A DNA stretch of 64,000 nucleotides. Origin: Sphingopyxis sp. (lineage in GTDB: Bacteria > Pseudomonadota > Alphaproteobacteria > Sphingomonadales > Sphingomonadaceae). The stretch lies in the NCBI GenBank assembly GCA_017745175.1, contig JAGHZY010000017.1, forward strand, positions 1 to 64,000. Reading direction: 5' to 3'. The notes under the pieces were generated by a model that searched no databases, was not told the DNA's origin, and saw nothing but the letters and a program-made list of their open reading frames with translations. Every line of letters starts with the position of its first letter. Positions within the stretch are counted from its first letter, which is position 1. The translations under genes were made by a program, and so were the position numbers. Below, piece by piece: positions 1-64,000 of this stretch.

Positions 1-30
1 GCTGAGCCCACCCGCGGCTGATCGATTATG

Positions 31-65
31 ATGCTCCCCGGCACCGGCTGGGGAGCATTATTATT
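31..65 (+). terminator. Rho-independent terminator of an upstream gene
   Basis: A perfect 9-bp stem (ATGCTCCCC at 31-39 with GGGGAGCAT at 50-58) and a 10-base loop is followed by TATTATTATT. It would end a rightward gene lying left of the window; in sphingomonads that gene is often carB, but none of it is visible here. Confidence 0.7.
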
Positions 66-222
66 GCAGCTTCCACAGCGACGTAACTTTCCTAGCCTTG
101 CAGTGCGGCATTGGCGGGCTTATTATTCGCGTTCGCACAATTGATCTCCCCCATCAGTATCCATGTGCGGGCGTTCCCCCTGGGGGCGCTTGTGGGACGG
201 GGCGTTTTGAAGGACTTGGTGG

Positions 223-699
223 ATGGCTACGGTCGATAAGATGCCGATGCTTCAGGAAGGCTATGACAAGCTCGTTTCGGAGCTGAAGCGCCTGAAAATC
301 GAGCGCCCGCTGATCGTGGATGCGATCGAAGAGGCGCGCGCGCACGGCGACCTTTCGGAAAATGCCGAATATCACGCCGCCAAGGAACGCCAAGGCCAGG
401 TCGAAGCGACGATCGGCGACCTCGAAGACAAATTGTCGCGTGCGCAGGTGATCGATCCGACGACGCTGTCGGGCGACCGCATCGTGTTCGGCGCGACCGT
501 TACCCTCGCCGACGAGGACGACAAGCCGGTGCGCTACCAGATCGTCGGGCAAGCCGAGGCCGACGCCAAGGACGGCAAGATCAGCTATAATTCGCCGCTC
601 GGCCGGGCGCTGATCGGCCGCCGCGTCGACGACGAGGTCGAAGTGACCGTGCCTGCGGGCGACAAATATTATCTGGTGACCAAGATCGAATTCATCTGA
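223..699 (+). CDS. greA: Transcription elongation factor GreA
   Basis: GreA rescues backtracked RNA polymerase by stimulating cleavage of the 3' end of the nascent RNA. The 158-residue protein has the usual GreA length. The N-terminal coiled coil carries the family signature [15 protein letters not shown], with the acidic tip residues D43 and E46. The C-terminal half, with SPLGRALIG near residue 125, is the FKBP-like domain that docks on polymerase. The ATG follows GAAGGACTTGGTGG, a reasonable ribosome site. It is separated from the left-edge terminator by about 160 bases and so probably has its own promoter, though I could not fix one. The identification is secure. Confidence 0.97.
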
Positions 700-716
700 C
701 GGACGGACGCGCGAGG

Positions 717-1352
717 ATGAAACCGCAGGACGCGCCACTGGTCACGGGCTATGCGCTCGCCTGTGTCGTCATCTTCGTGCTGCTCTGGATCACCGGCTTC
801 CAGATCGATGCGATCGTGCGCGCGGGGTTCATTCCTGCGCGTTTCGGCAGCGAACTGATCCTGCCGCCGGGGACACTCGTGCCCTTCCTGCTGACGCCGC
901 TGTCTTCGGCCTTTCTGCACGGCGGGGTGCTGCACATCGCGTTCAACATGCTGGTGCTGCTCTTCATCGGCCGCCAGCTCGAGGCGCCGCTGGGATCGAA
1001 GGCGATGGCGGTGCTGCTCGTCGCCGGTGCCTATGGCGGCGCGCTCGCCCAATATCTCGCCGATCCGGCCTCGGCGGTGCCGATGATCGGCGCGAGCGGG
1101 GCGATCTCGGCGCTCATCGCGGTCTTTGCATTGATCTTCAGCCGGTCGCAGGCCTCCGCGATCGGCCCCGTCCCCGGTCATTGGGTGCGTGCCCTGTGGC
1201 TCGCCGCGGCGTGGATCGGGCTTCAGCTGCTCATCGGTCTTGCCGGTGGCGGCGGCTTTGGCGCGGTCGCGATCTGGGCGCATGTCGGCGGCTTCCTCGC
1301 CGGCCTCTTCCTCGCCCGTCCGCTGCTGCGCTGGCGTTTCGGCGCGCGTTAG
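717..1352 (+). CDS. Rhomboid-family intramembrane serine protease
   Basis: A 211-residue polytopic membrane protein with about six hydrophobic segments. It has the rhomboid signatures: H73-xxx-N77 in the second segment (HIAFN), the nucleophile S127 in GASGA, and the catalytic H189 in WAHVGGFLAG. Rhomboids cleave transmembrane substrates inside the membrane; no substrate can be read from the context. The gene starts 17 bases after greA and may share its transcript. Its last four bases overlap the end of the convergent Nudix gene, so neither gene has room for its own terminator. Confidence 0.93.
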   Translation: MKPQDAPLVTGYALACVVIFVLLWITGFQIDAIVRAGFIPARFGSELILPPGTLVPFLLTPLSSAFLHGGVLHIAFNMLVLLFIGRQLEAPLGSKAMAVLLVAGAYGGALAQYLADPASAVPMIGASGAISALIAVFALIFSRSQASAIGPVPGHWVRALWLAAAWIGLQLLIGLAGGGGFGAVAIWAHVGGFLAGLFLARPLLRWRFGAR

Positions 1353-1894
1353 GCGCCGAGCAGGCCGCCCGCGAGCAGCATTGCGACGCGCACATCGATC
1401 CCGCAGCCTTCGACGCGTTTCGCCGCGACGAAATCGGCGATGCCGGCGAGCGGGACGCGATGGACGACGATTTCCTCGCCATCGACGCCGCCGCCCGCGC
1501 TCACCTTCGTCAATCCTGTCGCCATCAGCAGGGTGAAGCTCTCGCTGACCATCCCGGGCGAACTGTAGAATTCGCCGACGGTCTGCCAATGATCGGCGCG
1601 ATAGCCGGTTTCCTCCTCAAGCTCGCGCTGCGCTGCGATTTCCGCTGCCTCGCCCGCCATATCATCGCCAACGAGACCTGCGGGCAGTTCGAGGCATCGG
1701 ACCTTCAACGGCACGCGATATTGTTCGACGAGAATGACGTGGCGACCGTCGTCGCCCTCGTCGAGCGCGAGGATCACCGCCGCATGGATGCCGCGCGAGC
1801 GTGAGACATATTCCCACGTTCCCTGCTGTTTGACCGTGATGAAGCGGCCTTCCCATCGCGTCTCGACGGGCGTTTCGGGGCCGGGACGGCTCAT
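1349..1894 (-). CDS. Nudix hydrolase, ADP-ribose pyrophosphatase type
   Basis: A 181-residue protein with a perfect Nudix box, Gx5Ex7REUxEExGU, at residues 76-98 (G76, E82, REL-E-EE-T-GY). The upstream sequence (LEQYR-like VEQYRVP, ELPAGLV) is typical of the ADP-ribose/sugar-nucleotide branch (NudF-like). It probably hydrolyses ADP-ribose to AMP and ribose-5-phosphate; the substrate is inferred from family resemblance only. It is the last gene of a leftward operon and starts 12 bases after the TPM gene at 1907-2587. Confidence 0.88.
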   Translation of the reverse strand: MSRPGPETPVETRWEGRFITVKQQGTWEYVSRSRGIHAAVILALDEGDDGRHVILVEQYRVPLKVRCLELPAGLVGDDMAGEAAEIAAQRELEEETGYRADHWQTVGEFYSSPGMVSESFTLLMATGLTKVSAGGGVDGEEIVVHRVPLAGIADFVAAKRVEGCGIDVRVAMLLAGGLLGA

Positions 1895-1906
1895 GACTTT
1901 TCCTTG

Positions 1907-2587
1907 CTATAGTTCGATCAGGCGGTCGGGGAGTTCGTTCGGATTTTCGCTGCCGCGCGGGAAATGCTCGGCGAGCACGACACCCATCTGGCGTACGGCT
2001 TCGGCCATGCCTTCGCCGGGCTTGCCCGCACGCACACGCTCGATCAGCGCGGCCATCGCATCGCCCCACACGTCGGCGGATACCTTCGCCGCAATGGCGT
2101 CGTCGGCGACGATATCGGCGCGATGCTCTTTCAGGCTGAGATAGAGGAGGACGCCGGTACGCCCCGCGGTCTTTCCCTCGGTCCCGACCTTGAACAGGTC
2201 GATCGCGCGCGCGCGCACGCGCTCTGCCTTGATGCTGCGCGGGGTCAGCGCCATCCGCAGCGGACGCCACAGCAGGATCAGCCACATGCCGAACCATTTG
2301 ATGACGCCGATGGTAATCACCGTTCCAAGCCATTGATTGGCAGTAAGTTCATGCCCCCAGCCGCCGGTCAGCCGGTCGTACAGGCCGCGGTAGAATTCGG
2401 GAAAGAGCGCGACGATCGACATCGCGAGAAAGGCGACGATGCTCGCCCAGACAAGCGCGACATCGTCATAATCGTTCGATTTGCCGGCAACGACGGCGAC
2501 AATCTCGCCGCTCGTATGCGTCTCGGCCGCGGCGACGGCGGCCGTGACGATATCGTGATCGGCTTCGCTGACATGGCTGACTTTCAT
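1907..2587 (-). CDS. TPM-domain membrane protein with the domain split by two TM segments
   Basis: A 226-residue protein in the TPM/YgcG neighbourhood. The N-terminus (TSGEIVAVVAGKSNDYDD) and the C-terminal half (GVLLYLSLKEHRADIVADDAI, then GEGMAEAVRQMG) match TPM-domain strands and helices. Between them are two hydrophobic stretches at about residues 43-62 and 86-106. There is no signal peptide, so the TPM lobe probably faces one side of the inner membrane. It lies 12 bases downstream of a second TPM gene and upstream of the Nudix gene. The biochemical role is unknown; TPM proteins are linked to photosystem repair in plants and are of unclear function in bacteria. Confidence 0.7.
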   Translation of the reverse strand: MKVSHVSEADHDIVTAAVAAAETHTSGEIVAVVAGKSNDYDDVALVWASIVAFLAMSIVALFPEFYRGLYDRLTGGWGHELTANQWLGTVITIGVIKWFGMWLILLWRPLRMALTPRSIKAERVRARAIDLFKVGTEGKTAGRTGVLLYLSLKEHRADIVADDAIAAKVSADVWGDAMAALIERVRAGKPGEGMAEAVRQMGVVLAEHFPRGSENPNELPDRLIEL

Positions 2588-2599
2588 AGGTCCGCTCCC

Positions 2600-3424
2600 T
2601 TACCAGCCGCCCGAGGCGCCGCCGCCCCCGAAGCTGCCGCCGCCGCCCGAGAAACCGCCGAAGCCGCCGCCTCCGCCGCCGCCCCAGCTCGAACCGCCGC
2701 CGCCCCACGATGAGCCGCCGCTGCCTCCGCCCCAGTCGTCGTCGCCCCAGATGATGATCGGAGCGCCCCACGGGCTATGCTTGCGCCGCTTCTTGCCGCG
2801 CCGTCCGAGGCTGGTGAGCATCGGCAGAATGAAGAAGAAAAAGACGATGAAGCCGATGAAGAAGAGACCGCCCCAGTCGCCGTCGTCGGCGCGGTCGCGT
2901 TCGGCCTTGTCGGCCGCGGCGGCGCGCGCCGCGGCTTCTTCGGGAGGCAATTGAAGTTGTTTGATCGCGGCGTCAACGCCGGCATCGACGCCGCCCGGAA
3001 TGTCGCCGGCCTTGAATTTCGGCGTGATGTCGTCGCGAATGATCACCCATGCCATGGCATCGGGGAAGCGGCCCTCGATTCCGTCACCGACCTCGAAGCG
3101 CATTCGCCGCTCCTTTGGGGCAACTATCAGGATCAGCCCGTCGTCGCGCTCGGCATCGCCGAGCTTCCATTCATTGCCCATGCGATAGCCCCAGTCGGAG
3201 ATATCATAGCCCTGCAGGTCGGGGAGGGTGACGACGACAAATTGTTGCTGGGTCGAGGCCTGATAGGCGCGTAGCTTCGCATCGAGCGCCGCTTCCTGGC
3301 CGGCGTCGAGCTGGTCGGCAAGGTCCATGACCGGCCCCGTCAGCTTCGGCACGTTCTGCGCCATAGCCGGCGCGAAGGCCAGGGCGGTGATCGCCGCCAG
3401 CAGCACGAGAAGTCGTTGGATCAT
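2600..3424 (-). CDS. YgcG/TPM-domain protein with glycine-rich tail
   Basis: The 274-residue protein has a signal peptide (MIQRLLVLLAAITALAFAPAMAQ) and a TPM domain at about residues 30-150 (VMDLADQLD, QQFVVVTLPDLQGYDISDWG, DDGLILIVAPKERRMRFEVG). A transmembrane segment near residue 190 is followed by a basic stretch and a C-terminus made almost only of Gly, Ser and Trp repeats. This is the classic YgcG layout: a periplasmic TPM domain anchored by one helix with a low-complexity cytoplasmic tail. Its ATG overlaps the stop of the preceding TPM lipoprotein gene (ATGA), which implies translational coupling. Confidence 0.88.
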   Translation of the reverse strand: MIQRLLVLLAAITALAFAPAMAQNVPKLTGPVMDLADQLDAGQEAALDAKLRAYQASTQQQFVVVTLPDLQGYDISDWGYRMGNEWKLGDAERDDGLILIVAPKERRMRFEVGDGIEGRFPDAMAWVIIRDDITPKFKAGDIPGGVDAGVDAAIKQLQLPPEEAAARAAAADKAERDRADDGDWGGLFFIGFIVFFFFILPMLTSLGRRGKKRRKHSPWGAPIIIWGDDDWGGGSGGSSWGGGGSSWGGGGGGGFGGFSGGGGSFGGGGASGGW

Positions 3425-3951
3425 CGTCCGGTTCCTGTTTGCGCCATGATCGAGCTTATCGCGGTGTCGATCCCGCCGGCATAGTCGCGCTCACGGAAAT
3501 GCGGTGTCATCTCCGCAATCACTTTTGCCGCCTTCGCGTCGGTCAGCTGCTTTTCCATCCCGAGTCCCGTGGCAATCCGCATCTGCCGTTCGTTCGGCGC
3601 GACAAGGATCAGAATGCCGTCGTCTTCGCCCTTCCGGCCGATCTTCCATCGATTGCCGGTACATGTTGCGAATGTATCGATCGGCGCCCCACCGAGGCCT
3701 GAAGTGAGAACGACCATCTGGTGCTGCGTTCTGCTTTCATATTCGGCCAGCCGTGCCGACAGGCGATCTTCGTCGGCCTCCGTCAGGATATGCGCGGCGT
3801 CGGTGACGCGCCCCCCGGGGGCGACTTCGGGAACCGCGGCGCACTCCGCTCCGCCATTCTCGCCTGTCACTTCCGGGACGGGAGCAGCGGCCTTGCAGCC
3901 TGCAAGCAGCAAAGCCGCTCCCAATCGCGTCAGGACCGCGCCGACGCGCAC
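3421..3951 (-). CDS. TPM-domain lipoprotein
   Basis: A 176-residue protein with a lipoprotein signal (LLLAGC, lipidated Cys near residue 19) followed by a compact TPM domain (VTDAAHILTEADEDRLSARL, HQMVVLTSGLGGAP, DGILILVAPNERQMRIATG). It has no transmembrane tail, unlike its neighbour, so it would sit on a membrane leaflet through its lipid. It starts 2 bases after lemA. It is the second gene of the leftward lemA-TPM-TPM-TPM-Nudix operon. Confidence 0.82.
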   Translation of the reverse strand: MRVGAVLTRLGAALLLAGCKAAAPVPEVTGENGGAECAAVPEVAPGGRVTDAAHILTEADEDRLSARLAEYESRTQHQMVVLTSGLGGAPIDTFATCTGNRWKIGRKGEDDGILILVAPNERQMRIATGLGMEKQLTDAKAAKVIAEMTPHFRERDYAGGIDTAISSIMAQTGTGR

Positions 3952-3953
3952 TC

Positions 3954-4550
3954 TTATTGGCCGAGATTCATCTTCGGTGCTTCCTCGGCGCCCTTGGTCA
4001 CGGCCTTGAACGGTACCATCGGCTTCGCGCCATGGACGATCTTGGCGCCGATGATATCGGGGAAGGTCCGGATCGTCGTGTTATAGTCCTGCACCGCCGA
4101 ATTATATTCCTCGCGCGCACGCGATACACGGTTTTCGGTACCCTCGATCTGGATCTGCGCCGTCTCGACATTCTTCGGCGAAACCAGGTTAGGATATTGC
4201 TCGACGGTGACAAGCAGACGGCTCAGCGCGCTACCATACTGATCCTGCGCCTGCTGATACTGCTCGACCTTGGCGGGGTCTTTGAGGTCGTCACCCGCCA
4301 GCTGGATCGACGAAGCCTTCGAGCGCGCTTCGGCTACGCCGACGAACACCGACTTTTCCTGATTCATCGCGCCCTTCACGAGCGCTTCGATGTTGGGATA
4401 CAGGTCGACGCGGCGCTGATATTCATTCTCGACATTCGCCCACTTGGCTTTCGCGGCTTCTTCCTTGGTCGGGACGCTGTTGATGCCGCAGGCGGACAGG
4501 CTCATCGCGGCGACAGGCAGGATCAACCAGCGAGCGGAACGATAGGTCAT
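3954..4550 (-). CDS. lemA: LemA-family lipoprotein
   Basis: A 198-residue LemA family protein. A lipobox (LSAC) ends a short signal peptide. The long alpha-helical body carries the family motifs WANVENEYQRR, DLYPNIEALVKG and YNTTIRTFPDII. I chose the ATG at 4550, not the upstream ones, because GGAGGGAG lies at the right distance and the signal peptide then starts properly. LemA proteins often travel with TPM-domain genes, as here. The function is unknown; other LemA proteins are membrane-associated and have been tied to envelope stress. Confidence 0.88.
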   Translation of the reverse strand: MTYRSARWLILPVAAMSLSACGINSVPTKEEAAKAKWANVENEYQRRVDLYPNIEALVKGAMNQEKSVFVGVAEARSKASSIQLAGDDLKDPAKVEQYQQAQDQYGSALSRLLVTVEQYPNLVSPKNVETAQIQIEGTENRVSRAREEYNSAVQDYNTTIRTFPDIIGAKIVHGAKPMVPFKAVTKGAEEAPKMNLGQ

Positions 4551-4672
4551 GGACAGAAACTCCCTCCGGCGGCGTTTTGCCGCAACAATACACATAATAG
4601 GATGGCGCTTGCCTTTGTGCAATCGGCACGGCAGTTTTGCGGGCAGCGATCAACCATCCGGGGAACAGTAAC

Positions 4673-5089
4673 ATGCTGGCAGAATTCAGGGAATTTATTG
4701 CGCGCGGCAATGTCATCGACCTTGCGGTCGGTGTCATCATCGGCGGCGCCTTCGCGACGATTACCGGCTCGCTGACCGAGGATCTGATCATGCCGCTTGT
4801 CGGCTGGATTTTCGGCGGGGTCGATTTTTCGAGCCAGTTCATCCTGCTCGGCAGCGTGCCCGACGGGATTGCGGCGACCGACTATGCGGCGCTCAAGAAG
4901 GCCGGGGTCGCGATGATCGGCTATGGGGCCTTCATCACTGCGGTGATCAATTTCCTGATCCTCGCATGGATCATCTTCCTGCTCGTCAGGACGGTGAACA
5001 AGGTCGTCCGCAAGGCGCCCGACGCGCCGGCGGGGCCCAGCGAGGTCGACCTGCTCACCGAAATCCGCGACGAATTGCGAAAGAAATAA
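4673..5089 (+). CDS. mscL: Large-conductance mechanosensitive channel MscL
   Basis: The 138-residue protein is of normal MscL length. It shows the N-terminal amphipathic helix, TM1 with the conserved GNVIDLAVGVIIGGAF, a periplasmic loop, TM2 (FLILAWIIFLLVRTVNK) and the C-terminal EVDLLTEIRDELRKK helix. The homopentamer opens under membrane tension to release solutes on osmotic downshock. I placed the start at 4673 because MLAEF is the family N-terminus and GGGGAA lies upstream. The gene is divergent from lemA and is closed by its own terminator. Confidence 0.96.
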   Translation: MLAEFREFIARGNVIDLAVGVIIGGAFATITGSLTEDLIMPLVGWIFGGVDFSSQFILLGSVPDGIAATDYAALKKAGVAMIGYGAFITAVINFLILAWIIFLLVRTVNKVVRKAPDAPAGPSEVDLLTEIRDELRKK

Positions 5090-5118
5090 GAGGGTTGAGC
5101 CCTTTACGGGACGAATGG

Positions 5119-5154
5119 CCCGCCTGCGCTCTTCCAAAGCGCGGGCGGGTTTCC
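5119..5154 (+). terminator. Rho-independent terminator of mscL
   Basis: A 12-bp GC-rich stem (5119-5130 with 5138-5149, one G-T pair) with a 7-base loop is followed by TTTCCT. It sits 30 bases after the mscL stop and before the tmRNA gene. Confidence 0.8.
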
Positions 5155-5184
5155 TATATGGGTCGGTGCCGGCTTCGGCCGGCT

Positions 5185-5523
5185 ATGAGGATAAATGGTG
5201 TCGTGGAATAGACACAGCGGACCCGGGGGCAGTACCCGGCGGCTCCACCACAAACCCGCGTTTCTTCGATGGGCGCGCGGGTTTCTGACGGGGCCGAACC
5301 AGGATCGACGTGTGTTCAAAGGCGATATTTTCTTCCGGGCTGAGTAACCCGTTCAAGGCTCAAAACTATAAGTGCTAACGATAACGAAGCACTCGCTCTG
5401 GCTGCGTAACCGATAAGCCTCACGGCCTAAGGTTATTCAAATAGAACGCGGTTCGGACCGAACCGGGCAACAGAATCGGATACCAGCGGCTGGGGACGAG
5501 CCGGGCAACAGAATCGTCCCACC
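5185..5523 (+). ncRNA. ssrA: Circularly permuted two-piece tmRNA (ssrA)
   Basis: tmRNA rescues stalled ribosomes and adds a degradation tag. The acceptor piece comes first in the gene: a T-arm (ACCCGGGGGCAGTACCCGG) and the 3' acceptor strand CGGCTCC plus ACCA, ending at 5250. An intervening hairpin (stem 5252-5260 with 5276-5284) would be cut out. The coding piece starts at 5290 with GGGGCCG, which pairs with CGGCTCC through seven base pairs including one G-U. The tag frame at 5374-5409 reads ANDNEALALAA then TAA, the tag typical of sphingomonads. Two pseudoknot-like elements follow up to about 5520. The outer ends are approximate. Confidence 0.95.
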
Positions 5524-5541
5524 TTTCCTTCAATTCGACAA

Positions 5542-5952
5542 TCAATGCGCGCTTTCGCAGCGACGGTGGTCGCCGAGCGCCTCGATCACCCGGCAGTCAG
5601 CGGCGATCCCGCCGCGGCAGCGCCCGACAATACGCGCGAGTTCGTCGCGCAGCCGCGTGAGCTGCGTGATCTTTTCCTCGACCTGCTCCAGATGCGCGGT
5701 CGCGATGCGGTCGGCCTCGCCGCAATCGCGCGCCGGATCGTCGGACAGGTCGAGTAGCGAGCGTATCTCCTCGATCGTGAATCCCAGCTCGCGCGAATGG
5801 CGCACGAAGCTGAGGCGCGACCGGTGCGCGTCGCCATAGCTGCGATAATTGGCCGCGGTGCGATCGGGCGCGGGGAGCAGGCCGATGCGCTCATAATAGC
5901 GGATGGTTTCGATATGGGTGCCGGTGGTACGCGACAGTTCGCCGATTTTCAT
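5542..5952 (-). CDS. MerR-family metal sensor, CadR/PbrR-like
   Basis: The 136-residue protein has the MerR winged-helix start (MKIGELSRTTGTHIETIRYY) and a long dimerisation helix. Cysteines at positions 77, 112 and 120 match the spacing of the metal site in CadR/PbrR regulators (77, 112, 119). H129 and C132 follow near the C-terminus. I infer a divalent soft-metal sensor (Cd, Pb or Zn). It is divergent from the cation-efflux gene at 6022, and the shared promoter holds a perfect dyad in a 19-bp spacer, the MerR-family hallmark. It probably represses and, when metal-bound, activates the transporter and controls itself. Confidence 0.87.
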   Translation of the reverse strand: MKIGELSRTTGTHIETIRYYERIGLLPAPDRTAANYRSYGDAHRSRLSFVRHSRELGFTIEEIRSLLDLSDDPARDCGEADRIATAHLEQVEEKITQLTRLRDELARIVGRCRGGIAADCRVIEALGDHRRCESAH

Positions 5953-5955
5953 CGC

Positions 5956-5986
5956 TTGACCCTGTAGTTGCTACAGAGTGCATATA
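5956..5986 (+). promoter_or_regulatory. MerR-type promoter with operator in 19-bp spacer
   Basis: The -35 TTGACC (5956-5961) and -10 CATATA (5981-5986) are 19 bp apart, longer than the usual 17. A perfect inverted repeat CTGTAG-TTG-CTACAG (5962-5976) lies directly after the -35. This over-long spacer with a central dyad is how MerR regulators twist DNA to activate transcription. It serves the rightward efflux gene and overlaps the start region of the regulator gene. Confidence 0.85.
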
Positions 5987-6021
5987 GGATGCCGACTCGA
6001 AGATAACAGGAGGTTTCGGCG

Positions 6022-6645
6022 ATGGCCGATCAATGTTGTGCCGGCAAAAGTGGCAAGACCGCACTCAATGATCCGAAGTGGCGGCGCGTTCTGTGGTTCG
6101 CGCTGATTGTCAACGCCGCGATGTTCGGCGTCGAGATCGTCGCGGGCGTCGCAGCGGACTCGCGCGCGCTGCAGGCCGACGCGCTCGATTTCCTCGGCGA
6201 CAGCGCCAATTATGCGATCAGCCTTGGTGTCGCGAGCATGGCGCTCGCGTGGCGCGCACGGGCGGCCCTGCTGAAGGCGGCGACGATGCTGGCCTTCGGC
6301 CTGTGGGTGTTCGGATCGGCGGTCTGGGGTTTCGTCACCGGATCGGCGCCGCATGCCGAGACGATGGGGCTGATCGGCGCGCTCGCGCTTGCCGCGAATG
6401 TTGCGGTCGCGCTGATGCTCTACCGTTATCGCACGGGCGATGCGAACATGCGCTCGGTGTGGATATGTTCGCGCAACGACGCGATCGGCAATATCGCCGT
6501 GATGGGCGCGGCGCTCGGCGTGTTCGGTACCGGGCGCAGCTGGCCCGACCTTGCCGTCGCGGCGATCATGGCCGGCCTCGCGATCTGGGGCAGCATCGAG
6601 GTCTTCCGGCAGGCGCGCGGCGAGCTTGCCGCCGCGCCCGCCTAG
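6022..6645 (+). CDS. Cation diffusion facilitator, minimal form without C-terminal domain
   Basis: A 207-residue inner-membrane protein with about six hydrophobic segments, in the CDF/cation-transporter family, probably a proton-coupled metal exporter. The TM2 metal pair is D56-xxx-D60 (DALDFLGD), as in YiiP-type carriers. In TM5 the usual His-xxx-Asp is replaced by D153-xxx-N157 (NDAIGN). A Cys-Cys pair sits at residues 5-6. The protein stops after TM6, so the cytoplasmic regulatory domain of larger CDFs is missing. AGGAGG precedes the ATG. The MerR-type promoter upstream implies metal induction; which metal is not settled by the sequence. Confidence 0.83.
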   Translation: MADQCCAGKSGKTALNDPKWRRVLWFALIVNAAMFGVEIVAGVAADSRALQADALDFLGDSANYAISLGVASMALAWRARAALLKAATMLAFGLWVFGSAVWGFVTGSAPHAETMGLIGALALAANVAVALMLYRYRTGDANMRSVWICSRNDAIGNIAVMGAALGVFGTGRSWPDLAVAAIMAGLAIWGSIEVFRQARGELAAAPA

Positions 6646-6651
6646 GGTGCG

Positions 6652-7710
6652 TCACGCGAGGCTGTTGCCCAGCCCGATCACCACGGTCGACAGCATCAGC
6701 ACCGCAATCCCCAGCCACACGAGTGCGCGCGTGCGCCGTCCGGCGGGCGCCCATTCCCTGAGCGCAAAGCCCCAGAGCGTCGAGAAGAGGATGATGCTCG
6801 CCATGTGCAGCGTCCAGCTCGAAAAGCCGAAGCGCCCCATCTGGCTTTCGCCCATCGTGTAGAAGAAGAACTGGAAATACCAGAGCGTCCCGCCGAGCGC
6901 CGCGAGGCCGTAATTGAGCGCGAGCGGAGGTTTTCCGGTCGCTCCCGGCGCGGCTTCGCCGGCGAACTGGCGGATGCTGCGGTTGCGCGCGATCAATATG
7001 CCGCACCAGATGAGGTTGGTGGTGAGCCCGCCGAGCAGCACGACGCAGAGTACCGGCAGCCCCTGCCACAACGGATCGGTTCCGGCGGCGAGCGTCAGCT
7101 CGCGGATCGGCGCCCCGGCGTCGAGGCCCCAGGCGAAGCAGCCCGACATGATGCCCGAGAAGACCGCGATCGCGAGCCCCTTGCGCAGGTCGAATTCGGA
7201 GGCATCGGGCGTGACGTCGCTGTCCATCTCGCGTTCCTTGCGGCGCCCCGCCTGCGCGACGATGACGATCCCCGCCAGCGTGATCGCGATGCCGAGGAAC
7301 ACCGTCTGCCCGCTCGTCGTCGCGGACAGCTCGCCCAGGGTGCCGTGAAAGATCGGTGGACCCATCGTTCCGATGACGGTCGTGAGACCGAGCGCGACCG
7401 CCATGCCGAGCGACAGCCCGAGGTAGCGCATCGTGAGCCCGAAGGTGAGCCCGCCGAGCCCCCACATCGCGCCCCAGAACCAGCACCAGAACCAGATGTC
7501 GCCCGGCGTGCGGCCCAGCACGCCGATCAGATCGTGCGTCTGGATCGACGCGAATAGCCACGGCGCGACGAGCCATGAAAAAATACCGCCGGTGATCCAG
7601 AAAATCTCCCACGACCAGGCGCGGATGCGCTTGTACGGCACATAGAAGCTCGCCGACGACAGTCCGCCCAGCCAGTGAAAGAACACGCCGAGCAGCGGGT
7701 TCGCATCCAT
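6652..7710 (-). CDS. rhaT: L-rhamnose/proton symporter RhaT
   Basis: A 352-residue membrane protein with about ten hydrophobic helices. It aligns with RhaT in motifs such as GGLSSASFYVPYKRIRAWSWE at the start and LGLSLGMAVALGLTTVIGT in the middle. RhaT brings L-rhamnose across the inner membrane with protons. It is the third gene of the leftward rhaB-lldD-rhaT operon, 19 bases after lldD, and ends 6 bases from the convergent cation-efflux gene. The assignment is supported by the flanking rhamnose genes. Confidence 0.93.
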   Translation of the reverse strand: MDANPLLGVFFHWLGGLSSASFYVPYKRIRAWSWEIFWITGGIFSWLVAPWLFASIQTHDLIGVLGRTPGDIWFWCWFWGAMWGLGGLTFGLTMRYLGLSLGMAVALGLTTVIGTMGPPIFHGTLGELSATTSGQTVFLGIAITLAGIVIVAQAGRRKEREMDSDVTPDASEFDLRKGLAIAVFSGIMSGCFAWGLDAGAPIRELTLAAGTDPLWQGLPVLCVVLLGGLTTNLIWCGILIARNRSIRQFAGEAAPGATGKPPLALNYGLAALGGTLWYFQFFFYTMGESQMGRFGFSSWTLHMASIILFSTLWGFALREWAPAGRRTRALVWLGIAVLMLSTVVIGLGNSLA

Positions 7711-7729
7711 CCTCTTTCTCCCCTTGTCG

Positions 7730-8872
7730 TCAGGCGGCTAGCGACCCAGCCCCGATCCTGTCCACAGTCGTCGCTCCGGTGAGCGCCATCGCGACGCGCA
7801 TTTCGGCGTCGATCAGGTCGAGCACATGCTGCACGCCGCGTTCGCCGTCGGCCGCGAGCGCGAACGCCCATGCGCGGCCGAGCAGCACACCCTGCGCGCC
7901 GAGCGCGAGCATTCGCACGACATCGAGCCCCGATCGCACCCCGCCGTCGGCGAGCAGCGTCAGCCGGCCGGCGACCGCATCGGCGATCGCGGGCAGCGCG
8001 CGCGCCACCGATGGCACGCCGTCGAGCTGGCGCCCGCCATGGTTTGATACGATGATTCCGTCGGCTCCCGCGTCGGCTGCGCGGTGCGCATCGTCGGGGT
8101 CGAGAATCCCCTTGATGACGATCGGGCCCTTCCAGTGCGCGCGCACGAAATCGAGGTCAGCCCAGGTGACGCTTGCGTCGAAATTATCCTTCATCCAGCC
8201 GAGGAAATCCTCGAGTCCCGATCGGGGACCGAGCAAGGGCGCGACATTGCCGAGCTGGTGCGGCCGGCCGCGGATTCCGACATCCCAAGCCCAGCGGGGC
8301 CGCGTCATCGCCTGCCCGATGCGCCGCGCCTGCCCGCGCAGGCCCGCCGCGCCCGAAAGCCCCGAACGAACGTCGCGGTAGCGCGCGCCGGGCAGCGGCA
8401 TGTCGACCGTGAAAACGAGTACCGGACACGCGATCTCGTGCGCTTCTTCGAGCAAGGCGTGCAGGAATCCGCGGTCGCGGACCATGTAAAGCTGGAACCA
8501 GAAGGGCGTCGGGCATCCCCGCGCGACCTCGGCGAGCGAACAGGCCGATACGGTCGACAGCGTGAAGGGCACACCCCGTGCCGCTGCTGCACGTGCCGCC
8601 TGCACCTCGCCGCGACGCGCGGCCATCCCGGCGAGTCCGATCGGGCCGAGCGCGACGGGCATCGCGAGCTTCTGGTCGAATAATGTCGTCGACAGGTCGA
8701 TCGCCGATACGTCGGTCAGCACCCGCTGGCGCAGCGCGATATCCTGCAGATCCTCGATATTCGCGCGCAAGGTGCGCTCGGCATAGGAGCCGCCGTCGAA
8801 ATATTCGAAGAGGAAATGGGGAAGGCGGCGGCGCGCAGCTTCGCGATAGTCGCCGATCGATGCTGCTCTCAC
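7730..8872 (-). CDS. lldD: FMN-dependent L-lactate dehydrogenase (LldD family)
   Basis: A 380-residue alpha-hydroxy-acid oxidase that would turn L-lactate into pyruvate and feed electrons to the respiratory chain. It shows the family TIM-barrel motifs: [33 protein letters not shown], the FMN/substrate lysine strand IVIKGILD, and the catalytic His in [11 protein letters not shown] chose GTG at 8872, whose GTGA overlaps the rhaB stop, rather than the longer form at 8908. The shorter N-terminus ([14 protein letters not shown]) matches LldD proteins. In this setting it would oxidise the L-lactate made from rhamnose-derived lactaldehyde. Confidence 0.9.
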
Positions 8873-10287
8873 GCGGCTTCTTCCATCCGCCCGGCTTCTG
8901 CGCGCCACCGGTCGCGCCAGGATGCGAGATCGATGTCGAGCGGTTCAACCAGTTCGAGCGGTTCGACGGGCGGAAGCGCGGCATCGATCAGCCGCAGCGC
9001 GCCATAGGATACATCGTTGTGCGCCTTGCCGACATAGACGCGAAGATCGGGGCGCAGCGCGGCGAGCGCGCGGACGAAGACCTGCCCTTCGGCGAAGCGG
9101 CCCTCGATCAGCAGGCGCTCCTTCGTTCCGATCAGGTCGAGCGAGGCATCGGCGACCAGAGCGGCATAGAGCGACACGGCGGCGCGGTGTGCCGCAGGGT
9201 CGCCAGGTTCGGCGATCCAGCGGCCGCGGCCGCGCGGAAAGGGGCCGAAGCCCGGTGCAAAGGTCGGGAGCAGCATGGCGTCACCGGTGAGCACTCCGGG
9301 CAATGAGGCCAGCAACGCGGGCTGGTCGGGCGCGATATCGATCCGCCGCGTATCGAGGCCGATCAGCATCTCGATCTCGCGCCCGCCCATGAAGCGTGCC
9401 GAGGGGACCGGCTTGCCATAGGCATCGACGTTGATCAGGCAATCGCGCGCTTCGTCGAGGCCGCTTGTGTCCACCGACGCCGCGTCTTCGGGCGAGCGCA
9501 TCGCGACGAACCATGTGCCGGTCGAGAGCACGGTCGATTCATGCGTGGCGATTTCGGCGAAACTGCGTGCAGCGAGCAGTGCCGCGTTCGAATCGTGAAG
9601 GCCGCAATATATTTCAGTGTCGGCAGGCAGCCCGGTGCGCTGTACCCATGCGGGCGTCAGCGTGCCGAGTATCTCGCCCGCGCGGCGCAGCGGCGCCAGC
9701 CGCTCCGCCCAGCCGCGCCTTTCGGCCAGCCCCGACGGTGCGGCTGTGAGCGGGTTCCAGAGATCGGTGTGGCAGCCGAGGCTCGTTACCTCCGACGCGG
9801 CGACGCCGCTCAGCACCCAGCTCCAATATTGGGCCCACGGCAGGATTTGCGTGCCATGCGCAAGCCCGGGATCGAACTGCTCGAGGCGGAATATCTGCGC
9901 ACCGAGGTTGAGGCCGTCGGGGAGGGCGGGAGAGCCGGTATCGCCGAATGTATCGCGTTCCGCGTCATAGGCGGCGCGGAGGTTCGCCGGCATCGCCTCT
10001 TCATAATCGAGCGGCGGACAGGCGAGGGCGTCGGCGCGGAGGATCGCCGCTCCGGCGCCGTGGCCGACCGGGATGATCGCCCCGACATCGGCGAGTCTGG
10101 CAAAGAGGCGCAGCACCTCGGCGATCCAGCCTTCGATGCCGGCCGTATCGAGCGCCATATAGCTTCCGGCCCTGATACGTTCGTTGGGGCGTACGCGCCG
10201 TTCGACCAGCACGCCGTCCGGCGCCCAAAGACTCAGCTTTGCCAAGGTTTTGCCGACGTCCAGTACGATGGTTGCGCGATCTCTCAT
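8869..10287 (-). CDS. rhaB: L-rhamnulokinase-like FGGY sugar kinase
   Basis: A 472-residue FGGY-family kinase. The N-terminal phosphate-binding loop is [13 protein letters not shown], the substrate region includes [26 protein letters not shown], and the C-terminal ATPase lobe follows. It probably phosphorylates L-rhamnulose to L-rhamnulose-1-phosphate. That assignment comes mainly from context: it is divergent from a rhamnulose-phosphate aldolase gene and upstream of lldD and rhaT. FGGY kinases with this start are sometimes annotated as carbohydrate kinases of unknown substrate. Its stop overlaps the lldD start. Confidence 0.85.
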
Positions 10288-10403
10288 CGCTCTCCCTTTT
10301 GCTTCGTTGCGACCGAATTTGATCGAACTTTATCGAAACTGATTGCAAAGTGCCAGCGATTTCGATACACATCCTTGCATAGTCGAAACAACGAGTTTCC
10401 TTC
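10288..10403. promoter_or_regulatory. Divergent rhaB / rhaDE control region with repeated TCGAA boxes
   Basis: The 116 bases between the two operons contain TCGAA at 10323-10327, TCGAAA at 10333-10338, the reverse TTTCGA at 10360-10365, and TCGAAA at 10383-10388. The first two are direct repeats 10 bp apart, one helical turn. DeoR-family regulators often bind TTCG-containing repeats, and one is encoded at 13896. I see no convincing sigma-70 hexamers. Confidence 0.5.
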
Positions 10404-12518
10404 ATGCCCGATCTTCTGGACGTTTCACCCTCATCCAACGCCGCCGCGCTGCTTTTTGCCATTCCGGCGAATCGCTGGTCGGACGAAGAGGCGGGGGGGA
10501 AGTCGCCCGAAGAGCTGTTGCTCTATCGTTCGAACCTGCTCGGCTCGGACCTTACCGTGACCAATTTCGGCGGCGGCAATACCTCGGCAAAGCTCGGTGC
10601 GCGCGATCCGCTCACCGGCGACAATGTCGGGGTGCTCTGGGTCAAGGGGTCGGGCGGCGATATCGGGTCGATGAAGCTCGACGGCTTTTCGACGCTCTAT
10701 CAGGACAAGCTGCTCGGCCTCGAAAAACTCTATCGCGGGCCAGAGCATGAAGACGAGATGGTCGGTTATCTGCCGCATTGCACCTTCGCGCTCAATCCGC
10801 GCGCGGCGTCGATCGATACCCCGCTCCACTCCTATCTGCCCTTTGCGCATGTCGATCATGTCCATCCCGATGCGATCATCGCGCTCGCCGCGTCGAGCGA
10901 AGGCGAGGCCGCGACCCGGGCGATCTGGGGCGGGGCGGTGGGCTGGCTTCCTTGGCAACGGCCGGGCTTCGACCTCGGTCTGAAACTGCGCGATCATGTC
11001 GCGGCCAACCCCGGTCTTCGCGGTGTGATGCTTGCGGGGCATGGCATCATCTGCTGGGGCGACAGCGCGAAAGCCTGTTACGACAACACGATCGCGCTGA
11101 TTGTCGATGCGGCCGGATATCTGAACGGCAAGCTTGCGGACGGCCCTGCTTTCGGCGGGGCAGCGGTCGCGGCGCGGCCTGCCACCGAACGCGCGGCCAT
11201 CGCCACGAAGCTGATGCCGGCGCTTCGCGGCCTGATGGGCGGACGGCGCGTCGGCCATTTCGCCGACGATGCCGAAACGCTCGAATTCACCGGCAGCCGC
11301 GATTTCGCGAAGCTCGCGGCGATCGGGACGTCGTGCCCCGACCATTTCCTGCGCACCAAGATCGCGCCGCTCGTGCTCGATCCCGCGCGGCTCGAAGAGA
11401 GCGCCTATCTCGCCGAGCGTATCGAGGCATATCGCGCCGGTTACGCCGCCTATTACCAGCGGTGTGCGCGGGCGAACTCGCCCGCGATGCGCGATCCGAA
11501 TCCGGTCGTCGTGCTCGTCCCCGGCGTCGGGCGCATGACCTTTGCCGGCGACAAGACGACGGCGCGGCTCGCGGGCGAATTCTATGCCAATGCCATCAAC
11601 GTCATGCGCGGCGCCGAGGCGATCGGCGCTTATGTCGGGCTCGATGAGCAGGAAGCGTTCGACATCGAATATTGGCTGCTCGAGGAAGCGAAACTCCAGC
11701 GCATGCCGAAGCCCAAGCCGCTCGCGGGCCGCATCGCGCTGGTGACGGGTGGCGCCGGCGGTATCGGCGCCGCGACTGCCGAGCGCCTCGCCGCCGACGA
11801 TGCGTGCGTCCTGCTGGTCGATCGCGATGCCGATGCGCTGGCAAAGGCGGCGCAGGAACTCGAGGGTCGTTTCGGCCGCGATCGTGTCCGCTCGGCGGTA
11901 TGCGATGTTACCGACGAGGCGCAGGTGGCGGCGGCTTTCGCGGCGTGCGCGCGCGAATATGGCGGGCTCGACATTCTCGTCGCCAACGCCGGTATCGCCT
12001 CGTCGGCGCCGATCGAGGACACGACGATCGAACTTTGGCAGCGCAATTATGACGTGCTCGCGCAAGGCTATTTTCTCACCGCGCGCGCGGCATTTCCGCT
12101 GATGAGGGCGCAGGGCGGCGGGTCGATCGTCTTCATCGGGTCGAAGAATGGCATCGCCGCGGCGACCAATGCATCGGCCTATGCGTCGGCGAAGGCCGCG
12201 GCGCTGCATCTTGCGCGCTGCCTCGCGCTCGAGGGTGCGCCGTTCGGGATCCGCGTCAACACGGTCAATCCCGATGCGGTGATCAAGGGGTCGCGGATCT
12301 GGGACGGCGACTGGCGCCGCGAACGCGCCGGCGCGCACGGGATCGATTCGGGCAGCGAGCTCGAGGAACATTATCGCAACCGTTCGATGCTGAAGCGCGA
12401 CGTGCTGCCCGAAGATGTCGCCGAAGCGGTCTATTTCCTCAGCTGTGATATGTCGGCAAAGTCGACCGGCAACATGATCAACGTCGACGCGGGCAACGCG
12501 CAGGCATTTACGCGATAA
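10404..12518 (+). CDS. Fused rhamnulose-1-phosphate aldolase / lactaldehyde dehydrogenase
   Basis: A 704-residue two-domain enzyme. Residues about 40-430 form a class II (zinc) aldolase with metal ligands in HVDHVHP (H149, H152, H154 region) and H213 in AGHGI; this part would split L-rhamnulose-1-phosphate into DHAP and L-lactaldehyde. Residues about 440-704 form a short-chain dehydrogenase with TGGAGGIG, NAG and the YASAK active site (Y593, K597); this part would oxidise lactaldehyde to lactate. Such RhaD-RhaE fusions are known in rhamnose operons of several bacteria. It is divergent from rhaB and followed 22 bases later by the isomerase. Confidence 0.93.
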   Translation: MPDLLDVSPSSNAAALLFAIPANRWSDEEAGGKSPEELLLYRSNLLGSDLTVTNFGGGNTSAKLGARDPLTGDNVGVLWVKGSGGDIGSMKLDGFSTLYQDKLLGLEKLYRGPEHEDEMVGYLPHCTFALNPRAASIDTPLHSYLPFAHVDHVHPDAIIALAASSEGEAATRAIWGGAVGWLPWQRPGFDLGLKLRDHVAANPGLRGVMLAGHGIICWGDSAKACYDNTIALIVDAAGYLNGKLADGPAFGGAAVAARPATERAAIATKLMPALRGLMGGRRVGHFADDAETLEFTGSRDFAKLAAIGTSCPDHFLRTKIAPLVLDPARLEESAYLAERIEAYRAGYAAYYQRCARANSPAMRDPNPVVVLVPGVGRMTFAGDKTTARLAGEFYANAINVMRGAEAIGAYVGLDEQEAFDIEYWLLEEAKLQRMPKPKPLAGRIALVTGGAGGIGAATAERLAADDACVLLVDRDADALAKAAQELEGRFGRDRVRSAVCDVTDEAQVAAAFAACAREYGGLDILVANAGIASSAPIEDTTIELWQRNYDVLAQGYFLTARAAFPLMRAQGGGSIVFIGSKNGIAAATNASAYASAKAAALHLARCLALEGAPFGIRVNTVNPDAVIKGSRIWDGDWRRERAGAHGIDSGSELEEHYRNRSMLKRDVLPEDVAEAVYFLSCDMSAKSTGNMINVDAGNAQAFTR

Positions 12519-12540
12519 GACACGGAATCAGGAGAGAGTT

Positions 12541-13836
12541 ATGGCCGGCGAACTGCCGCTCGCACAGGATGATATCGAGCGGCTGAATGCCGGTCTGGCC
12601 GACGCGCTCGGCGATGATTATGGCAGTCTCGGCCGCCAGCTCGGACGGCGCGGGATCGGCATTGACGCGGTGAAAGCGAAGGTCGCGGGCTTCTCGGTCG
12701 CGGTGCCGAGCTGGGGCGCGGGGCGCGGGGGCACGCGCTTCGCCAAATTCCCGATTGCCGGCGAGCCGACCAATATCCACGAGAAGCTCGAGGATTGCGC
12801 GGTGATCCAGCAGCTCGGCCGCGCGACCCCGCGCGTCAGCCCGCATTTCCCGTGGGACAAGGTCAGCGATTATCGCGGCTTGCGCGATGAGGCGGCGGCG
12901 CTCGGCCTCGGCTTCGATGCAGTGAACAGCAACACTTTCCAGGATCAGCCGGGGCAGGCGGTGAGCTACGCCACCGGCTCGCTCTCCTCGACGCGTGCGG
13001 ATGTCCGCGAACAGGCGGTCGCGCACAATATCGAATGCATCGAGATCGGGAAGCAGCTCGGCGTCACCGACCTTACCGTCTGGGTCGGCGACGGCACCAA
13101 TTTTCCGGGGCAGCAGGATCTGGGCCGCAGCCTCGACCGCTATCTCGACGCGGCATCGCAAGTCTATGCGGCGCTCCCGGCCGACTGGCGGATGCTGATC
13201 GAGCACAAGATGTTCGAGCCGGCCTTCTACTCGACGGTGATTTCGGACTGGGGCAGCTCGATCCTCGCCGCGCAGGAGCTGGGCGACAAGGCGAAATGCC
13301 TCGTCGACCTCGGGCACCATGCGCCGAATGTGAATATCGAGCAGATCGTTGCGCGCCTCCACCGCTTCGGAAAGCTCGGCGGGTTCCACTTCAACGACAG
13401 CAAATATGGCGACGACGATCTCGACAGCGGATCGATCAACCCGCACCAGCTTTTCCTCGTCTTCAACGAGCTGATCGAGGCCGAACTGAATCCGCGCGGC
13501 GATTTCCGTCCCGCCTATATGATCGACCAGTCGCACAATGTGACCGACCCGATCGAGAGCATGTTGGCGTCGGCCGAGGCGATCGTCGCGGCCTATGCCA
13601 AGGCCTTGCTCGTCGATCGCGAGGCCTTGCTCGCCGCGCAGGAAGCCAACGACACGATGATGGCGTTTCAGACGCTGCGCACCGCCTATCGCACCGATGT
13701 CACGCCGATCCTCGCGGCGGCGCGCGCCGAAGCGGGTGGGGCGATCGACACGATCGCCGCCTATCGCGCGAGCGGCTGGCGGACACGCAAGGCGCAGGAA
13801 CGCAAAACTGCGGGCACTGCGGCGGGGATCGTCTAA
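12541..13836 (+). CDS. rhaI: L-rhamnose isomerase, RhaI type
   Basis: A 431-residue TIM-barrel isomerase of the Pseudomonas stutzeri RhaI type rather than the Escherichia coli RhaA type. Family motifs include EPTNIHEKLEDCAVIQQLG, IEHKMFEPAFYSTVISDWG and CLVDLGHHAPNVNIEQIVA. Metal-binding residues are expected in the KMFEP, LGHHAP and FNDSKYGDDD segments. It converts L-rhamnose to L-rhamnulose, the first catabolic step in the cytoplasm. GGAGAG precedes the ATG. It probably shares a transcript with the upstream fusion enzyme. Confidence 0.94.
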   Translation: MAGELPLAQDDIERLNAGLADALGDDYGSLGRQLGRRGIGIDAVKAKVAGFSVAVPSWGAGRGGTRFAKFPIAGEPTNIHEKLEDCAVIQQLGRATPRVSPHFPWDKVSDYRGLRDEAAALGLGFDAVNSNTFQDQPGQAVSYATGSLSSTRADVREQAVAHNIECIEIGKQLGVTDLTVWVGDGTNFPGQQDLGRSLDRYLDAASQVYAALPADWRMLIEHKMFEPAFYSTVISDWGSSILAAQELGDKAKCLVDLGHHAPNVNIEQIVARLHRFGKLGGFHFNDSKYGDDDLDSGSINPHQLFLVFNELIEAELNPRGDFRPAYMIDQSHNVTDPIESMLASAEAIVAAYAKALLVDREALLAAQEANDTMMAFQTLRTAYRTDVTPILAAARAEAGGAIDTIAAYRASGWRTRKAQERKTAGTAAGIV

Positions 13837-13895
13837 TCATTCGATTGCAACTCGGCGCAGCTCTCGTCAAATAGGCGCAACAGACAGGGGCCCCG

Positions 13896-14678
13896 ATGCA
13901 CGCAGCCGAACGCGAAAGAATGATCCTCGATAGCCTGGGCGAGAGCGGTTTCGTCTCGTTCCGCGATCTTGAAAGTCGTGTGGCGGCGTCGCCTGCGACA
14001 ATCCGCCGCGATCTCGACCGGCTGGAGGAAGCCGGCGTCATCACGCGCGTGCGCGGCGGCGCCAAGCGTGTCGGTAGTGGCGGTGCGCCGACGGCGTCCG
14101 AAGATGGCCTGTCGGGCGTTCCGTTCCACGAAAATATCGGTCTCAACCGCGCCGCCAAGGAAGCGATCGGGCGCGCGGCGGCGCAATTCTGTATCCCGGG
14201 CGAGGGTGTGATGATCGACGGCGGTTCGACGACGCTGCAGATGTGTCCGCATCTCGATGGCCTGAGCCTGCAGGTTCTGACCAATTCGCTGCATATCGTC
14301 AGCGCGCTGTTGCCGCAGCCGACGACGCGTATCCTCGTGCCCTCGGGGCAGGTATTTCGCGAACAGAATATCGTCCTGTCGGCGGCGGGTGACGACGGCA
14401 TGCCGCGCTTCCATGCGCCCAAGCTGTTCATGGGCGCGGCGTCGATGGGCCCCGCGGGGCTGATGCAGGCCGACGTGATCCTCGTCGCCGCCGAGCGCCG
14501 GCTGATCGAGCGCGCCGACGAGATCATCGTTCTCGTCGATAGCTCCAAATTCTCGGGCCCCTCGGGCAATGTCGTCTGCTCGCTCGACGAGATTGACATC
14601 GTCGTCACCGATTCGGCGATCGACCCGCGCCATATCGCGATGATGGAAGCCGCCGGCATCCGCGTCGTCATCGCCTGA
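13896..14678 (+). CDS. rhaR: DeoR-family transcriptional regulator of the rhamnose genes
   Basis: The 260-residue protein has an N-terminal helix-turn-helix (ERERMILDSLGESGFVSFRDL, then SPATIRRDLDRLEEAG) and a C-terminal DeoR sugar-phosphate-sensing domain (AKEAIGRAAAQF, MIDGGSTTLQM, DSSKF). DeoR proteins usually repress and are released by a pathway intermediate. It is 59 bases after rhaI and upstream of the TonB receptor. I infer that it controls both the catabolic genes and the glycoside-utilisation run. A DeoR-type rhamnose regulator is known in other alphaproteobacteria; the gene symbol is by analogy. Confidence 0.82.
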   Translation: MHAAERERMILDSLGESGFVSFRDLESRVAASPATIRRDLDRLEEAGVITRVRGGAKRVGSGGAPTASEDGLSGVPFHENIGLNRAAKEAIGRAAAQFCIPGEGVMIDGGSTTLQMCPHLDGLSLQVLTNSLHIVSALLPQPTTRILVPSGQVFREQNIVLSAAGDDGMPRFHAPKLFMGAASMGPAGLMQADVILVAAERRLIERADEIIVLVDSSKFSGPSGNVVCSLDEIDIVVTDSAIDPRHIAMMEAAGIRVVIA

Positions 14679-14743
14679 ATCCACCGGAATTTTCGAAGAA
14701 AAGCCGCGGTTCGCCGTGGCGTTCGAGCACGAATGATTGAATT

Positions 14744-14763
14744 TGATCATTGACGTGATCATT
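14744..14763 (+). promoter_or_regulatory. Direct repeat TGATCATT upstream of the TonB receptor
   Basis: Two copies of TGATCATT (14744-14751 and 14756-14763) are separated by GACG, a 12-bp period, and each contains the palindrome TGATCA. They lie in the 212-base gap after the DeoR gene, about 130 bases before the receptor start, within a locally AT-rich stretch. This is a candidate operator or promoter-proximal site; I cannot assign the binding protein. Confidence 0.4.
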
Positions 14764-14890
14764 AAAGACAAATAATGAGCAGTGATGCAAAAACGCTCAC
14801 CGAAGCGTGGCATCGGAGGAACAGGACCGCCGGACAGGCGCCTCCGTCAAAATAAGGACGACTTGCGAGAGCGAGTGCAGGGAGGATGCG

Positions 14891-17539
14891 ATGAAGGCGA
14901 TGACGACTGCAGGACGGGATTTTGCTGCGCGGCGGAGCGCATGGCGGCGGGGTATTTCGGCGCTTGCCTGTGCGGGCGCGCTGATGGGGGCCGGGAGCGC
15001 TGCGGCGCAGGAGGAAGTCGGCACCGAAAGTCTGACCGATGCCGATATCGTCGTCACGGGCACGCTGCTACGCGGCGTGGCGCCCGTCGGCACCAATGTC
15101 GTCGCGGTCAGCGAGGCTGATGTCGTCGCGTCGGGCGCGGCGTCGGCGAACGATCTGCTCGCCTCGATCCCGCAAGTCGGCAATTTCGGGACGATCCCGG
15201 CGGGGCTCGGCAATTTCGGCAATCCGATCGTGCGTCCCAATATCCGCAATCTCGGCAACAGCGGCGGCTCGACGACGCTCGTGCTCGTCGATGGCCATCG
15301 CATGGTCGGCGCGGGTATCCTCCAGACGAGCTTCGATCCCTCGGTCATCCCGCCCGACGTCATCAAGCGCGTCGACGTCATCCCGGACGGCGGTTCGTCA
15401 ATCTATGGCTCCGACGCGATCGGGGGCGTGATCAACTTCATCACGCGCGACCGCTACGACGGCATCGGCGTCAATGCGCGCTATGGCTTCGCCAGGGATT
15501 ACCAGACGATCGACGCCAGCGTGATCGCGGGCAAGGACTGGGGTTCGGGGTCGGCTTATATTTCCTACTCCTACGCGTGGCACGATGATCTGATCGGGCT
15601 TGACCGCGACTATGCGACTGCGAACCAGACTGACCGCGGCGGCGGCGATTTTCGCAGCACCGCCTGCGCGCTCGCCAACATCACCGTCGGCACGACGACC
15701 TATGCGCTGCCCGGGCGGACGCCGGGGGTCAATCGCTGCGACCAGACCGACTATGCCGCCATCTATCCGCGCGAGGAGCGCCACAGCGTTTTTGCCGGCC
15801 TGACGCAGGATCTCAGCGACTCGGTTGCGTTCAAGCTGTCGGCCTATTGGTCGAAGCGCGACACGCTGCACCGCAGCGCGCAGAGCAGCATGAGCGGGAC
15901 GATTACCGCGGCAAATCCCTTCTTCCGTCCGATCGGGACCGAACTCGCGCACAGTGTCGCCTTCGCGTTCGACGATGTGTTCGGGCCGAGCAACGACAGC
16001 CCGTCGAGCTTCTCGTCCTATGGCATCACGCCGAGCTTCGACTTCGAACTCGGCGGCGGCTGGCAGCTCCGCACGCTCGCCAATTTCGGGCGCAGCGAGA
16101 ATGAATCGACCGAGCGCACGTTCAACTCTACGCTGGCGACGATCGCGCTCGCGGGCACATCGACCGCGACCGCGCTCAACCCCTATAATCTGTCGGCGAC
16201 CTCGCCGCTGGTGCTCGCGGCGATCGACGATTTCGTCAATTATGGCGAGGCGACACAGGAGCTTGCGGAGGGCCGCGTCGTGCTCGACGGCCCGCTGACC
16301 AGCCTGCCCGGCGGCGACATCCGCCTCGCGGTCGGCGGCGAATATCATTACGAGAATATCCGTTCCTTCACCGGCAGCGGCCCCGAGGCGGCAGTCACCG
16401 GGTCGAACGCCTATGCCGCGCGCAATGTGAAGTCGCTGTTCGGCGAATTGCTGATCCCGGTCTTCGGCGCGGACAACCGCATGCCGGGCTTCTACAGCCT
16501 CGAGCTGTCGGGATCGGTCCGCTATGACGATTACAGCGATGTCGGCAGCACGACCAATCCCAAGATCGGCGTGACGTGGCGCCCGTTCGAGGCGCTGACG
16601 ATCCGCGGCAACTACGGCACGTCCTTCCATGCGCCGAGCCTCGCCGACCTCGGCAATTCGGTCGACGCACGCGTCCAGGTGCTGCCGTTCAGCCCCTTCC
16701 GCGCGCCGAACAGCTCGCCGTTCGATGCACTGCGTCCGACGATCGCGATCGCCGGCGGCAATGCCAATCTGAAGCCCGAAAAGGCCGATACCTGGTCGCT
16801 CGGTTTCGACCTCAAGCCCGCGGCACTCGAAGGCTTCGTCGCCAGCGCGACCTATTTCAACGTGAAGTTCAAGGACGCCATCGCGGTGCCGCCCTTCACC
16901 TCGCCTTTGCTGTTTACGACGCCGGCCTATGCGGATTTCTTCATCCTCAACCCGACGCTCGCACAGGCGCAGGCGGCAGCCGGCAATCTGCGCATCGACG
17001 GCGTGCCGAACCTCGCCACGCTGTTCGCGATCAGCTCGCCCTATGTGCTGTTCCTCGCGCAGCGTGCGAACCTCGGCGCCGTGAATGTCGACGGCATCGA
17101 TTTCAACCTCGCCTATAATCGCCCGACCGGTTTCGGCTCCGTGAGCGCGAATTTCACCGGCAGCTATCTCCTCAATCGCGAGACGCAGGTGGTGCAGGGT
17201 GGCCCGGTCAACGACGATCTCAAGAACGGCACCGGGCGCTTCCTGTTCACAGCGGGGCTCGGCGCGACGGTCGGCGATTTCACTGCGCGTGCGACGCTCA
17301 ACCATCGCAGCGGCTATCCGGTCGTGGGGTTGACCCCGCAGACGCGCGTCGCGGCGTTTGACACCGTCGACCTCTTCTTGAGCTATGATCTCGGCGACAT
17401 GCTCGCGAACACGCTGCTGACGCTGAATGTCGACAATGTCTTTGACGAAGACCCGCCGTTCCTGAACAGTGCCTCGGGCTATACCAATGGCAGCACGCTC
17501 GGCCGGCTGGTCTCCTTCGGTATCCGCACCAAATTCTGA
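14891..17539 (+). CDS. TonB-dependent outer-membrane receptor of the rhamnoside island
   Basis: The 882-residue protein has a signal peptide (ISALACAGALMGAGSAAAQ), a plug domain from about residue 45 (DIVVTGTLLRG, then VDGHRMVG and GSSIYGSDAIGGVINFITR), and a beta-barrel ending in SFGIRTKF with the terminal Phe. It lacks the extra N-terminal signalling domain of FecA-like receptors. The ATG at 14891 is preceded by GGGAGG; the longer frame from 14807 has no ribosome site. It lies directly before the rhamnosidase, so I infer uptake of an oligosaccharide or aryl/acyl glycoside too large for porins. Confidence 0.93.
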   Translation: MKAMTTAGRDFAARRSAWRRGISALACAGALMGAGSAAAQEEVGTESLTDADIVVTGTLLRGVAPVGTNVVAVSEADVVASGAASANDLLASIPQVGNFGTIPAGLGNFGNPIVRPNIRNLGNSGGSTTLVLVDGHRMVGAGILQTSFDPSVIPPDVIKRVDVIPDGGSSIYGSDAIGGVINFITRDRYDGIGVNARYGFARDYQTIDASVIAGKDWGSGSAYISYSYAWHDDLIGLDRDYATANQTDRGGGDFRSTACALANITVGTTTYALPGRTPGVNRCDQTDYAAIYPREERHSVFAGLTQDLSDSVAFKLSAYWSKRDTLHRSAQSSMSGTITAANPFFRPIGTELAHSVAFAFDDVFGPSNDSPSSFSSYGITPSFDFELGGGWQLRTLANFGRSENESTERTFNSTLATIALAGTSTATALNPYNLSATSPLVLAAIDDFVNYGEATQELAEGRVVLDGPLTSLPGGDIRLAVGGEYHYENIRSFTGSGPEAAVTGSNAYAARNVKSLFGELLIPVFGADNRMPGFYSLELSGSVRYDDYSDVGSTTNPKIGVTWRPFEALTIRGNYGTSFHAPSLADLGNSVDARVQVLPFSPFRAPNSSPFDALRPTIAIAGGNANLKPEKADTWSLGFDLKPAALEGFVASATYFNVKFKDAIAVPPFTSPLLFTTPAYADFFILNPTLAQAQAAAGNLRIDGVPNLATLFAISSPYVLFLAQRANLGAVNVDGIDFNLAYNRPTGFGSVSANFTGSYLLNRETQVVQGGPVNDDLKNGTGRFLFTAGLGATVGDFTARATLNHRSGYPVVGLTPQTRVAAFDTVDLFLSYDLGDMLANTLLTLNVDNVFDEDPPFLNSASGYTNGSTLGRLVSFGIRTKF

Positions 17540-17552
17540 CGGGGAGGTTGGG

Positions 17553-20500
17553 TTGCCGCTGATCGGAAGCTTGCGAGGCCTGCTGCTGGGCGCGCTCGCG
17601 ATGGTCGGAGTGGCAACCGCGCCGGCTTGTGCAGAAGAGGCTGCGCCCGCTGAGCTGCGGACCGAATATGCCGCCGCGCCGCTCGGGCTCGACACGGCGG
17701 CGCCGCGCCTTGCGTGGCGCTCGCCGGTGGCGCGGCAGACGGGCTATCGCATTCGCGTCGCGACCTCGGCCGCCGACCTCGACCGCGCGCCGCTCTGGGA
17801 CAGCGGCAAGATCGCGTCGGCGGACAATGTGCAGATCGCCTATGCCGGCCCTGCGCTCGTGGCGCGCCAGCGCTACTGGTGGCAGGTGCAGGTGTGGGAT
17901 GCCGACGGCAAGGCAACCGGCTGGAGCGCACCGGCTTGGTGGGAGACGGGCCTGCCCGGCGCGTCGGACTGGCAGGCGCAATGGATTTCGGGACCCGCGC
18001 GCCGCGACCATGACTGGGGTGACCTGACGCTCGACGCCGATCTGACGCTGACCGGCAAGAGCGTCGACATTCTCTTTCGCGCGCTGCCGAACGGCAAGAC
18101 CTATGGCGACACCTATGTCTGGACGCTCGCCGATGACAGGAACGGTCCCGAACTGATCCAGACGGTGCGCCGCTATCCGGGCGGGACCAGTTCGGCGGTG
18201 AAGATGGAGCGGCTGGGGCAGGTCAGATTGGCCGCGCCGGTCAAGGGGCGTCGCATCGCCCTCTCGATCCGCGCCGAGGGCGGCCATATCGTCACGCGCA
18301 TCGACGGTGCGGTGGTCGCGACGATCGACAATGACGCCCACGCGCACGGGACGGTGGGCTTTGCCGGCAAGGAAGCGGCGGCAGCGGTCATTCATTCGGT
18401 CCGCGTGTCGGGCACGCAAAGCCCTGCGGTCGCGTTCGACTTTGCGGAGGGCGACAATCCCTTCACCGGCGGCAGCGTGTCGAAGGACGGGCTGGTGGTC
18501 GCGAGCGGGGTTCCCGGCGTTGACATCGTGCTGCCGATCGAAGCGCCGGCGCCGCTCGTGCGCCGCGCCTTTCGCGTCGGCAAGCCCGTCGCCAGCGCGC
18601 GGCTTTATGTGGCCGGTGCGGGGATGCCGCGTCTGTCGGTCAACGGCACGGTCGTCGGTTCGTCGCTCGGCGCGGGCTTCACTGCCTATGACAAGCGGGT
18701 CCTTGCCTATACCCATGATGTGACGGACCTGCTTCGCCGCGGCGAAAATGTGGTCGGCGCCGAACTGGGGCGTGGCTGGTACGGGTTGACCGATCCGAAC
18801 GAATGGTATTTCCACGCGGCATCCTGGCATGCCGAGCCCGCGCTGAAGGCGCAGCTTGAAATCACCTACGCCGACGGCATGCGCGAAACGATCGCGACCG
18901 ACGGCCGCTGGCGGACGATCTCTGGCCCGACGCTCAATGACTCGGTGCATCGCGGTGAGCGTTTCGATGCGCGGCTGGTGCCGGCAGGCTGGGATCGTGC
19001 GGGGTTTCGCGACCGCAAATGGCAGACGGCACCGGTTGTTGCCGGACCGGCTGGGCAACTTGTCGCCGCCAACTCTGAAGCGATTGAGCCGGTCGAAAAT
19101 ATCGTCCCTGTGGCCGTCAAGGAAGTCGCGCCCGGCGTGCATGTTTATGACTTCGGACGCATCGTTGCCGGCTGGCCGGTGCTCAAGGTCAGCGGCCTGC
19201 GCGGGGTCACCGTGTCGATGGTCGCGAGCGAGCGCGTTGCGGATGACGGCAAGGTCGTGCCTGCCGCGGGCCTGATCGACGCGCAGCTCCAGACCGACCG
19301 CTATACGCTCGCGGGCAAGGGCGTCGAGCAATGGGAGCCGCGCTTCGGCTATCGCGGCTTTCGCTATGTGCAGATCGAGGGTTTCCCGGGTGCACCCGGC
19401 GAAGGCGCGCTGACCGCGCGCATCGTCCATTCGGCGGTGGCGCGTACTGGCAGCTTCACCAGCGCCGACCCGCTGCTCAACCGGATCGACTTTGCCGCGA
19501 TCGCGTCGATTCTCAACAATCTGCACGGTTTCCAGACCGACACGCCGACGTACGAGAAGAACGGCTGGAGCGGCGATGCGCAGGCGTCGGCGGGCGCCGC
19601 AGCGCGCAGCCTCGACATCGCGCGCGTCTGGACCAAATGGCTCGCCGACTTCCGCGATGCCCAGTCGGATAAGGGTGAGGTGCCCGAGATCGCGCCGACG
19701 ACCTCCTTCTACGGCTATGAGAATACGCCGGGCTGGAACGTGATCTGGGGTCCGACGACGCCATGGGATGCCGCGGCGATGATCCTGCCGTGGGAACTCT
19801 ACACGACCACCGGCGACACGCGCATCCTTGCGGACAATCACGACATGCAGCGCCGGCTCGTCGACTACACCGCGACCTTCATCAAGGCACCCGACTATCA
19901 GCGTTCGGCGGGGCTCTCCGAATGGGCATCGGCGGGCGGCATGGATTACAGCAATGCGCGCGGCGGCGGCATCGACGCGGTCACGACGGCCTATTTCTTC
20001 CATCAGGCGGATCTGCTTGCGAAGTCTTCGGCGATCATCGGCAAGGCCGACGATGCGGCGCGTTACGCGAAGCTCGCCGAGGATATCCGCACCGCCTATA
20101 ATGCGCGTTACTGGAACGGTGCCATGGGCTGGTATCGCACCATCGACAGCAAGGGCGCGGTCGGCCGTCCGACGCAGGTGCAGAATATCCTGCCGCTCGC
20201 GTTCGGTATGGTGCCGACGGGGCGCGAGAAGGACGTCGCTGCGGCCATCGCAAATGATGTCAGGGACCAGGGGCTGCGCACCGGCGTCTATGGTGCGCGT
20301 TACCTGCTCGAAATCCTGAGCGACCATGGCTACGCCGACCTCGCGTATCGCGTCGCGACGCGCACCGACGAGCCAAGCTGGGGCTGGTGGATCAAAAATG
20401 GTCATTCGACGATGTTCGAGACGTGGAGCCTGAACAGCCGCTCGCGCGACCATCATTATTTCGCCTCGATCGCCGACTGGATGCGCCAGCGCCTCGCTGG

Positions 20501-20813
20501 GCTGCGACCCGGTGCGCCGGGGTACAAGGTCGTGCTCGTCAAACCGGCAATCCCCGACGGCCTCGCGAGCGCCGAGGCGGCAATGGATACGGTTCATGGC
20601 CGCGCCTTCTCGGGCTGGCAGATCGCCTCGCGCAACAAGCTGACGCTCACGGTCGACGTTCCGCCGAACACGGCCGGTGAAATCTGGGTGCCGACGCGTT
20701 TCGGCGGGATCGCCGCGCCATCGGGTGCCCGGGCCGTCCGGCAGGAGGCGGGATATGCCGTCTATGGTACCGGCCCCGGCCACTTCATCTTCAACACCGG
20801 AGGCGTGCAATGA
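17553..20813 (+). CDS. Secreted alpha-L-rhamnosidase, GH78
   Basis: A 1086-residue secreted protein that removes terminal alpha-linked L-rhamnose by inversion. An N-terminal Ig-like domain (about residues 25-130) is followed by a lectin-like insert with a laminin-G flavour, a jelly-roll rhamnosidase domain and the (alpha/alpha)6 catalytic barrel. E668 in YEKNGWSGDAQ fits the general acid, and E956 in TMFETWS fits the base. The start is TTG at 17553, 5 bases after GGGGAGG and directly before a signal peptide (LRGLLLGALAMVGVATAPACA). Its stop overlaps the next gene (ATGA). The catalytic assignments rest on motif position. Confidence 0.92.
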   Translation: MPLIGSLRGLLLGALAMVGVATAPACAEEAAPAELRTEYAAAPLGLDTAAPRLAWRSPVARQTGYRIRVATSAADLDRAPLWDSGKIASADNVQIAYAGPALVARQRYWWQVQVWDADGKATGWSAPAWWETGLPGASDWQAQWISGPARRDHDWGDLTLDADLTLTGKSVDILFRALPNGKTYGDTYVWTLADDRNGPELIQTVRRYPGGTSSAVKMERLGQVRLAAPVKGRRIALSIRAEGGHIVTRIDGAVVATIDNDAHAHGTVGFAGKEAAAAVIHSVRVSGTQSPAVAFDFAEGDNPFTGGSVSKDGLVVASGVPGVDIVLPIEAPAPLVRRAFRVGKPVASARLYVAGAGMPRLSVNGTVVGSSLGAGFTAYDKRVLAYTHDVTDLLRRGENVVGAELGRGWYGLTDPNEWYFHAASWHAEPALKAQLEITYADGMRETIATDGRWRTISGPTLNDSVHRGERFDARLVPAGWDRAGFRDRKWQTAPVVAGPAGQLVAANSEAIEPVENIVPVAVKEVAPGVHVYDFGRIVAGWPVLKVSGLRGVTVSMVASERVADDGKVVPAAGLIDAQLQTDRYTLAGKGVEQWEPRFGYRGFRYVQIEGFPGAPGEGALTARIVHSAVARTGSFTSADPLLNRIDFAAIASILNNLHGFQTDTPTYEKNGWSGDAQASAGAAARSLDIARVWTKWLADFRDAQSDKGEVPEIAPTTSFYGYENTPGWNVIWGPTTPWDAAAMILPWELYTTTGDTRILADNHDMQRRLVDYTATFIKAPDYQRSAGLSEWASAGGMDYSNARGGGIDAVTTAYFFHQADLLAKSSAIIGKADDAARYAKLAEDIRTAYNARYWNGAMGWYRTIDSKGAVGRPTQVQNILPLAFGMVPTGREKDVAAAIANDVRDQGLRTGVYGARYLLEILSDHGYADLAYRVATRTDEPSWGWWIKNGHSTMFETWSLNSRSRDHHYFASIADWMRQRLAGLRPGAPGYKVVLVKPAIPDGLASAEAAMDTVHGRAFSGWQIASRNKLTLTVDVPPNTAGEIWVPTRFGGIAAPSGARAVRQEAGYAVYGTGPGHFIFNTGGVQ

Positions 20814-22282
20814 TCCGCGGCGTTCTTATCCTGACTGCCGTGACCGCGATGGCGTCTCCCGCTATCGCTCAGCAGGCGACGATCGACAGCGGCGCGGTTG
20901 CGGGTGCGACCGCCGATGGCATCGCATCGTTCAAGGGCATTCCCTATGCTGCGGCGCCCGTTGGCGCGGGGCGCTGGAGCGCCCCGGCGCCGGTGGCGCC
21001 GTGGAGCACGCCGCGCGACGCGAGCGCTTACGGCGCTGACTGCATGCAGAATCCGCTACCGGGCATCCAGCGCGGATCGCGGCCGATGAGCGAGGATTGC
21101 CTGACGCTCAATGTCTGGACGCCCAAACCCGCAAAGGGCGCGGGGCTGCCCGTCATGCTGTGGATCCACGGCGGCGGCTTCGTCGGCGGGTCGGGAACGC
21201 TTCCCGAGACCGATGGCAGTCTGCTCGCGAAGCGCGGCGTCGTGGTCGTCAGCTTCAACTATCGCCTCGGCCGCTTCGGCTTTTTCGCGCACCCCGCGCT
21301 GGGGAAGGACGGCAACTGGGGCCTGATGGACCAGATTGCCGCGCTCAAATGGGTTCAGCGCAATATTGCGTCCTTTGGCGGCGACCCGGCGAAGGTCACG
21401 ATTTTCGGCGAGAGCGCCGGCGGGGAATCGGTGTCGCGCCTGATGGCGTCGCCCACCGCAAAGGGCTTGTTCGCGCGCGCGATCGTCGCGTCGGGCGGTG
21501 GCCGCGACGACTGGCCGACGCTTGCGGATGCGCAAGCGAAGGCCCGGGCGTTCGCGTCGCGTGCGGGGGCGGCCGATGCCGCGGCGCTGCGCGCGCTCCC
21601 GGCGGATACGGTGCTCGGCAGCGTCGCGCTGATGAGCAAGGAAGAGGATCGCTATTCGGGGCCGATGACCGACGGGACGATCGTTCCCGCGGGTGCCGAG
21701 ACGATCTTCGCCGAAGGCAAACAGGCGCGCATTCCCTATATCATCGGCAGCAACGACGACGAACTCGGCTTCATCCCGGCGCCGTTCCGCGCGATGGTCA
21801 ATGGTCCCGTCGAAAAGTCGCTGGGGGCGGCCGCCACCGCTGTGAAGGCGGCCTATGCCAGCGAAGACGAAGCGAACCGCCGCCTCGGCGGCGACGCGAT
21901 GTTCGCCGAACCGGCGCTCGCTTTCGCCCTGTTGCAGGCGCGCGCCGGCGCGCCGACCTTCCTCTACCGCTTCGGCTATGTCGCCGAGGGGCAGCGCAAG
22001 CCCGGCGTCGGCGCGGTCCATGCCTCGGACGTCGCCTTCCAGTTCGGCAACCTGCCCGCCGATGCCACGGTCGCCGACCGCGCCGCGGCGAAACAGCTTG
22101 GCGACTATTGGACCAATTTCGCGAAGACAGGCGACCCGAACGGCGGCGGACTGCCCGTCTGGTCACGGCTCGATCCGGCGGCGCCGCGCCTGCTGTCGAC
22201 GGGCATCGAGGGAACGGTCATGGCGCCGGCTACAACGCCCGCGCTCACCGCCATCGCCGCCGCACGGGACGGAAAGAAATGA
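20810..22282 (+). CDS. Secreted type-B carboxylesterase
   Basis: A 490-residue alpha/beta hydrolase with a signal peptide (AVTAMASPAIAQ). It has the carboxylesterase type-B signatures EDCLTLNVW, HGGGFVGGSG (oxyanion hole) and the nucleophile S202 in GESAGG. The catalytic His is probably in GAVHASDVAFQF. Proteins of this type hydrolyse a wide range of esters, often of aryl or acyl groups. It is joined to GH78 and to the next esterase by 4-base ATGA overlaps, so it probably deacylates the same glycoside. Confidence 0.9.
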   Translation: MIRGVLILTAVTAMASPAIAQQATIDSGAVAGATADGIASFKGIPYAAAPVGAGRWSAPAPVAPWSTPRDASAYGADCMQNPLPGIQRGSRPMSEDCLTLNVWTPKPAKGAGLPVMLWIHGGGFVGGSGTLPETDGSLLAKRGVVVVSFNYRLGRFGFFAHPALGKDGNWGLMDQIAALKWVQRNIASFGGDPAKVTIFGESAGGESVSRLMASPTAKGLFARAIVASGGGRDDWPTLADAQAKARAFASRAGAADAAALRALPADTVLGSVALMSKEEDRYSGPMTDGTIVPAGAETIFAEGKQARIPYIIGSNDDELGFIPAPFRAMVNGPVEKSLGAAATAVKAAYASEDEANRRLGGDAMFAEPALAFALLQARAGAPTFLYRFGYVAEGQRKPGVGAVHASDVAFQFGNLPADATVADRAAAKQLGDYWTNFAKTGDPNGGGLPVWSRLDPAAPRLLSTGIEGTVMAPATTPALTAIAAARDGKK

Positions 22283-23142
22283 AAGTCATGACCATGCGCC
22301 TCTCTGCCGTTATCGCCGGTGCGCTCGCCATCGTCGCGATCCCCGCCTGCGCGTGGGAAGTGATCCGCCTGTCGTCGGACCCGGTGCCCGCGACGTCGAA
22401 GGAAGTCCGCGAAACCGGACCGTTCGGCACGATCGTGCGCAACGTGTCCGACGCGACGCTGACGCCCTATGTCGCCGACAAGCCCAACGGCACCGCGGTC
22501 ATCGTGGCGCCCGGCGGCGGCTTTCACATGCTGTCGATCGACAATGAGGGTGAAGCGGTCGCGAAATGGCTGAACAGCCTCGGCATCACCGCCTTCGTGC
22601 TCAAATACCGCCTGCTCGAAACCGGCGCCGACTTCCCGCTTCAGATGATGCGCTATCTCGCCAATCTTCCCGCCTTGCGCACTGCGGTTGAGCCGCTGCG
22701 CCCGCTCGCGACCGCCGATGGCGAGAATGCGGTGAAGTGGGTGCGCAAGAACGCGGGCCGCTACGGCATCAAGCCGAACCGCGTCGGGCTGATGGGTTTT
22801 TCGGCGGGTGGCGCTGTGACGGTGTGGACGTTGACGGCGAACCAGCCTGCGAGCCGCCCGGATTTCGCGATTGCCATATACCCCGGCCTGCTCCCCGATA
22901 CGATCGCGGTGCCGAAGAAGGCACCGCCGCTGTTCGTCACGGCGGCGAAGGACGACAAGCTGGCGTATGACGACAGCGTCCGCCTCGCGGCCGCGTGGAA
23001 GGGCGCCGGTGCGAGCAGCACGATCATCACCTATGACAGCGGAGGCCATGGTTTCGGCATGAAGAAAAGCGGCAAGCCCAGCGACGCATGGACCGATGCA
23101 ATGGCGACGTGGATGCGCGGCCAGGGACTGGTCGGCAAATGA
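22279..23142 (+). CDS. Secreted alpha/beta hydrolase, acetyl-xylan-esterase-like
   Basis: A 287-residue secreted hydrolase (signal MRLSAVIAGALAIVAIPACA). It has an oxyanion motif APGGGFHML, the nucleophile S175 in GFSAGG, Asp in TAAKDDKL and His in DSGGHGFG, a full catalytic triad. The layout resembles the BD-FAE/acetyl-esterase group that removes acetyl or short acyl groups from sugars. The true start is ATG at 22279, overlapping the previous stop; the longer open frame upstream is an out-of-frame shadow of the carboxylesterase. Its own stop overlaps the next gene. Confidence 0.87.
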   Translation: MKVMTMRLSAVIAGALAIVAIPACAWEVIRLSSDPVPATSKEVRETGPFGTIVRNVSDATLTPYVADKPNGTAVIVAPGGGFHMLSIDNEGEAVAKWLNSLGITAFVLKYRLLETGADFPLQMMRYLANLPALRTAVEPLRPLATADGENAVKWVRKNAGRYGIKPNRVGLMGFSAGGAVTVWTLTANQPASRPDFAIAIYPGLLPDTIAVPKKAPPLFVTAAKDDKLAYDDSVRLAAAWKGAGASSTIITYDSGGHGFGMKKSGKPSDAWTDAMATWMRGQGLVGK

Positions 23143-24737
23143 GGGCCGCGTCGCTTCTCCTGCTCGCCGGCGGATCGTTGCTCGCGGCGTGCACCGCGAA
23201 CGAGCCGGCCCCGACGCCCGCATCTTCGGCGCAAAAGGTCGGGAGCTGCGAAGCCCTGACGGGCATGGCGCTCAAGGACGGCAAGGTCGACGCCGCGACC
23301 TCGCTCGCGGGCGGCGCGATGGTCGATCTCGAGGCGGGCAAGCCGGGCCTTCCGGCGCCCGCCGCCTTCTGCCGCGTGCAGGCGACATTGTCGCCGGTGC
23401 CCGGATCGTCGATCAAGGTCGAGGTCTGGCTGCCCGAACGCGCGGGCTGGAACGGCAAGCTGCTCGGCGCGGGCAATGGCGGCTTCGGCGCGAACATGCT
23501 GCTGCCGTCACTCCTGATGCGCGGCGCGGTGCAAAAGGGCTATGCTGCGGTCGGCACCGACATGGGGCATTTCAGCGAAGCCGATGTCGACGCGAGCTGG
23601 GCGCTGAACGCGCCCGAGAAAATCCGCGACTATGGCTGGCGCGCCAATCATGTCGGCGCCGAGACCGCGAAGCAGGTGATCGCAGCCTTTTATGAAAACC
23701 CGCTCGCCGCGAGCTATTTTCACGGCTGTTCGGATGGCGGACGACAGGCGCTGACGCTCGCGCAGCGTTACCCCGCCGATTATGACGCGATCATCGCGGG
23801 CGCGCCCGCGATGCCATGGACGCGCATGGCGAGTGCGTTCGCGAACAATGCCGTCGCGGCGAACAAGCCCGGCGGCGACCTGTCGATGGCGAAGCTCAAG
23901 CTGCTTCAGTCGGCATCGCTCGGCGCGTGCGACGGACTCGACGGGGTGAAGGATGGCGTGGTCGACGATCCGCGTGCGTGCCATTTCGATCCCGCGAAGC
24001 TCGCGTGCAAGAGCGGCGAGGGCGCCGATTGCCTGACATCCGGCGAGGTCGCCACGGCGAAGCTGTTCTACGAGGGGCCGAAGACCGCCGACGGCAAAAG
24101 CTTCTATCCCGGCTTCGCGCCGGGCGCCGAGGCCGAAGCGGGAACCTGGTCGCAGTGGCTGACCGGCAAGACATCGCAGCATGTGAAGTTCGGCACTGCC
24201 TTTTTCCGCTATTTCGTGCACGCGAATCCCGACTGGCAGCTCTCCGACTTCAACCTTGAGCGCGACCATGCGCTGGCGAAGGCGCGCGTCGGCGGCGACC
24301 TCGATGCCGACGGCACCGACCTCGGTGCATTCTACAAGCGCGGCGGCAAGCTGATCCTCTATCATGGCTGGAACGACGCGGGGATCCCGGCGCTGAACAC
24401 CGTCAATTATTACGAGCGCCTCGTTGCGGCGAACCCGAAGGCGGCATCCACCTCGGTGCGGCTGTTCATGGTGCCGGGCATGTCGCATTGCCTTGCGGGA
24501 CCGGGGCCGAACAATTTCGATCCGCTGGCGGCGCTCGATGGCTGGCGGCAGGGCGGTCCTGCGCCCGAACGGATCATTGCGACCAAATATGATAACGACC
24601 TGTTTGCCTATATCGGCTTGCCCGCGAAGGCCGGGCGGACGCGGCCGCTCTGTCCGTTCCCGAAGGTGGCGAAATGGGACGGCAAGGGATCGACCGACGA
24701 GGCGGCGAGCTTCACCTGCGAGGTACCCGGAAAATGA
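23139..24737 (+). CDS. Tannase/feruloyl-esterase family lipoprotein
   Basis: A 532-residue member of the tannase/feruloyl esterase family. It has a lipoprotein signal (SLLAAC), the nucleophile S198 in [12 protein letters not shown], Asp/His candidates in [10 protein letters not shown] and [12 protein letters not shown], and a cysteine-rich lid (several Cys between about residues 270 and 305). The family cleaves esters of phenolic acids such as ferulate, coumarate or gallate. The start at 23139 overlaps the previous stop, and the end overlaps the acyl-CoA ligase. Together with the two preceding esterases it gives three mechanistically distinct ester hydrolases in a row. Confidence 0.92.
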
Positions 24738-26407
24738 CGAGCCACGTCAAGGGCGCGACCGAACCGCCGCTGATCGAACATACGATCGGCACGGCGCTCG
24801 CGCTTGCCGCCGAACGCTGGGGTGACCGCGATGCGCTCGTATCGGCCGGACAGGGGATCCGCTGGAGCTTCGCCGAACTGCTCGAGCGTTCCGATGCGTT
24901 CGCAGCGGGCCTGCTCGCGCTCGGCCTCAATCCCGGCGACCGGATCGGCATCTGGGCGCCCAATTGCGCCGAATGGACGCTGACCCAGTTTGCCGCGGCG
25001 CGCGCGGGGCTGATTCTCGTCACGATCAACCCCGCCTATCGCCTGTCGGAGGTCGAATATACGATCAACAAGGTCGGCCTGTCGGCGCTCGTCGCCGCGA
25101 CGAGCTTCAAGACCAGCGACTATCCCGCGATGATCGAGGCGCTGGCGCCCGAAGTCGCGGCGAGCACGCCGGGCGGGCTTCACGCGGCGCGGCTGCCGAT
25201 GCTCCGCTCGCTGATCCTGATCGGTGAACAGGCACGCCCCGGTTGGCTGCGCTTCGACGATGCCGCGGGACTTGCGGCCGATGCCGACCGCCAACGCCTC
25301 TCCGTGATCGCCCCGACGCTCGATCCCGATGACGCGATCAACATCCAGTTCACCAGCGGTACGACGGGGCTGCCGAAAGGCGCGACGCTCAGCCATCGCA
25401 ACATCCTCAACAACGGCTATTTCGTCGGCCGCACGCAGGGGCTGGGCGAGGGCGACCGCATCTGCATTCCCGTGCCGCTCTATCATTGCTTCGGCATGGT
25501 GATGGGCAATCTCGCCAGCATCACCCACGGCGCGGCGATGGTCTATCCGTCCGAAGGCTTCGACCCCGACGCCGTGCTGCGCGCGGTCGCGGCCGAGCGC
25601 TGCACCGCACTTTACGGCGTGCCGACGATGTTCATCGCGGTGCTCGCGCATCCCGATTTCGACCGCTTCGACGTTTCCTCGCTGCGCACCGGTTGCATGG
25701 CGGGGGCGATCTGTCCCGAGCCGCTGATGCGGCAGGTCGTCGAGCGGCTGCATATGCGCGACGTGACGATCGCCTATGGCATGACCGAGACGAGCCCGGT
25801 GAGTTTCCAGACTGCGCCCGACGACCCGTTCGAGCGGCGCGTGGGATCGATCGGCCGGGTGCAGCCGCACCTCGAATGCAAGATCGTCGATGGCGACGGG
25901 AATATTGTACCGACGGGCGAGCCGGGCGAGCTGTGCACGCGCGGCTACTCGGTGATGATCGGGTACTGGGACGAACCGCAGCGGACGATGGAGTCGATCG
26001 ACGCGGACGGCTGGATGCATTCGGGCGACCTCGCGACGATCGATGCCGAAGGTTATGGCAATATCGTCGGCCGCCTCAAGGATATGGTGATCCGCGGCGG
26101 CGAGAATATCTATCCGCGCGAGGTCGAGGATTATCTCTATCGTCACCCCGCGGTCGAGGATGTCGCGGTGGTCGGCATTCCCGACGATCGTATGGGCGAG
26201 GAGCTGTGCGCGTGGGTGCGGCTCAAGCCCGGCGCGGACCTCGGCCCGGACGATATACGCGAATTCTGCCGCGGCCAGATCGCCCACTATAAAGTCCCGC
26301 GTTACGTGCGTATCGTCGGCGAATTCCCCACCACGGTGACGGGGAAGGTCCAGAAATATCTGATCAGAGAAGCGATGGTCGCCGATCTCGGAAAGGAAGA
26401 AGCATAA
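24734..26407 (+). CDS. Acyl-CoA synthetase (AMP-forming)
   Basis: A 557-residue adenylate-forming ligase. The P-loop-like [18 protein letters not shown], the A5 motif AYGMTETSP and the C-terminal catalytic lysine in TVTGKVQK are intact. It resembles medium-chain/ACSF2-type ligases more than classical feruloyl-CoA synthetases, but substrate choice cannot be read off. There is no signal peptide, so it acts in the cytoplasm. It is joined by an ATGA overlap to the tannase-like esterase, which suggests that it activates the acid that esterase releases. Its stop overlaps the next ATG by one base. Confidence 0.9.
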
Positions 26408-26742
26408 TGAAAACTGCCATGTTTGTTGCGGCGCTGATGGCCGCCGCCCCCGCCTTCGCGCAGGGCACTGCCGCACCGGCGCCCGCTCCCGCCGCGCCCG
26501 CTCCCGTGCCGGCTGCGCCCGCGAGCGATGCCAGGTTCAACCTCGATACCCCGCTACAGGACATCGTCGCCGACGAGAAGGGCAAGGCGGTGATCGAAAA
26601 GCATTTCCCCGGCATGATCGCGCTGCCAGAGTACGAGATGTTCAAGGCGATCAGCCTGACGCAGCTCCAGCCCTATTCGAACGGCAAGATCACCGACGAG
26701 ATGCTGGCCGCGACGGCCAAGGATCTGGCGGAGATCAAGTGA
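26407..26742 (+). CDS. Small secreted protein, Ala/Pro linker plus conserved helical domain
   Basis: A 111-residue protein with a signal peptide ([19 protein letters not shown]), an Ala-Pro-rich linker (about residues 20-45) and a C-terminal 65-residue domain (LDTPLQDIVADEKGKAVIEK, then LTQLQPYSNGKITDEMLAA). I recall similar short domains beside or fused to glycosidases in sphingomonads, but cannot name a family. It sits between the acyl-CoA ligase and the GH3 enzyme, sharing a base with each neighbour (TAATG and TGATG). It may be a partner or anchoring module of the beta-glucosidase; no catalytic motif is visible. Confidence 0.72.
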   Translation: MKTAMFVAALMAAAPAFAQGTAAPAPAPAAPAPVPAAPASDARFNLDTPLQDIVADEKGKAVIEKHFPGMIALPEYEMFKAISLTQLQPYSNGKITDEMLAATAKDLAEIK

Positions 26743-29270
26743 TGAAGGGCCGGACAGCCTATCTGGCGGCAACATTGCTGTCCTCGACGGTGGCGCTGTC
26801 CGGCGCACAGGCGCAGGAAATGATCTACAAGGACAAGTCGGCGCCGCTTGAAGCGCGCGTCGACGATTTGATGGGGCGGCTGACGCTCGACGAGAAAATC
26901 CTGCTGCTCGCGGGTGAAAGCTCGATGACGCTGAACCCGATTCCGCGGCTCGGCATTCCGTCGATCCGCATGACCGATGGTCCCACCGGCGTACGCGACC
27001 CTGACGGCAAGCCCGCGACGGTTTTCCCCGTCGGTGTCGCGATGGCGGCGACGTGGAACCCCGATCTTGCGGCAGAGGTCGGAGCGGCGATCGGCACGGA
27101 AACGCTTGCGCACGGCGCCGACGTGCTGCTCGCACCGACGGTCAATATCGTGCGCACGCCGCGCTGGGGTCGCAATTTCGAAACCTACTCCGAAGACCCC
27201 TATCTCGCGGGCCGGATCGGGCTCGGTTATGTGAAGGGCGCGCAGGGCGCCGGCATTGGCGTCTCGCTCAAGCATTTCGCGGCGAACAATCAGGAAACCA
27301 ACCGCTTCATCGTCGACTCGGTCGTCGACCCGCGGACGCTGCGCGAAATCTATCTCCCGGCGTTCGAGACGGTGATCAAGGAGGGCGATCCCTGGTCGGT
27401 GATGGCGTCGTACAACAAGATCAACGGCACGCATGCCGCCGAAAACCGCTGGCTGCTGACCGATCTGCTCAAGACCGAGTGGGGCTACAAGGGCTTCGTC
27501 GTCTCCGACTGGGGCGCGGTCCACTCGACCGCGACCACCGTCAACGCCGGCATGGATCTCGAAATGCCGGGGCCGCCGAACCATTTCGGGCCGAAGCTCA
27601 GGAAAGCGGTCGACGAAGGCAAGGTCACGACCGCACAGCTCGACGACAATGCCCGCCGCATGGTGCGGCTGATCGTGCGCAGCGGCGCGATCGAACGCGG
27701 CGTCGCGCGGCCGGTCGCCAAAACCACCCCGCGCAACGCCGCGCTCGCACAGAGCGCCGCCGAGGAAGCGATCGTCCTGCTGAGGAACAGCGGCGTCCTG
27801 CCGCTCCCGTCGTCGATCAAATCGCTCGCGGTCATCGGCCCCAACGCCGATGTCGTGCGGATACAGGGCGGCGGCAGTTCGGCGGTCGTGCCGTTCGAGA
27901 CGAGCACGCCGCTCGCGGCGCTCAGGGCGGCGCTGCCGGGCGTGAAGATCATCCATGCCAAGGGCGTCGACAACGAGGAAACACCGCCGGGCGCCAATCC
28001 GAAGCTGTTCAGTCCCGGACAGGATCGCAGCGTCACCGGGCTTGCCGCGACCTACTACACCAATGCCGATATGAGCGGCGAGCCGGTGAAGCGCGAAACC
28101 GCGACCAGCTTCCTCAAACGCATCAGCGGCAATATCGCGGGGCCGCAGGTGACGGGCTATGCCGCGTTCCGCTGGGAAGGGCTGTTCTGGCCCGAGAAGG
28201 GCGGCACCTATGAATTCAGCACGCGCGGCACCGGCAATGCGACGATCGCGCTCGACGGCAAGACCTTGCTGTCGAAGGAAAGCGCGGCGAAGCCCGACAT
28301 CCGCGACGTGCTCGGCTTCCCGATCCCCCGGCGCACGGTGTCGGTCGAACTCGAGGCCGGCCGCAGCTACCCGATCCGCCTCGACTATGTGAACGGCCAG
28401 ACCCCCTATGAATATCTGAGCTTCGGCATCCGCGAACCGCTGCCCTCGTTCGACGAGGCGGTGGCGGCGGCGCGCGATGCCGATGCCGCGGTGGTGTTCG
28501 TCGGCTCGTCCTCGACCACCGAGGGCGAGGGCTATGACCGCACCTCGCTCGACCTGCCCGGCGAGCAGAACAGGCTGGTCGAGGCGATCATCGCCGCCAA
28601 TCCGGAAACCGCGATCGTCGTCAACGCCGGCGCCGCGATGACGATGCCGTGGGCCGACAAGGCGCCGGCGATCGTCGACATGTGGCTGCCCGGCGAGGGC
28701 GGCTCGGCGGCGCTGGCGAATGTCCTGACCGGCAGGGTCAATCCGTCGGGCAAGCTGCCGGTGACCTTCCCCGTGCGTACCGGGGATGACACGATCAACC
28801 TCAAGGGCGCAAAGACGCCCTATTCCGAAGGGTTGCTGGTAGGATACCGGGGCTATGTCGCGAAGGGCGTGACGCCGCTGTTCGCCTTCGGGCACGGGCT
28901 CAGCTACACGCGCTTCGCCTATCCCGCGCTCGCGGTGCCTGCGCGCGTCAGGGGCGGCGAGCCCGTCACGGCGAAGGTGACCGTCCACAACACGGGCAAG
29001 CGGGCCGGCAAGGAGGTCGTCCAGCTTTACGTCGCCGCGGTGACCCCGGGGGAAGGCGACGCGCCGGTGGCGCTGCGCGGCTTCGCCAAGCTCGACCTCA
29101 AGCCCGGCGCCCGCCGGACAATCCCGGTCGCGCTCGACCCGCGCGCCTTTTCGCGCTTCGATGCCGAACGGGGGCAATGGCGCGTCGTCCCGGGCCGCTA
29201 CCGGATTCTCGCCGGATCTTCGTCGGCCGACATCCGCCAGCAGCGCGAGGTCGAAGTGACGGCGGAATGA
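26742..29270 (+). CDS. Secreted beta-glucosidase, GH3 with PA14 insert
   Basis: An 842-residue secreted GH3 enzyme (signal ATLLSSTVALSGAQAQ). The N-terminal TIM barrel carries KHFAANNQETNR and the nucleophile D256 in VVSDWGAVHST. The second alpha/beta sandwich follows, interrupted by a PA14 domain at about residues 430-560 (GLAATYYTNADMSGEPV, YEFSTRGTGNATIALDGK). A C-terminal fibronectin-like domain ends the protein. It would remove beta-linked glucose left after rhamnose removal. I preferred ATG at 26742 (TGATG overlap) over GTG at 26739. It is the last gene of the run. Confidence 0.93.
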   Translation: MKGRTAYLAATLLSSTVALSGAQAQEMIYKDKSAPLEARVDDLMGRLTLDEKILLLAGESSMTLNPIPRLGIPSIRMTDGPTGVRDPDGKPATVFPVGVAMAATWNPDLAAEVGAAIGTETLAHGADVLLAPTVNIVRTPRWGRNFETYSEDPYLAGRIGLGYVKGAQGAGIGVSLKHFAANNQETNRFIVDSVVDPRTLREIYLPAFETVIKEGDPWSVMASYNKINGTHAAENRWLLTDLLKTEWGYKGFVVSDWGAVHSTATTVNAGMDLEMPGPPNHFGPKLRKAVDEGKVTTAQLDDNARRMVRLIVRSGAIERGVARPVAKTTPRNAALAQSAAEEAIVLLRNSGVLPLPSSIKSLAVIGPNADVVRIQGGGSSAVVPFETSTPLAALRAALPGVKIIHAKGVDNEETPPGANPKLFSPGQDRSVTGLAATYYTNADMSGEPVKRETATSFLKRISGNIAGPQVTGYAAFRWEGLFWPEKGGTYEFSTRGTGNATIALDGKTLLSKESAAKPDIRDVLGFPIPRRTVSVELEAGRSYPIRLDYVNGQTPYEYLSFGIREPLPSFDEAVAAARDADAAVVFVGSSSTTEGEGYDRTSLDLPGEQNRLVEAIIAANPETAIVVNAGAAMTMPWADKAPAIVDMWLPGEGGSAALANVLTGRVNPSGKLPVTFPVRTGDDTINLKGAKTPYSEGLLVGYRGYVAKGVTPLFAFGHGLSYTRFAYPALAVPARVRGGEPVTAKVTVHNTGKRAGKEVVQLYVAAVTPGEGDAPVALRGFAKLDLKPGARRTIPVALDPRAFSRFDAERGQWRVVPGRYRILAGSSSADIRQQREVEVTAE

Positions 29271-29283
29271 ACGGGGATATCTG

Positions 29284-29316
29284 AAAAACCGGTATGGCTG
29301 TGCAACGGATACCGGT
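29284..29316 (-). terminator. Rho-independent terminator of the leftward DUF2569-like gene
   Basis: A perfect 8-bp inverted repeat (ACCGGTAT 29288-29295 with ATACCGGT 29309-29316) has a 13-base loop. On the minus strand it is followed by TTTTT (AAAAA at 29284-29288 of the plus strand). It lies between two convergent genes. A second hairpin, CCCGGC-GCGCCC-GCCGGG at 29317-29334, may serve the GH3 transcript. Confidence 0.65.
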
Positions 29317-29337
29317 CCCGGCGCGCCCGCCGGGCCG

Positions 29338-30129
29338 TTATGCCGGCTGGCGCCAGCGATAGGTGACGTTCACGCGCTCGGACAGGATCAGATAGGGCAT
29401 CCACACGATGATGCTGATGAACGCCTTCTGGAGATTGCTTTCGAGCAGCGGGGCGATCGCCGCGGCGACTTCTGCGGGCAGATGCGGCGCGCCGCTGACA
29501 TATCGGGCGATCAGGGTTTGCGAGGCGACGTCGACGCCCCAGGCCAGAAGCAGCATGCGCGGGAAAAAGGGCATCCGGCGCAGCGCCATGAAAAAGCAGA
29601 GCGTATAAAGGAAGTTCATGACGATCAGGTCGGTCGCCATCGCGAAATAGATCATCTGGCCCCACATGGGTGACGACCCCGTCATCGCGGGAACGCCCGT
29701 CATGAATTCGGCGGTACGCACGGGCAGGTTCAGCAACATGCCGAGCAGCAGCGAGGCCATGACCCCGACGGGGCCGAACGCGGGATGGTCGCGCGCCGCC
29801 AGCGCATCGAGCGGGCACCAGCGGCCGACCCGCGCGAGCCGGATTTCGGGCTGCGCAAAATCGGTGCCGCGCGGAAACAGCGTGTTGGCGCTCCAGTAAG
29901 CCAGAAACGGGCTTGCGAGGATCAGCATATGCGGCACGAACAGCACCAGCATCGACGACAGGCCGTATGCAGGTGTCGCGGGGAACATCATGCGCGCAAG
30001 GCAGATCAGCGCGACGACGACCGTCCAGCCGAGCAGCAGGCCGCGGACATGGCCTTCCAGCGGCGCGACGAAGCGCACGCTCTGGCGGAAGAGCCGCTTT
30101 TGCATCGCCCGGATTGCTGCGCTGGTCAT
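29338..30129 (-). CDS. Polytopic membrane protein, DUF2569-like
   Basis: A 263-residue integral membrane protein with about five to six hydrophobic segments. The C-terminal part (ISIIVWMPYLILSERVNVTY) resembles DUF2569 proteins, which end with a helix and an R-V-x-x-T-Y/F motif. I chose ATG at 30129 because GGAGG lies 10 bases upstream and the product starts MTSAAIRAMQKRLF; the ATG at 30159 lacks a site. An overlapping open frame in another phase (29198-30283) is a shadow. The function is unknown. It is isolated, with its own terminator, between the glycoside island and the pilus locus. Confidence 0.7.
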   Translation of the reverse strand: MTSAAIRAMQKRLFRQSVRFVAPLEGHVRGLLLGWTVVVALICLARMMFPATPAYGLSSMLVLFVPHMLILASPFLAYWSANTLFPRGTDFAQPEIRLARVGRWCPLDALAARDHPAFGPVGVMASLLLGMLLNLPVRTAEFMTGVPAMTGSSPMWGQMIYFAMATDLIVMNFLYTLCFFMALRRMPFFPRMLLLAWGVDVASQTLIARYVSGAPHLPAEVAAAIAPLLESNLQKAFISIIVWMPYLILSERVNVTYRWRQPA

Positions 30130-30620
30130 GCCGCAAATTTCCTCCGCTTTGCAGTGCATGTAAAGCCATCATGGTTAACAAATGATGGGGGGCGATGCGG
30201 TTGCGGGTCGCCGGACGACCCGCTCCGGCCCGAAGGCAAGGATAATATGTCATGCAGTCGGCCGGATGGTGAAAAAGCACCATGGTAACTAATAGTTACG
30301 ACTCACCGGCGACTCGTTGCCCGATCGGGGTGCGGTTAACCAGAAATATGTAGATTTTTTAAGAATGGTTAACGGATATTAGTATTTAACCCACTGGCAA
30401 CAAAAGTTAATAATTTATTGACGGCCACCGCCAAAAGAGTTCCAATCAAGGGGTTCCTGAGGGGGGACCGCATTGACAGGTTGAACCGGCGCAAGCCGCA
30501 GTTTCGAAACCGGGTCGCGTCGGTTCTTATGCACTCCTTTCCGCAGGAATGTCCGACCGCCTCCATGGGGGGGGAAGGTCGGGCATGACCGCCCTCTCGG
30601 TGGCGGTAAGGAGTCGGACC
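30130..30620. promoter_or_regulatory. Flp/Tad upstream region with repeated TTAAC boxes
   Basis: This 491-base gap holds no gene I can support. It has GTTAAC at 30174-30179, 30335-30340 and 30368-30373, TTAACCC at 30386, and GTTAA at 30406-30410. TTAA at 30359-30362 and 30369-30372 are 6 bases apart, one short of the CtrA consensus TTAA-N7-TTAA. CtrA control of Flp pili is known in alphaproteobacteria. Small hairpins occur at 30266-30283 (ATGGTG/CACCAT) and 30286-30298. Two more (9-bp stem near 30547-30585 and ACCGCC/GGCGGT near 30590-30610) lie in the probable flp leader just before the ribosome site. Confidence 0.55.
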
Positions 30621-30836
30621 ATGAAGAATTTTCTGAAGAATTTCGTGCGTGACGAAAGCGGCGCATCGGCCGCGGAATATGTCCTGATCCTCGCGATCAT
30701 TGGTACCACCATCGCCATTGGTTCAGTTACACTTGGCAACGCCATCGGGGGCGCAATGACCGAAGCCGCCGGTGTGATTGATACCCTCGATTATAGTGGC
30801 GGTGGCGGTGGCGGTGGCGGTAGCAGCGGCGGCTAA
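30621..30836 (+). CDS. flp: Flp/Fap-type pilin
   Basis: A 71-residue type IVb prepilin. The short leader ends in Gly and is followed by ASAAEYVLILAIIG, so the cleavage site (Gly before Ala) and the mature Glu5-Tyr6 pair that defines Flp pilins are present. The hydrophobic helix is followed by a short region ending in a run of eight glycines and SSGG. TAAGGAG precedes the ATG. The subunit is cut by the CpaA peptidase encoded at 39938 and assembled by the Tad machine into adhesive pili. It is the first gene of the pilus operon and probably the most highly expressed. Confidence 0.95.
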   Translation: MKNFLKNFVRDESGASAAEYVLILAIIGTTIAIGSVTLGNAIGGAMTEAAGVIDTLDYSGGGGGGGGSSGG

Positions 30837-30913
30837 GTTCCCAGCATTTCTGTATTGATCGGATGCCATAGGGGCATCCGGTCAATATCATTCAGGTCAG
30901 TGGGGGCAGGCCG

Positions 30914-31870
30914 ATGTTTTCGGGACGGAACGGCATAGTTGCCGGTGTAGCACTAGTTTTGGGCTTGGTCGTCGTCTTTCTGGCGAACGCCTATTTCAGC
31001 GGGGTCGAGAAACGCGAAAAGCTGCGGACCGAACAGGCACAACTCGTGCCGGTGCTCGTGGCGTCGCAGCCGCTGGATTTCGGTACCCAATTGACCGCGC
31101 AGAATACGAAGATGATCGGCTGGCCCGCCGCTTCGCTGCCCGAAGGCGCAATCAGGACCAGTATCGGCGTCATCGACAACCCGCGCGGCCCGCGCGTGGC
31201 GCTCCGCCCGATCGCGGTCGGCGAACCCATTCTTTCATCGAAGATCACCGGCGTTGGCGGCCGCGCGGCCGTGTCGGCGCTGCTCCCCGACGGGATGCGC
31301 GCGGTCGCGGTCGGCGTCAACGCGGTGACTGGTGTCGGCGGACTGCTGACGCCCGGCGACGTCGTCGACGTGCTCGTGACGCGCGAAATGGCGGGCGAGG
31401 GCGCGGACGACAAGGACCAGATGACCGACATCGTGCTCGAAAAGGTGCGCGTGATCGCGATCGACCAGGTGTCCGACGAAGACAAGACCGATCCGAAGGT
31501 CGCGAAGACCGCGACGCTGGAGGTCGATGCCTTCGGTGCGCAGAAGCTCGCGCTCGCGCGTGAGATCGGCACCATCTCGCTCGCGCTCCGCAATGTGACG
31601 AGCATTGAGGACGGCGCGAACCTGACCGTCACCCAGCAGGATCTGGGCGGCGGCTGGCGTTCGGCGCCGCGCCGCGGGCAGCCGCAATCGTCGCCCGGCC
31701 TCGCCGGCCTGCCGCCGGGTTTCTACAGCGAAACGCCGGTGACGGCCCCGCGTTATGCCGCGGCGCGCGCGCCCGCACCCGCCGCGCCGCCGCGCCCCGC
31801 CGGGCCGTCGGTCGAAATCGTCCGCGGCGTCACCGCCACCACCTATGAGGTCAAACGTCATGGCTCGTGA
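30914..31870 (+). CDS. cpaB: Flp pilus assembly protein CpaB (RcpC)
   Basis: A 318-residue periplasmic protein with one N-terminal membrane anchor (GVALVLGLVVVFLANAYF), an SAF domain (LVPVLVASQPLDFGTQLTA) and the RcpC/CpaB C-terminal domain (MRAVAVGVNAVTGVGGLLTP, then GDVVDVLV). It ends with a long Pro/Ala-rich tail. CpaB is thought to stabilise or gate the CpaC secretin. Its last 11 bases overlap cpaC. Confidence 0.93.
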   Translation: MFSGRNGIVAGVALVLGLVVVFLANAYFSGVEKREKLRTEQAQLVPVLVASQPLDFGTQLTAQNTKMIGWPAASLPEGAIRTSIGVIDNPRGPRVALRPIAVGEPILSSKITGVGGRAAVSALLPDGMRAVAVGVNAVTGVGGLLTPGDVVDVLVTREMAGEGADDKDQMTDIVLEKVRVIAIDQVSDEDKTDPKVAKTATLEVDAFGAQKLALAREIGTISLALRNVTSIEDGANLTVTQQDLGGGWRSAPRRGQPQSSPGLAGLPPGFYSETPVTAPRYAAARAPAPAAPPRPAGPSVEIVRGVTATTYEVKRHGS

Positions 31871-33326
31871 CAATCGCCGCCGTACCATGCGCCGGGTCGC
31901 CCTTGCGATCGCGCTGCCGCTGGCTTTCGCCGCCGTATCGCCCGCCGCGCAGGCGCAGATGGGCGCCGCCGGCGTCCACGCCGGCCAGCTCGACGTTCCG
32001 CTCAACAAGAGCCAGACGGTGACGCTCGACCGCCCCTTCGGCCGCGCGATGATCGGGTCCGACGAGATTGCGGACATCATGCCGATCTCCGACCGCTCGA
32101 TCTATGTGCTCGGCAAGAAGATGGGGACGACCAGCCTGACCGTCTATGACAAGGGCGGGCGCGTCATCACCATTGTCGACGTCGCGGTCGGCCCCGATGT
32201 GCTGTCGCTGCGCCGCCAGCTTTCCGAACTGATGCCGGGCGAAAATATCAACGCGCGCATCGCGAACGACGCGGTCGTGCTGTCGGGTGTGGTCAGCAGC
32301 GCCTCGGCCGCGCAGAACGCGGTCCAGATCGCGGGCACCTACGCCGGCGACAAGGTCGTCAACATGATGGGCGTCGGGTCGAGCCAGCAGGTGATGCTCG
32401 AGGTCCGCTTTTCGGAAATCAACCGCCAGACGGGCAAGGAGATCGGCGTCAGCGGCTTCTTCCGCAACGGATCGGGCAGCTTCGACGGCGCGCTCGGCAA
32501 CGGCGCGTCGCTCACGCCCGATCCCGATACCGGGGAGGGCGTGCTCAAGCTGGGATCGATCACCGACAGCTTCGGCATCTTCCGCAAGAGCTTCAGCCTC
32601 GGCGGGCTCGACATATTGGGGGTGCTAGACAGCCTCGAGGACAAGGGCCTCGCGAAGACGCTTGCCGAACCCACGCTCGTCGCGCTTTCGGGCGAAAAGG
32701 CGAGCTTCCTCGCCGGCGGCGAATTTCCGATCCCTGTCGTCCAGGGCGGGGGAGGCGTTGGTGGCGGGAACAATGGTGCGAGCATCACGATCGAGTTCAA
32801 GCCATTCGGCGTCAGCCTGGGATTCACGCCGACGATCCTCGCCGACGGCGTGATCAACATGATCGTCGAGCCCGAGGTCAGCTCGATCGACCCCAACAAT
32901 TCGATCATCCTCAACGACATCACTATCCCCGGGCTGCAGACGCGGCGCGCGTCGACCACGCTCGAACTGCGCGACGGTGAATCCTTTGCCATCGCGGGGC
33001 TGATCCGTCAGGATTTCGCGACGACGGTGCGCCAGGTGCCGCTGCTCGGTTCGATCCCGATCATCGGATCGCTGTTCCGTTCGTCGGGATTCAAGCGCGG
33101 CGAAACCGAATTGCTGATCGTCGTCACCCCGCGCCTCGTCCAGCCGATCAAGCCGAACCAGGTCACCTTGCCGACCGAGCGGGTCGGCGACCCGGCCGAG
33201 ATCGACCTGTTCCTGTTGGGTCGCACCGACACCGCGGTTCCCGCCGTCCCCCCGGTCCGGCAGGCGCCGCCGGCGAAAGCGGGAACCGCGGAACGTCCCA
33301 AGGAAGGAAGCGGCTATGAATATTGA
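31860..33326 (+). CDS. cpaC: Flp pilus secretin CpaC (RcpA)
   Basis: A 488-residue outer-membrane secretin. A signal peptide (LAIALPLAFAAVSPAAQAQ) is followed by the pilus-type N-terminal domain (DRPFGRAMIGSDEIADIMPI), a BON-like repeat (NARIANDAVVLSGVVSS) and the secretin core ending with VPLLGSIPIIGSLFRSSGF and LLIVVTPRLVQPI. It forms the pore for the growing pilus. I chose ATG at 31860, preceded by GAGG; ATG at 31887 is possible. The end overlaps the next gene by 11 bases. Confidence 0.94.
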   Translation: MARDNRRRTMRRVALAIALPLAFAAVSPAAQAQMGAAGVHAGQLDVPLNKSQTVTLDRPFGRAMIGSDEIADIMPISDRSIYVLGKKMGTTSLTVYDKGGRVITIVDVAVGPDVLSLRRQLSELMPGENINARIANDAVVLSGVVSSASAAQNAVQIAGTYAGDKVVNMMGVGSSQQVMLEVRFSEINRQTGKEIGVSGFFRNGSGSFDGALGNGASLTPDPDTGEGVLKLGSITDSFGIFRKSFSLGGLDILGVLDSLEDKGLAKTLAEPTLVALSGEKASFLAGGEFPIPVVQGGGGVGGGNNGASITIEFKPFGVSLGFTPTILADGVINMIVEPEVSSIDPNNSIILNDITIPGLQTRRASTTLELRDGESFAIAGLIRQDFATTVRQVPLLGSIPIIGSLFRSSGFKRGETELLIVVTPRLVQPIKPNQVTLPTERVGDPAEIDLFLLGRTDTAVPAVPPVRQAPPAKAGTAERPKEGSGYEY

Positions 33327-33579
33327 TCCCCGCCATGCCGCCGCGGCGGCGCTCGCGCTGATCGTCGCCGGCTGCGCGCCGACCGATGCGACCTTCGGCA
33401 ATGCGGTGCGGCAGACGATGGCGGCGCAGGTCGTCAACCCCGACCCGCAATATGAAGATCCGATCCCCGCCACCGAGGGGACAAGGGCCGCCAGGGCGGT
33501 CGATCGCTACCGGACCGACAAGGTGAAGCAGCCCGACACGATCCGCACGACCGACACCGAGGCCAGCGGGCCGAAATAG
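33316..33579 (+). CDS. Very short CpaD-position lipoprotein
   Basis: An 87-residue protein with a lipobox (LIVAGC, lipidated Cys near residue 19) and then a polar, probably unstructured segment (FGNAVRQTMAAQVVNPDPQY). It occupies the slot between cpaC and cpaE where CpaD, a lipoprotein of roughly 200 residues, normally sits. No folded CpaD domain remains. It may be a minimal pilotin for the secretin, or a degraded CpaD; the start overlaps cpaC and GGAAG precedes it, so it looks translated. Confidence 0.72.
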   Translation: MNIDPRHAAAAALALIVAGCAPTDATFGNAVRQTMAAQVVNPDPQYEDPIPATEGTRAARAVDRYRTDKVKQPDTIRTTDTEASGPK

Positions 33580-33594
33580 GACGGGGATGGAGCC

Positions 33595-34782
33595 GTGGGC
33601 AAGAATATCGATATGGAAACGCCCGCAAAGGATGGATATCTGCGCTTGAACTGCAAGATCAAGCTGTTGATATCCGAAGAGGAATTTGCGCGTTCGGCGC
33701 TCTCCCGCGATGAATTTTCGAACCTGTCGTTCGAACTGGTGAGCCTTGCGGCCGATGCACCCGTTCTGCCCGACATGGTCGGCGATGCCGAGCTGCTCGT
33801 CATCGAGCTCGGCGCGGGCGATCCGCGGTCGATGCAGCGGCTGACCGGGCTCCGCGCGCGCTACCCGGGTTTGCCGCTGATCGTTGCGATGCGCGACGGC
33901 GATCTCGCCACCACGCGCGCGTTGATCCGCCAGGGGGTCGATGATGTCATCGCACTGCCGATCGAGCGCGCCGAATTCGACGACGCGGTCAACAATCTGC
34001 TCGCCGCGACGGCGAAGGAGGCGACCGCCGACGCCGGACTGGCCCCCGTCATCGCGGTTGCGCAAAGCGTCGGCGGGATCGGCGCGACGACCGTCGCGAC
34101 GCACATCGCCCATTTTCTGGGCGGGGTGAGCGGGCGTGGCTGCTGCCTTGTCGATCTCGACCTCCAGTTCGGCAATGCGGCCTCCTATCTCGGCCGCCCC
34201 TCCGGGCTCACGATGGACGAGCTGCTCGACGCGGGCACGCGGGTCGACGGCGAGCTGCTGCGCAGCGTTGCGGCCAGCGACGAAGGTGTTGCCGTGATTG
34301 CGGCGCCGGAGAAGATCGCGCCGCTCGAAGCCGTCGAGGTCGACCAGCTGATGCGCGTTCTCGACCTCGCGCGGCGGCAATATGACCATGTCGTGCTCGA
34401 CCTGCCCGGCAATTGGGCCAATTGGACACTGTCGGCGATCGACAAGGCGGACCTGATCCTGCTGGTCGTCGATTTGTCGATCGGCAGCTTGCGCCAGGCG
34501 CGCCGGCGCCTCACGCTGTTCGAGGAAACGGGGATCGATCCCGCGCGCATCCGGATCGTTGCCAACCGCGTCGAAAAGCGGATGTTCCGGACGATCGGGG
34601 TGCAGGATGCGGCCGACGCGCTTCGCTATCCGATCTTCGCGACGGTCCACAGCGACTATGCAGTCGTCCAGTCGGCGCAGGACCAGGGCGTGCTCGTCGG
34701 CACGGTCGCACGCAAGAACAAGGTTGCAACCGATCTCGCCGCGCTGGGCGGGCAGATCGCCGCGGCGCTGGGCAAGGGGTAG
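33595..34782 (+). CDS. cpaE: Pilus assembly ATPase CpaE (TadZ)
   Basis: The 395-residue protein has an N-terminal receiver-like domain (LVIELGAGDPRSMQRL, LIRQGVDDVIALPI) and a C-terminal MinD/ParA-type ATPase with the deviant Walker A QSVGGIGATTVATH and the switch LVDLDLQFGNAA. CpaE localises the Tad machine, often to a cell pole. I took GTG at 33595 with CGGGGA 7 bases upstream; ATG at 33613 is an alternative that loses six residues. Confidence 0.92.
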   Translation: MGKNIDMETPAKDGYLRLNCKIKLLISEEEFARSALSRDEFSNLSFELVSLAADAPVLPDMVGDAELLVIELGAGDPRSMQRLTGLRARYPGLPLIVAMRDGDLATTRALIRQGVDDVIALPIERAEFDDAVNNLLAATAKEATADAGLAPVIAVAQSVGGIGATTVATHIAHFLGGVSGRGCCLVDLDLQFGNAASYLGRPSGLTMDELLDAGTRVDGELLRSVAASDEGVAVIAAPEKIAPLEAVEVDQLMRVLDLARRQYDHVVLDLPGNWANWTLSAIDKADLILLVVDLSIGSLRQARRRLTLFEETGIDPARIRIVANRVEKRMFRTIGVQDAADALRYPIFATVHSDYAVVQSAQDQGVLVGTVARKNKVATDLAALGGQIAAALGKG

Positions 34783-34787
34783 ATCCC

Positions 34788-36161
34788 ATGTGGCAGGTCC
34801 AGCGGCAGAAGGGTTCGGCGGCGGAAGGGGGCACGCCGCGCGCGCCGGCTCGGGCGGCCGCAGCGGGTGACGGCGCGCCCGAACGCGGTGCCGCGCTGCT
34901 CCTCCTGAAAGTGCAGGTTCATCGCGAACTGCTCGACGAGATCAACCTCGCCCAGCTCGACAAGATGTCGCGCGCGCAGATCGAGGCGGAGGCGGGCGAT
35001 GTGATTGCCGGCATCCTCGGACGGCACCAGATGGCGCTGACCGCCATCGAGCGCAGGACGCTCGTGAGCAATGTGCTCGACGAACTGCTCGGGCTGGGGC
35101 CGCTCGAACCCCTGCTCCAGGACGAAACGATCACCGATATTCTGGTCAACGGCCATGATACGGTTTTCGTCGAACGGTCGGGGTTGCTCGAACGCGTGGA
35201 CACGCGCTTCAAGGACGAGCGGCACCTTTTCCGTATCATCCAGAAAATCGCGAGCGGCGTCGGACGCCGGGTCGATGAGTCCTCGCCGTTCGTCGACGCG
35301 CGTCTGCCGAACGGGTCGCGCGTCAACGCGATCGTGCCGCCGCTCGCGCTCGACGGCTCGCTGCTCTCGATCCGCAAATTTTCGCATATTCCCATCGATA
35401 TGGCGAAGCTTGTCGAGTTCGGCAGCGTTCCGGCCGTGGTTGCGGAAGTGCTGAGGGGGGTCGTCGCCGCGCGGCGTAACATTCTGATTTCCGGCGGCAC
35501 CGGGTCGGGCAAGACGACGCTGCTCAACGCGATTTCGTCCTTCATCGACGAGCGCGAGCGCATCGTCACCATCGAGGACTCGGCCGAGCTGCAACTGCAG
35601 CAATCGCACGTCGCGCGCCTCGAAACGCGACCCGCCAATATCGAGGGCCGGGGCGAAGTGACGCAGCGCGAACTCGTGAAGAATGCGCTGCGCATGCGCC
35701 CGGATCGCATCATCATCGGCGAAGTCCGCGCCGGCGAGGCTTTCGACATGCTGCAGGCGATGAATACCGGTCACGACGGCTCGATGACGACGGTCCACGC
35801 CAACACCGCGCGCGACGCGCTCGCGCGCGTCGAACAGATGGTCGGTATGAGCGGCATCGAAATGTCGCCGCGCGCGGCGCGGGCGCAGATCGCCTCGGCG
35901 ATCAATGTGGTGGTGCAGATCGGCCGCCTTTCGGATGGCCACCGGCGGCTGCTCAGCCTGTCGGAGATCACGGGAATGGAAGGCGAGGTCGTCACGATGC
36001 AGGATATCTTCCTGTTCCGCATGACCGGCCGCGACGCAGACAACCGCGTGCTCGGTCATTTCGAGGCGACGGGCATCCGGCCCAAATTCCTCGATACCTT
36101 GTCGGCTCATGGCATCGAATTGTCGCCGGATCTGTTCCGGCCCGATCGTCCGGTGACCTGA
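34788..36161 (+). CDS. cpaF: Pilus assembly/retraction ATPase CpaF (TadA)
   Basis: A 457-residue secretion ATPase of the CpaF/TadA family. Its parts are an N-terminal helical domain, TDILVNGHDTVFVERSG, the Walker A GGTGSGKTT, the Asp box TIEDSAELQL, and Walker B IIGEVRAGEAFDML followed by the His box MTTVHANTARDAL. It powers Flp pilin extrusion at the inner membrane. I placed the start at ATG 34788 (AAGGGG upstream); the frame is open further left only because it overlaps cpaE. Confidence 0.95.
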   Translation: MWQVQRQKGSAAEGGTPRAPARAAAAGDGAPERGAALLLLKVQVHRELLDEINLAQLDKMSRAQIEAEAGDVIAGILGRHQMALTAIERRTLVSNVLDELLGLGPLEPLLQDETITDILVNGHDTVFVERSGLLERVDTRFKDERHLFRIIQKIASGVGRRVDESSPFVDARLPNGSRVNAIVPPLALDGSLLSIRKFSHIPIDMAKLVEFGSVPAVVAEVLRGVVAARRNILISGGTGSGKTTLLNAISSFIDERERIVTIEDSAELQLQQSHVARLETRPANIEGRGEVTQRELVKNALRMRPDRIIIGEVRAGEAFDMLQAMNTGHDGSMTTVHANTARDALARVEQMVGMSGIEMSPRAARAQIASAINVVVQIGRLSDGHRRLLSLSEITGMEGEVVTMQDIFLFRMTGRDADNRVLGHFEATGIRPKFLDTLSAHGIELSPDLFRPDRPVT

Positions 36162-36162
36162 T

Positions 36163-37164
36163 ATGAACGATACGGCTCTTCGTTTCCTGACGATGCTGGC
36201 CCTTTTCGCGTTCATCGTGCTGGTAGCGCAAGTGGCGGGCGGCGCCATCGCGAACCGGCGCGCCAAGAGCCGGGCGGTCAATGCGCGTTTGCGGATGATC
36301 GAGGCCGGGGTCGACCGCGAAACGGTGACCGCCAGGCTGCGCAAGGACGTACCGCACGACATACCGGGCGCGCCGCAATGGGTTTCCGATGCGGCGCGCG
36401 CTTTTCACCGGATGCTCAACGCCGCCGACATCAAGCGCTCCGCGCCCGAAGTGTTCGGCGCGATGCTGCTCGGCGGCGGGGCGGTGGCGGGGCTGATCCT
36501 CGCACTCACGGCATGGTCCGGTGTCGCCGTCACCTTCGGCGTGATCCAGTTGGCGGTGGCGATGGGCTCGGTTGTTGGCATATTATTGCCCTGGATGATG
36601 ATCGCCCGGCTCGCCGATGCGCGCCGCCGCCACATGGAGAGCCAGTTTCCCGTCGCGCTCGACGTCTTCGTTCGCGGGTTGCGCGCGGGCCACCCGATTC
36701 CGGCGGCGCTCAACCTGCTGGTCGAGGAAATGGAAGATCCTGTCGGCACCGAATTCGGTATCGTTGCCGACGAGATCGCCTTTGGTTTCGGGTTGCGCGA
36801 AGCACTGTCGCGCATGGCGCAGCGCTGGGGCCTCGCCGATATCGACATGTTCGTCGTGTCGGTTTCGGTTCAGATGGAAACCGGCGGAAATCTGGCGGAG
36901 ATACTGGAGAATCTGAGCCGGGTCATCCGGGAGCGCGCCAGTATGTTCATGAAGGTTCGTGCGCTCAGTTCGGAAGGCCGGATGACCGCGCTCGTTCTCA
37001 CCGTCCTGCCGATCCTTGCTTTCGCGGTTTTGTTCGTGGTCAACCCGGCCTTCTATCTCGACGTGGCGGGGGATCCGGTTTTCATCTTCGGCTTCGCCGG
37101 AATCCTGCTTCTCTATCTGATCGGTTTTTTCGCCATCCGGCGAATGGTGGACCTGAAAGTATAG
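36163..37164 (+). CDS. tadB: Pilus platform protein TadB
   Basis: A 333-residue inner-membrane protein with the type II secretion F domain (RRRHMESQFPVALDVFVRGL, ETGGNLAEILENLSRVIRER) between hydrophobic segments. It forms the membrane platform with TadC and contacts the CpaF ATPase. The ATG is 1 base after the cpaF stop. Confidence 0.94.
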   Translation: MNDTALRFLTMLALFAFIVLVAQVAGGAIANRRAKSRAVNARLRMIEAGVDRETVTARLRKDVPHDIPGAPQWVSDAARAFHRMLNAADIKRSAPEVFGAMLLGGGAVAGLILALTAWSGVAVTFGVIQLAVAMGSVVGILLPWMMIARLADARRRHMESQFPVALDVFVRGLRAGHPIPAALNLLVEEMEDPVGTEFGIVADEIAFGFGLREALSRMAQRWGLADIDMFVVSVSVQMETGGNLAEILENLSRVIRERASMFMKVRALSSEGRMTALVLTVLPILAFAVLFVVNPAFYLDVAGDPVFIFGFAGILLLYLIGFFAIRRMVDLKV

Positions 37165-37165
37165 C

Positions 37166-38146
37166 ATGGTCGAACAGATCGCCCTGTCCCCCTTCATGCG
37201 ATGGACGGTTCTGCTGTTCCTGTTCGCTCTCGTATCCGCGGTCGCCTTTCTGGCGATCAGGACGCTGCTCGGTCGCCGGTTGATTCTGGACCGCCTTGGA
37301 AAGGAATCGAGGAGCGCTCGCTCCGAAGGCGCTACGGCCATGCTGGAGGCCTCCACCGCCAAGGCCAGCGCATGGGCCAGACTGACCGAAAGGATCGAGC
37401 GAGGCGGATTCTCGCTCGGCGACTCCGACCCCAAGGCGTTGCAAGCCAGGATGCTTGCGGCGGGTTACCGGTCGCCGCAGGCGCCGAAGATCTTCACGCT
37501 CGTTCGTCTGCTGCTGATCGTCCTCCTGCCTTCGCTGGTCGTCCTCCCGCAACTGGCCTCGGACAAGCCGATCTCCCTGCTGAGCCTCTATCTCCAGGGA
37601 GCGGGCTTTGCCGTGATGGGGCTCATCCTGCCAAATCTCTACCTGACGGCCAGAGCGGATCGCCGCCGTCAGGAAATCGTGAACGGCTTTCCGGATTGCC
37701 TCGATCTCATGCTGGTCTGCGTCGAGGCGGGCATGGGGCTCGAGGCCGCGCTCGACCGGGTGGCGCGGGAGATGACCACATCGCATCCGCTCGTTGCCGA
37801 AACGCTCTTGCAAACGACTCTGGAATTGCGGGCGGGGGCCAGCCGCGAGGAAGCGTTGCGCGCCATGGCGGACCGTACGCGCGTTGACGAGATACGCGCC
37901 TTTTCGACCCTTCTGATCCAGTCGGACAAGCTGGGTTCCAGCATCGCGACGACGCTTCGGACCTATGCTGGCGAGATGCGCGAAAAGCGCCGGCTGCGGG
38001 CGGAGGAAAAGGCGCATCGCCTGCCTGTTCTCCTGTCGATTCCCCTAGTTGCGTGCATGTTGCCCGTCATGATCGGCGTGCTGATGCTGCCCGCCGCCGT
38101 TCGCGTGATCCGCGACGTTGCGCCGGCCATGGCAGGGAGCGGTTGA
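37166..38146 (+). CDS. tadC: Pilus platform protein TadC
   Basis: A 326-residue partner of TadB, again with a type II secretion F domain (GFPDCLDLMLVCVEAGMGLE, TLLIQSDKLGSSIATTLRTY) and about four transmembrane helices. It starts 1 base after tadB. The pair is the usual two-gene form of the platform in Tad systems. Confidence 0.94.
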   Translation: MVEQIALSPFMRWTVLLFLFALVSAVAFLAIRTLLGRRLILDRLGKESRSARSEGATAMLEASTAKASAWARLTERIERGGFSLGDSDPKALQARMLAAGYRSPQAPKIFTLVRLLLIVLLPSLVVLPQLASDKPISLLSLYLQGAGFAVMGLILPNLYLTARADRRRQEIVNGFPDCLDLMLVCVEAGMGLEAALDRVAREMTTSHPLVAETLLQTTLELRAGASREEALRAMADRTRVDEIRAFSTLLIQSDKLGSSIATTLRTYAGEMREKRRLRAEEKAHRLPVLLSIPLVACMLPVMIGVLMLPAAVRVIRDVAPAMAGSG

Positions 38147-38148
38147 TC

Positions 38149-39051
38149 ATGCGCATTCGTCCGGTACCGGGCATGATGGTCGCGGCGCTGGTATTGGCCG
38201 GCTGCTCCTTCGGTCCGCATCTGCGATCCGCACTGCCGGTGGTCAAGGACGTCCCGGTTCTCGCCGGTCTTTCGCCCGAGCAATCTCTCGAACGCGCCCG
38301 GGCTTTCCTCGCGTCGAGGCAATATGGCTTGGCGATCGAGCTGTTCAAGGCGGCGAGCCGCGACCCGGAGCTCGAGGTCGATAGTCTGAACGGCCTCGCG
38401 ATCGCTTATGACGGTATCGGACGGCGCGATGTCGCGGAACGCTATTTTCAGAAGGCGCTGGCCTTGCGTACCGATGATCAGCGGACGCGCCGCAATCTCG
38501 CGACCTTCTATGCCGCATCGCGGCAGTCGGGGAAGCGCCGATCGCTGCTGGCCGATGGGGCGGGCACACCGGCGGACGAGCGGGCGGATATCGTCCCGAC
38601 GCCGGCTATTGAACCGGTCTTGTCCGCAGAGCCGCCGCGGGTAGCACATGTCTCGGCGATCGCGGATGGGGAATTGCGGAAACCGAGTCCCCTCGGCGCC
38701 AGTTTTCATCCCTTGCTGGTCGAGGCCCGGCTTTCGGACCGTCCGTCCGCCCCGGCTCCGCCCTCGACCGACGAAATGTCAATAGCCTGCCTGACGGGCA
38801 CAGATCCTGCGGACCCGGGCAACACGGACGAGATTCGGATGCTCCGCATCAGTATCGGCGAGGTATTCATCGCGACCCAGGTGAACGGAGCGGTGTGCTC
38901 GGTCGTTCCGGGAAGCGCGGTTGCCATTTCCCAGTCGGCGGGGATGAGCAACAAGGCCTATCTCGGTCTGGTCGCCGCCTATCTCGATCAGATCAATCAT
39001 ATGGGTTATTTCGCGGGAATCAGCCTGCCGACAGGGCAGGCCGCACTTTGA
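38149..39051 (+). CDS. tadD: TadD-like TPR lipoprotein
   Basis: A 300-residue protein with a lipobox (LVLAGC), then TPR-like helices (LERARAFLASRQYGLAIELF, LNGLAIAYDGIGRRDVAERY, QKALALRTDDQRTRRNLATF), a Pro-rich linker and a C-terminal domain that I do not recognise (MLRISIGEVFIATQVNGAVC). TadD lipoproteins help assemble the secretin. I used ATG at 38149 because it opens a lipoprotein signal; the frame extends upstream inside tadC. Confidence 0.85.
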   Translation: MRIRPVPGMMVAALVLAGCSFGPHLRSALPVVKDVPVLAGLSPEQSLERARAFLASRQYGLAIELFKAASRDPELEVDSLNGLAIAYDGIGRRDVAERYFQKALALRTDDQRTRRNLATFYAASRQSGKRRSLLADGAGTPADERADIVPTPAIEPVLSAEPPRVAHVSAIADGELRKPSPLGASFHPLLVEARLSDRPSAPAPPSTDEMSIACLTGTDPADPGNTDEIRMLRISIGEVFIATQVNGAVCSVVPGSAVAISQSAGMSNKAYLGLVAAYLDQINHMGYFAGISLPTGQAAL

Positions 39052-39941
39052 TGCGGCGGCGGGGCAACCGGATCGCGGCGGTTGCGACGGTGCTCGTCTT
39101 TTGCGCGGTTTCAGCCGCCCATGTGTCGGCGGCCGATCCGGCCGCATCGACAGCAACGGAAACGGGTTCGCCGAGGGCGGCCCTGCTTCGCGCGGTCGAC
39201 GACGCGCTGGCGGGTCAGCGATATGTCGAAGCCGAAGCGCTGCTGGATCGCCTCGCGAAGCAGGCCGGAGACAATAGCGGCGAAACCGGGCTGATGCGTG
39301 CCGAATGGCTCATCGCCGTCGGGCGCCCCGCCGAGGCGGCACCGCTTCTGGCGTCGATCAACCCCGACGAGCGATGGCAATGCAGGAAATTGTCCGCCGA
39401 AATAACAGCTCGTGTCCGGATCCTCCGGCTCGACGGTGCGGACCAGCTCGCGACAAGCGGCGAAAAGGCCTGTGGCGAAGATCCGGTGTTCTGGCGCAGC
39501 GCAGGCCGGTTGCATCTCGCCCGCGACCGGGCGCCCGCCGCGGTCGCGGCGTTTCGCAAAAGCCTGTCGCTCGATCCCGCGAATGGCAGCGTGCGAGGCG
39601 ATCTCGGCGTTGCCCTGATTGCCGCCGGCGATGCCCCGGAAGCGGCGCGCGTCCTTTCCGCGCTGCTGCTTCTCGACCCCGATCAGACGGAAGCGCGGAT
39701 CAATTTGGACTATGCAAACGGGATGCTGGGACGGCAACCGTCACGGCGGCCGTCGGACAGCGACCTGGTGTGGAGCCGCCGCCTTCAATATGCCGGCCTT
39801 GGTGCGCAACGCGCGAGCCATTCGCCCCTCGCCGAAGCCTTGCTGGGTCAGGCGCTGATCGCGCGGCCGCGTCATGACGAGCAACTCTGGCGGCAATATG
39901 GCGCGGTAACGGGGCGCGATGACGAAGGGCGCGTGCATTGA
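39051..39941 (+). CDS. Secreted TPR protein of the Tad operon
   Basis: A 296-residue protein with a signal peptide (RIAAVATVLVFCAVSAAHVSA) and TPR-like repeats, the clearest being FWRSAGRLHLARDRAPAAVA followed by FRKSLSLDPANGSVRGDLG. It starts on the A of the tadD stop (TGATG). A second TPR protein after tadD is common in sphingomonad Tad loci. It is probably a periplasmic scaffold; no enzymatic motif is seen. Confidence 0.8.
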   Translation: MRRRGNRIAAVATVLVFCAVSAAHVSAADPAASTATETGSPRAALLRAVDDALAGQRYVEAEALLDRLAKQAGDNSGETGLMRAEWLIAVGRPAEAAPLLASINPDERWQCRKLSAEITARVRILRLDGADQLATSGEKACGEDPVFWRSAGRLHLARDRAPAAVAAFRKSLSLDPANGSVRGDLGVALIAAGDAPEAARVLSALLLLDPDQTEARINLDYANGMLGRQPSRRPSDSDLVWSRRLQYAGLGAQRASHSPLAEALLGQALIARPRHDEQLWRQYGAVTGRDDEGRVH

Positions 39942-40408
39942 TCGCAATCAAGGCCGTCTATGTGACCATTCTGGCGCTCGCTGCCTATTCCGATGCCCGC
40001 CGCCTCACCATCCCCAATATCTATCCGCTGTTGCTCCTCCTGCTCGGGGGCGTCGCCTGGTTCGCCGGTTTTCCCTTCATCGCGCCGCTATGGTCGCACC
40101 TCCTGCATTTCGCGATCGCGCTGGGGATCGGGATGCTGCTGTTTCACCTCGGCTGGTTCGGTGGCGGCGATGTCAAGCTTTATGCGGCCGTTTCGCTGTG
40201 GTTCGCCCTTTCGAACGGCCTGCTTTTGCTGATGGCAGTCTCGCTGAGCGGCATGGCGATTGTCGTGCTGGCGATTTCCCTGCGGCTAATGCAGGGCGCC
40301 CTTGGTTCGACCGATCGCAAGCGGGGCGGTTTCATGCAACGCCGGATCGCCTATGGATTGGCGATTGCGGCGGGTGGAATCGGCTCGCTGTTCTGGACCT
40401 ATCCCTAG
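39938..40408 (+). CDS. cpaA: Prepilin peptidase CpaA (TadV)
   Basis: A 156-residue A24-family aspartic peptidase with about four hydrophobic helices. The two catalytic aspartates are D19 in YSDARRLTIPN and D78 in GGGDVKLYAA. It cleaves the Flp prepilin and the TadE pseudopilins. The start is TTG at 39938, whose TTGA overlaps the preceding stop. It ends the rightward operon and faces the leftward tadE genes only 37 bases away. Confidence 0.93.
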   Translation: MIAIKAVYVTILALAAYSDARRLTIPNIYPLLLLLLGGVAWFAGFPFIAPLWSHLLHFAIALGIGMLLFHLGWFGGGDVKLYAAVSLWFALSNGLLLLMAVSLSGMAIVVLAISLRLMQGALGSTDRKRGGFMQRRIAYGLAIAAGGIGSLFWTYP

Positions 40409-40445
40409 AGGCCGGCCCGCATTCGGTAGCCGGCCACATCAAACG

Positions 40446-40835
40446 TCATACCGGCGCCGGACGGCACGCGCTGGCGCTGATCGTATAATCGAGCGGGATG
40501 ACGGGCACGATCGAGACAAACGGATAGGTGGCTGTCACCTGCCTGCCGTTGACGCTGCCACAGGTCGCCGGCGCGGCTTCGAATGCGTCGGCGGTCACCG
40601 GAACCCCCATCGCCCTGGCCGCCGCATAGCTTTTTACGTCGGCGACCGTCGCGCATTCAGGCCGTTTGAGCGCATAGCAGCGCGCGGCATCTTCGACCGC
40701 CGATTGCAGCGAATTGCGTACCCACATCGTCCGGCCGAATTCGATGATGCCGAAGGACAGAAGCAGCAACAAGGGAATGACGAGCGCGAATTCGGCGGCA
40801 ACCGAACCGCGACGGTCCGAATGCAAGGGCCGCAT
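40446..40835 (-). CDS. tadE: TadE-family minor pseudopilin, first copy
   Basis: A 129-residue protein with a prepilin-like start: basic residues, Gly, then SVAAEFALVIPLLLLLSFGI with the Glu5-Phe6 pair, and a periplasmic domain containing four Cys. TadE proteins are CpaA-processed minor pseudopilins. The ATG at 40835 overlaps the previous stop (TGATG); GTG at 40838 is possible. It is the last gene of the leftward tadG-tadE-tadE operon. Confidence 0.9.
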   Translation of the reverse strand: MRPLHSDRRGSVAAEFALVIPLLLLLSFGIIEFGRTMWVRNSLQSAVEDAARCYALKRPECATVADVKSYAAARAMGVPVTADAFEAAPATCGSVNGRQVTATYPFVSIVPVIPLDYTISASACRPAPV

Positions 40836-41311
40836 CACGAGATGCGGACCTTTGTCGTGGCCGAAAGCTGCACCGGGTTGGCCAGTCCCGGCCAGCCGAA
40901 AATCGGACTATAGTCAGCGCTTGCGCCGACCGTCACATAATCTCCCGGCAGTTCTCCGCTATCGGGGCATGCGACGCTGTCGTCCTCCACCTCGACAATG
41001 CCGTCGGCGAGATCGGGACAGCCGAATATCTGCGCCGGTGTGCCCGCGGTGACCGTCAACCCCGTCGCATTGGTCACTGCGCTGGTGATCCCGGCTTCGT
41101 CAAAGCCGTTGGTCAGAGCATAGCTCGCCCCGGCGCGCGCGGCGGCGCCGACCTGTATCTTGGCCCACGCGAGTCCGCCGACATCGACCGCGCCGAACAG
41201 CAGGATCGCCAGTATCGGCAGGATCAAGACGAACTCGGCCGCGCTGGCGCCCGATCGATCGCGCAGAAATCGTTTCGTCAACGCCTGCGATCTTGTCCGG
41301 GCGCGTCTCAT
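40835..41311 (-). CDS. TadE-family minor pseudopilin, second copy
   Basis: A 158-residue TadE-like protein. After basic residues and Gly comes ASAAEFVLILPILAILLFGA, nearly the same cleavage context as the Flp pilin itself (ASAAEY). I placed the start at ATG 41311, overlapping the tadG stop (ATGA); the longer frame to 41425 lies inside tadG. The periplasmic part has two Cys pairs. It is probably a tip or minor subunit of the pilus. Confidence 0.88.
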   Translation of the reverse strand: MRRARTRSQALTKRFLRDRSGASAAEFVLILPILAILLFGAVDVGGLAWAKIQVGAAARAGASYALTNGFDEAGITSAVTNATGLTVTAGTPAQIFGCPDLADGIVEVEDDSVACPDSGELPGDYVTVGASADYSPIFGWPGLANPVQLSATTKVRIS

Positions 41312-42507
41312 GCGAGCAAGGCCACCTTGCCGTTGCCGATGTCCCGGATCCCCGACCCGGGGCATTCGTCGTTCATGTTGGCGTTGTTGTTGATCGAAAC
41401 GACAAGCCCGACCAACTGCGTGCACTGCGTGGAGTTGAACACGCTGTTGTTCTTGATCGATAATTCCTGATTGGGGAAGTAAAACGCCCCCTGAACGTTG
41501 AAGATGGCATTGTTCCAGGCGAGAATATTCGTTCCCAGATTGCGGCCCATCATTGCTATGCCGGCATAGCTCCCGCTCGTCGGGGCCGTCAGGTTGAAGA
41601 CAAGGTTGTTGCCGAGCGTTACGGTCGTGCCGGGCCTCAGTACGAGCGTAACCCCGGTTCCGTTGATTGTGACGCCATTATCCAGCCGCAGAATGCCGCC
41701 AACGACGTAGGTTCCCGAAGCAAGGTTCAGCGTCTTGTTGCTGGCATTGTTCCTGATTTCGATGCCGGCACAGAATTGCCCTGCAGAATAGCTGCCGCCA
41801 TTCGTGATCTTCGTCGAGTTGGTGCACGGACCCGGCGACGGAACGTCGGCATAGGGATCGGGCACCGGCGTGACGCCGGTGACTTCCCGACCGATCGTGA
41901 CCTGGCCGGCATTCTGCTTGTCGATGGAGCCTGCGACATAGGCTGCGCCATTGATCGTACTGCCGTTCTTCATCGACATGTTGGCGTTCGAATAGACCGC
42001 GCACCCCGGATTGCTGATGCTGTTGTTGTTGTCGATTGAGATAGCCGTGCCGCTCGTGCTGAGGCCGATGATACAGGCGGCTCCGCCCGATGCGGTTCCG
42101 GCAACAGCGCGCGCACGCGCTGTCGGCGCGCTGCCGAGGAAAAGCGCGGCAAGCCCCATCGTCTGGGGCTTCTCCACAATGACTTCCCAGAATTCGCCCG
42201 AATCCCCGTCTAGACTGTCGAGCTTGTTCGTTGTGACGGTGACATCGTCCTGCCCGTCGATGAAGCCCATACTGGCAGCGATCGCCTTGCCTTCAAGGTG
42301 CCCGGCATCGTCGCCGCTGGCCTGTGCCGCGATAGCGGCTGAAAAGGCGGCCTGATCGGCGGCGCCCTGTGCTTCGCGCTTCTGCACTGTCCACAGCCCC
42401 ACATCGACAGCGAGCGCGCCCATGCCGGCGAGAAGGGGCATGGCCATCGCGAAAATCGCGGCCGTTGCGCCCCGGTTGTCCCTGGTCAGATCGGTCCTGT
42501 TCCGCAC
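41308..42507 (-). CDS. TadG-like protein with Asn-rich repetitive C-terminal domain
   Basis: A 399-residue protein with a TadG N-terminus (RDNRGATAAIFAMAMPLLAG; the Glu5 of pilins is replaced by Ile) and one transmembrane helix. The large extracellular part is rich in Asn, Gly, Thr and Ser, with short strand-like repeats (SIDNNNSISNPGCAVYSNAN, LASGTYVVGGILRLDNG) that look like a right-handed beta-helix. The start is GTG at 42507, 6 bases after GGGGAGG, which beats the GTG at 42531. It leads the leftward operon. An adhesive surface role is inferred. Confidence 0.83.
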   Translation of the reverse strand: MRNRTDLTRDNRGATAAIFAMAMPLLAGMGALAVDVGLWTVQKREAQGAADQAAFSAAIAAQASGDDAGHLEGKAIAASMGFIDGQDDVTVTTNKLDSLDGDSGEFWEVIVEKPQTMGLAALFLGSAPTARARAVAGTASGGAACIIGLSTSGTAISIDNNNSISNPGCAVYSNANMSMKNGSTINGAAYVAGSIDKQNAGQVTIGREVTGVTPVPDPYADVPSPGPCTNSTKITNGGSYSAGQFCAGIEIRNNASNKTLNLASGTYVVGGILRLDNGVTINGTGVTLVLRPGTTVTLGNNLVFNLTAPTSGSYAGIAMMGRNLGTNILAWNNAIFNVQGAFYFPNQELSIKNNSVFNSTQCTQLVGLVVSINNNANMNDECPGSGIRDIGNGKVALLA

Positions 42508-42937
42508 GCGTACCCTCCCCAAAAGAATCACGCTGCGACCTAAAAAGAAAATTAGAGTATGATTGACGAGTCTTCAACCAAGAAAATGGCGAAAAACATC
42601 GATTCGTGACGCAAAATGAGACGCGGTTTCGTTGGCGTGGAGTGGAGTGAAGAGAGCTGGCCATGTTGCGACATTGGCTATCTTGACGGTGCCTTATTGT
42701 CGCGGACAATGATAGCCGAACATTGGGGTTAGATTTCTGTTTCAATATAACCGCTTATCGTGATTTACAGTGATGGTCCGGCCATGGATTCCGGATCAGG
42801 TCTGGGATGATGATGAAGGACAGGGCAATTCGCGGCCGATCGCAACCCGAGCTGTCTGCGGTGGAACCGAAGCCATTCAGCGATTGTTCTGGTCGGTGAT
42901 CGTAACAAGCTGTCATCATCATCACAGGAGATCAGCC
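42508..42937. promoter_or_regulatory. Divergent intergenic region, tadG operon and glycine-zipper gene
   Basis: No gene is supported in these 430 bases. A nested dyad is present: GGCTATC (42676-42682) pairs with GATAGCC (42711-42717) around ATTGTC-GCG-GACAAT (42696-42710), and a TTGACG at 42683-42688 could be a -35. At 42783-42810 there is a degenerate palindromic unit (ATTCCGGATCAGGTCTGGGAT) that resembles a dispersed intergenic repeat of alphaproteobacteria which reads as WIPDQVxDD when translated. The end holds the ribosome site CAGGAG for the TTG start at 42938. Confidence 0.45.
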
Positions 42938-43312
42938 TTGAAGAAGTTTCTTGCCGCTGCGATTCTCGCAGCCATCGCCATTCCGACAGCTCCGGCTCTC
43001 GCCGATCCGCCCCCTTGGGCGCCCGCGCACGGGAAGCGTGCGAAGGATCGCGGTCTGTATGACGACCGCGGCCGCTATTACGAACCGCGCCGCCTGTCGC
43101 GTGGCGACCGGATCTGGCGCGCCGACGACGGGCGCTATCACTGTCGCCGCGACAACGGTACGACGGGTCTGATCATCGGTGGCGCAGTCGGTGCGCTTGT
43201 CGGACGCGAGCTCGACGGCGGGCGTGACCGGACCGTCGGCACGATCATCGGCGCCGCGGGAGGCGGCCTGCTCGGGCGAGCAATCGACCGCGGCGAACTC
43301 AAATGTCGTTGA
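42938..43312 (+). CDS. Secreted glycine-zipper 2TM protein
   Basis: A 124-residue protein with a signal peptide (ILAAIAIPTAPALA). A charged, Tyr/Arg-rich region (GLYDDRGRYYEPRRLSRGDR) is followed by a C-terminal glycine zipper (GLIIGGAVGALVGRELDGG, then GTIIGAAGGGLLGRAIDRG) of the kind seen in the rickettsial 17-kDa antigen family. These insert in the outer membrane. The start is TTG at 42938 with CAGGAG 7 bases upstream; the frame further left is not supported. The role is unknown, probably envelope structure. Confidence 0.82.
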   Translation: MKKFLAAAILAAIAIPTAPALADPPPWAPAHGKRAKDRGLYDDRGRYYEPRRLSRGDRIWRADDGRYHCRRDNGTTGLIIGGAVGALVGRELDGGRDRTVGTIIGAAGGGLLGRAIDRGELKCR

Positions 43313-43813
43313 ACTGAACGGGCGGAGCAAGAGGGACGAGCCATTTCGCTCAGGCGAAGTGTGCTCGCTGTCAGAAGCAGCTTCATTCCTTTTTCACCAA
43401 ATGAAGATATCCCGTCGTTGCTCTCCTGCGATCCGGAGAGTTCCCACCGCCCCGTCGAACCTTGTGTTCGGCGGGGCTTTTTCGGCTTGCCTTCACCCGC
43501 GACGGATGAGCATCCCGCGCTGCAGGTCGATGTGAATCCCTATTCGATCCGATAGTGCCGGAATCGTCTCCATGGCCGAACCGTGGGCGAAACTCGCCGC
43601 ATCCGGAAACGGAGGCCTCCAGACGACCGTTACACGGATCCGCAAGCGTCGCGCGCCCGTTCCCGGTCGCTACCGTCGCACCGGCAAGTGAAGTTGGCTG
43701 GCGCCGCGATCGAAATGCGACCCGACCCCCGATCGCTCGCCCCGTTCCAAAAAAGTTGGGCGCATTTTGCCTTGATGGCCGTTCTAGCTAGGAAACGGAT
43801 CAGGAGGAGCGGG
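43313..43813 (+). other. Gene-free gap with two hairpins, possible small RNA
   Basis: This 501-base gap has no credible protein. Between 43421 and 43482 lie two consecutive hairpins, CTCTCC/GGAGAG and the terminator listed separately. About 140 bases separate the end of the glycine-zipper gene from that terminator, so a short RNA could be made here, or the messenger simply has a long 3' end. From 43483 to 43800 I see nothing beyond the AGGAGG ribosome site of the sigma factor gene at 43802-43807. Confidence 0.35.
43450..43482 (+). terminator. Strong Rho-independent terminator
   Basis: An 11-bp stem (CCCCGTCGAAC 43450-43460 with GTTCGGCGGGG 43466-43476, one G-T pair) with a 5-base loop is followed by CTTTTT. 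It ends transcription coming from the glycine-zipper gene or from a short RNA starting after 43312, and it insulates the sigma factor gene. Confidence 0.85.
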
Positions 43814-44323
43814 GTGGCAGCGGAATCTGTCTCCGAACTGGAACGGCTGACCCGGAAATTCCGGCCGCCGCTGATCGCCTTTTTTTCGCGCCGGGTCGCG
43901 GGTCTCGCTGAGGCCGAGGACATGACCCAGGAGGTTTTTGTGCGGCTGATGCGAACGCAGGCGAACATCGAAGAGACGAGTGCTGCCTATATTTTCCGGA
44001 TCGCCGCGAATCTCGTCAAGGATCGTGCCCGCCATGACCTCGTGCGGCGGCATTTCTCCGATAGCGTGCGAAGCGAAGGCGGCGCGGGCATCGATCCCTT
44101 CGATCCCTTCCGGATCGTTTCGGCGCGCGAGAGTATTTCGGTCCTCTGGGCCGCGATTCAGGCGCTACCCGAACCCACCCAGCAGATATTCATATTGTAT
44201 CGTGTCGAGGATATTCCAAAGCAGGCGATCGCGGACAATTTCGGATTTCATCTGCGAACTGTCGACAAGCATATCTCGCGCGCGCTGGTCTTTCTTGCCC
44301 GGCGAATGAGGCAGCAGGCATGA
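43814..44323 (+). CDS. ECF sigma factor, FecI type
   Basis: A 169-residue sigma-70 family ECF factor. Region 2 carries LIAFFSRRVAGLAEAEDMTQ followed by EVFVRLMRTQ; region 4 carries ALPEPTQQIFILYRVEDIP and the helix-turn-helix KQAIADNFGFHLRTVDKHIS. The start is GTG at 43814, 6 bases after AGGAGG. Its stop overlaps fecR (ATGA), and a signalling-domain receptor follows. In this cell-surface signalling class, ligand binding to the receptor passes through FecR to release the sigma factor, which transcribes the receptor gene. Confidence 0.92.
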   Translation: MAAESVSELERLTRKFRPPLIAFFSRRVAGLAEAEDMTQEVFVRLMRTQANIEETSAAYIFRIAANLVKDRARHDLVRRHFSDSVRSEGGAGIDPFDPFRIVSARESISVLWAAIQALPEPTQQIFILYRVEDIPKQAIADNFGFHLRTVDKHISRALVFLARRMRQQA

Positions 44324-45375
44324 TCCCCCAGAACGACAACGACGGCTTTACCGATCAGGAGGAGCAGGCAGCCGCATGGTGCCTCCGGATTGCCGATCGG
44401 CCGCTCACCTCTGCCGAGCAGGCCGATTTTGACGCATGGCTCGCCGCCGACGGGCGTCACGCCCAATGTTTCGAACAGACGGTGGCGGTATGGCAATGCA
44501 CCGATGCAATCGCGGAACTTCCGGGCTTCCTTTCGCTTCGCGCCAAGGCGCTGACGACGATGGAAAACGCCCGGAACCGGAACGAGCAGCCTGCGCAAGG
44601 CCTGACCCGGCGTCACGCTTTCGGGGCGCTGACTGCGTTCGCGCTGACGGCGAGTACAGGCGCCTGGTATTGGGCCAAAAGCCCCGAGGTCTATGCAACT
44701 TCGGTAGGTGAACGGCGGATCGTCCGGCTCGCTGACGGGTCCAGCGTCTCGCTGGATGCCGCCAGCCGGATGCTGGTGTCCTTCACCGATGAACGGCGCG
44801 CGATCACGCTCGAGCGCGGCCGGGCCAAGTTCGACGTGGCGAAAGATCCGCTCCGGCCGTTTACGGTGACCGCCGGCTCGCAGTCGGTCGTGGCGGTCGG
44901 TACGAGTTTCAGCGTCGAACTGCTGCGTGACCAGTTGCGCGTCCTGCTCTTCGAAGGGCAAGTCGCGGTCGTTCCGAGCGCCGCCGCGGCGGCCGCGATC
45001 AGGACCGGGCGACCCGCGGCGCAGGCGACAAAGCAGTTGTCGCCCGGACAGGAGCTGGTGGCCGATCTTTCGTCGGGGGCGGCAGAAATCCTGCCCGTCG
45101 AGGCGGAGCGTTCGCTTGGCTGGGAAGGAGGGCGGGTCGATTTCGTCGATATGCCTCTCGCCGATGCGGTCGAGCGGATCAACCGTTATGCGGCATCGCC
45201 CATCGTCATCGGCGACGCGGCGGCCGGGCGCCATCTCGTCAACGGCGTGTTCGACGCGGGCGATACCGACAGTTTCGTCAAGGGCGTGACATCGCTCTAT
45301 CCCTTGACTGCGCATGAAGGGAACGGCCAGATCACTATCAAAACTGTAAATTCTGGTAGTTCCGAAGAAAAATAG
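44320..45375 (+). CDS. FecR-type transmembrane sigma regulator
   Basis: A 351-residue protein with an N-terminal cytoplasmic DUF4880-like domain (AAAWCLRIADRPLTSAEQAD, FDAWLAADGRHAQ), one transmembrane segment near residue 105 and the periplasmic FecR domain (VGERRIVRLADGSSVSLDAA, ITLERGRAKFDVAKD, PFTVTAGSQSVVAVGTSFSV). The C-terminal STN-like part (PLADAVERINRYAASPIVIG) touches the receptor. It is translationally coupled to the sigma gene and lies 95 bases before the receptor. Confidence 0.92.
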   Translation: MIPQNDNDGFTDQEEQAAAWCLRIADRPLTSAEQADFDAWLAADGRHAQCFEQTVAVWQCTDAIAELPGFLSLRAKALTTMENARNRNEQPAQGLTRRHAFGALTAFALTASTGAWYWAKSPEVYATSVGERRIVRLADGSSVSLDAASRMLVSFTDERRAITLERGRAKFDVAKDPLRPFTVTAGSQSVVAVGTSFSVELLRDQLRVLLFEGQVAVVPSAAAAAAIRTGRPAAQATKQLSPGQELVADLSSGAAEILPVEAERSLGWEGGRVDFVDMPLADAVERINRYAASPIVIGDAAAGRHLVNGVFDAGDTDSFVKGVTSLYPLTAHEGNGQITIKTVNSGSSEEK

Positions 45376-45470
45376 CGCCGCTGGATAAAATCAGAGGCGT
45401 AAATCGACGGCTGGTTCGTCTTTATGACAGAGGGGCAACAATATCGACCCCTCGCATAGAGGGAGAGGAT

Positions 45471-48400
45471 ATGTCCAAACGTCGTTATTTGTTGTCGAGT
45501 CTTGCGCTCGGCGCACTGGTTGCCATGTCGGCGCCGGCGCGGGCCGAAGCGCGTCAGGTCCAGCAGTTCGATATTCCGGCCCAGGATCTGGGCGGTGCGC
45601 TGCGCGCTTTCGCGCGTGCGTCGGGGGTGCAGGTGATTTTCGATGGCAAGGCGGTGCGCGGCAAGCGGAGCGAGGCGCTACGATATCGCTCGGGCGCCGA
45701 AGAGGCTCTTCGTGAACTGCTCCGCGGAACCGGACTGACCTATCGCCGCAACGGCAAGATCTTCATTGTAAGCCCGGCGCGCAAGGTCGCGCTGGCGCCG
45801 GCCGAAATGGCGAGCGCGGCGCCGGTCATGGTCGCTCCGGCGGCGTCGGGCCAAGAGATCAACGATGGCAGCGAAATCATCGTTACGGCGCAAAAGAAGG
45901 AAGAGAAGATCATCGACGTTCCGATCGCGTTGACGGCGCTGTCGTCGGCAGCGCTTGACGACCGCAAGATCGAAGGCGGGGCTGAACTGCTGCGCGCAGT
46001 TCCGAACATGAATTTTTCCAAGGGCAACTTCAGCATGTACAACATCGCGATCCGCGGGATCGGGACAAAGGCGGTATCCGCCTCGACCGACCCCGCGGTG
46101 GCGGTGAGCTTCAACAACACCCCGCTGATCCGCAACCGCCTGTTCGAATCCGAATTTTTCGACATGCAGCGGGTCGAGGTGCTGCGCGGACCGCAGGGAA
46201 CGCTTTACGGCCGCAATGCGACGGGCGGCGTGGTCAATCTGATACCCGCATTGCCCGATCTTCAGGATTTCGGGCTCGATGCCAAGGTTGAGGTCGGCAA
46301 TTACAAGACCATGCGCGCATCGGCGATGATCAACGTGCCGTTGGGCGACACGCTGGCGGTGCGCGTGGCCGGTGCGCTGACCAGCCGCGACGGATTCGAC
46401 TATAACAGCTTTACCGACAGGCGCGTGAATGGCCGTGAGCTGTGGTCGACACGTGCCTCGATTGCGTGGGAGCCGGGCGACCGTTTCCGCGCCAATGCGA
46501 TCTGGCAGCATTTCGACGAAGACGACAATCGCTCGCGTACCGGCAAGCAGCTCTGCGCGCGTGATCCGGGGCCGGCGACGGTCGGCGGCGTCCGGGTGCC
46601 CGACGGGACCCGGAATGAGGCAGCCGGCCGTCAGGAGCTCGATCTGCGGTCGCGGCTCAGCCAGGGTTGCCTGCCGGTCTCGCTCTATGACGATCGTTCC
46701 TATGGCGCGCCCAATGCCGGCGGTTACGCCGCCATCGTCGCCGGTTCCACCGACTATGTCAAAATGGGCTACCGCGGCAACGAGCTTTTGCGCGGACTGG
46801 TTCGCGGCGATCCGTTTGCGGGTGTCGAGCAATCGCGCAACCTGCGCGAAATCGCGACGGGCATCGATCCGGTGTTCCGCGCGAGGAATGATGTCTTCCA
46901 GCTCAACATGGAATTTGACCTGAGTGACGGGTTGAAGCTGGTATCGCAGACCGCCTATGCGCGTGATCGCTATTATTCGTCGCAAGACTACAACCGTTTC
47001 GTCTCGGCGCCGGTCTTCGTCGATACGTCGGGATTGATGGATGGCCTGCCGGGAACTCCGGACATTGTCATTCCGCGGCCGGGGCGGCCGCCGCTTGTCA
47101 TTCCCGGGCGCCCCAATCCCAGGCCGATCGACCAGTCGCACGCGGCGCCGGGCGGGATATATTGCGACCCGCAGCTCGGCTGCTCGAACCGGATGCTGTC
47201 GATGGATCTCAGCCGGTCGCGCAACCGCCAATGGTCGCAGGAGTTTCGCCTGCAATCAGCGTTCGACGGGCCGCTCAATTTTAGCCTCGGCGTCAACTAT
47301 CTGAACTTCAAATCCCAGGATGACTATTTTGTATTCAACAACCTCTATTCATTCATAGCCTATAACCGGTACAATCGGTCCATATCCTCGGCTCCCGGCA
47401 GCGAATTCCAATATAGTGATTGTCCGCCTGACGTGACGACCCGGGACTGCATCTATGTCGATCCCAATCCGGTCTCCTCGCTGGACGAAAAAGGACATAA
47501 TTATTTCCGCAGCCGCAACAATGTCCAAACCAGATCCTGGGCAATCTTCGGCGAGACCTATTGGAACGTTACCGACGAATTGAAGGTCACCGCGGGGCTG
47601 CGGTTCACCCGCGACGACAAGCGCGCGATCCTCTATCCGAGTCAGCTCCTTCTGGGCGGCGGCGCGAACGGAACCAGCGGCGGCAGCGTCAGCGGCGGAT
47701 ATTATGCCAATGATCCGCTCGAGCAGCGCTGGTCGAAGCCGACCGGGCGACTGGTGGTCGACTGGAAGCCCGACCTTGCGTTCACCGACGATACGCTGGT
47801 CTATGCATCGGCGTCGCATGGCTACAAAGGCGGCGGCGCCAATCCGGCGCGCCCCGCGATCGCCGACTATAATGTCCAGTTTGGGAACATTTCCCCGACC
47901 TTCAAGCCCGAATATGTCAACGCGTTCGAGATCGGGACGAAGAACAGCTTCGACGGCGGGCGGCTGACGCTCAATGCCACCGGATTCTTCTATGATTATA
48001 CCGGCTATCAGGTTTCGCAGATCGTCGACCGCATCGCACTCAACGAGAATTTCGATGCGACGAGCTGGGGGCTGGAGCTTGAGGCCGCATGGCGTCCGTC
48101 GCGTGCGTTCCGGGTCGATGCCAATCTCGGCTACCTGCAGACGCGATTGAAGAAGGGGGCAAGGTCGGTCGACGTGATGGACCGCACCCAGGGCAATTCT
48201 GACTGGGTGCTGCTTCGTCCCTTCCTGCAAGTTCCTTCGAATTGCATCGCGCCGCGCGCCTATGTCGAGCGGATCCTGCAAAACTCGGCGAACAGCAGCG
48301 CTACTGCGGGCGCTGCGCTCTACGGGCTGTGCGGCCAGTCCAGCGGGTTCGGCAATTTCGATCCGAGCACCCCGGCGGGCTTCTATGCGCAGCAATATGG

Positions 48401-48896
48401 ATTCACATATGACCCCTTCGCTCCCTATGATCCGGCCAAGGTAGGCGCGATCATTCCCTTTGATCCGGCGAACCCGGACGCGTGGCGAGGCCAGGTCAGC
48501 GGCGCGCCCAACGGGGGGCGTGGTTTCGCTGCCGACCTTGCGGGCAACGAACTGCCCAATTCGCCGCGGATTACGGCGAACATCGGGGCACAATATACCT
48601 TCTTTCTCGGTGACTGGGACCTCACCGTGCGCGGCGACTATTATCGCCAGTCAAAGAGCTTCGCGCGCGTTTATAACACCGCGTATGACCGGCTTAAGGC
48701 TTGGGACAATGTCAACGTCGCGGTGACGCTGGCGCGCCCCGATTCAGACCTGACCTTCCAGTTCTACGTCAAGAATCTGTTCAACGACGCGCCGATCACC
48801 GACTTTTTCACCAACAGCGACGATTCCCTGCTCAGCACCAATGTCTTCACGCTCGATCCGCGCATCATCGGGTTCAGCGCCATGAAGCGGTTTTGA
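45471..48896 (+). CDS. TonB-dependent receptor with signalling (STN) domain, FecA type
   Basis: An 1141-residue transducer receptor. A signal peptide (LALGALVAMSAPARAEA) is followed by the secretin/TonB short N-terminal domain (FDIPAQDLGGALRAFARASG, VQVIFDG, AEEALRELLRGTGLTY), a TonB box-like ending (IIVTAQKKEE), the plug (LLRAVPNMNFSKGNFSMYN, GPQGTLYGRNATGGVVNLIP) and a long barrel. It is the partner of the sigma/FecR pair upstream. The barrel is larger than usual for siderophores, with long extracellular loops around residues 350-560. The ligand is unknown: an iron chelate, haem or a carbohydrate are all possible. Confidence 0.93.
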   Translation: MSKRRYLLSSLALGALVAMSAPARAEARQVQQFDIPAQDLGGALRAFARASGVQVIFDGKAVRGKRSEALRYRSGAEEALRELLRGTGLTYRRNGKIFIVSPARKVALAPAEMASAAPVMVAPAASGQEINDGSEIIVTAQKKEEKIIDVPIALTALSSAALDDRKIEGGAELLRAVPNMNFSKGNFSMYNIAIRGIGTKAVSASTDPAVAVSFNNTPLIRNRLFESEFFDMQRVEVLRGPQGTLYGRNATGGVVNLIPALPDLQDFGLDAKVEVGNYKTMRASAMINVPLGDTLAVRVAGALTSRDGFDYNSFTDRRVNGRELWSTRASIAWEPGDRFRANAIWQHFDEDDNRSRTGKQLCARDPGPATVGGVRVPDGTRNEAAGRQELDLRSRLSQGCLPVSLYDDRSYGAPNAGGYAAIVAGSTDYVKMGYRGNELLRGLVRGDPFAGVEQSRNLREIATGIDPVFRARNDVFQLNMEFDLSDGLKLVSQTAYARDRYYSSQDYNRFVSAPVFVDTSGLMDGLPGTPDIVIPRPGRPPLVIPGRPNPRPIDQSHAAPGGIYCDPQLGCSNRMLSMDLSRSRNRQWSQEFRLQSAFDGPLNFSLGVNYLNFKSQDDYFVFNNLYSFIAYNRYNRSISSAPGSEFQYSDCPPDVTTRDCIYVDPNPVSSLDEKGHNYFRSRNNVQTRSWAIFGETYWNVTDELKVTAGLRFTRDDKRAILYPSQLLLGGGANGTSGGSVSGGYYANDPLEQRWSKPTGRLVVDWKPDLAFTDDTLVYASASHGYKGGGANPARPAIADYNVQFGNISPTFKPEYVNAFEIGTKNSFDGGRLTLNATGFFYDYTGYQVSQIVDRIALNENFDATSWGLELEAAWRPSRAFRVDANLGYLQTRLKKGARSVDVMDRTQGNSDWVLLRPFLQVPSNCIAPRAYVERILQNSANSSATAGAALYGLCGQSSGFGNFDPSTPAGFYAQQYGFTYDPFAPYDPAKVGAIIPFDPANPDAWRGQVSGAPNGGRGFAADLAGNELPNSPRITANIGAQYTFFLGDWDLTVRGDYYRQSKSFARVYNTAYDRLKAWDNVNVAVTLARPDSDLTFQFYVKNLFNDAPITDFFTNSDDSLLSTNVFTLDPRIIGFSAMKRF

Positions 48897-49243
48897 TATT
48901 GGTATCTCATTTAAAGTAATCATGAAATATATTATGAAAACTTGTGAGATTTGATAAATTACCATTATATCTTTCTGATTTCTTGATGGCGATTATTAAA
49001 ATTAAATGCGTGAATTTTCTATTATATTATATTTGTTTTGATAATAGAAATAATGAAAATGTAATAAGCAAACATGCTTATTCAATTGATATGACTTACC
49101 TGAATTTTGATAAGTAAGTATATGGTATATATTCCATAAATATAACAACGTATATTGACTCGTTAATCTACAGTACTAATATGATTATGCATCGATTCGT
49201 TTGATGCTGAATAATAATTCTAATAGTAAACAGGAGAGATGAT
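48897..49243. other. Very AT-rich intergenic island
   Basis: By hand count, 48901-49241 has about 82 G or C in 341 bases, near 24%, against clearly above 60% in the flanking genes. It has no open frame of note. It contains a perfect 8-bp inverted repeat AATAAGCA-AACA-TGCTTATT (49063-49082) and a second dyad ACTTAC (49093-49098) / GTAAGT (49114-49119). It must carry the promoter of the secreted-protein gene at 49244, whose AGGAG is at 49232-49236. AT-rich DNA of this kind is a typical target of silencers such as MucR. Confidence 0.8.
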
Positions 49244-49783
49244 ATGAGGAATATTGTTGCTCTTTGCGCAGCTGCGCTTGCTCTGGCGAGCCCAGGTGTT
49301 GCCCAGGCCCAAGGGGCCACTTTTTCTCCGGCTCCGGGGTCCTATGTCTTCACGGGTTCGGTTGAAGTGAAGAAGAACCTGCCCGTCTGGACCACATGCG
49401 ATCTGACGTTGACAATCAACGTGGCGGCGGGCGGTACGGCCACTTCCACGGCTTCCCTTGCCGGGGCTTTCCCGTGCACGGGAATCACCTTTACGGGCGG
49501 CCCCTTTTTGACCGACGGACTGTCACCTCCGACGATCTCGCTGGTGGAGATCGCTGACGTGACCATCAACATTCCGCCGGTGCCGCCGTTCGCCGCCGAC
49601 TCTTGCTTCGGCACTCTCTACGCCGTTTGGGGTGGAAACGGTCCGCCGAATCCGCGTACGATCGAGTTCCAGGATCCCCTGTCGGACACGCCCGATGCCG
49701 GCTCGCCGGGATCGCAGCCCAACTGCAAGATCAAGGGAACGGTTTCGCAGGCTTCCGGCGCTACACAGCTTAACATCAACTGA
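49244..49783 (+). CDS. Small secreted protein, PraB-like
   Basis: A 179-residue protein with a signal peptide (IVALCAAALALASPGVAQAQ). The mature part (ATFSPAPGSYVFTGSVEV, then CDLTLTINVAAGGTATSTAS) is beta-rich, with four Cys that could make two disulfides. The pattern resembles PraB-type secreted proteins of pseudomonads, which affect biofilm and hydrophobic-substrate growth; that resemblance is weak. AGGAG precedes the ATG. It lies behind the AT-rich island and is closed by a terminator before the next receptor gene. Confidence 0.75.
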   Translation: MRNIVALCAAALALASPGVAQAQGATFSPAPGSYVFTGSVEVKKNLPVWTTCDLTLTINVAAGGTATSTASLAGAFPCTGITFTGGPFLTDGLSPPTISLVEIADVTINIPPVPPFAADSCFGTLYAVWGGNGPPNPRTIEFQDPLSDTPDAGSPGSQPNCKIKGTVSQASGATQLNIN

Positions 49784-49831
49784 CGGTCACTCCCGGAAGC
49801 CGCCATCGAGTCCGGATGGCGGGCCCAACCT

Positions 49832-49862
49832 GGCGGGCGCCCGTAAGGGGCGCCTGCCTTTT
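49832..49862 (+). terminator. Rho-independent terminator of the secreted-protein gene
   Basis: A 10-bp stem (GGCGGGCGCC 49832-49841 with GGCGCCTGCC 49849-49858, one G-T pair) with a 7-base loop is followed by TTTT. It lies 48 bases after the stop of the secreted protein and separates it from the receptor gene. Confidence 0.85.
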
Positions 49863-49943
49863 GCGTCAGACAGGATGTTTCGGGATTGTTCTTTGCGTCG
49901 TGATGGCAGTTCTGCGCGACAGGGATGCGCGCGTAGCGGGCGA

Positions 49944-52514
49944 GTGACCGACGCGCCCTGCTCCTGCGGCCTTTTCATTATGCTGGCGTTCTGGGCCGTA
50001 GCGGTCTTCCTGTATGCCACGGGTGTCGATCGGGCGGACGCACAAACGGTTTTGTACAGCGCCGGAACGGACTTGGCGGCTGAAACCGGGCGGCCGGCTG
50101 CGCCCGGGATGGTTGCGACCGACCCCGAGATCGTTGTCACCGCCGAACGCCGGGGCGAGGCGAAGGTCGCGGCCGAAACCGAGTTCGACGAGGAAGCGAT
50201 CGCGGCCCGCGGCGCCGACAGCATTCAGGATCTGCTGACGCGCCTTGCGCCCTTCATCGACGGCAATGGCGAGGAACCGGTCATCCTGATCAACGGCAAG
50301 CCTTCGGGCTTTGATCGCTCGATCCTTTCCTACCCGGCCGAAGCACTCGACCGGCTCGCCGTGCTGAAGCCCGAAGCCGCGGTGCGATATGGCGAGGCAC
50401 CGGGAAAACGCGTCGTCAATCTGGTGCTCAAGAAGAATTTCGCGATGCTGAATGCCGACGCCACCGGCAATTTCGCCACGGCGGGCGGCCAATATGGCGG
50501 CTCGTTGTCCGTCCGGCGAACCGCTATCGGTGGCGACACGCGCTGGAACGCGCAGGCGCGCATCGGTGTGGACAGTGCCTTTTACAAGAGCGCTCGCAAC
50601 ATACCGCGGCGCGACGGAATATTCGACAGTACCGGTTTCGTCTCCGCACCCGGCGGAGGAGAGATCGATCCGGCGCTCAGTCTGGCAGCAGGGCAGAGGG
50701 TGGACGTCGCCGCCATCCCGCCGGGCGCGCTGATCGGAATGCCCCGCCTGGACGATTTCGCGGCGGCGGCCGGCGCACTCCATCCCGTCGATCCCGACCG
50801 CTTCGAAACATTGCAATCGTCACGGCGTACCGCCGCGCTCGGCCTCGGTGCCACGCGCCCGCTGGGCGATTTTTCGGCCTCGCTGAACCTCAACGCAAGC
50901 AGGAGCAGCAGCGACGGGTTGCGCGGCTTGCCGATGGCATCGGTCATCATCCCGGCGGGGCACCCCTGGTCGCCCTTCACGACCGATGTTGCGCTGACGC
51001 GGCCCTTTTCGGGCGAGCGCGCTCTTCGAACCGACAATGGCTTCACTTCACTGGGCGCATCGCTGACGCTGAATGGCAGTATCGGCGGCTGGCAGACCAG
51101 CTTGGCCGTAAGCTATTTGCGCAACCGGGCCGACAATTATCTCGAAAGCGGCGTCGACGTCGCGCACGTCCAGCAATTGATCGACGCGTTCGATCCCGCC
51201 TTCAACCCCTATGGCGTGTGGAGCGACGGACTGATGATCGCCACCCGCAACCGAACGAAAGGTCAGAATATCACCGCCCGGTTCAACGTGCGAAAGACGA
51301 TTCTCGACCTTCCCGCCGGACCGCTCACCTGGAATCTCACCGCCAATACGGGGCGCAACGATACGCGAAGCCGGCAAACCGACGCATCGGGGCTCCTGAT
51401 CGCTTCGAACAAGGCAGTACGCAGCCAGTCGAGCGGACAGATGTCGGTCAGCGTGCCGGTTTCGCGCGCCAGCGAGGCTGGGCCGGGCTGGCCGGGCGAC
51501 CTGACCATCGACCTGTCCGCCAACGCGCAAACGATGACGGGAAGCCGTCTGCAAAAGGGCTTCGGTGGCAGTGTCAGCTGGTCACCATGGCCGATCATCC
51601 AGCTACGCGCGGCGATCGACCATTCGGATAATGCGCCGTCGTTCGACCAGCTCGATGCGCCGATCGTCACCACGATCAATCGTATCTTCGATTATGCGCG
51701 GCAGGAGATCGCCGAGCCCGTCTGGATTACCGGCGGCAATCCCGATCTGAAGCGCGGTCGCCGGCAAAGGCTGACCCTCGCCGCGACGGTGCGACCGCTG
51801 GGTAACGAGATTTTGACGCTGAATCTCGGCTATCGCCAGTCGGTCGCGAAAGGGGGACTCGCGGCTTTTCCCGAACTGACCCCGATGATCGAGGCGGCGT
51901 TTCCGGAGCGTGTGACGCGCGATGCCGAAGGGCGGCTCGTCGCGGTCGATGCGCGGGCGATCAATGTCGCGCGCGATACCAGTGCCGACCTGTCGGCCGG
52001 CGCAGCTCTCCGGTTGGCGATCGGAGGCGGCGAGGGATGGGGCGGCACGACCGGCGATCCGCTTCAGTTCGATCTTGTGCTCGACCACAGCCTGCGGCTG
52101 AAAAACGAACTGCTGACCCGGCCGGGTGTTCCGGTAATCGACCAGCTTCGCGCCGGCGGACAATCGCGCCATAGCCTGTCGTTCCAGGCCTCGCTGGGTC
52201 GACGAAGTTTCGGGGCCAATCTGGACGGCAGCTGGAGCAGCGCGGGGCGCTTGCGGGGCGCGGGCGAAATCTTCACCGTCAAGCCGCCGCTCCGGCTCAA
52301 CCTTTCGGCTTTCATCGAACCCGGACGCCTGTTCGGGGTTCCGGGCAGGAAGGGCTTGTTGAAAAACCTCAGACTGTCGGTCGATATCGACGATCTTCTG
52401 AACGGCTATCGCCGTGTGAGGCGCGAAGACGGGACGGTGCCCGCGGGATACAGCCGCAATGAAATCGACCCGCTCGGGCGTGCGGTCCGGCTGACGCTGC
52501 GCAAGAAATTCTGA
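49944..52514 (+). CDS. TonB-dependent receptor, start uncertain
   Basis: A receptor of about 856 residues. The hydrophobic signal (FIMLAFWAVAVFLYATG) ends near DRADAQ. Then come IVVTAERRGEAKVAAETEFD, a plug with the dense core VILINGKPSG and VVNLVLKKNF, and a barrel ending RAVRLTLRKKF. It has no STN domain. The frame is open far upstream, but a terminator lies at 49832-49862, so the start should be after it. I chose GTG at 49944; ATG at 49980 or 49875 are alternatives, and none has a strong ribosome site. The ligand is unknown. Confidence 0.83.
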   Translation: MTDAPCSCGLFIMLAFWAVAVFLYATGVDRADAQTVLYSAGTDLAAETGRPAAPGMVATDPEIVVTAERRGEAKVAAETEFDEEAIAARGADSIQDLLTRLAPFIDGNGEEPVILINGKPSGFDRSILSYPAEALDRLAVLKPEAAVRYGEAPGKRVVNLVLKKNFAMLNADATGNFATAGGQYGGSLSVRRTAIGGDTRWNAQARIGVDSAFYKSARNIPRRDGIFDSTGFVSAPGGGEIDPALSLAAGQRVDVAAIPPGALIGMPRLDDFAAAAGALHPVDPDRFETLQSSRRTAALGLGATRPLGDFSASLNLNASRSSSDGLRGLPMASVIIPAGHPWSPFTTDVALTRPFSGERALRTDNGFTSLGASLTLNGSIGGWQTSLAVSYLRNRADNYLESGVDVAHVQQLIDAFDPAFNPYGVWSDGLMIATRNRTKGQNITARFNVRKTILDLPAGPLTWNLTANTGRNDTRSRQTDASGLLIASNKAVRSQSSGQMSVSVPVSRASEAGPGWPGDLTIDLSANAQTMTGSRLQKGFGGSVSWSPWPIIQLRAAIDHSDNAPSFDQLDAPIVTTINRIFDYARQEIAEPVWITGGNPDLKRGRRQRLTLAATVRPLGNEILTLNLGYRQSVAKGGLAAFPELTPMIEAAFPERVTRDAEGRLVAVDARAINVARDTSADLSAGAALRLAIGGGEGWGGTTGDPLQFDLVLDHSLRLKNELLTRPGVPVIDQLRAGGQSRHSLSFQASLGRRSFGANLDGSWSSAGRLRGAGEIFTVKPPLRLNLSAFIEPGRLFGVPGRKGLLKNLRLSVDIDDLLNGYRRVRREDGTVPAGYSRNEIDPLGRAVRLTLRKKF

Positions 52515-52695
52515 TACTGCGCCCTTGTTTCCGGACGGCAAGGCGCTCGCGCCGGGACCGCTGTCCTTCGCTGTTCCGGCAAGCGCGACCCTCGCGGCAT
52601 TGTCGCAGGCGGTGAAGGCAGTCCAAGGCGGCCGACATGTCTGTCATATCGGAGTTTCTGCCGATTTTCGATAAAATCACTGTTTACTGTATTTA

Positions 52696-52771
52696 TGGTG
52701 CCGGCTGTCAGACTCGAACTGACGACCTACCGCTTACAAGGCGGTTGCTCTACCAACTGAGCTAAGCCGGC
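52696..52771 (-). tRNA. tRNA-Thr(UGU)
   Basis: Read on the minus strand, the 76-base cloverleaf starts GCCGGCTTAGC at 52771 and ends GCCGGCACCA at 52696. The acceptor stem is perfect (GCCGGC with GCCGGC), the D-loop is GCTCAGTTGGTAGAGC, the anticodon arm is ACCGC-CTTGTAA-GCGGT and the T-arm is GTCAG-TTCGAGT-CTGAC. The anticodon TGT reads ACA threonine codons. CCA is encoded. Confidence 0.97.
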
Positions 52772-52788
52772 GCTGGCTGCCCTTTGCT

Positions 52789-53658
52789 TCAAATGATGCC
52801 AAAGGTCCAGCCTTCGGTTTTTGCGAGGGTGTCGGTGAGCGGGGCGGGGCTCCACGGCGCGGTGTCCGATGCGATGGTACGGAGCCATGCGGCGGTCAGC
52901 AGCGCGTCGCTGGCATGATCGCTGACCGGTCCCGACAGCTGCGCGGGTGGTGAACCCAGGGTCGCCAGCGCCGCGTCGAGCGCTGCGCCGTCGCGGATCT
53001 TGCTGCGTCCGGGCGGCACGCCCGCCGCGCGCGCCGCGAGGCTGGTATAGATTTCGACAAGCACCGGTCCCGATGCGGGCAGGGGCGCGAGCGGCCATAG
53101 CGGCATCCGGCGATGCATGCGGTACAGCAACCGCATGCCCGACAGGCTCGCCTTGCCGACCTGCGCCGCGCCGACGAGGTTGAAATTGCTGACGCTTGCC
53201 GCCTGCCGCGTCGCCCGCTGATATTGCTCGACGATCCGCAGCCTTCCGGAGCCGGCTTCGAACAGGTCGCCGACCGCGCCGCGCTGCCGGAAATGCCGCC
53301 GCGCTTCGGCATGGGCGAGGAAGCCCGCCGCTTCATAATGCGGGTCATCCCCGGCCAGTCGTTCGACGAGCGACCACAGGGCGGGCATGTCGGGCGGGCT
53401 GTCGCCCCACTCCGGAAAATAGGTGCCGTGATCGGCAAAGGCGAAGGCGGCCGAAAAATCGAAGCCGATCAGCATGTCCTCACGCGTGGCCGCGATATCC
53501 TCGAGCCAAGCCAGTATTTCGGCGCGCGACCAGACATGCCTTGGCCGCACCAGCGCCGGCGCCGCGCTGCCGCTTGCGACGGCCAGCGCGATTCCGCGCT
53601 GCCGTTCGCCGCGGGCGCCCGACCAGTCGATGGCGGCAAAATGGGTGAAGCGACGCAT
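52789..53658 (-). CDS. Conserved protein, probable RNase-H-like fold (DUF429-like)
   Basis: A 289-residue cytoplasmic protein. AAIDWSGARG at the N-terminus, GFDFSAAFAF in the middle and HASDALLTAAWL near the end place acidic residues as in RNase-H-fold proteins of the DUF429 group, whose activity is not well established. The match is by motif arrangement only. It lies 17 bases upstream of the tRNA gene on the same strand, and its start is 63 bases from the divergent nfuA start. Confidence 0.65.
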   Translation of the reverse strand: MRRFTHFAAIDWSGARGERQRGIALAVASGSAAPALVRPRHVWSRAEILAWLEDIAATREDMLIGFDFSAAFAFADHGTYFPEWGDSPPDMPALWSLVERLAGDDPHYEAAGFLAHAEARRHFRQRGAVGDLFEAGSGRLRIVEQYQRATRQAASVSNFNLVGAAQVGKASLSGMRLLYRMHRRMPLWPLAPLPASGPVLVEIYTSLAARAAGVPPGRSKIRDGAALDAALATLGSPPAQLSGPVSDHASDALLTAAWLRTIASDTAPWSPAPLTDTLAKTEGWTFGII

Positions 53659-53721
53659 CGCCGCGCCTTAGCGCATTCATGTCATCTTGCACAAAGCCCC
53701 GCTCCGCCCCACATGCGATCC

Positions 53722-54294
53722 ATGCTGATCGAAACCGAATCAACGCCCAATCCCGCGACGCTCAAATTCCTGCCCGGCCGGGCGGTGATGGAGGCGGGCA
53801 CGCGCGACTTTGCGAGCCCCGAAGAGGCCGAGGCATCGCCGCTCGCGAGCGCGCTTTTCTCGCTCGGTGATGTGACGGGCGTCTTCTTCGGCCGCGATTT
53901 CGTGTCGGTGACGATCGCGCCCGGCGCCGAATGGGCCGATGTGAAGCCCGACGTGCTCGGCATCGTGATGGATCATTTCCTTGCCGACGTGCCGCTGTTC
54001 AACGCCGCGAGCGCGGGTTTTTCGGTTCCGGCCGAGGATGCGGGCTTCGTCGACGATCCCGCCGATGCCGACATCATCGACCAGATCAAGGAGCTGATCG
54101 AGACGCGCGTGCGTCCGGCGGTGGCCAACGATGGCGGCGACATCATCTATCGCGGTTTCGACAAGGGCAATGTCTATCTGAAGATGCAGGGCGCCTGTGC
54201 GGGCTGTCCCTCCTCGACCGCGACGCTGAAGAATGGCATCGAGTCCCTCTTGAAACATTATGTTCCCGAGGTAACGGCAGTTCACGCCGTCTGA
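53722..54294 (+). CDS. nfuA: NifU/NfuA-family iron-sulfur scaffold
   Basis: A 190-residue Fe-S carrier. The N-terminal Nfu_N domain begins ETESTPNPATLKFLPGRAVM. The C-terminal NifU-like domain carries RPAVANDGGDIIY and the cluster-binding CxxC in GACAGCPSS. It donates [4Fe-4S] clusters, and targets such as MiaB (encoded at 57891) need them. I chose ATG at 53722 because MLIETESTPNP matches relatives; ATG at 53713 would add three residues. No clear ribosome site precedes either. Confidence 0.92.
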   Translation: MLIETESTPNPATLKFLPGRAVMEAGTRDFASPEEAEASPLASALFSLGDVTGVFFGRDFVSVTIAPGAEWADVKPDVLGIVMDHFLADVPLFNAASAGFSVPAEDAGFVDDPADADIIDQIKELIETRVRPAVANDGGDIIYRGFDKGNVYLKMQGACAGCPSSTATLKNGIESLLKHYVPEVTAVHAV

Positions 54295-54319
54295 CCATTT
54301 TTCTCCGAGGAGTTAGCCC

Positions 54320-54913
54320 ATGAGCGAGCCGCTTTCCGACAGCGCTCTCGACCAGCTGTTTCGTACCGCGCGCACCTATAACGGCTATCTCGACAAGCCG
54401 GTGTCGGAGGCGCAGCTTCACGCGATCTGGGACCTCATGAAATTCGGTCCGACAAGCGCGAACAGTCTGCCGGCGCGGATCGTGTGGTGCGTTACCGACG
54501 CGGCGAAGGAAAAGCTCGCCGCGCACGCCATACCGGGGAACGAGGAAAAAATCCGCGCGGCGCCGGTCTCCGCGATCATTGCGATGGACACAGAATTTTA
54601 CGAGCATCTGCCCGAATTCTTCCCGCATACCGATGCGCGCAGCTGGTTCGCGGGCAATGCGCCGCACGCCACCGCGACCGCCTTTCGCAATTCCAGCCTG
54701 CAGGGCGCCTATTTCATCCTCGCCGCGCGCGCGCTCGGGCTGGACACCGGACCGATGTCGGGTTTCGACAATGCGGGGGTCGACGAGGCCTTCTTTGCCG
54801 ACGAGCCGAGTGTGAAGAGCAATTTCATCTCGACCCTCGGCTACGGCGATCCGGCGACGATCTTCGAGCGCAGCCCGCGGCCGGACTTCGCCCGCTTTAA
54901 CCGCATCGCCTGA
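54320..54913 (+). CDS. Nitroreductase-family reductase, RutE/HadB-like
   Basis: A 197-residue flavoprotein. RTYNGYLDKPVSEAQLHAIW, KFGPTSANSLPARIVW and ALGLDTGPMSGFDNAGVDEA are hallmarks of the RutE group, described as malonic semialdehyde reductase. No other rut pathway gene is nearby, so the true substrate may differ. GAGGAG lies before the ATG, 25 bases after nfuA; the two may be cotranscribed. Confidence 0.85.
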   Translation: MSEPLSDSALDQLFRTARTYNGYLDKPVSEAQLHAIWDLMKFGPTSANSLPARIVWCVTDAAKEKLAAHAIPGNEEKIRAAPVSAIIAMDTEFYEHLPEFFPHTDARSWFAGNAPHATATAFRNSSLQGAYFILAARALGLDTGPMSGFDNAGVDEAFFADEPSVKSNFISTLGYGDPATIFERSPRPDFARFNRIA

Positions 54914-54929
54914 GCGGCATTACCCCTCC

Positions 54930-55547
54930 ATGCGGTATCTGGTCATCGATTCGGCGAGTGAGGCCTGTTCGGTGGCGTTGCTGGAGGAGGGGACGGTTGT
55001 CGACTGGCGCCACGAGGTGATCGGCCGCGGCCATGCAGAACGGCTCGTTCCGCTGATCGCCGAACTCGTGAGCGGCGGTCGCGCCGACGTCATCGCTGCG
55101 GGATGCGGCCCGGGCAGCTTTGCGGGGGTCCGGATCGGCGTTGCAGCGGCGCGCGCGCTGGCGCTCGGCTGGCAGGTGCCCGTACATGGCTTTTCGACGC
55201 TCGCGCTCGTCGCTGCGACCGCGGCCGACGCGATCGCGGCGGCGGGTGGCGCGCTCGTCGTGACCGAGGGCGGCCACGGCCAGTGGTTCGTCCAGCCCTT
55301 CGCAGGCGACCTCGCGCCGCGCGGCGATGTGCGCTCGCTCCTCCCCGATGACGCCGTCGGGCTCGCCGGCGATCTGGTCGTCGGCAACCGTGCCGAGCCT
55401 TTTGTGGCGCGCCGCGGCTCGGGGCGCGCGATCGCGGCCTTGCCCGACGCGCGCTCTTTCCCGCGGCTCCCTCCCGCCGCGCTCATCGACCGGCCGACGC
55501 CGATTTATGGCCGCGCGCCCGATGCGAAGCCGATGGCCCCGGCATGA
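54930..55547 (+). CDS. tsaB: tRNA threonylcarbamoyladenosine protein TsaB
   Basis: A 205-residue ASKHA-fold protein. The N-terminus MRYLVIDSASEACSVALLEE and GCGPGSFAGVRIGVAAARAL are diagnostic of TsaB (YeaZ). With TsaD and TsaE it makes the t6A37 modification of ANN-decoding tRNAs, including the tRNA-Thr encoded nearby. Its stop overlaps rimI (ATGA). Confidence 0.95.
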   Translation: MRYLVIDSASEACSVALLEEGTVVDWRHEVIGRGHAERLVPLIAELVSGGRADVIAAGCGPGSFAGVRIGVAAARALALGWQVPVHGFSTLALVAATAADAIAAAGGALVVTEGGHGQWFVQPFAGDLAPRGDVRSLLPDDAVGLAGDLVVGNRAEPFVARRGSGRAIAALPDARSFPRLPPAALIDRPTPIYGRAPDAKPMAPA

Positions 55548-56026
55548 CGGACGCCATCCGCCTTGCCACGGCGCGCGTCGGGGACCTTGCCGCGGTGATG
55601 CGCGTGATGGATGCCGCCTTCGATCCCGCTTACGGCGAGGCGTGGAGCGGTGCGCAGCTTTTGACCCTGTTCGCGCTCCCCTCGGCGCGCGTTTGCCTCG
55701 CATGGGAGGGCGACCATGTGTGCGGTTTTTCGGCAGCGCGGATCGCTGGCCCCGAAAGCGAGTTATTGTTGCTCGCGGTCGACCCGCGCTTTCGCGGCCG
55801 CGGTATCGGCGCGTTACTGATCGACGATTGGCGCGCGTGGGCCGCGGGGCAGGGCGCCGAAGACTATTTCCTTGAAATGCGAGCCGATAATGATGCGGTT
55901 CACCTTTATGAAGCGGCGGGTTTTGCCGAATGCGGTCGGCGCCCGGCCTATTATCGCGGCAACGACGGAATGGTTCGCGACGCAATTACGATGCGTCGGT
56001 CGGCGTGTGCACGAAAGCCCGACTGA
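55544..56026 (+). CDS. rimI: Ribosomal protein S18 alanine acetyltransferase RimI
   Basis: A 160-residue GNAT acetyltransferase with the acetyl-CoA loop LAVDPRFRGRGIGALLIDDW and the RimI-like C-terminal motif FLEMRADNDAVHLYEAAGFA. It is coupled to tsaB, the arrangement found in many bacteria. RimI acetylates the N-terminal alanine of S18; relatives may have wider targets. Confidence 0.92.
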   Translation: MTDAIRLATARVGDLAAVMRVMDAAFDPAYGEAWSGAQLLTLFALPSARVCLAWEGDHVCGFSAARIAGPESELLLLAVDPRFRGRGIGALLIDDWRAWAAGQGAEDYFLEMRADNDAVHLYEAAGFAECGRRPAYYRGNDGMVRDAITMRRSACARKPD

Positions 56027-56087
56027 TCGGTCATTGCGGAATTCCATCCAAAGTGGCAGTAACCCCGCCGGCGGAAGAAGAGAACCA

Positions 56088-56116
56088 ATATTCGCTGCCT
56101 TGCTTCTGGGTATAAT
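56088..56116 (+). promoter_or_regulatory. Probable sigma-70 promoter of mucR
   Basis: A perfect -10 TATAAT sits at 56111-56116, 18 bases before the mucR ATG. The 17-bp-spaced -35 position (56088-56093, ATATTC) is poor, so the promoter may need an activator or be weak. The following AAGGA at 56122-56126 is the ribosome site. Confidence 0.45.
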
Positions 56117-56133
56117 AAACAAGGAATAGTCTC

Positions 56134-56568
56134 ATGTCCGATCAAGCCGATATCAGTGAGATGCTCGTTACGCTGACAGCCGACATCGTCGCAGCGCACG
56201 TCAGCAACAACAGCGTCGCCATTTCAGATCTCTCCATCTTGATAAACAATGTGCACGCCGCGCTGTCGGGTCTCGGGACCGAAACGGTGGTCGAGGAAAA
56301 GCTGGTGCCGGCGGTGTCGATCCGCACCTCGGTCAAGCCCGACTACATCGTCTGTCTCGAAGACGGCAAGAAGCTGAAGATGCTGCGCCGTCACCTGATG
56401 ACGCATTATGGCATGACCCCCGACGACTATCGCGCGAAGTGGGGCCTGCCCGCAGACTATCCGATGGTCGCGCCCAACTATGCCGAAAAGCGCCGCGCGC
56501 TGGCGAAGGAAATCGGTCTCGGCACCAAGGGCCGCGGCGGCGGGCGCAAGCGCAAGGCCAAGGCGTAA
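56134..56568 (+). CDS. mucR: MucR/Ros-family zinc-finger transcriptional regulator
   Basis: A 144-residue MucR protein. The zinc finger is C74-x2-D77-x9-H87-x3-H91 (CLEDGKKLKMLRRHLMTH), the variant in which Asp replaces the second Cys. It is followed by YGMTPDDYRAKWGLPADYPM, the family core, and a basic tail. MucR proteins oligomerise through the N-terminus and silence AT-rich promoters in alphaproteobacteria, controlling exopolysaccharide, motility and envelope genes. The AT-rich island at 48897 and the flp upstream region are plausible targets in this window (inference). Confidence 0.93.
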   Translation: MSDQADISEMLVTLTADIVAAHVSNNSVAISDLSILINNVHAALSGLGTETVVEEKLVPAVSIRTSVKPDYIVCLEDGKKLKMLRRHLMTHYGMTPDDYRAKWGLPADYPMVAPNYAEKRRALAKEIGLGTKGRGGGRKRKAKA

Positions 56569-56599
56569 CCGTCGCGAAGGATCGCCCGGCGGGGCGGAG

Positions 56600-56627
56600 A
56601 AGGGCGGTGTCGCAGGGCGCCGCCCTT
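56600..56627 (+). terminator. Hairpin after mucR
   Basis: A perfect 8-bp stem (AAGGGCGG 56600-56607 with CCGCCCTT 56620-56627) has a 12-base loop but only GTCCT after it. It may act as a weak terminator or protect the mucR messenger. Confidence 0.45.
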
Positions 56628-56700
56628 GTCCTATGCATGGGGCGTGCCTATACAGTTTGCAACAAAGACAGACACGGCTGCATCTGCAGGAAAGGCAAGC

Positions 56701-57126
56701 ATGTCCGGTAACATCGATCTCGAAGCCCTGTGCCACGAAAAGGGCCTCCGCATTACCGAGCAGCGCCGCATTATCGCGCGCGTGATCTCGGATTCGGAAG
56801 ATCACCCCGACGTCGAGACGCTCTATGAACGCGCGTCGAAGCTGGACAGCGGTATCTCGATCGCGACCGTCTACCGCACGGTCCGCCTGTTCGAGGAAGC
56901 GGGCATTCTCGATCGCCACGATTTCGGCGACGGCCGCTCGCGCTACGAGGCCGCGCCCGAGGCGCACCATGATCATCTGATCGACGTCGAAACGGGCAGG
57001 GTGATCGAATTCGTCGATCCCGAGCTCGAAGCGTTGCAGAAGGTGATCGCCGAACGGCTGGGCTTCCGCCTCGTCGACCACCGCATGGAGCTTTATGGTG
57101 TCGCCATCGATCGCAAGCGCGACTGA
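56701..57126 (+). CDS. fur: Ferric uptake regulator Fur
   Basis: A 141-residue Fur family repressor. The winged helix (GLRITEQRRIIARVI, ISIATVYRTVRLFEEAGILD) is followed by the metal site HHDHLIDVETGRVIEF. The CxxC zinc pair of the enterobacterial protein is missing, as in many alphaproteobacterial Fur/Mur proteins. I used ATG at 56701 with AGGAAAGG upstream. It probably controls the receptor at 61032, whose upstream palindrome looks like a Fur box. Its end overlaps plsC by 32 bases if that start is right. Confidence 0.94.
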   Translation: MSGNIDLEALCHEKGLRITEQRRIIARVISDSEDHPDVETLYERASKLDSGISIATVYRTVRLFEEAGILDRHDFGDGRSRYEAAPEAHHDHLIDVETGRVIEFVDPELEALQKVIAERLGFRLVDHRMELYGVAIDRKRD

Positions 57127-57883
57127 TCGCAGTTCGATTACCTGGCGGACGGTCGCCCGTCTCGGCCTGATGGTGCTGACGCTCCTTTTCCTGATCGTCC
57201 CGCATCTCCTCTACCGCGCTGTCGGCCGTCCGTCGCCGATGGTCATGGCCTTCCTCAACGCCGCCGGCTGGATCGCGGGCCTGCGTATCCGCACGACGGG
57301 GACGCGGCTCCGGCGCAATGTGCTGTTCGTGTCGAACCATGTCAGCTGGCTCGACATTCTTGCCTTGGGCGGCGCCGCGCGTTCGGCGTTCGTCTCGAAG
57401 GCCGAAGTCGGGACGACCCCGCTCGTCGGCTGGCTCGCCGACCAGAACCACACCGTCTATGTCCAGCGCGAGGCGCGGCGCGAGATCCACAATCAGGCGA
57501 ATGATCTCCGCAATGCGCTCGCGCGTGGGCGCCCGGTCACGCTGTTTCCCGAAGGGACGACCGGACCCGGCGACGGCCTGCTGCCCTTCCGTGCCTCGCT
57601 GTTCCAGGCGGTGGTTCCGACGCCGTCGAACCTGCGGGTGCAGCCGGTGTTTCTCGACTATGGCGGCGAGGCGAATGACATCGCCTGGCTCGACCCTGAA
57701 TCGGGTCTCGACAATTTCAGGCGGTTGCTCGCGCGCAGGCGTCCGATTCATTTGACGATCCACTATCTCGACCCGCTTCCCGATGTCGTCGAGGGCGACC
57801 GCAAGCTGCTTGCCGAGGCGGCGCGTGCGAAGATAGCAGCGGAAATCGCGCGGTCTTCCGCCAGCGCGCCGCATCGCCTATAG
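57095..57883 (+). CDS. plsC: 1-acyl-sn-glycerol-3-phosphate acyltransferase
   Basis: A 262-residue PlsC-family acyltransferase. It has an N-terminal membrane helix ([18 protein letters not shown]), the catalytic HxxxxD in SNHVSWLD and the acceptor motif [11 protein letters not shown]. It makes phosphatidic acid or a related lipid. The start is doubtful: ATG at 57095 overlaps fur, and ATG at 57170 is the next; I kept the longer form because the overlap suggests coupling. Confidence 0.9.
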
Positions 57884-57890
57884 CGCGCCG

Positions 57891-59228
57891 ATGAAATCCG
57901 ACTCTCCCAAAACATTCCGCGTCAAATCCTTCGGCTGCCAGATGAACGTCTATGACGGCGAGCGCATGGCCGAGATGCTGGGCGCCGAGGGCTATGTGCC
58001 CGCCGACGACGGCGCCGACGCCGACCTCGTCGTGCTCAACACGTGCCACATCCGCGAAAAGGCGGCCGAGAAGGTCTATTCGGACATCGGCCGGCTGAGG
58101 CGTGAGGACGGCAGCACGCCGACGATTGCCGTGGCAGGTTGCGTCGCGCAGGCCGAGGGCGCCGAGATCGCGCGGCGCGCGCCAAGTGTCGATGTCGTCG
58201 TCGGACCGCAAGCCTATCACCGCCTGCCCGACCTGATTGCGCGCGCCGAAAAGGGCGAGAGGGCGATCGACCTCGACATGCCGCTCGAAAGCAAGTTCGG
58301 CGCGCTGCCGAAACGCGCCGGCGGCCAGCGCCCGACGGCCTTCCTGACCGTGCAGGAAGGCTGCGACAAATTCTGCACTTACTGCGTCGTGCCCTACACG
58401 CGCGGGGCCGAGATCAGCCGGCCTTTCGCCGATCTGATCGTCGAGGCGCGCGCGCTCGTTGCGGGCGGCGTCCGCGAAATTACCCTGCTCGGGCAGAACG
58501 TCAACGCATGGGATGGCGAAGATGACAGGGGCCGGGTGATTGGCCTCGACGGGCTGATCCGCGAACTGGCGCGCGAAGACGGGCTCGATCGGATCCGCTA
58601 CACGACCAGCCACCCCAACGACATGACTGACGGCCTGATCGCGGCGCATGGCGAAGTCGACAAGCTGATGCCCTTCCTCCACCTGCCGGTGCAGGCGGGC
58701 AGCGACCGGATTCTTGCGGCGATGAACCGCAGCCATTCGGTCGACAGCTATCTGAAGGTCATCGAGCGCGTCCGCGCGGCGCGCCCCGACATCGCGATTT
58801 CGGGCGACTTCATCGTCGGTTTTCCGGGCGAGACCGAAGAGGATTTTCGCGCGACTCTCGATATCGTCCGCGCGACCGACTATGCGATGGCGTACAGCTT
58901 CAAATATTCGCGCCGTCCGGGCACTCCCGCCGCGACGATGGACGGGCAGATCGGCGAAACCGAACTGAACGACCGTCTCCAGCGGCTGCAGGCGCTGCTC
59001 AACGAACAACAGCAGGCGTTCAACGAAGCGACTGTCGGCCGCACGACGCGCCTGCTCCTCGAACGCGAGGGCAAGCTCGACGGCCAGCTCGTCGGCAAAT
59101 CGCCGTGGCTTCAGTCGGTGCATGTCATCGCGCCGGGGCTCAGGATCGGCGATATGGTCGATGTGCGCATCATCTCGGCCGGTCCGAACAGTCTCGGTGC
59201 CGAGTTGCTGATGGAAGCGGTCGCCTAG
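57891..59228 (+). CDS. miaB: tRNA-2-methylthio-N6-dimethylallyladenosine synthase MiaB
   Basis: A 445-residue radical-SAM methylthiotransferase. The N-terminal UPF0004 domain has three cluster Cys (FGCQMN, NTCHIRE, AGCVAQ). The radical-SAM CxxxCxxC is CDKFCTYC, and a TRAM domain ends the protein. It modifies A37 of tRNAs that read UNN codons. It needs two [4Fe-4S] clusters, consistent with nfuA lying upstream in the same neighbourhood. The ATG is 7 bases after plsC. Confidence 0.97.
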
Positions 59229-59358
59229 TGCGGCTGGCGGAAGCTGTCTCCGCGAAGACACACTCCGCCGCCTTCTGTCGCATTGCGAAGCTGCAAGTGA
59301 TGGACTCCCGTCTTGGCGAGAGTAGAGTCGTGTCGTCGATCGAAGGAGCCTTGCCCAT

Positions 59359-60366
59359 ATGTCCAAACGCCCGCTGACCGCCTCCGCTCCCGCCGAACCC
59401 GGCGACCGAGTCCGACTGACCGCGGAGTTCGAGCGAACGCAGCTTCTGGGCATTCTCTTCGGCGAGTTCGACCGCAACCTCGTCGCGATCGAAAACCGCC
59501 TCGGAGTTTACATCTCGGCACGCGGCAACCGCGTGCAGATCGAGGGCGAGGCCGAAGCCGCGGCGCGCGCGCGCGACGTGCTCACCGATCTTTATGACCG
59601 CATCGAAAAGGGGCAGGAGGTCGACGCCGGCATGGTCGACGGGGTGATCGCGATGTCGGCGCAGCCGACACTCGACGGCATCATCCGCCACGACGCGAAC
59701 GAAGCCCCGGCGGTGATGATCCGCACGCGCAAGAAGACGATCGTGCCGCGCGCCCCATCGCAGGTTCCCTATATGCAGGCGCTCGCGCGCGACGACGTGA
59801 TCTTCGCGCTCGGCCCGGCGGGGACGGGCAAGACCTACCTGGCGGTTGCCCAAGCCGTCGCGCAGCTGATCACCGGCAGCGTCCAGCGCCTCATCCTCTC
59901 GCGCCCCGCGGTCGAGGCGGGCGAGAAGCTCGGCTTCCTGCCCGGCGACATGAAGGAAAAGGTCGATCCCTATCTGCGCCCGCTCTATGATGCGCTCCAC
60001 GACTGCCTGCCCGCCGAACAGGTCGAGCGCCGGATCGCAAGCGGCGAGATCGAGATCGCGCCGCTCGCCTTCATGCGCGGGCGCACGCTCGCCGATGCCT
60101 TCATCATCCTCGACGAGGCGCAGAACACGACGATCCCGCAGATGAAGATGTTCCTGACGCGCTTCGGCATGAACAGCCGCATGGTCATCTGTGGTGACCC
60201 CAAGCAGGTCGATCTGCCGGTGCCCGCGACCTCGGGCCTCGCCGACGCGGTCGCGCGGCTCGAAGGGCTCGAAGGCATCAACGTCAGCCGCTTCACCAGC
60301 GCCGACGTCGTCCGCCACCCGATCGTCGGGCGCATCGTCGATGCCTATGAAGGGCCGGGGAGCTGA
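59359..60366 (+). CDS. phoH: PhoH-family ATPase (YbeZ-like)
   Basis: A 335-residue PhoH-like protein with an N-terminal KH-like domain (GVYISARGNRVQIEGEAEAA), Walker A GPAGTGKTYLAVAQAV and Walker B FIILDEAQNTT. It partners with the YbeY endoribonuclease in many bacteria. Here no ybeY follows; a short secreted protein comes next. GAAGGAG precedes the ATG at a somewhat long distance. Confidence 0.94.
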   Translation: MSKRPLTASAPAEPGDRVRLTAEFERTQLLGILFGEFDRNLVAIENRLGVYISARGNRVQIEGEAEAAARARDVLTDLYDRIEKGQEVDAGMVDGVIAMSAQPTLDGIIRHDANEAPAVMIRTRKKTIVPRAPSQVPYMQALARDDVIFALGPAGTGKTYLAVAQAVAQLITGSVQRLILSRPAVEAGEKLGFLPGDMKEKVDPYLRPLYDALHDCLPAEQVERRIASGEIEIAPLAFMRGRTLADAFIILDEAQNTTIPQMKMFLTRFGMNSRMVICGDPKQVDLPVPATSGLADAVARLEGLEGINVSRFTSADVVRHPIVGRIVDAYEGPGS

Positions 60367-60386
60367 GGGAGCGCCATCTGGTAACG

Positions 60387-60848
60387 GTGGCCGCGCTGAT
60401 CGCGGCCATCGGGGCCACATCCGCCGCCAGCAAATCCGACGTTGCCGTGCCGCCGGCCGATGCGAATATCGTCATCCTGCGTGAAAGGTCTGAGCCTTTA
60501 CTCATAAAGGCCGAGGTCGAAATTGACGGAATGTATCGGGCCAAATTGGGCAACAAGAGTTATACGGCCCTTCGCGTCGAATCGGGAATGGCGTTCGTGC
60601 GCATCCATTGGCCGGGCGAAGATCGCAAGGGCGATCTTCTGGTCCCAGTCGTCCTGGAAGATGGGAAGACCTTCTATTTTGAATTGACCGGAACAGTCCA
60701 GGCGCGGGGCAACCGCGTTGCGAACCTGAAATTGTCTCATTTGCAGGACTTCGTGCCGCTCGACCCTGCGACCGCGCCCGAAAGAATCGCTGCATGCTGC
60801 CGGTATCGCGCTGCGGAGATGATTAGCGGCTCAAGGCCGTCCGACTGA
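60387..60848 (+). CDS. Small exported protein, DUF2846-like
   Basis: A 153-residue protein with a short hydrophobic start (GTG at 60387, VAALIAAIGATSAAS) and a beta-rich body (LLIKAEVEIDGMYRAKLGNK, then VRIHWPGEDRKGDLLVPVVL) that resembles DUF2846 proteins by spacing of the IDG, LGN and PG turns. The function is unknown. It starts 20 bases after phoH and has a stem GACGGA/TCCGTC just after its stop. The start codon is not certain. Confidence 0.6.
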   Translation: MAALIAAIGATSAASKSDVAVPPADANIVILRERSEPLLIKAEVEIDGMYRAKLGNKSYTALRVESGMAFVRIHWPGEDRKGDLLVPVVLEDGKTFYFELTGTVQARGNRVANLKLSHLQDFVPLDPATAPERIAACCRYRAAEMISGSRPSD

Positions 60849-60944
60849 CGGAACGGGCGGGCTCCGTCGCTGCCGACGTATAAAGTCTATTCCGATTTCT
60901 CTGGCCCGAACCCGGCGCTTCGCGTCCGCTGTTTTTTAGCAAAC

Positions 60945-61014
60945 GATTCGCAATAGCATATTGACCCCCTGAATTGGCGCGCCTAGAGCGCCGCTATTGC
61001 GAGTCAGTCGCAAT
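60945..61014 (+). promoter_or_regulatory. Fur box region of the haem-type receptor
   Basis: The palindrome ATTGCGA-GTCAG-TCGCAAT at 60996-61014 is a 19-bp Fur-like operator with perfect 7-bp arms, 18 bases before the receptor start. A second element (CGATTCGCAATAGC around 60944-60957) gives an inverted partner of the first arm, GATTCGCAATAGC versus GCTATTGCGAGTC. TTGACC at 60961-60966 could be a -35. Fur is encoded at 56701. Confidence 0.75.
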
Positions 61015-61031
61015 CAATCAGGGGAAGAAAA

Positions 61032-63314
61032 TTGAACATCCGACATTTGCCGTCCGTAACCCGCCTTGCCGCAGGCAGCGCGCTGAGCTTTGTGCTCGCC
61101 GCGACCGCTTCGCCGGCCTTTGCGCAGGACAATGACGGCGAATATTGGGTGTCGTTCAAGAACCGCATCGTCGTCACCGCGACGCGCACCGCGGTAAAGG
61201 CCGAGGATGTCCCGCTCACTGTCACCGTCAAGACTGACGAGCAGATCGCCGACGAACTCGTTACCGACATCCGCGACCTCGTCCGCTTCGAACCCGGAGT
61301 CAGCGTCCAGCGCCAGCCTGCGCGCTTTGGCGCCGCGCTCGGCACCACGGGCCGCACGGGCAACGACAGCTTCAACATCCGCGGCATCGGCGGCAACCGC
61401 GTGCTCGTCCAGGTCGACGGCGTCCGCGTTCCCGATGGCTTCACCTTCGGCGCGCAGGCCGCGGGTCGCGGTGACTATGTCGACCTTGGCCTCGTGAAGT
61501 CGGTCGAAATCCTGCGCGGCCCGTCGTCGGCACTCTACGGCAGCGATGGTCTTGCGGGCGCGGTCAGCTTCATCACGTCGGACCCCGCCGACTTCCTCGA
61601 ACCCGACAAGAATGTCGGCGGCCTCTTCCGCGCCGCCTACAGCAGCGCCGACGAGGAATTCAGCGAAACCGCCATCCTCGCAGGGCGCAGCGGCGACTGG
61701 TCGATCATGGCCGCCTACACCCGCCGCGATCACAAGGAACTCGACAACAAGGGCAATGTCGCCGGCGGCGTCACGCCGACCGGCACCTCGGGCAAGGATG
61801 CGAACACCGGCCCGCTGCGGACGCTGCCCAATCCGCAGGACGGCCATTCGAACGCCGCGCTGGCGCGGATCGTTTACGATCCCGGCAATGGGCACAAGCT
61901 GCGCCTGACGGGGGAATATCTCGACACCGAACTCTACACCAACGGCCTGACGGGGGTGACCGCGACGCGCAACGCGCAGGGCGTCGCCACCGCCAGCGTC
62001 GACCGCCTCGAGGGCTTCGACAGCGGAGAGCGCAAGCGTGTGTCGCTCGACTGGAGCTGGGAAGGCGAGGGCGCGATCGATTTTGCCCGCGTCGCGTTTT
62101 ACTGGCAGGACGCCGAAGACAATCAATATACCGAAGAGGATCGCACGCCGGCTGCCGACCGCACGCGTCTCAATACCTTCGAAAACCGCGTGATCGGCGC
62201 GTCCGCCGATGCGCGCGCCGACTTCGCAACCGGGGCGATCACGCATCGCCTCGTCTTCGGCGGCGACATCAGCAAAACGCGCCAGCGCGGCCTCCGCGAC
62301 GGAACCGTGCCGCCGTTCGGCGAAACCTATCCGACGCGCGCCTTCCCGACGACCGACTTCACCCGCGCCGGCCTTTTCGCCGGCGACGAAATCTCGGTCG
62401 CCGAGGGGCGCCTGCTCCTCTACCCGGCGCTGCGTTTCGACTGGTACGATCTGTCGCCCGACAATGACCCGCTGCTTCCGACCTTTGCCGGCGCGAAGCA
62501 GGACGGATCGCGCGTCTCGCCGAAGTTCGGCGCGGTTTGGAAAATCACCGACGCGGTCCGCCTGTTCGCCAATTATGCGACCGGCTTCAAGGCGCCCGAA
62601 CCGGGGCAGGTGAACCAGTTCTTCTCGAACATCGCGTCGGGATACACTTCGATCCCGAACCCCGATCTCGGCCCCGAGCGCAGCGAAAGCTTCGAAGGAG
62701 GCATCCGCTTTTCTAGCGACGCGATCAGCCTCGACGTCACGGGCTTCTCCGCGCGCTACAAGGATTTCATCAGCCAGGAACAGGTGAGCGGCAATTTCCT
62801 GCCGAACGATCCGGCTATCTTCCAGTTCGTGAATCTCGATCGTGTCCGCGTCAAAGGCGCCGAGGCACGCTTCGAGGGGCGAGCGTCGTCCGGCCTGTAT
62901 ACGACGCTCGCCCTATCCTGGGCGAAGGGCGACGTGATCGACCCCGATGGCGTGCGCTCGCCGCTGTCGTCGATCGACCCGCTCAAGCTCGTCGCCGGCA
63001 TCGGCTATCGCGAGCGCGAAGGGCGCTTCGGCGGCCAGCTCATCATGACCCACGCCGGCCGCAAGGAAGCGTCGCGCACGACCGGGCTCTGCACCACCGA
63101 ATGTTTCCGTCCCGACAGCTTCACGATCCTCGATGCGACCGCCTTCGTGCGCGTGGTGGACGCGCTGACGCTGCGCGCTGGCGTCTTTAACATCCTCGAC
63201 AAGAAATACAGCTGGTGGAGCGACGTCCGCGGCCTCGCGGCCACCTCGCTCGTGACGGACGCCTATACCCAGCCCGGCCGTAACGCGAGCGTGTCGCTGA
63301 GCTTCCGCTTCTGA
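61032..63314 (+). CDS. TonB-dependent receptor, haemoglobin/haem family
   Basis: A 760-residue receptor. A signal peptide (ALSFVLAATASPAFAQ) is followed by the TonB box-like RIVVTATRTAVK, the plug (FNIRGIGGNRVLVQVDGVRV, ILRGPSSALYGSDGLAG) and a barrel. FKAPEPGQVNQFF and IPNPDLGPERSESFEGGIR correspond to the FRAP and NPNL boxes of haem receptors, and it ends SVSLSFRF. The start is TTG at 61032, after GGGGAAG. The Fur palindrome upstream implies induction by iron starvation. The DUF6607-like gene follows after 23 bases. Confidence 0.9.
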   Translation: MNIRHLPSVTRLAAGSALSFVLAATASPAFAQDNDGEYWVSFKNRIVVTATRTAVKAEDVPLTVTVKTDEQIADELVTDIRDLVRFEPGVSVQRQPARFGAALGTTGRTGNDSFNIRGIGGNRVLVQVDGVRVPDGFTFGAQAAGRGDYVDLGLVKSVEILRGPSSALYGSDGLAGAVSFITSDPADFLEPDKNVGGLFRAAYSSADEEFSETAILAGRSGDWSIMAAYTRRDHKELDNKGNVAGGVTPTGTSGKDANTGPLRTLPNPQDGHSNAALARIVYDPGNGHKLRLTGEYLDTELYTNGLTGVTATRNAQGVATASVDRLEGFDSGERKRVSLDWSWEGEGAIDFARVAFYWQDAEDNQYTEEDRTPAADRTRLNTFENRVIGASADARADFATGAITHRLVFGGDISKTRQRGLRDGTVPPFGETYPTRAFPTTDFTRAGLFAGDEISVAEGRLLLYPALRFDWYDLSPDNDPLLPTFAGAKQDGSRVSPKFGAVWKITDAVRLFANYATGFKAPEPGQVNQFFSNIASGYTSIPNPDLGPERSESFEGGIRFSSDAISLDVTGFSARYKDFISQEQVSGNFLPNDPAIFQFVNLDRVRVKGAEARFEGRASSGLYTTLALSWAKGDVIDPDGVRSPLSSIDPLKLVAGIGYREREGRFGGQLIMTHAGRKEASRTTGLCTTECFRPDSFTILDATAFVRVVDALTLRAGVFNILDKKYSWWSDVRGLAATSLVTDAYTQPGRNASVSLSFRF

Positions 63315-63337
63315 TCGAAAACCAAAGGACTGTACCG

Positions 63338-64000
63338 ATGAAAAATTATCGCAAGATCGCCGCAGGGCTGCTGCTGCTCTCCGCCGCGCTGCCCGTCGTC
63401 GCCCCGGCGCATCCGCCGATCGCCGCCGAGGCCGCCGCCGCCAATTTCGAACAGGATCGCGCCGATATCCTCGCAATGGCGGGCAACTACCGCGTCAGCT
63501 TCAACATGCAGGAATCGACACGCTGGGATCCGGCCTACGAGGTTCTCGAGCCTAAGCGCTCGGGCGGGAACGAGGTCGTGCGCGTGATCGAGGACACCGG
63601 CCGCAAGATCAGCCTGCAGCACATGCTCGTGATCACCGGCGACGACGACAAGAGCATGATCATCAAGCATTGGCGGCAGGACTGGGAATATGAACCCGCG
63701 AAGGTGCTGGTCTACTCCGACCGCAACGCGTGGACGTGGGAAGACGTCCCCGAAAAGATGCGCACCGGCCGTTGGTCGCAGACGGTCTGGCAGGTCGACG
63801 ATTCCCCGAGATATGGTGGCTGGGGCCAGTTCGAAACGCAGGGCGGCGTCCGCCGCTGGCGCTCGAACTGGACGTGGCGCCCGCTCGCGCGGCGCGATGC
63901 GGTGCGCAATCCGGTCTATGATCGCTACCTGTCGATCAACCGCCACCAGCCTTCGCCCGACGGCTGGGTCCACTGGCAGGACAATACCAAGATGGGCACC
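63338..64000 (+). CDS. DUF6607-like secreted protein, cut by the window edge
   Basis: The frame runs from ATG at 63338 (AAAGGA upstream) through 221 codons without a stop to the last base, so the C-terminus is missing. A signal peptide (AAGLLLLSAALPVVAPAHP) is followed by a Trp/Tyr-rich region (IIKHWRQDWEYEPAKVLVYS, then WSQTVWQVDDSP) that resembles DUF6607. It is immediately downstream of the haem-type receptor and probably shares its Fur-controlled transcript, so a role in iron or haem handling is a fair guess. Confidence 0.78.
   Translation, partial: MKNYRKIAAGLLLLSAALPVVAPAHPPIAAEAAAANFEQDRADILAMAGNYRVSFNMQESTRWDPAYEVLEPKRSGGNEVVRVIEDTGRKISLQHMLVITGDDDKSMIIKHWRQDWEYEPAKVLVYSDRNAWTWEDVPEKMRTGRWSQTVWQVDDSPRYGGWGQFETQGGVRRWRSNWTWRPLARRDAVRNPVYDRYLSINRHQPSPDGWVHWQDNTKMGT

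Follow-up and report, generated by a model that had tools for sequence, protein, structure and literature searches.

Two adjoining gene units of a Sphingopyxis sp. are probably regulated together: a phosphorylating L-rhamnose pathway with a DeoR-family regulator (unit A, 6652-14678) and an eight-gene module (unit B, 14891-29270) predicted to dismantle an acylated rhamnose/glucose conjugate. Both lie in the window, the whole 64,000-nucleotide stretch of contig JAGHZY010000017.1 that was analysed. New in this system are the eight-gene unit, the variable side on which rhamnose genes accompany it, its coupling to either of two rhamnose routes, and one motif at both promoters.

Table 1. Genes and operator-like sites of the two units, with positions in the window and supporting matches.
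Feature	Position	Strand	Basis
rhaT, L-rhamnose/H+ symporter	6652..7710	-	NF010024 equivalog, 523 bits (cut-off 468)
lldD, FMN L-lactate dehydrogenase	7730..8908	-	NF033901, 570 bits (cut-off 550)
FGGY-family kinase, probable L-rhamnulose kinase (rhaK)	8869..10287	-	PF21546, 220 bits; probable role from position
Operator-like site 1, divergent rhaK/rhaEW promoter region	10315..10346	+	GAATTTGATC-GAACTTTATC-GAAACTGATT repeats; conserved in 11-locus alignment; putative role
rhaEW, bifunctional rhamnulose-1-P aldolase/lactaldehyde dehydrogenase	10404..12518	+	NF006189, 1081 bits (cut-off 634)
rhaI, L-rhamnose isomerase, rhizobial type	12541..13836	+	TIGR02629, 658 bits (cut-off 647)
DeoR-family regulator, probable RhaR repressor	13896..14678	+	PF00455, PF08220; putative role
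Operator-like site 2, upstream of receptor gene	14739..14778	+	TGATC-N7-TGATC core; putative role
TonB-dependent receptor	14891..17539	+	PF00593, PF07715; ATG behind GGGAGGAT; first-start ORF from 14807
GH78 alpha-L-rhamnosidase	17469..20813	+	PF17389, PF08531, PF05592, PF17390; signal-peptide-like start
Carboxylesterase (COesterase)	20810..22282	+	PF00135, 375 bits; GESAG at 200; signal-peptide-like start
Alpha/beta hydrolase	22279..23142	+	PF07859, 57 bits; GFSAG at 173; signal-peptide-like start
Tannase/feruloyl-esterase family hydrolase	23139..24737	+	PF07519, 366 bits (cut-off 29.8); lipoprotein-like start (LLAAC)
Acyl-CoA ligase	24734..26407	+	NF009233, 837 bits (cut-off 832); no signal-peptide-like start
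111-aa secreted-type protein	26407..26742	+	signal-peptide-like start, Pro/Ala linker, five-helix domain
GH3 beta-glucosidase-type enzyme with PA14 insert	26739..29270	+	PF00933, PF01915, PF07691, PF14310; VVSDWG motif; signal-peptide-like start

All gene classes named in a preliminary description (receptor, GH78, GH3, three esterases, acyl-CoA ligase, rhamnose genes and DeoR regulator) were recovered with Pfam and NCBIfam profiles; its list omitted the 111-aa ORF between the ligase and GH3 genes. In unit A, RhaI and RhaE/W scored above curated cut-offs and adjoin the DeoR gene, as in DeoR-type rhamnose regulons. No NCBIfam kinase equivalog matched the FGGY protein above its cut-off, and no equivalog matched the regulator above cut-off. 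Genes for transport, isomerisation, probable phosphorylation, aldol cleavage and the oxidation of lactaldehyde and lactate are all present, and the L-rhamnose pathway had been called complete. L-rhamnose mutarotase (PF05336) was not found in the source genome, the one genome searched, which is 92% complete; since this enzyme is often dispensable, its absence weakens only the word "complete".

Most genes of unit B overlap or almost touch. First-start ORF calls were too long for several of them, with likely starts at 14891 for the receptor, at a TTG at about 17553 for GH78, at 23139 for the tannase-family hydrolase and at 24734 for the ligase. The GH78 protein shares its domain order with the Streptomyces avermitilis rhamnosidase 3w5m, and its Glu696 and Glu984 align with Glu636 and Glu895 of that enzyme, which we take to be the catalytic residues; domain set and glutamate pair together assign it to GH78. 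Similarity to 3w5m is moderate (486.8 bits over two stretches of 1114 aa), and substrate preference is not transferable. The tannase/feruloyl esterase family is marked by a CS...D...HC motif, and the 23139..24737 protein was assigned to it by its PF07519 match together with GCSDGG, HGWND and MSHC motifs.

Among 31 loci with a GH78 ortholog, counted after 18 of 49 loci with GH78 identity below 40% were left out, the eight genes were fully collinear in 27, more than chance would be expected to give, and GH3 was present in all 27 full modules. The remaining four comprised two loci cut by contig ends, a Niveispirillum locus that lacks the ligase, and a rearranged Solimonas locus. Module gene order was kept in both Sphingopyxis and Sphingomonas. 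The flanks of 20 examined loci had few genes in common. Across the ortholog loci, the rhamnose genes stood upstream of the module in 10 and downstream in 9 (G400 carries the full rhamnose gene set downstream), or otherwise outside the retrieved flank. The eight genes are thus, as judged from gene order, a unit of their own and not part of one indivisible island with the rhamnose genes. Both sets do lie within 6652-29270, where the preliminary description had placed a single island, and the gene-order comparison it proposed bore out the module without giving the rhamnose genes a fixed place. A plasmid search with GH78 returned 206 records, every one below 60% identity. A second rhamnosidase cluster was seen on G000:C53. 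A genomic island at the tmRNA (5155-5500) was ruled out, since no copy of the tmRNA 3' end of at least 12 bases occurs elsewhere in the window, no anomalous G+C was seen in the window, and ARAGORN detected neither a tRNA nor a tmRNA at six related loci.

The module appears to be paired with the host's own rhamnose-using pathway, of whichever type. Of 32 module carriers, 31 had a rhamnose route, compared with 25 of the 199 family genomes sampled, a correlation confounded by phylogeny. RhaI was found in 24 of the 32 carriers and L-rhamnonate dehydratase in its stead in 7; one carrier, the 2.9 Mb MAG G430, has the operator-like motif and neither enzyme. In the window, GAATTTGATC occurs twice, exactly at the rhamnose and receptor promoters, a count reached by 1 of 100 shuffles; the genome holds six matches, and the four outside these promoters are all in G+C-rich context. 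Site 2 was conserved in the 11 aligned loci and in 11 of 19 further ones. Of 23 loci that bear the motif, 22 belonged to genomes with RhaI, as did 2 of 8 motif-less loci, a correlation likewise confounded by phylogeny, with G155 and G417 having RhaI and lacking the standard motif. A scan found no consensus sigma-70 promoter near either site. The conserved motif at both promoters is a putative shared operator. Imperfect direct repeats with a 10-11 bp period, as in site 1, are given for RhaR operators of DeoR-type regulons in the passages of PMC3870299.

Module collinearity, the flank and route counts and the shared motif together indicate that the esterase and ligase genes belong with the rhamnosidase. 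An arrangement in which a rhamnoside operon merely neighbours an ester/acid operon that has nothing to do with it and acts on another substrate is very unlikely, as GH78 and GH3 enclose the esterase and ligase genes in 27 of the 31 loci and even the rearranged Solimonas locus keeps the esterases, ligase and GH78 inside about 13 kb. In favour of such separate functions, close ligase relatives (55-68% identity) occurred in 16 of 197 sampled non-carriers and a 64% paralog occurs in the source genome, so the ligase alone is not module-specific, and the Niveispirillum locus indicates that the acid step is not indispensable. Two of four regions around ligase paralogs held further acyl-CoA synthetases together with aldehyde dehydrogenases, and a third held an acyl-CoA synthetase; these neighbours were uninformative as to which acid is used.

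Because the esterases and ligase travel with GH78 and GH3, and the motif stands at both promoters, it is sound to read the module substrate as an acylated rhamnose/glucose conjugate that feeds rhamnose catabolism, and this is the best reading, its chemistry being predicted. Rutin, naringin and rhamnolipids are conjectural as specific substrates. The conjugate would be taken into the periplasm by the TonB receptor, where three exported esterases would strip its acyl groups, GH78 would free L-rhamnose and GH3 would free glucose, with export judged by eye from the N-termini. Rhamnose would then be imported by RhaT and converted by RhaI, the kinase and RhaE/W to DHAP and lactate, the latter being oxidised to pyruvate by LldD. 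The ligase, predicted to be cytosolic, would turn the released acid into a CoA ester, which enzymes with genes elsewhere would oxidise, and the DeoR protein would repress both units in the absence of rhamnose or a derivative of it. The three esterases could also act on different substrates.

The acid is no less likely to be aliphatic or mixed than to be a hydroxycinnamate. Acylated sugar lipids from plants or microbes, whether rhamnolipid-like, resin-glycoside-like or trichome acyl sugars with rhamnose and glucose, are a possible though doubtful source, from which the esterases would free aliphatic acids for beta-oxidation via the ligase. The ligase scores above the cut-off of NF009233, a "fatty acid CoA ligase" subfamily, and three different esterases would suit such a substrate, yet simple rhamnolipids have no glucose although every full module keeps a GH3, and one would expect a lipase here, not an esterase of the tannase family. 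Phenylpropanoid-type rhamnoglucosides (verbascoside-like, or p-coumaroylated flavonol glycosides), from which the tannase-family esterase would free a hydroxycinnamic acid for the ligase, are an unlikely choice. The closest solved structures to that esterase are MHETase and feruloyl esterase B, and the top PDB match for the ligase bears the name feruloyl-CoA synthetase, although many unrelated CoA ligases rank after it and its subfamily points to fatty acids. Hydroxycinnamoyl-CoA hydratase-lyase (NF006588) scored above cut-off in no more than 5 of the 18 carriers searched, a count that covers the hydratase-lyase route; this mark of a hydroxycinnamate catabolic locus is not general among the carriers, and hydroxycinnamate as the general acid, and with it the phenylpropanoid product suggested earlier, is weakened. 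The source genome is among those five (copy at C71). The sugar-lipid reading does not need this enzyme, which most tested carriers lack.

Rhamnose-containing steroidal or triterpenoid saponins, from which the esterases would take off acyl groups or a glycosyl ester, are an improbable substrate. The GH3, GH39, GH78 and GH106 enzymes of Sphingobium RC1 act on saponins according to passages of PMC10653915, and those clusters resemble the window in holding sphingomonad GH3 and GH78 deglycosylation genes close together. They differ in including GH106 and GH39, both absent from the island by profile search; the passages describe neither a TonB receptor nor a tannase, a ligase or a rhamnose pathway, and the words "esterase" and "TonB" are absent from them. 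Relatives of the 111-aa protein sit beside similar clusters on Sphingobium and Novosphingobium plasmids, at most about 1 kb from a GH3 gene with rhamnosidase genes beyond (all three records inspected, of 19), the products in one of the three being mostly unnamed. The family also occurs in many unrelated contexts: only 3 of 40 homolog regions were the eight-gene module, and many others adjoin DNA ligase/ClpA or YdbH/UvrC genes, which rules out a family specific to glycoside clusters.

The 111-aa protein matched no Pfam or NCBIfam family. The protein, which has a domain of about 65 aa, was modelled by AlphaFold with 61 residues at a pLDDT of at least 90, and GH3 chains took Foldseek ranks 1-7 of 16, none at E <= 0.001; the top PDB profile match was 7ms2 676-746 (E 0.026). 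These matches only hint that the family is a detached form of the C-terminal helical domain of some GH3 enzymes, and no fusion to GH3 was found among 216 loci. Membership in DUF1858, which the protein presumably resembles, was rejected, as no Pfam match was obtained and 2k5e, which we take to be a DUF1858-like structure, ranked only eighth (E 0.82).

In Bacteroidetes-type polysaccharide utilisation loci, an outer-membrane TonB receptor stands beside exported glycosidases, esterases and a regulator. The island shares this arrangement and differs in having a CoA ligase predicted to be cytosolic and no endo-acting enzyme; the SusD family, a mark of SusC/SusD-type loci, was absent among the island proteins scanned. 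With the DeoR-type RhaR regulons in the passages of PMC3870299, which already report rhamnosidase co-regulation with rhamnose genes in some lineages, it shares RhaI, an alternative kinase, a bifunctional RhaE/W-type enzyme and a DeoR regulator. It differs in having RhaT where those regulons have the rhizobial ABC importer, and genomes with the other rhamnose pathway carry the eight-gene module too; no TonB/esterase/ligase module is described in those passages, whose text lacks the word "esterase".

Tentatively, the eight genes may form a portable acyl-rhamnoglucoside module that plugs into either of two rhamnose pathways. Where RhaI and a DeoR repressor are present, the receptor promoter would carry that repressor's operator; in genomes that have L-rhamnonate dehydratase in place of RhaI, the operator would be missing, with a TetR gene in that position in some loci. 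The small secreted protein family, perhaps a detached GH3 helical domain, might assist the adjoining GH3. Sphingomonads live on plants and in soil and water, and their handling of acylated plant and microbial glycosides is poorly mapped. Conserved in every gene yet joined to two rhamnose pathways, the module would offer a test case of a specialised intake unit rewired to the host's central pathway, and may provide sequence handles both for an unnamed family of secreted proteins and for sets of esterases, rhamnosidase and glucosidase that share a substrate.

The source genome comprises 4.25 Mb in 141 contigs, and the window represents its contig 50. Coding ORFs were picked by codon G+C and named with Pfam and NCBIfam, and exported or lipoprotein character was assigned by eye from the N-termini. 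Under this naming, the gene list of the preliminary description was correct. Several gene joints have overlapping stop and start codons (e.g., at 23139, 24734, 26407, and 26739). The island is bordered by a CDF transporter and a MerR gene on one side and by a DUF2569 gene and Flp pilus genes on the other. No sign was found that the neighboring tmRNA gene served as an integration site.

Positions of the island, its genes, and other features
Feature	Position	Strand	Basis or remark
Rhamnose unit	6652-14678		
Eight-gene module (TonB receptor to GH3)	14891-29270		
FGGY kinase, LldD, RhaT, in that order	10287 down to 6652	minus	Pfam/NCBIfam
RhaE/W, RhaI, DeoR, then TonB receptor, GH78, COesterase, alpha/beta hydrolase, tannase/feruloyl esterase, acyl-CoA ligase, 111-aa ORF, GH3		plus	Pfam/NCBIfam
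111-aa secreted-type protein	26407-26742	plus	N-terminus judged by eye
tmRNA gene	5155-5500		tag ANDNEALALAA; 1.2 kb off island edge
First part of a Flp/Tad pilus cluster (CpaB, secretin, CpaE-like ATPase)	30914-34782		begins beside island
Second cluster of own genome, L033	G000:C53:168000-187000		
ORF between GH3 and rhaT	L052:21811-22770		relatives in five other loci
Second RhaI, L198	G423:C4:172823-174103		80% identity

Among 199 sampled family genomes, the GH78 of the window had one further ortholog at 63% identity, in G155, where all eight module genes occur in identical order; the remaining matches were paralogs of ~30-36% or partial. No rhamnose catabolic genes were found near the G155 module in the 40 kb fetched. 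Scanning the contigs of GTDB genomes with the two-sequence GH78 alignment yielded 49 loci, 31 of which had a GH78 identity of ≥50% and were kept for the counts. Full collinearity of the eight genes was found in 27 of these 31. The other four comprise L040 and L050, truncated at contig ends, L053 (Niveispirillum), where no ligase is present, and L076, from the gammaproteobacterium Solimonas, whose order is rearranged although ~13 kb still hold esterases, ligase, and GH78. Ten loci share the window's arrangement, with rhamnose genes upstream; in nine others, the module is followed by rhaT or by a deoR-rhaI pair, and no rhamnose genes occurred in the fetched flank of another 10, with L040 and L076 completing the 31. 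In G400, the complete rhamnose gene set stands downstream of GH3. Flanking genes were mostly unshared across the 20 loci of non-Sphingopyxis type. Among the open PMC papers found by text search, no title or abstract start described the module.

Individual loci also varied. L061 has no lldD between rhaT and rhaK and retains the other island genes. In L057, receptor and GH78 were each called as two ORFs and GH3 as shortened, reflecting sequencing errors or decay. Six loci carry an ORF of 252-319 aa between GH3 and rhaT, and a Pfam scan of a single member gave no match.

L-rhamnose isomerase (RhaI), the marker of the phosphorylating route, was searched in 34 handles representing 32 distinct carriers of the module, after removal of the duplicate G415 (identical to G155) and the non-carrier G139. 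It was found at E ≤ 1e-100 in 24 of the 32, with at most distant matches in the others. L-rhamnonate dehydratase (NF011968), the marker of the other route, was searched over cut-off in 13 carriers. It occurred in seven carriers lacking RhaI, i.e., all such genomes except the incomplete MAG G430, and G155 possesses both markers; among these 13, it was not found in G000 (the window's own genome), G400, G421, G417, and G430. A rhamnose route was thereby present in 31 of 32 carriers, or 29 of 30 without G419 and G420, which lie outside the sampled family. In the family sample (n = 199), RhaI occurred in 14 genomes (once as two broken pieces), NF011968 in 12, and either route in 25, counting G155 once; without the carriers G000 and G155, the latter number was 23 of 197. 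The difference between carriers and family sample gave a Fisher p of 1e-22, with carriers related to each other. The genome of L036 holds a second RhaI besides its island copy.

An alignment of 11 loci revealed conserved blocks in the rhaK/rhaEW gap and upstream of the receptor, each with the 10-mer GAATTTGATC. The window contains two copies, exactly at these two sites, a number reached by 1 of 100 shuffles; four of the six copies in the genome lie outside the island promoters in G+C-rich context. Among 19 further loci, the motif was present upstream of the receptor with ≤1 mismatch in 10 and as a near copy in L054, and it was not found in L042, L043, L047, L053, L055, L057, L063 (which has a variant), and L074. 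Including G393, 22 of 23 motif-bearing loci belong to RhaI genomes, the exception being G430, compared with two of eight motif-less loci (G155 and G417); the Fisher p was 2e-4, again with carriers related to each other. In G400 and G139, the rhamnose promoters show a related TGAT-unit pattern, and the exact 10-mer is absent. In L043, a gene of TetR type is located upstream of the receptor; L042 and L074 have relatives that cluster with it, and L076 contains a different TetR gene. According to PMC3870299, operators of DeoR-type RhaR are imperfect direct repeats with a 10-11 bp period, which the motif matches in period and direct-repeat form. We infer that a regulator would bind at this putative operator.

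In an alignment of the island's GH78 with the structure 3w5m, Glu696 and Glu984 correspond to Glu636 and Glu895, which we take to be the acid and base. The motifs GESAG, GFSAG, CS...D...HC, and GH3 SDW, presumably marking active sites, were all found in the island enzymes. The closest solved structures to the tannase-family protein were MHETase and feruloyl esterases, a likeness that does not fix its ester. Hydroxycinnamoyl-CoA hydratase-lyase was over cut-off in just five of 18 carriers, own genome included, which makes hydroxycinnamates less likely as the general product. The acyl-CoA ligase was assigned to the fatty-acid CoA ligase subfamily, and its N-terminus, judged by eye, is without signal-type sequence. 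Ligase relatives (55-68% identity) occurred in 16 of 197 sampled non-carriers, plus one more copy in the own genome. L033 of the own genome again combines a rhamnosidase with adjoining esterases and ligase: its GH78 is accompanied by a six-hairpin protein resembling GH78, a pair of alpha/beta hydrolases, an acyl-CoA ligase, and a gene of nitronate monooxygenase type.

The 111-aa protein matched no family in Pfam or NCBIfam and was present in each of the 27 full modules as well as in L053. Its AlphaFold model shows a disordered N-terminal part followed by a confident five-helix domain. The top seven Foldseek matches were GH3 enzymes, none significant, and the best hit of a profile search of PDB sequences fell at the C-terminus of 7ms2, also a GH3 (E 0.026); the GH3 of the window stops shortly past its Fn3-like domain. 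Within the order, 52 of 296 genomes encode relatives, mostly outside this module. In the three records inspected out of 19, the Sphingobium/Novosphingobium plasmids L084, L085, and L086, they adjoin GH3 genes with rhamnosidase genes beyond.

The preliminary description had proposed that the esterase and ligase genes share the substrate of the rhamnosidase. This proposal gains real support because gene order is conserved, the motif is shared, and the module is coupled to a rhamnose route.
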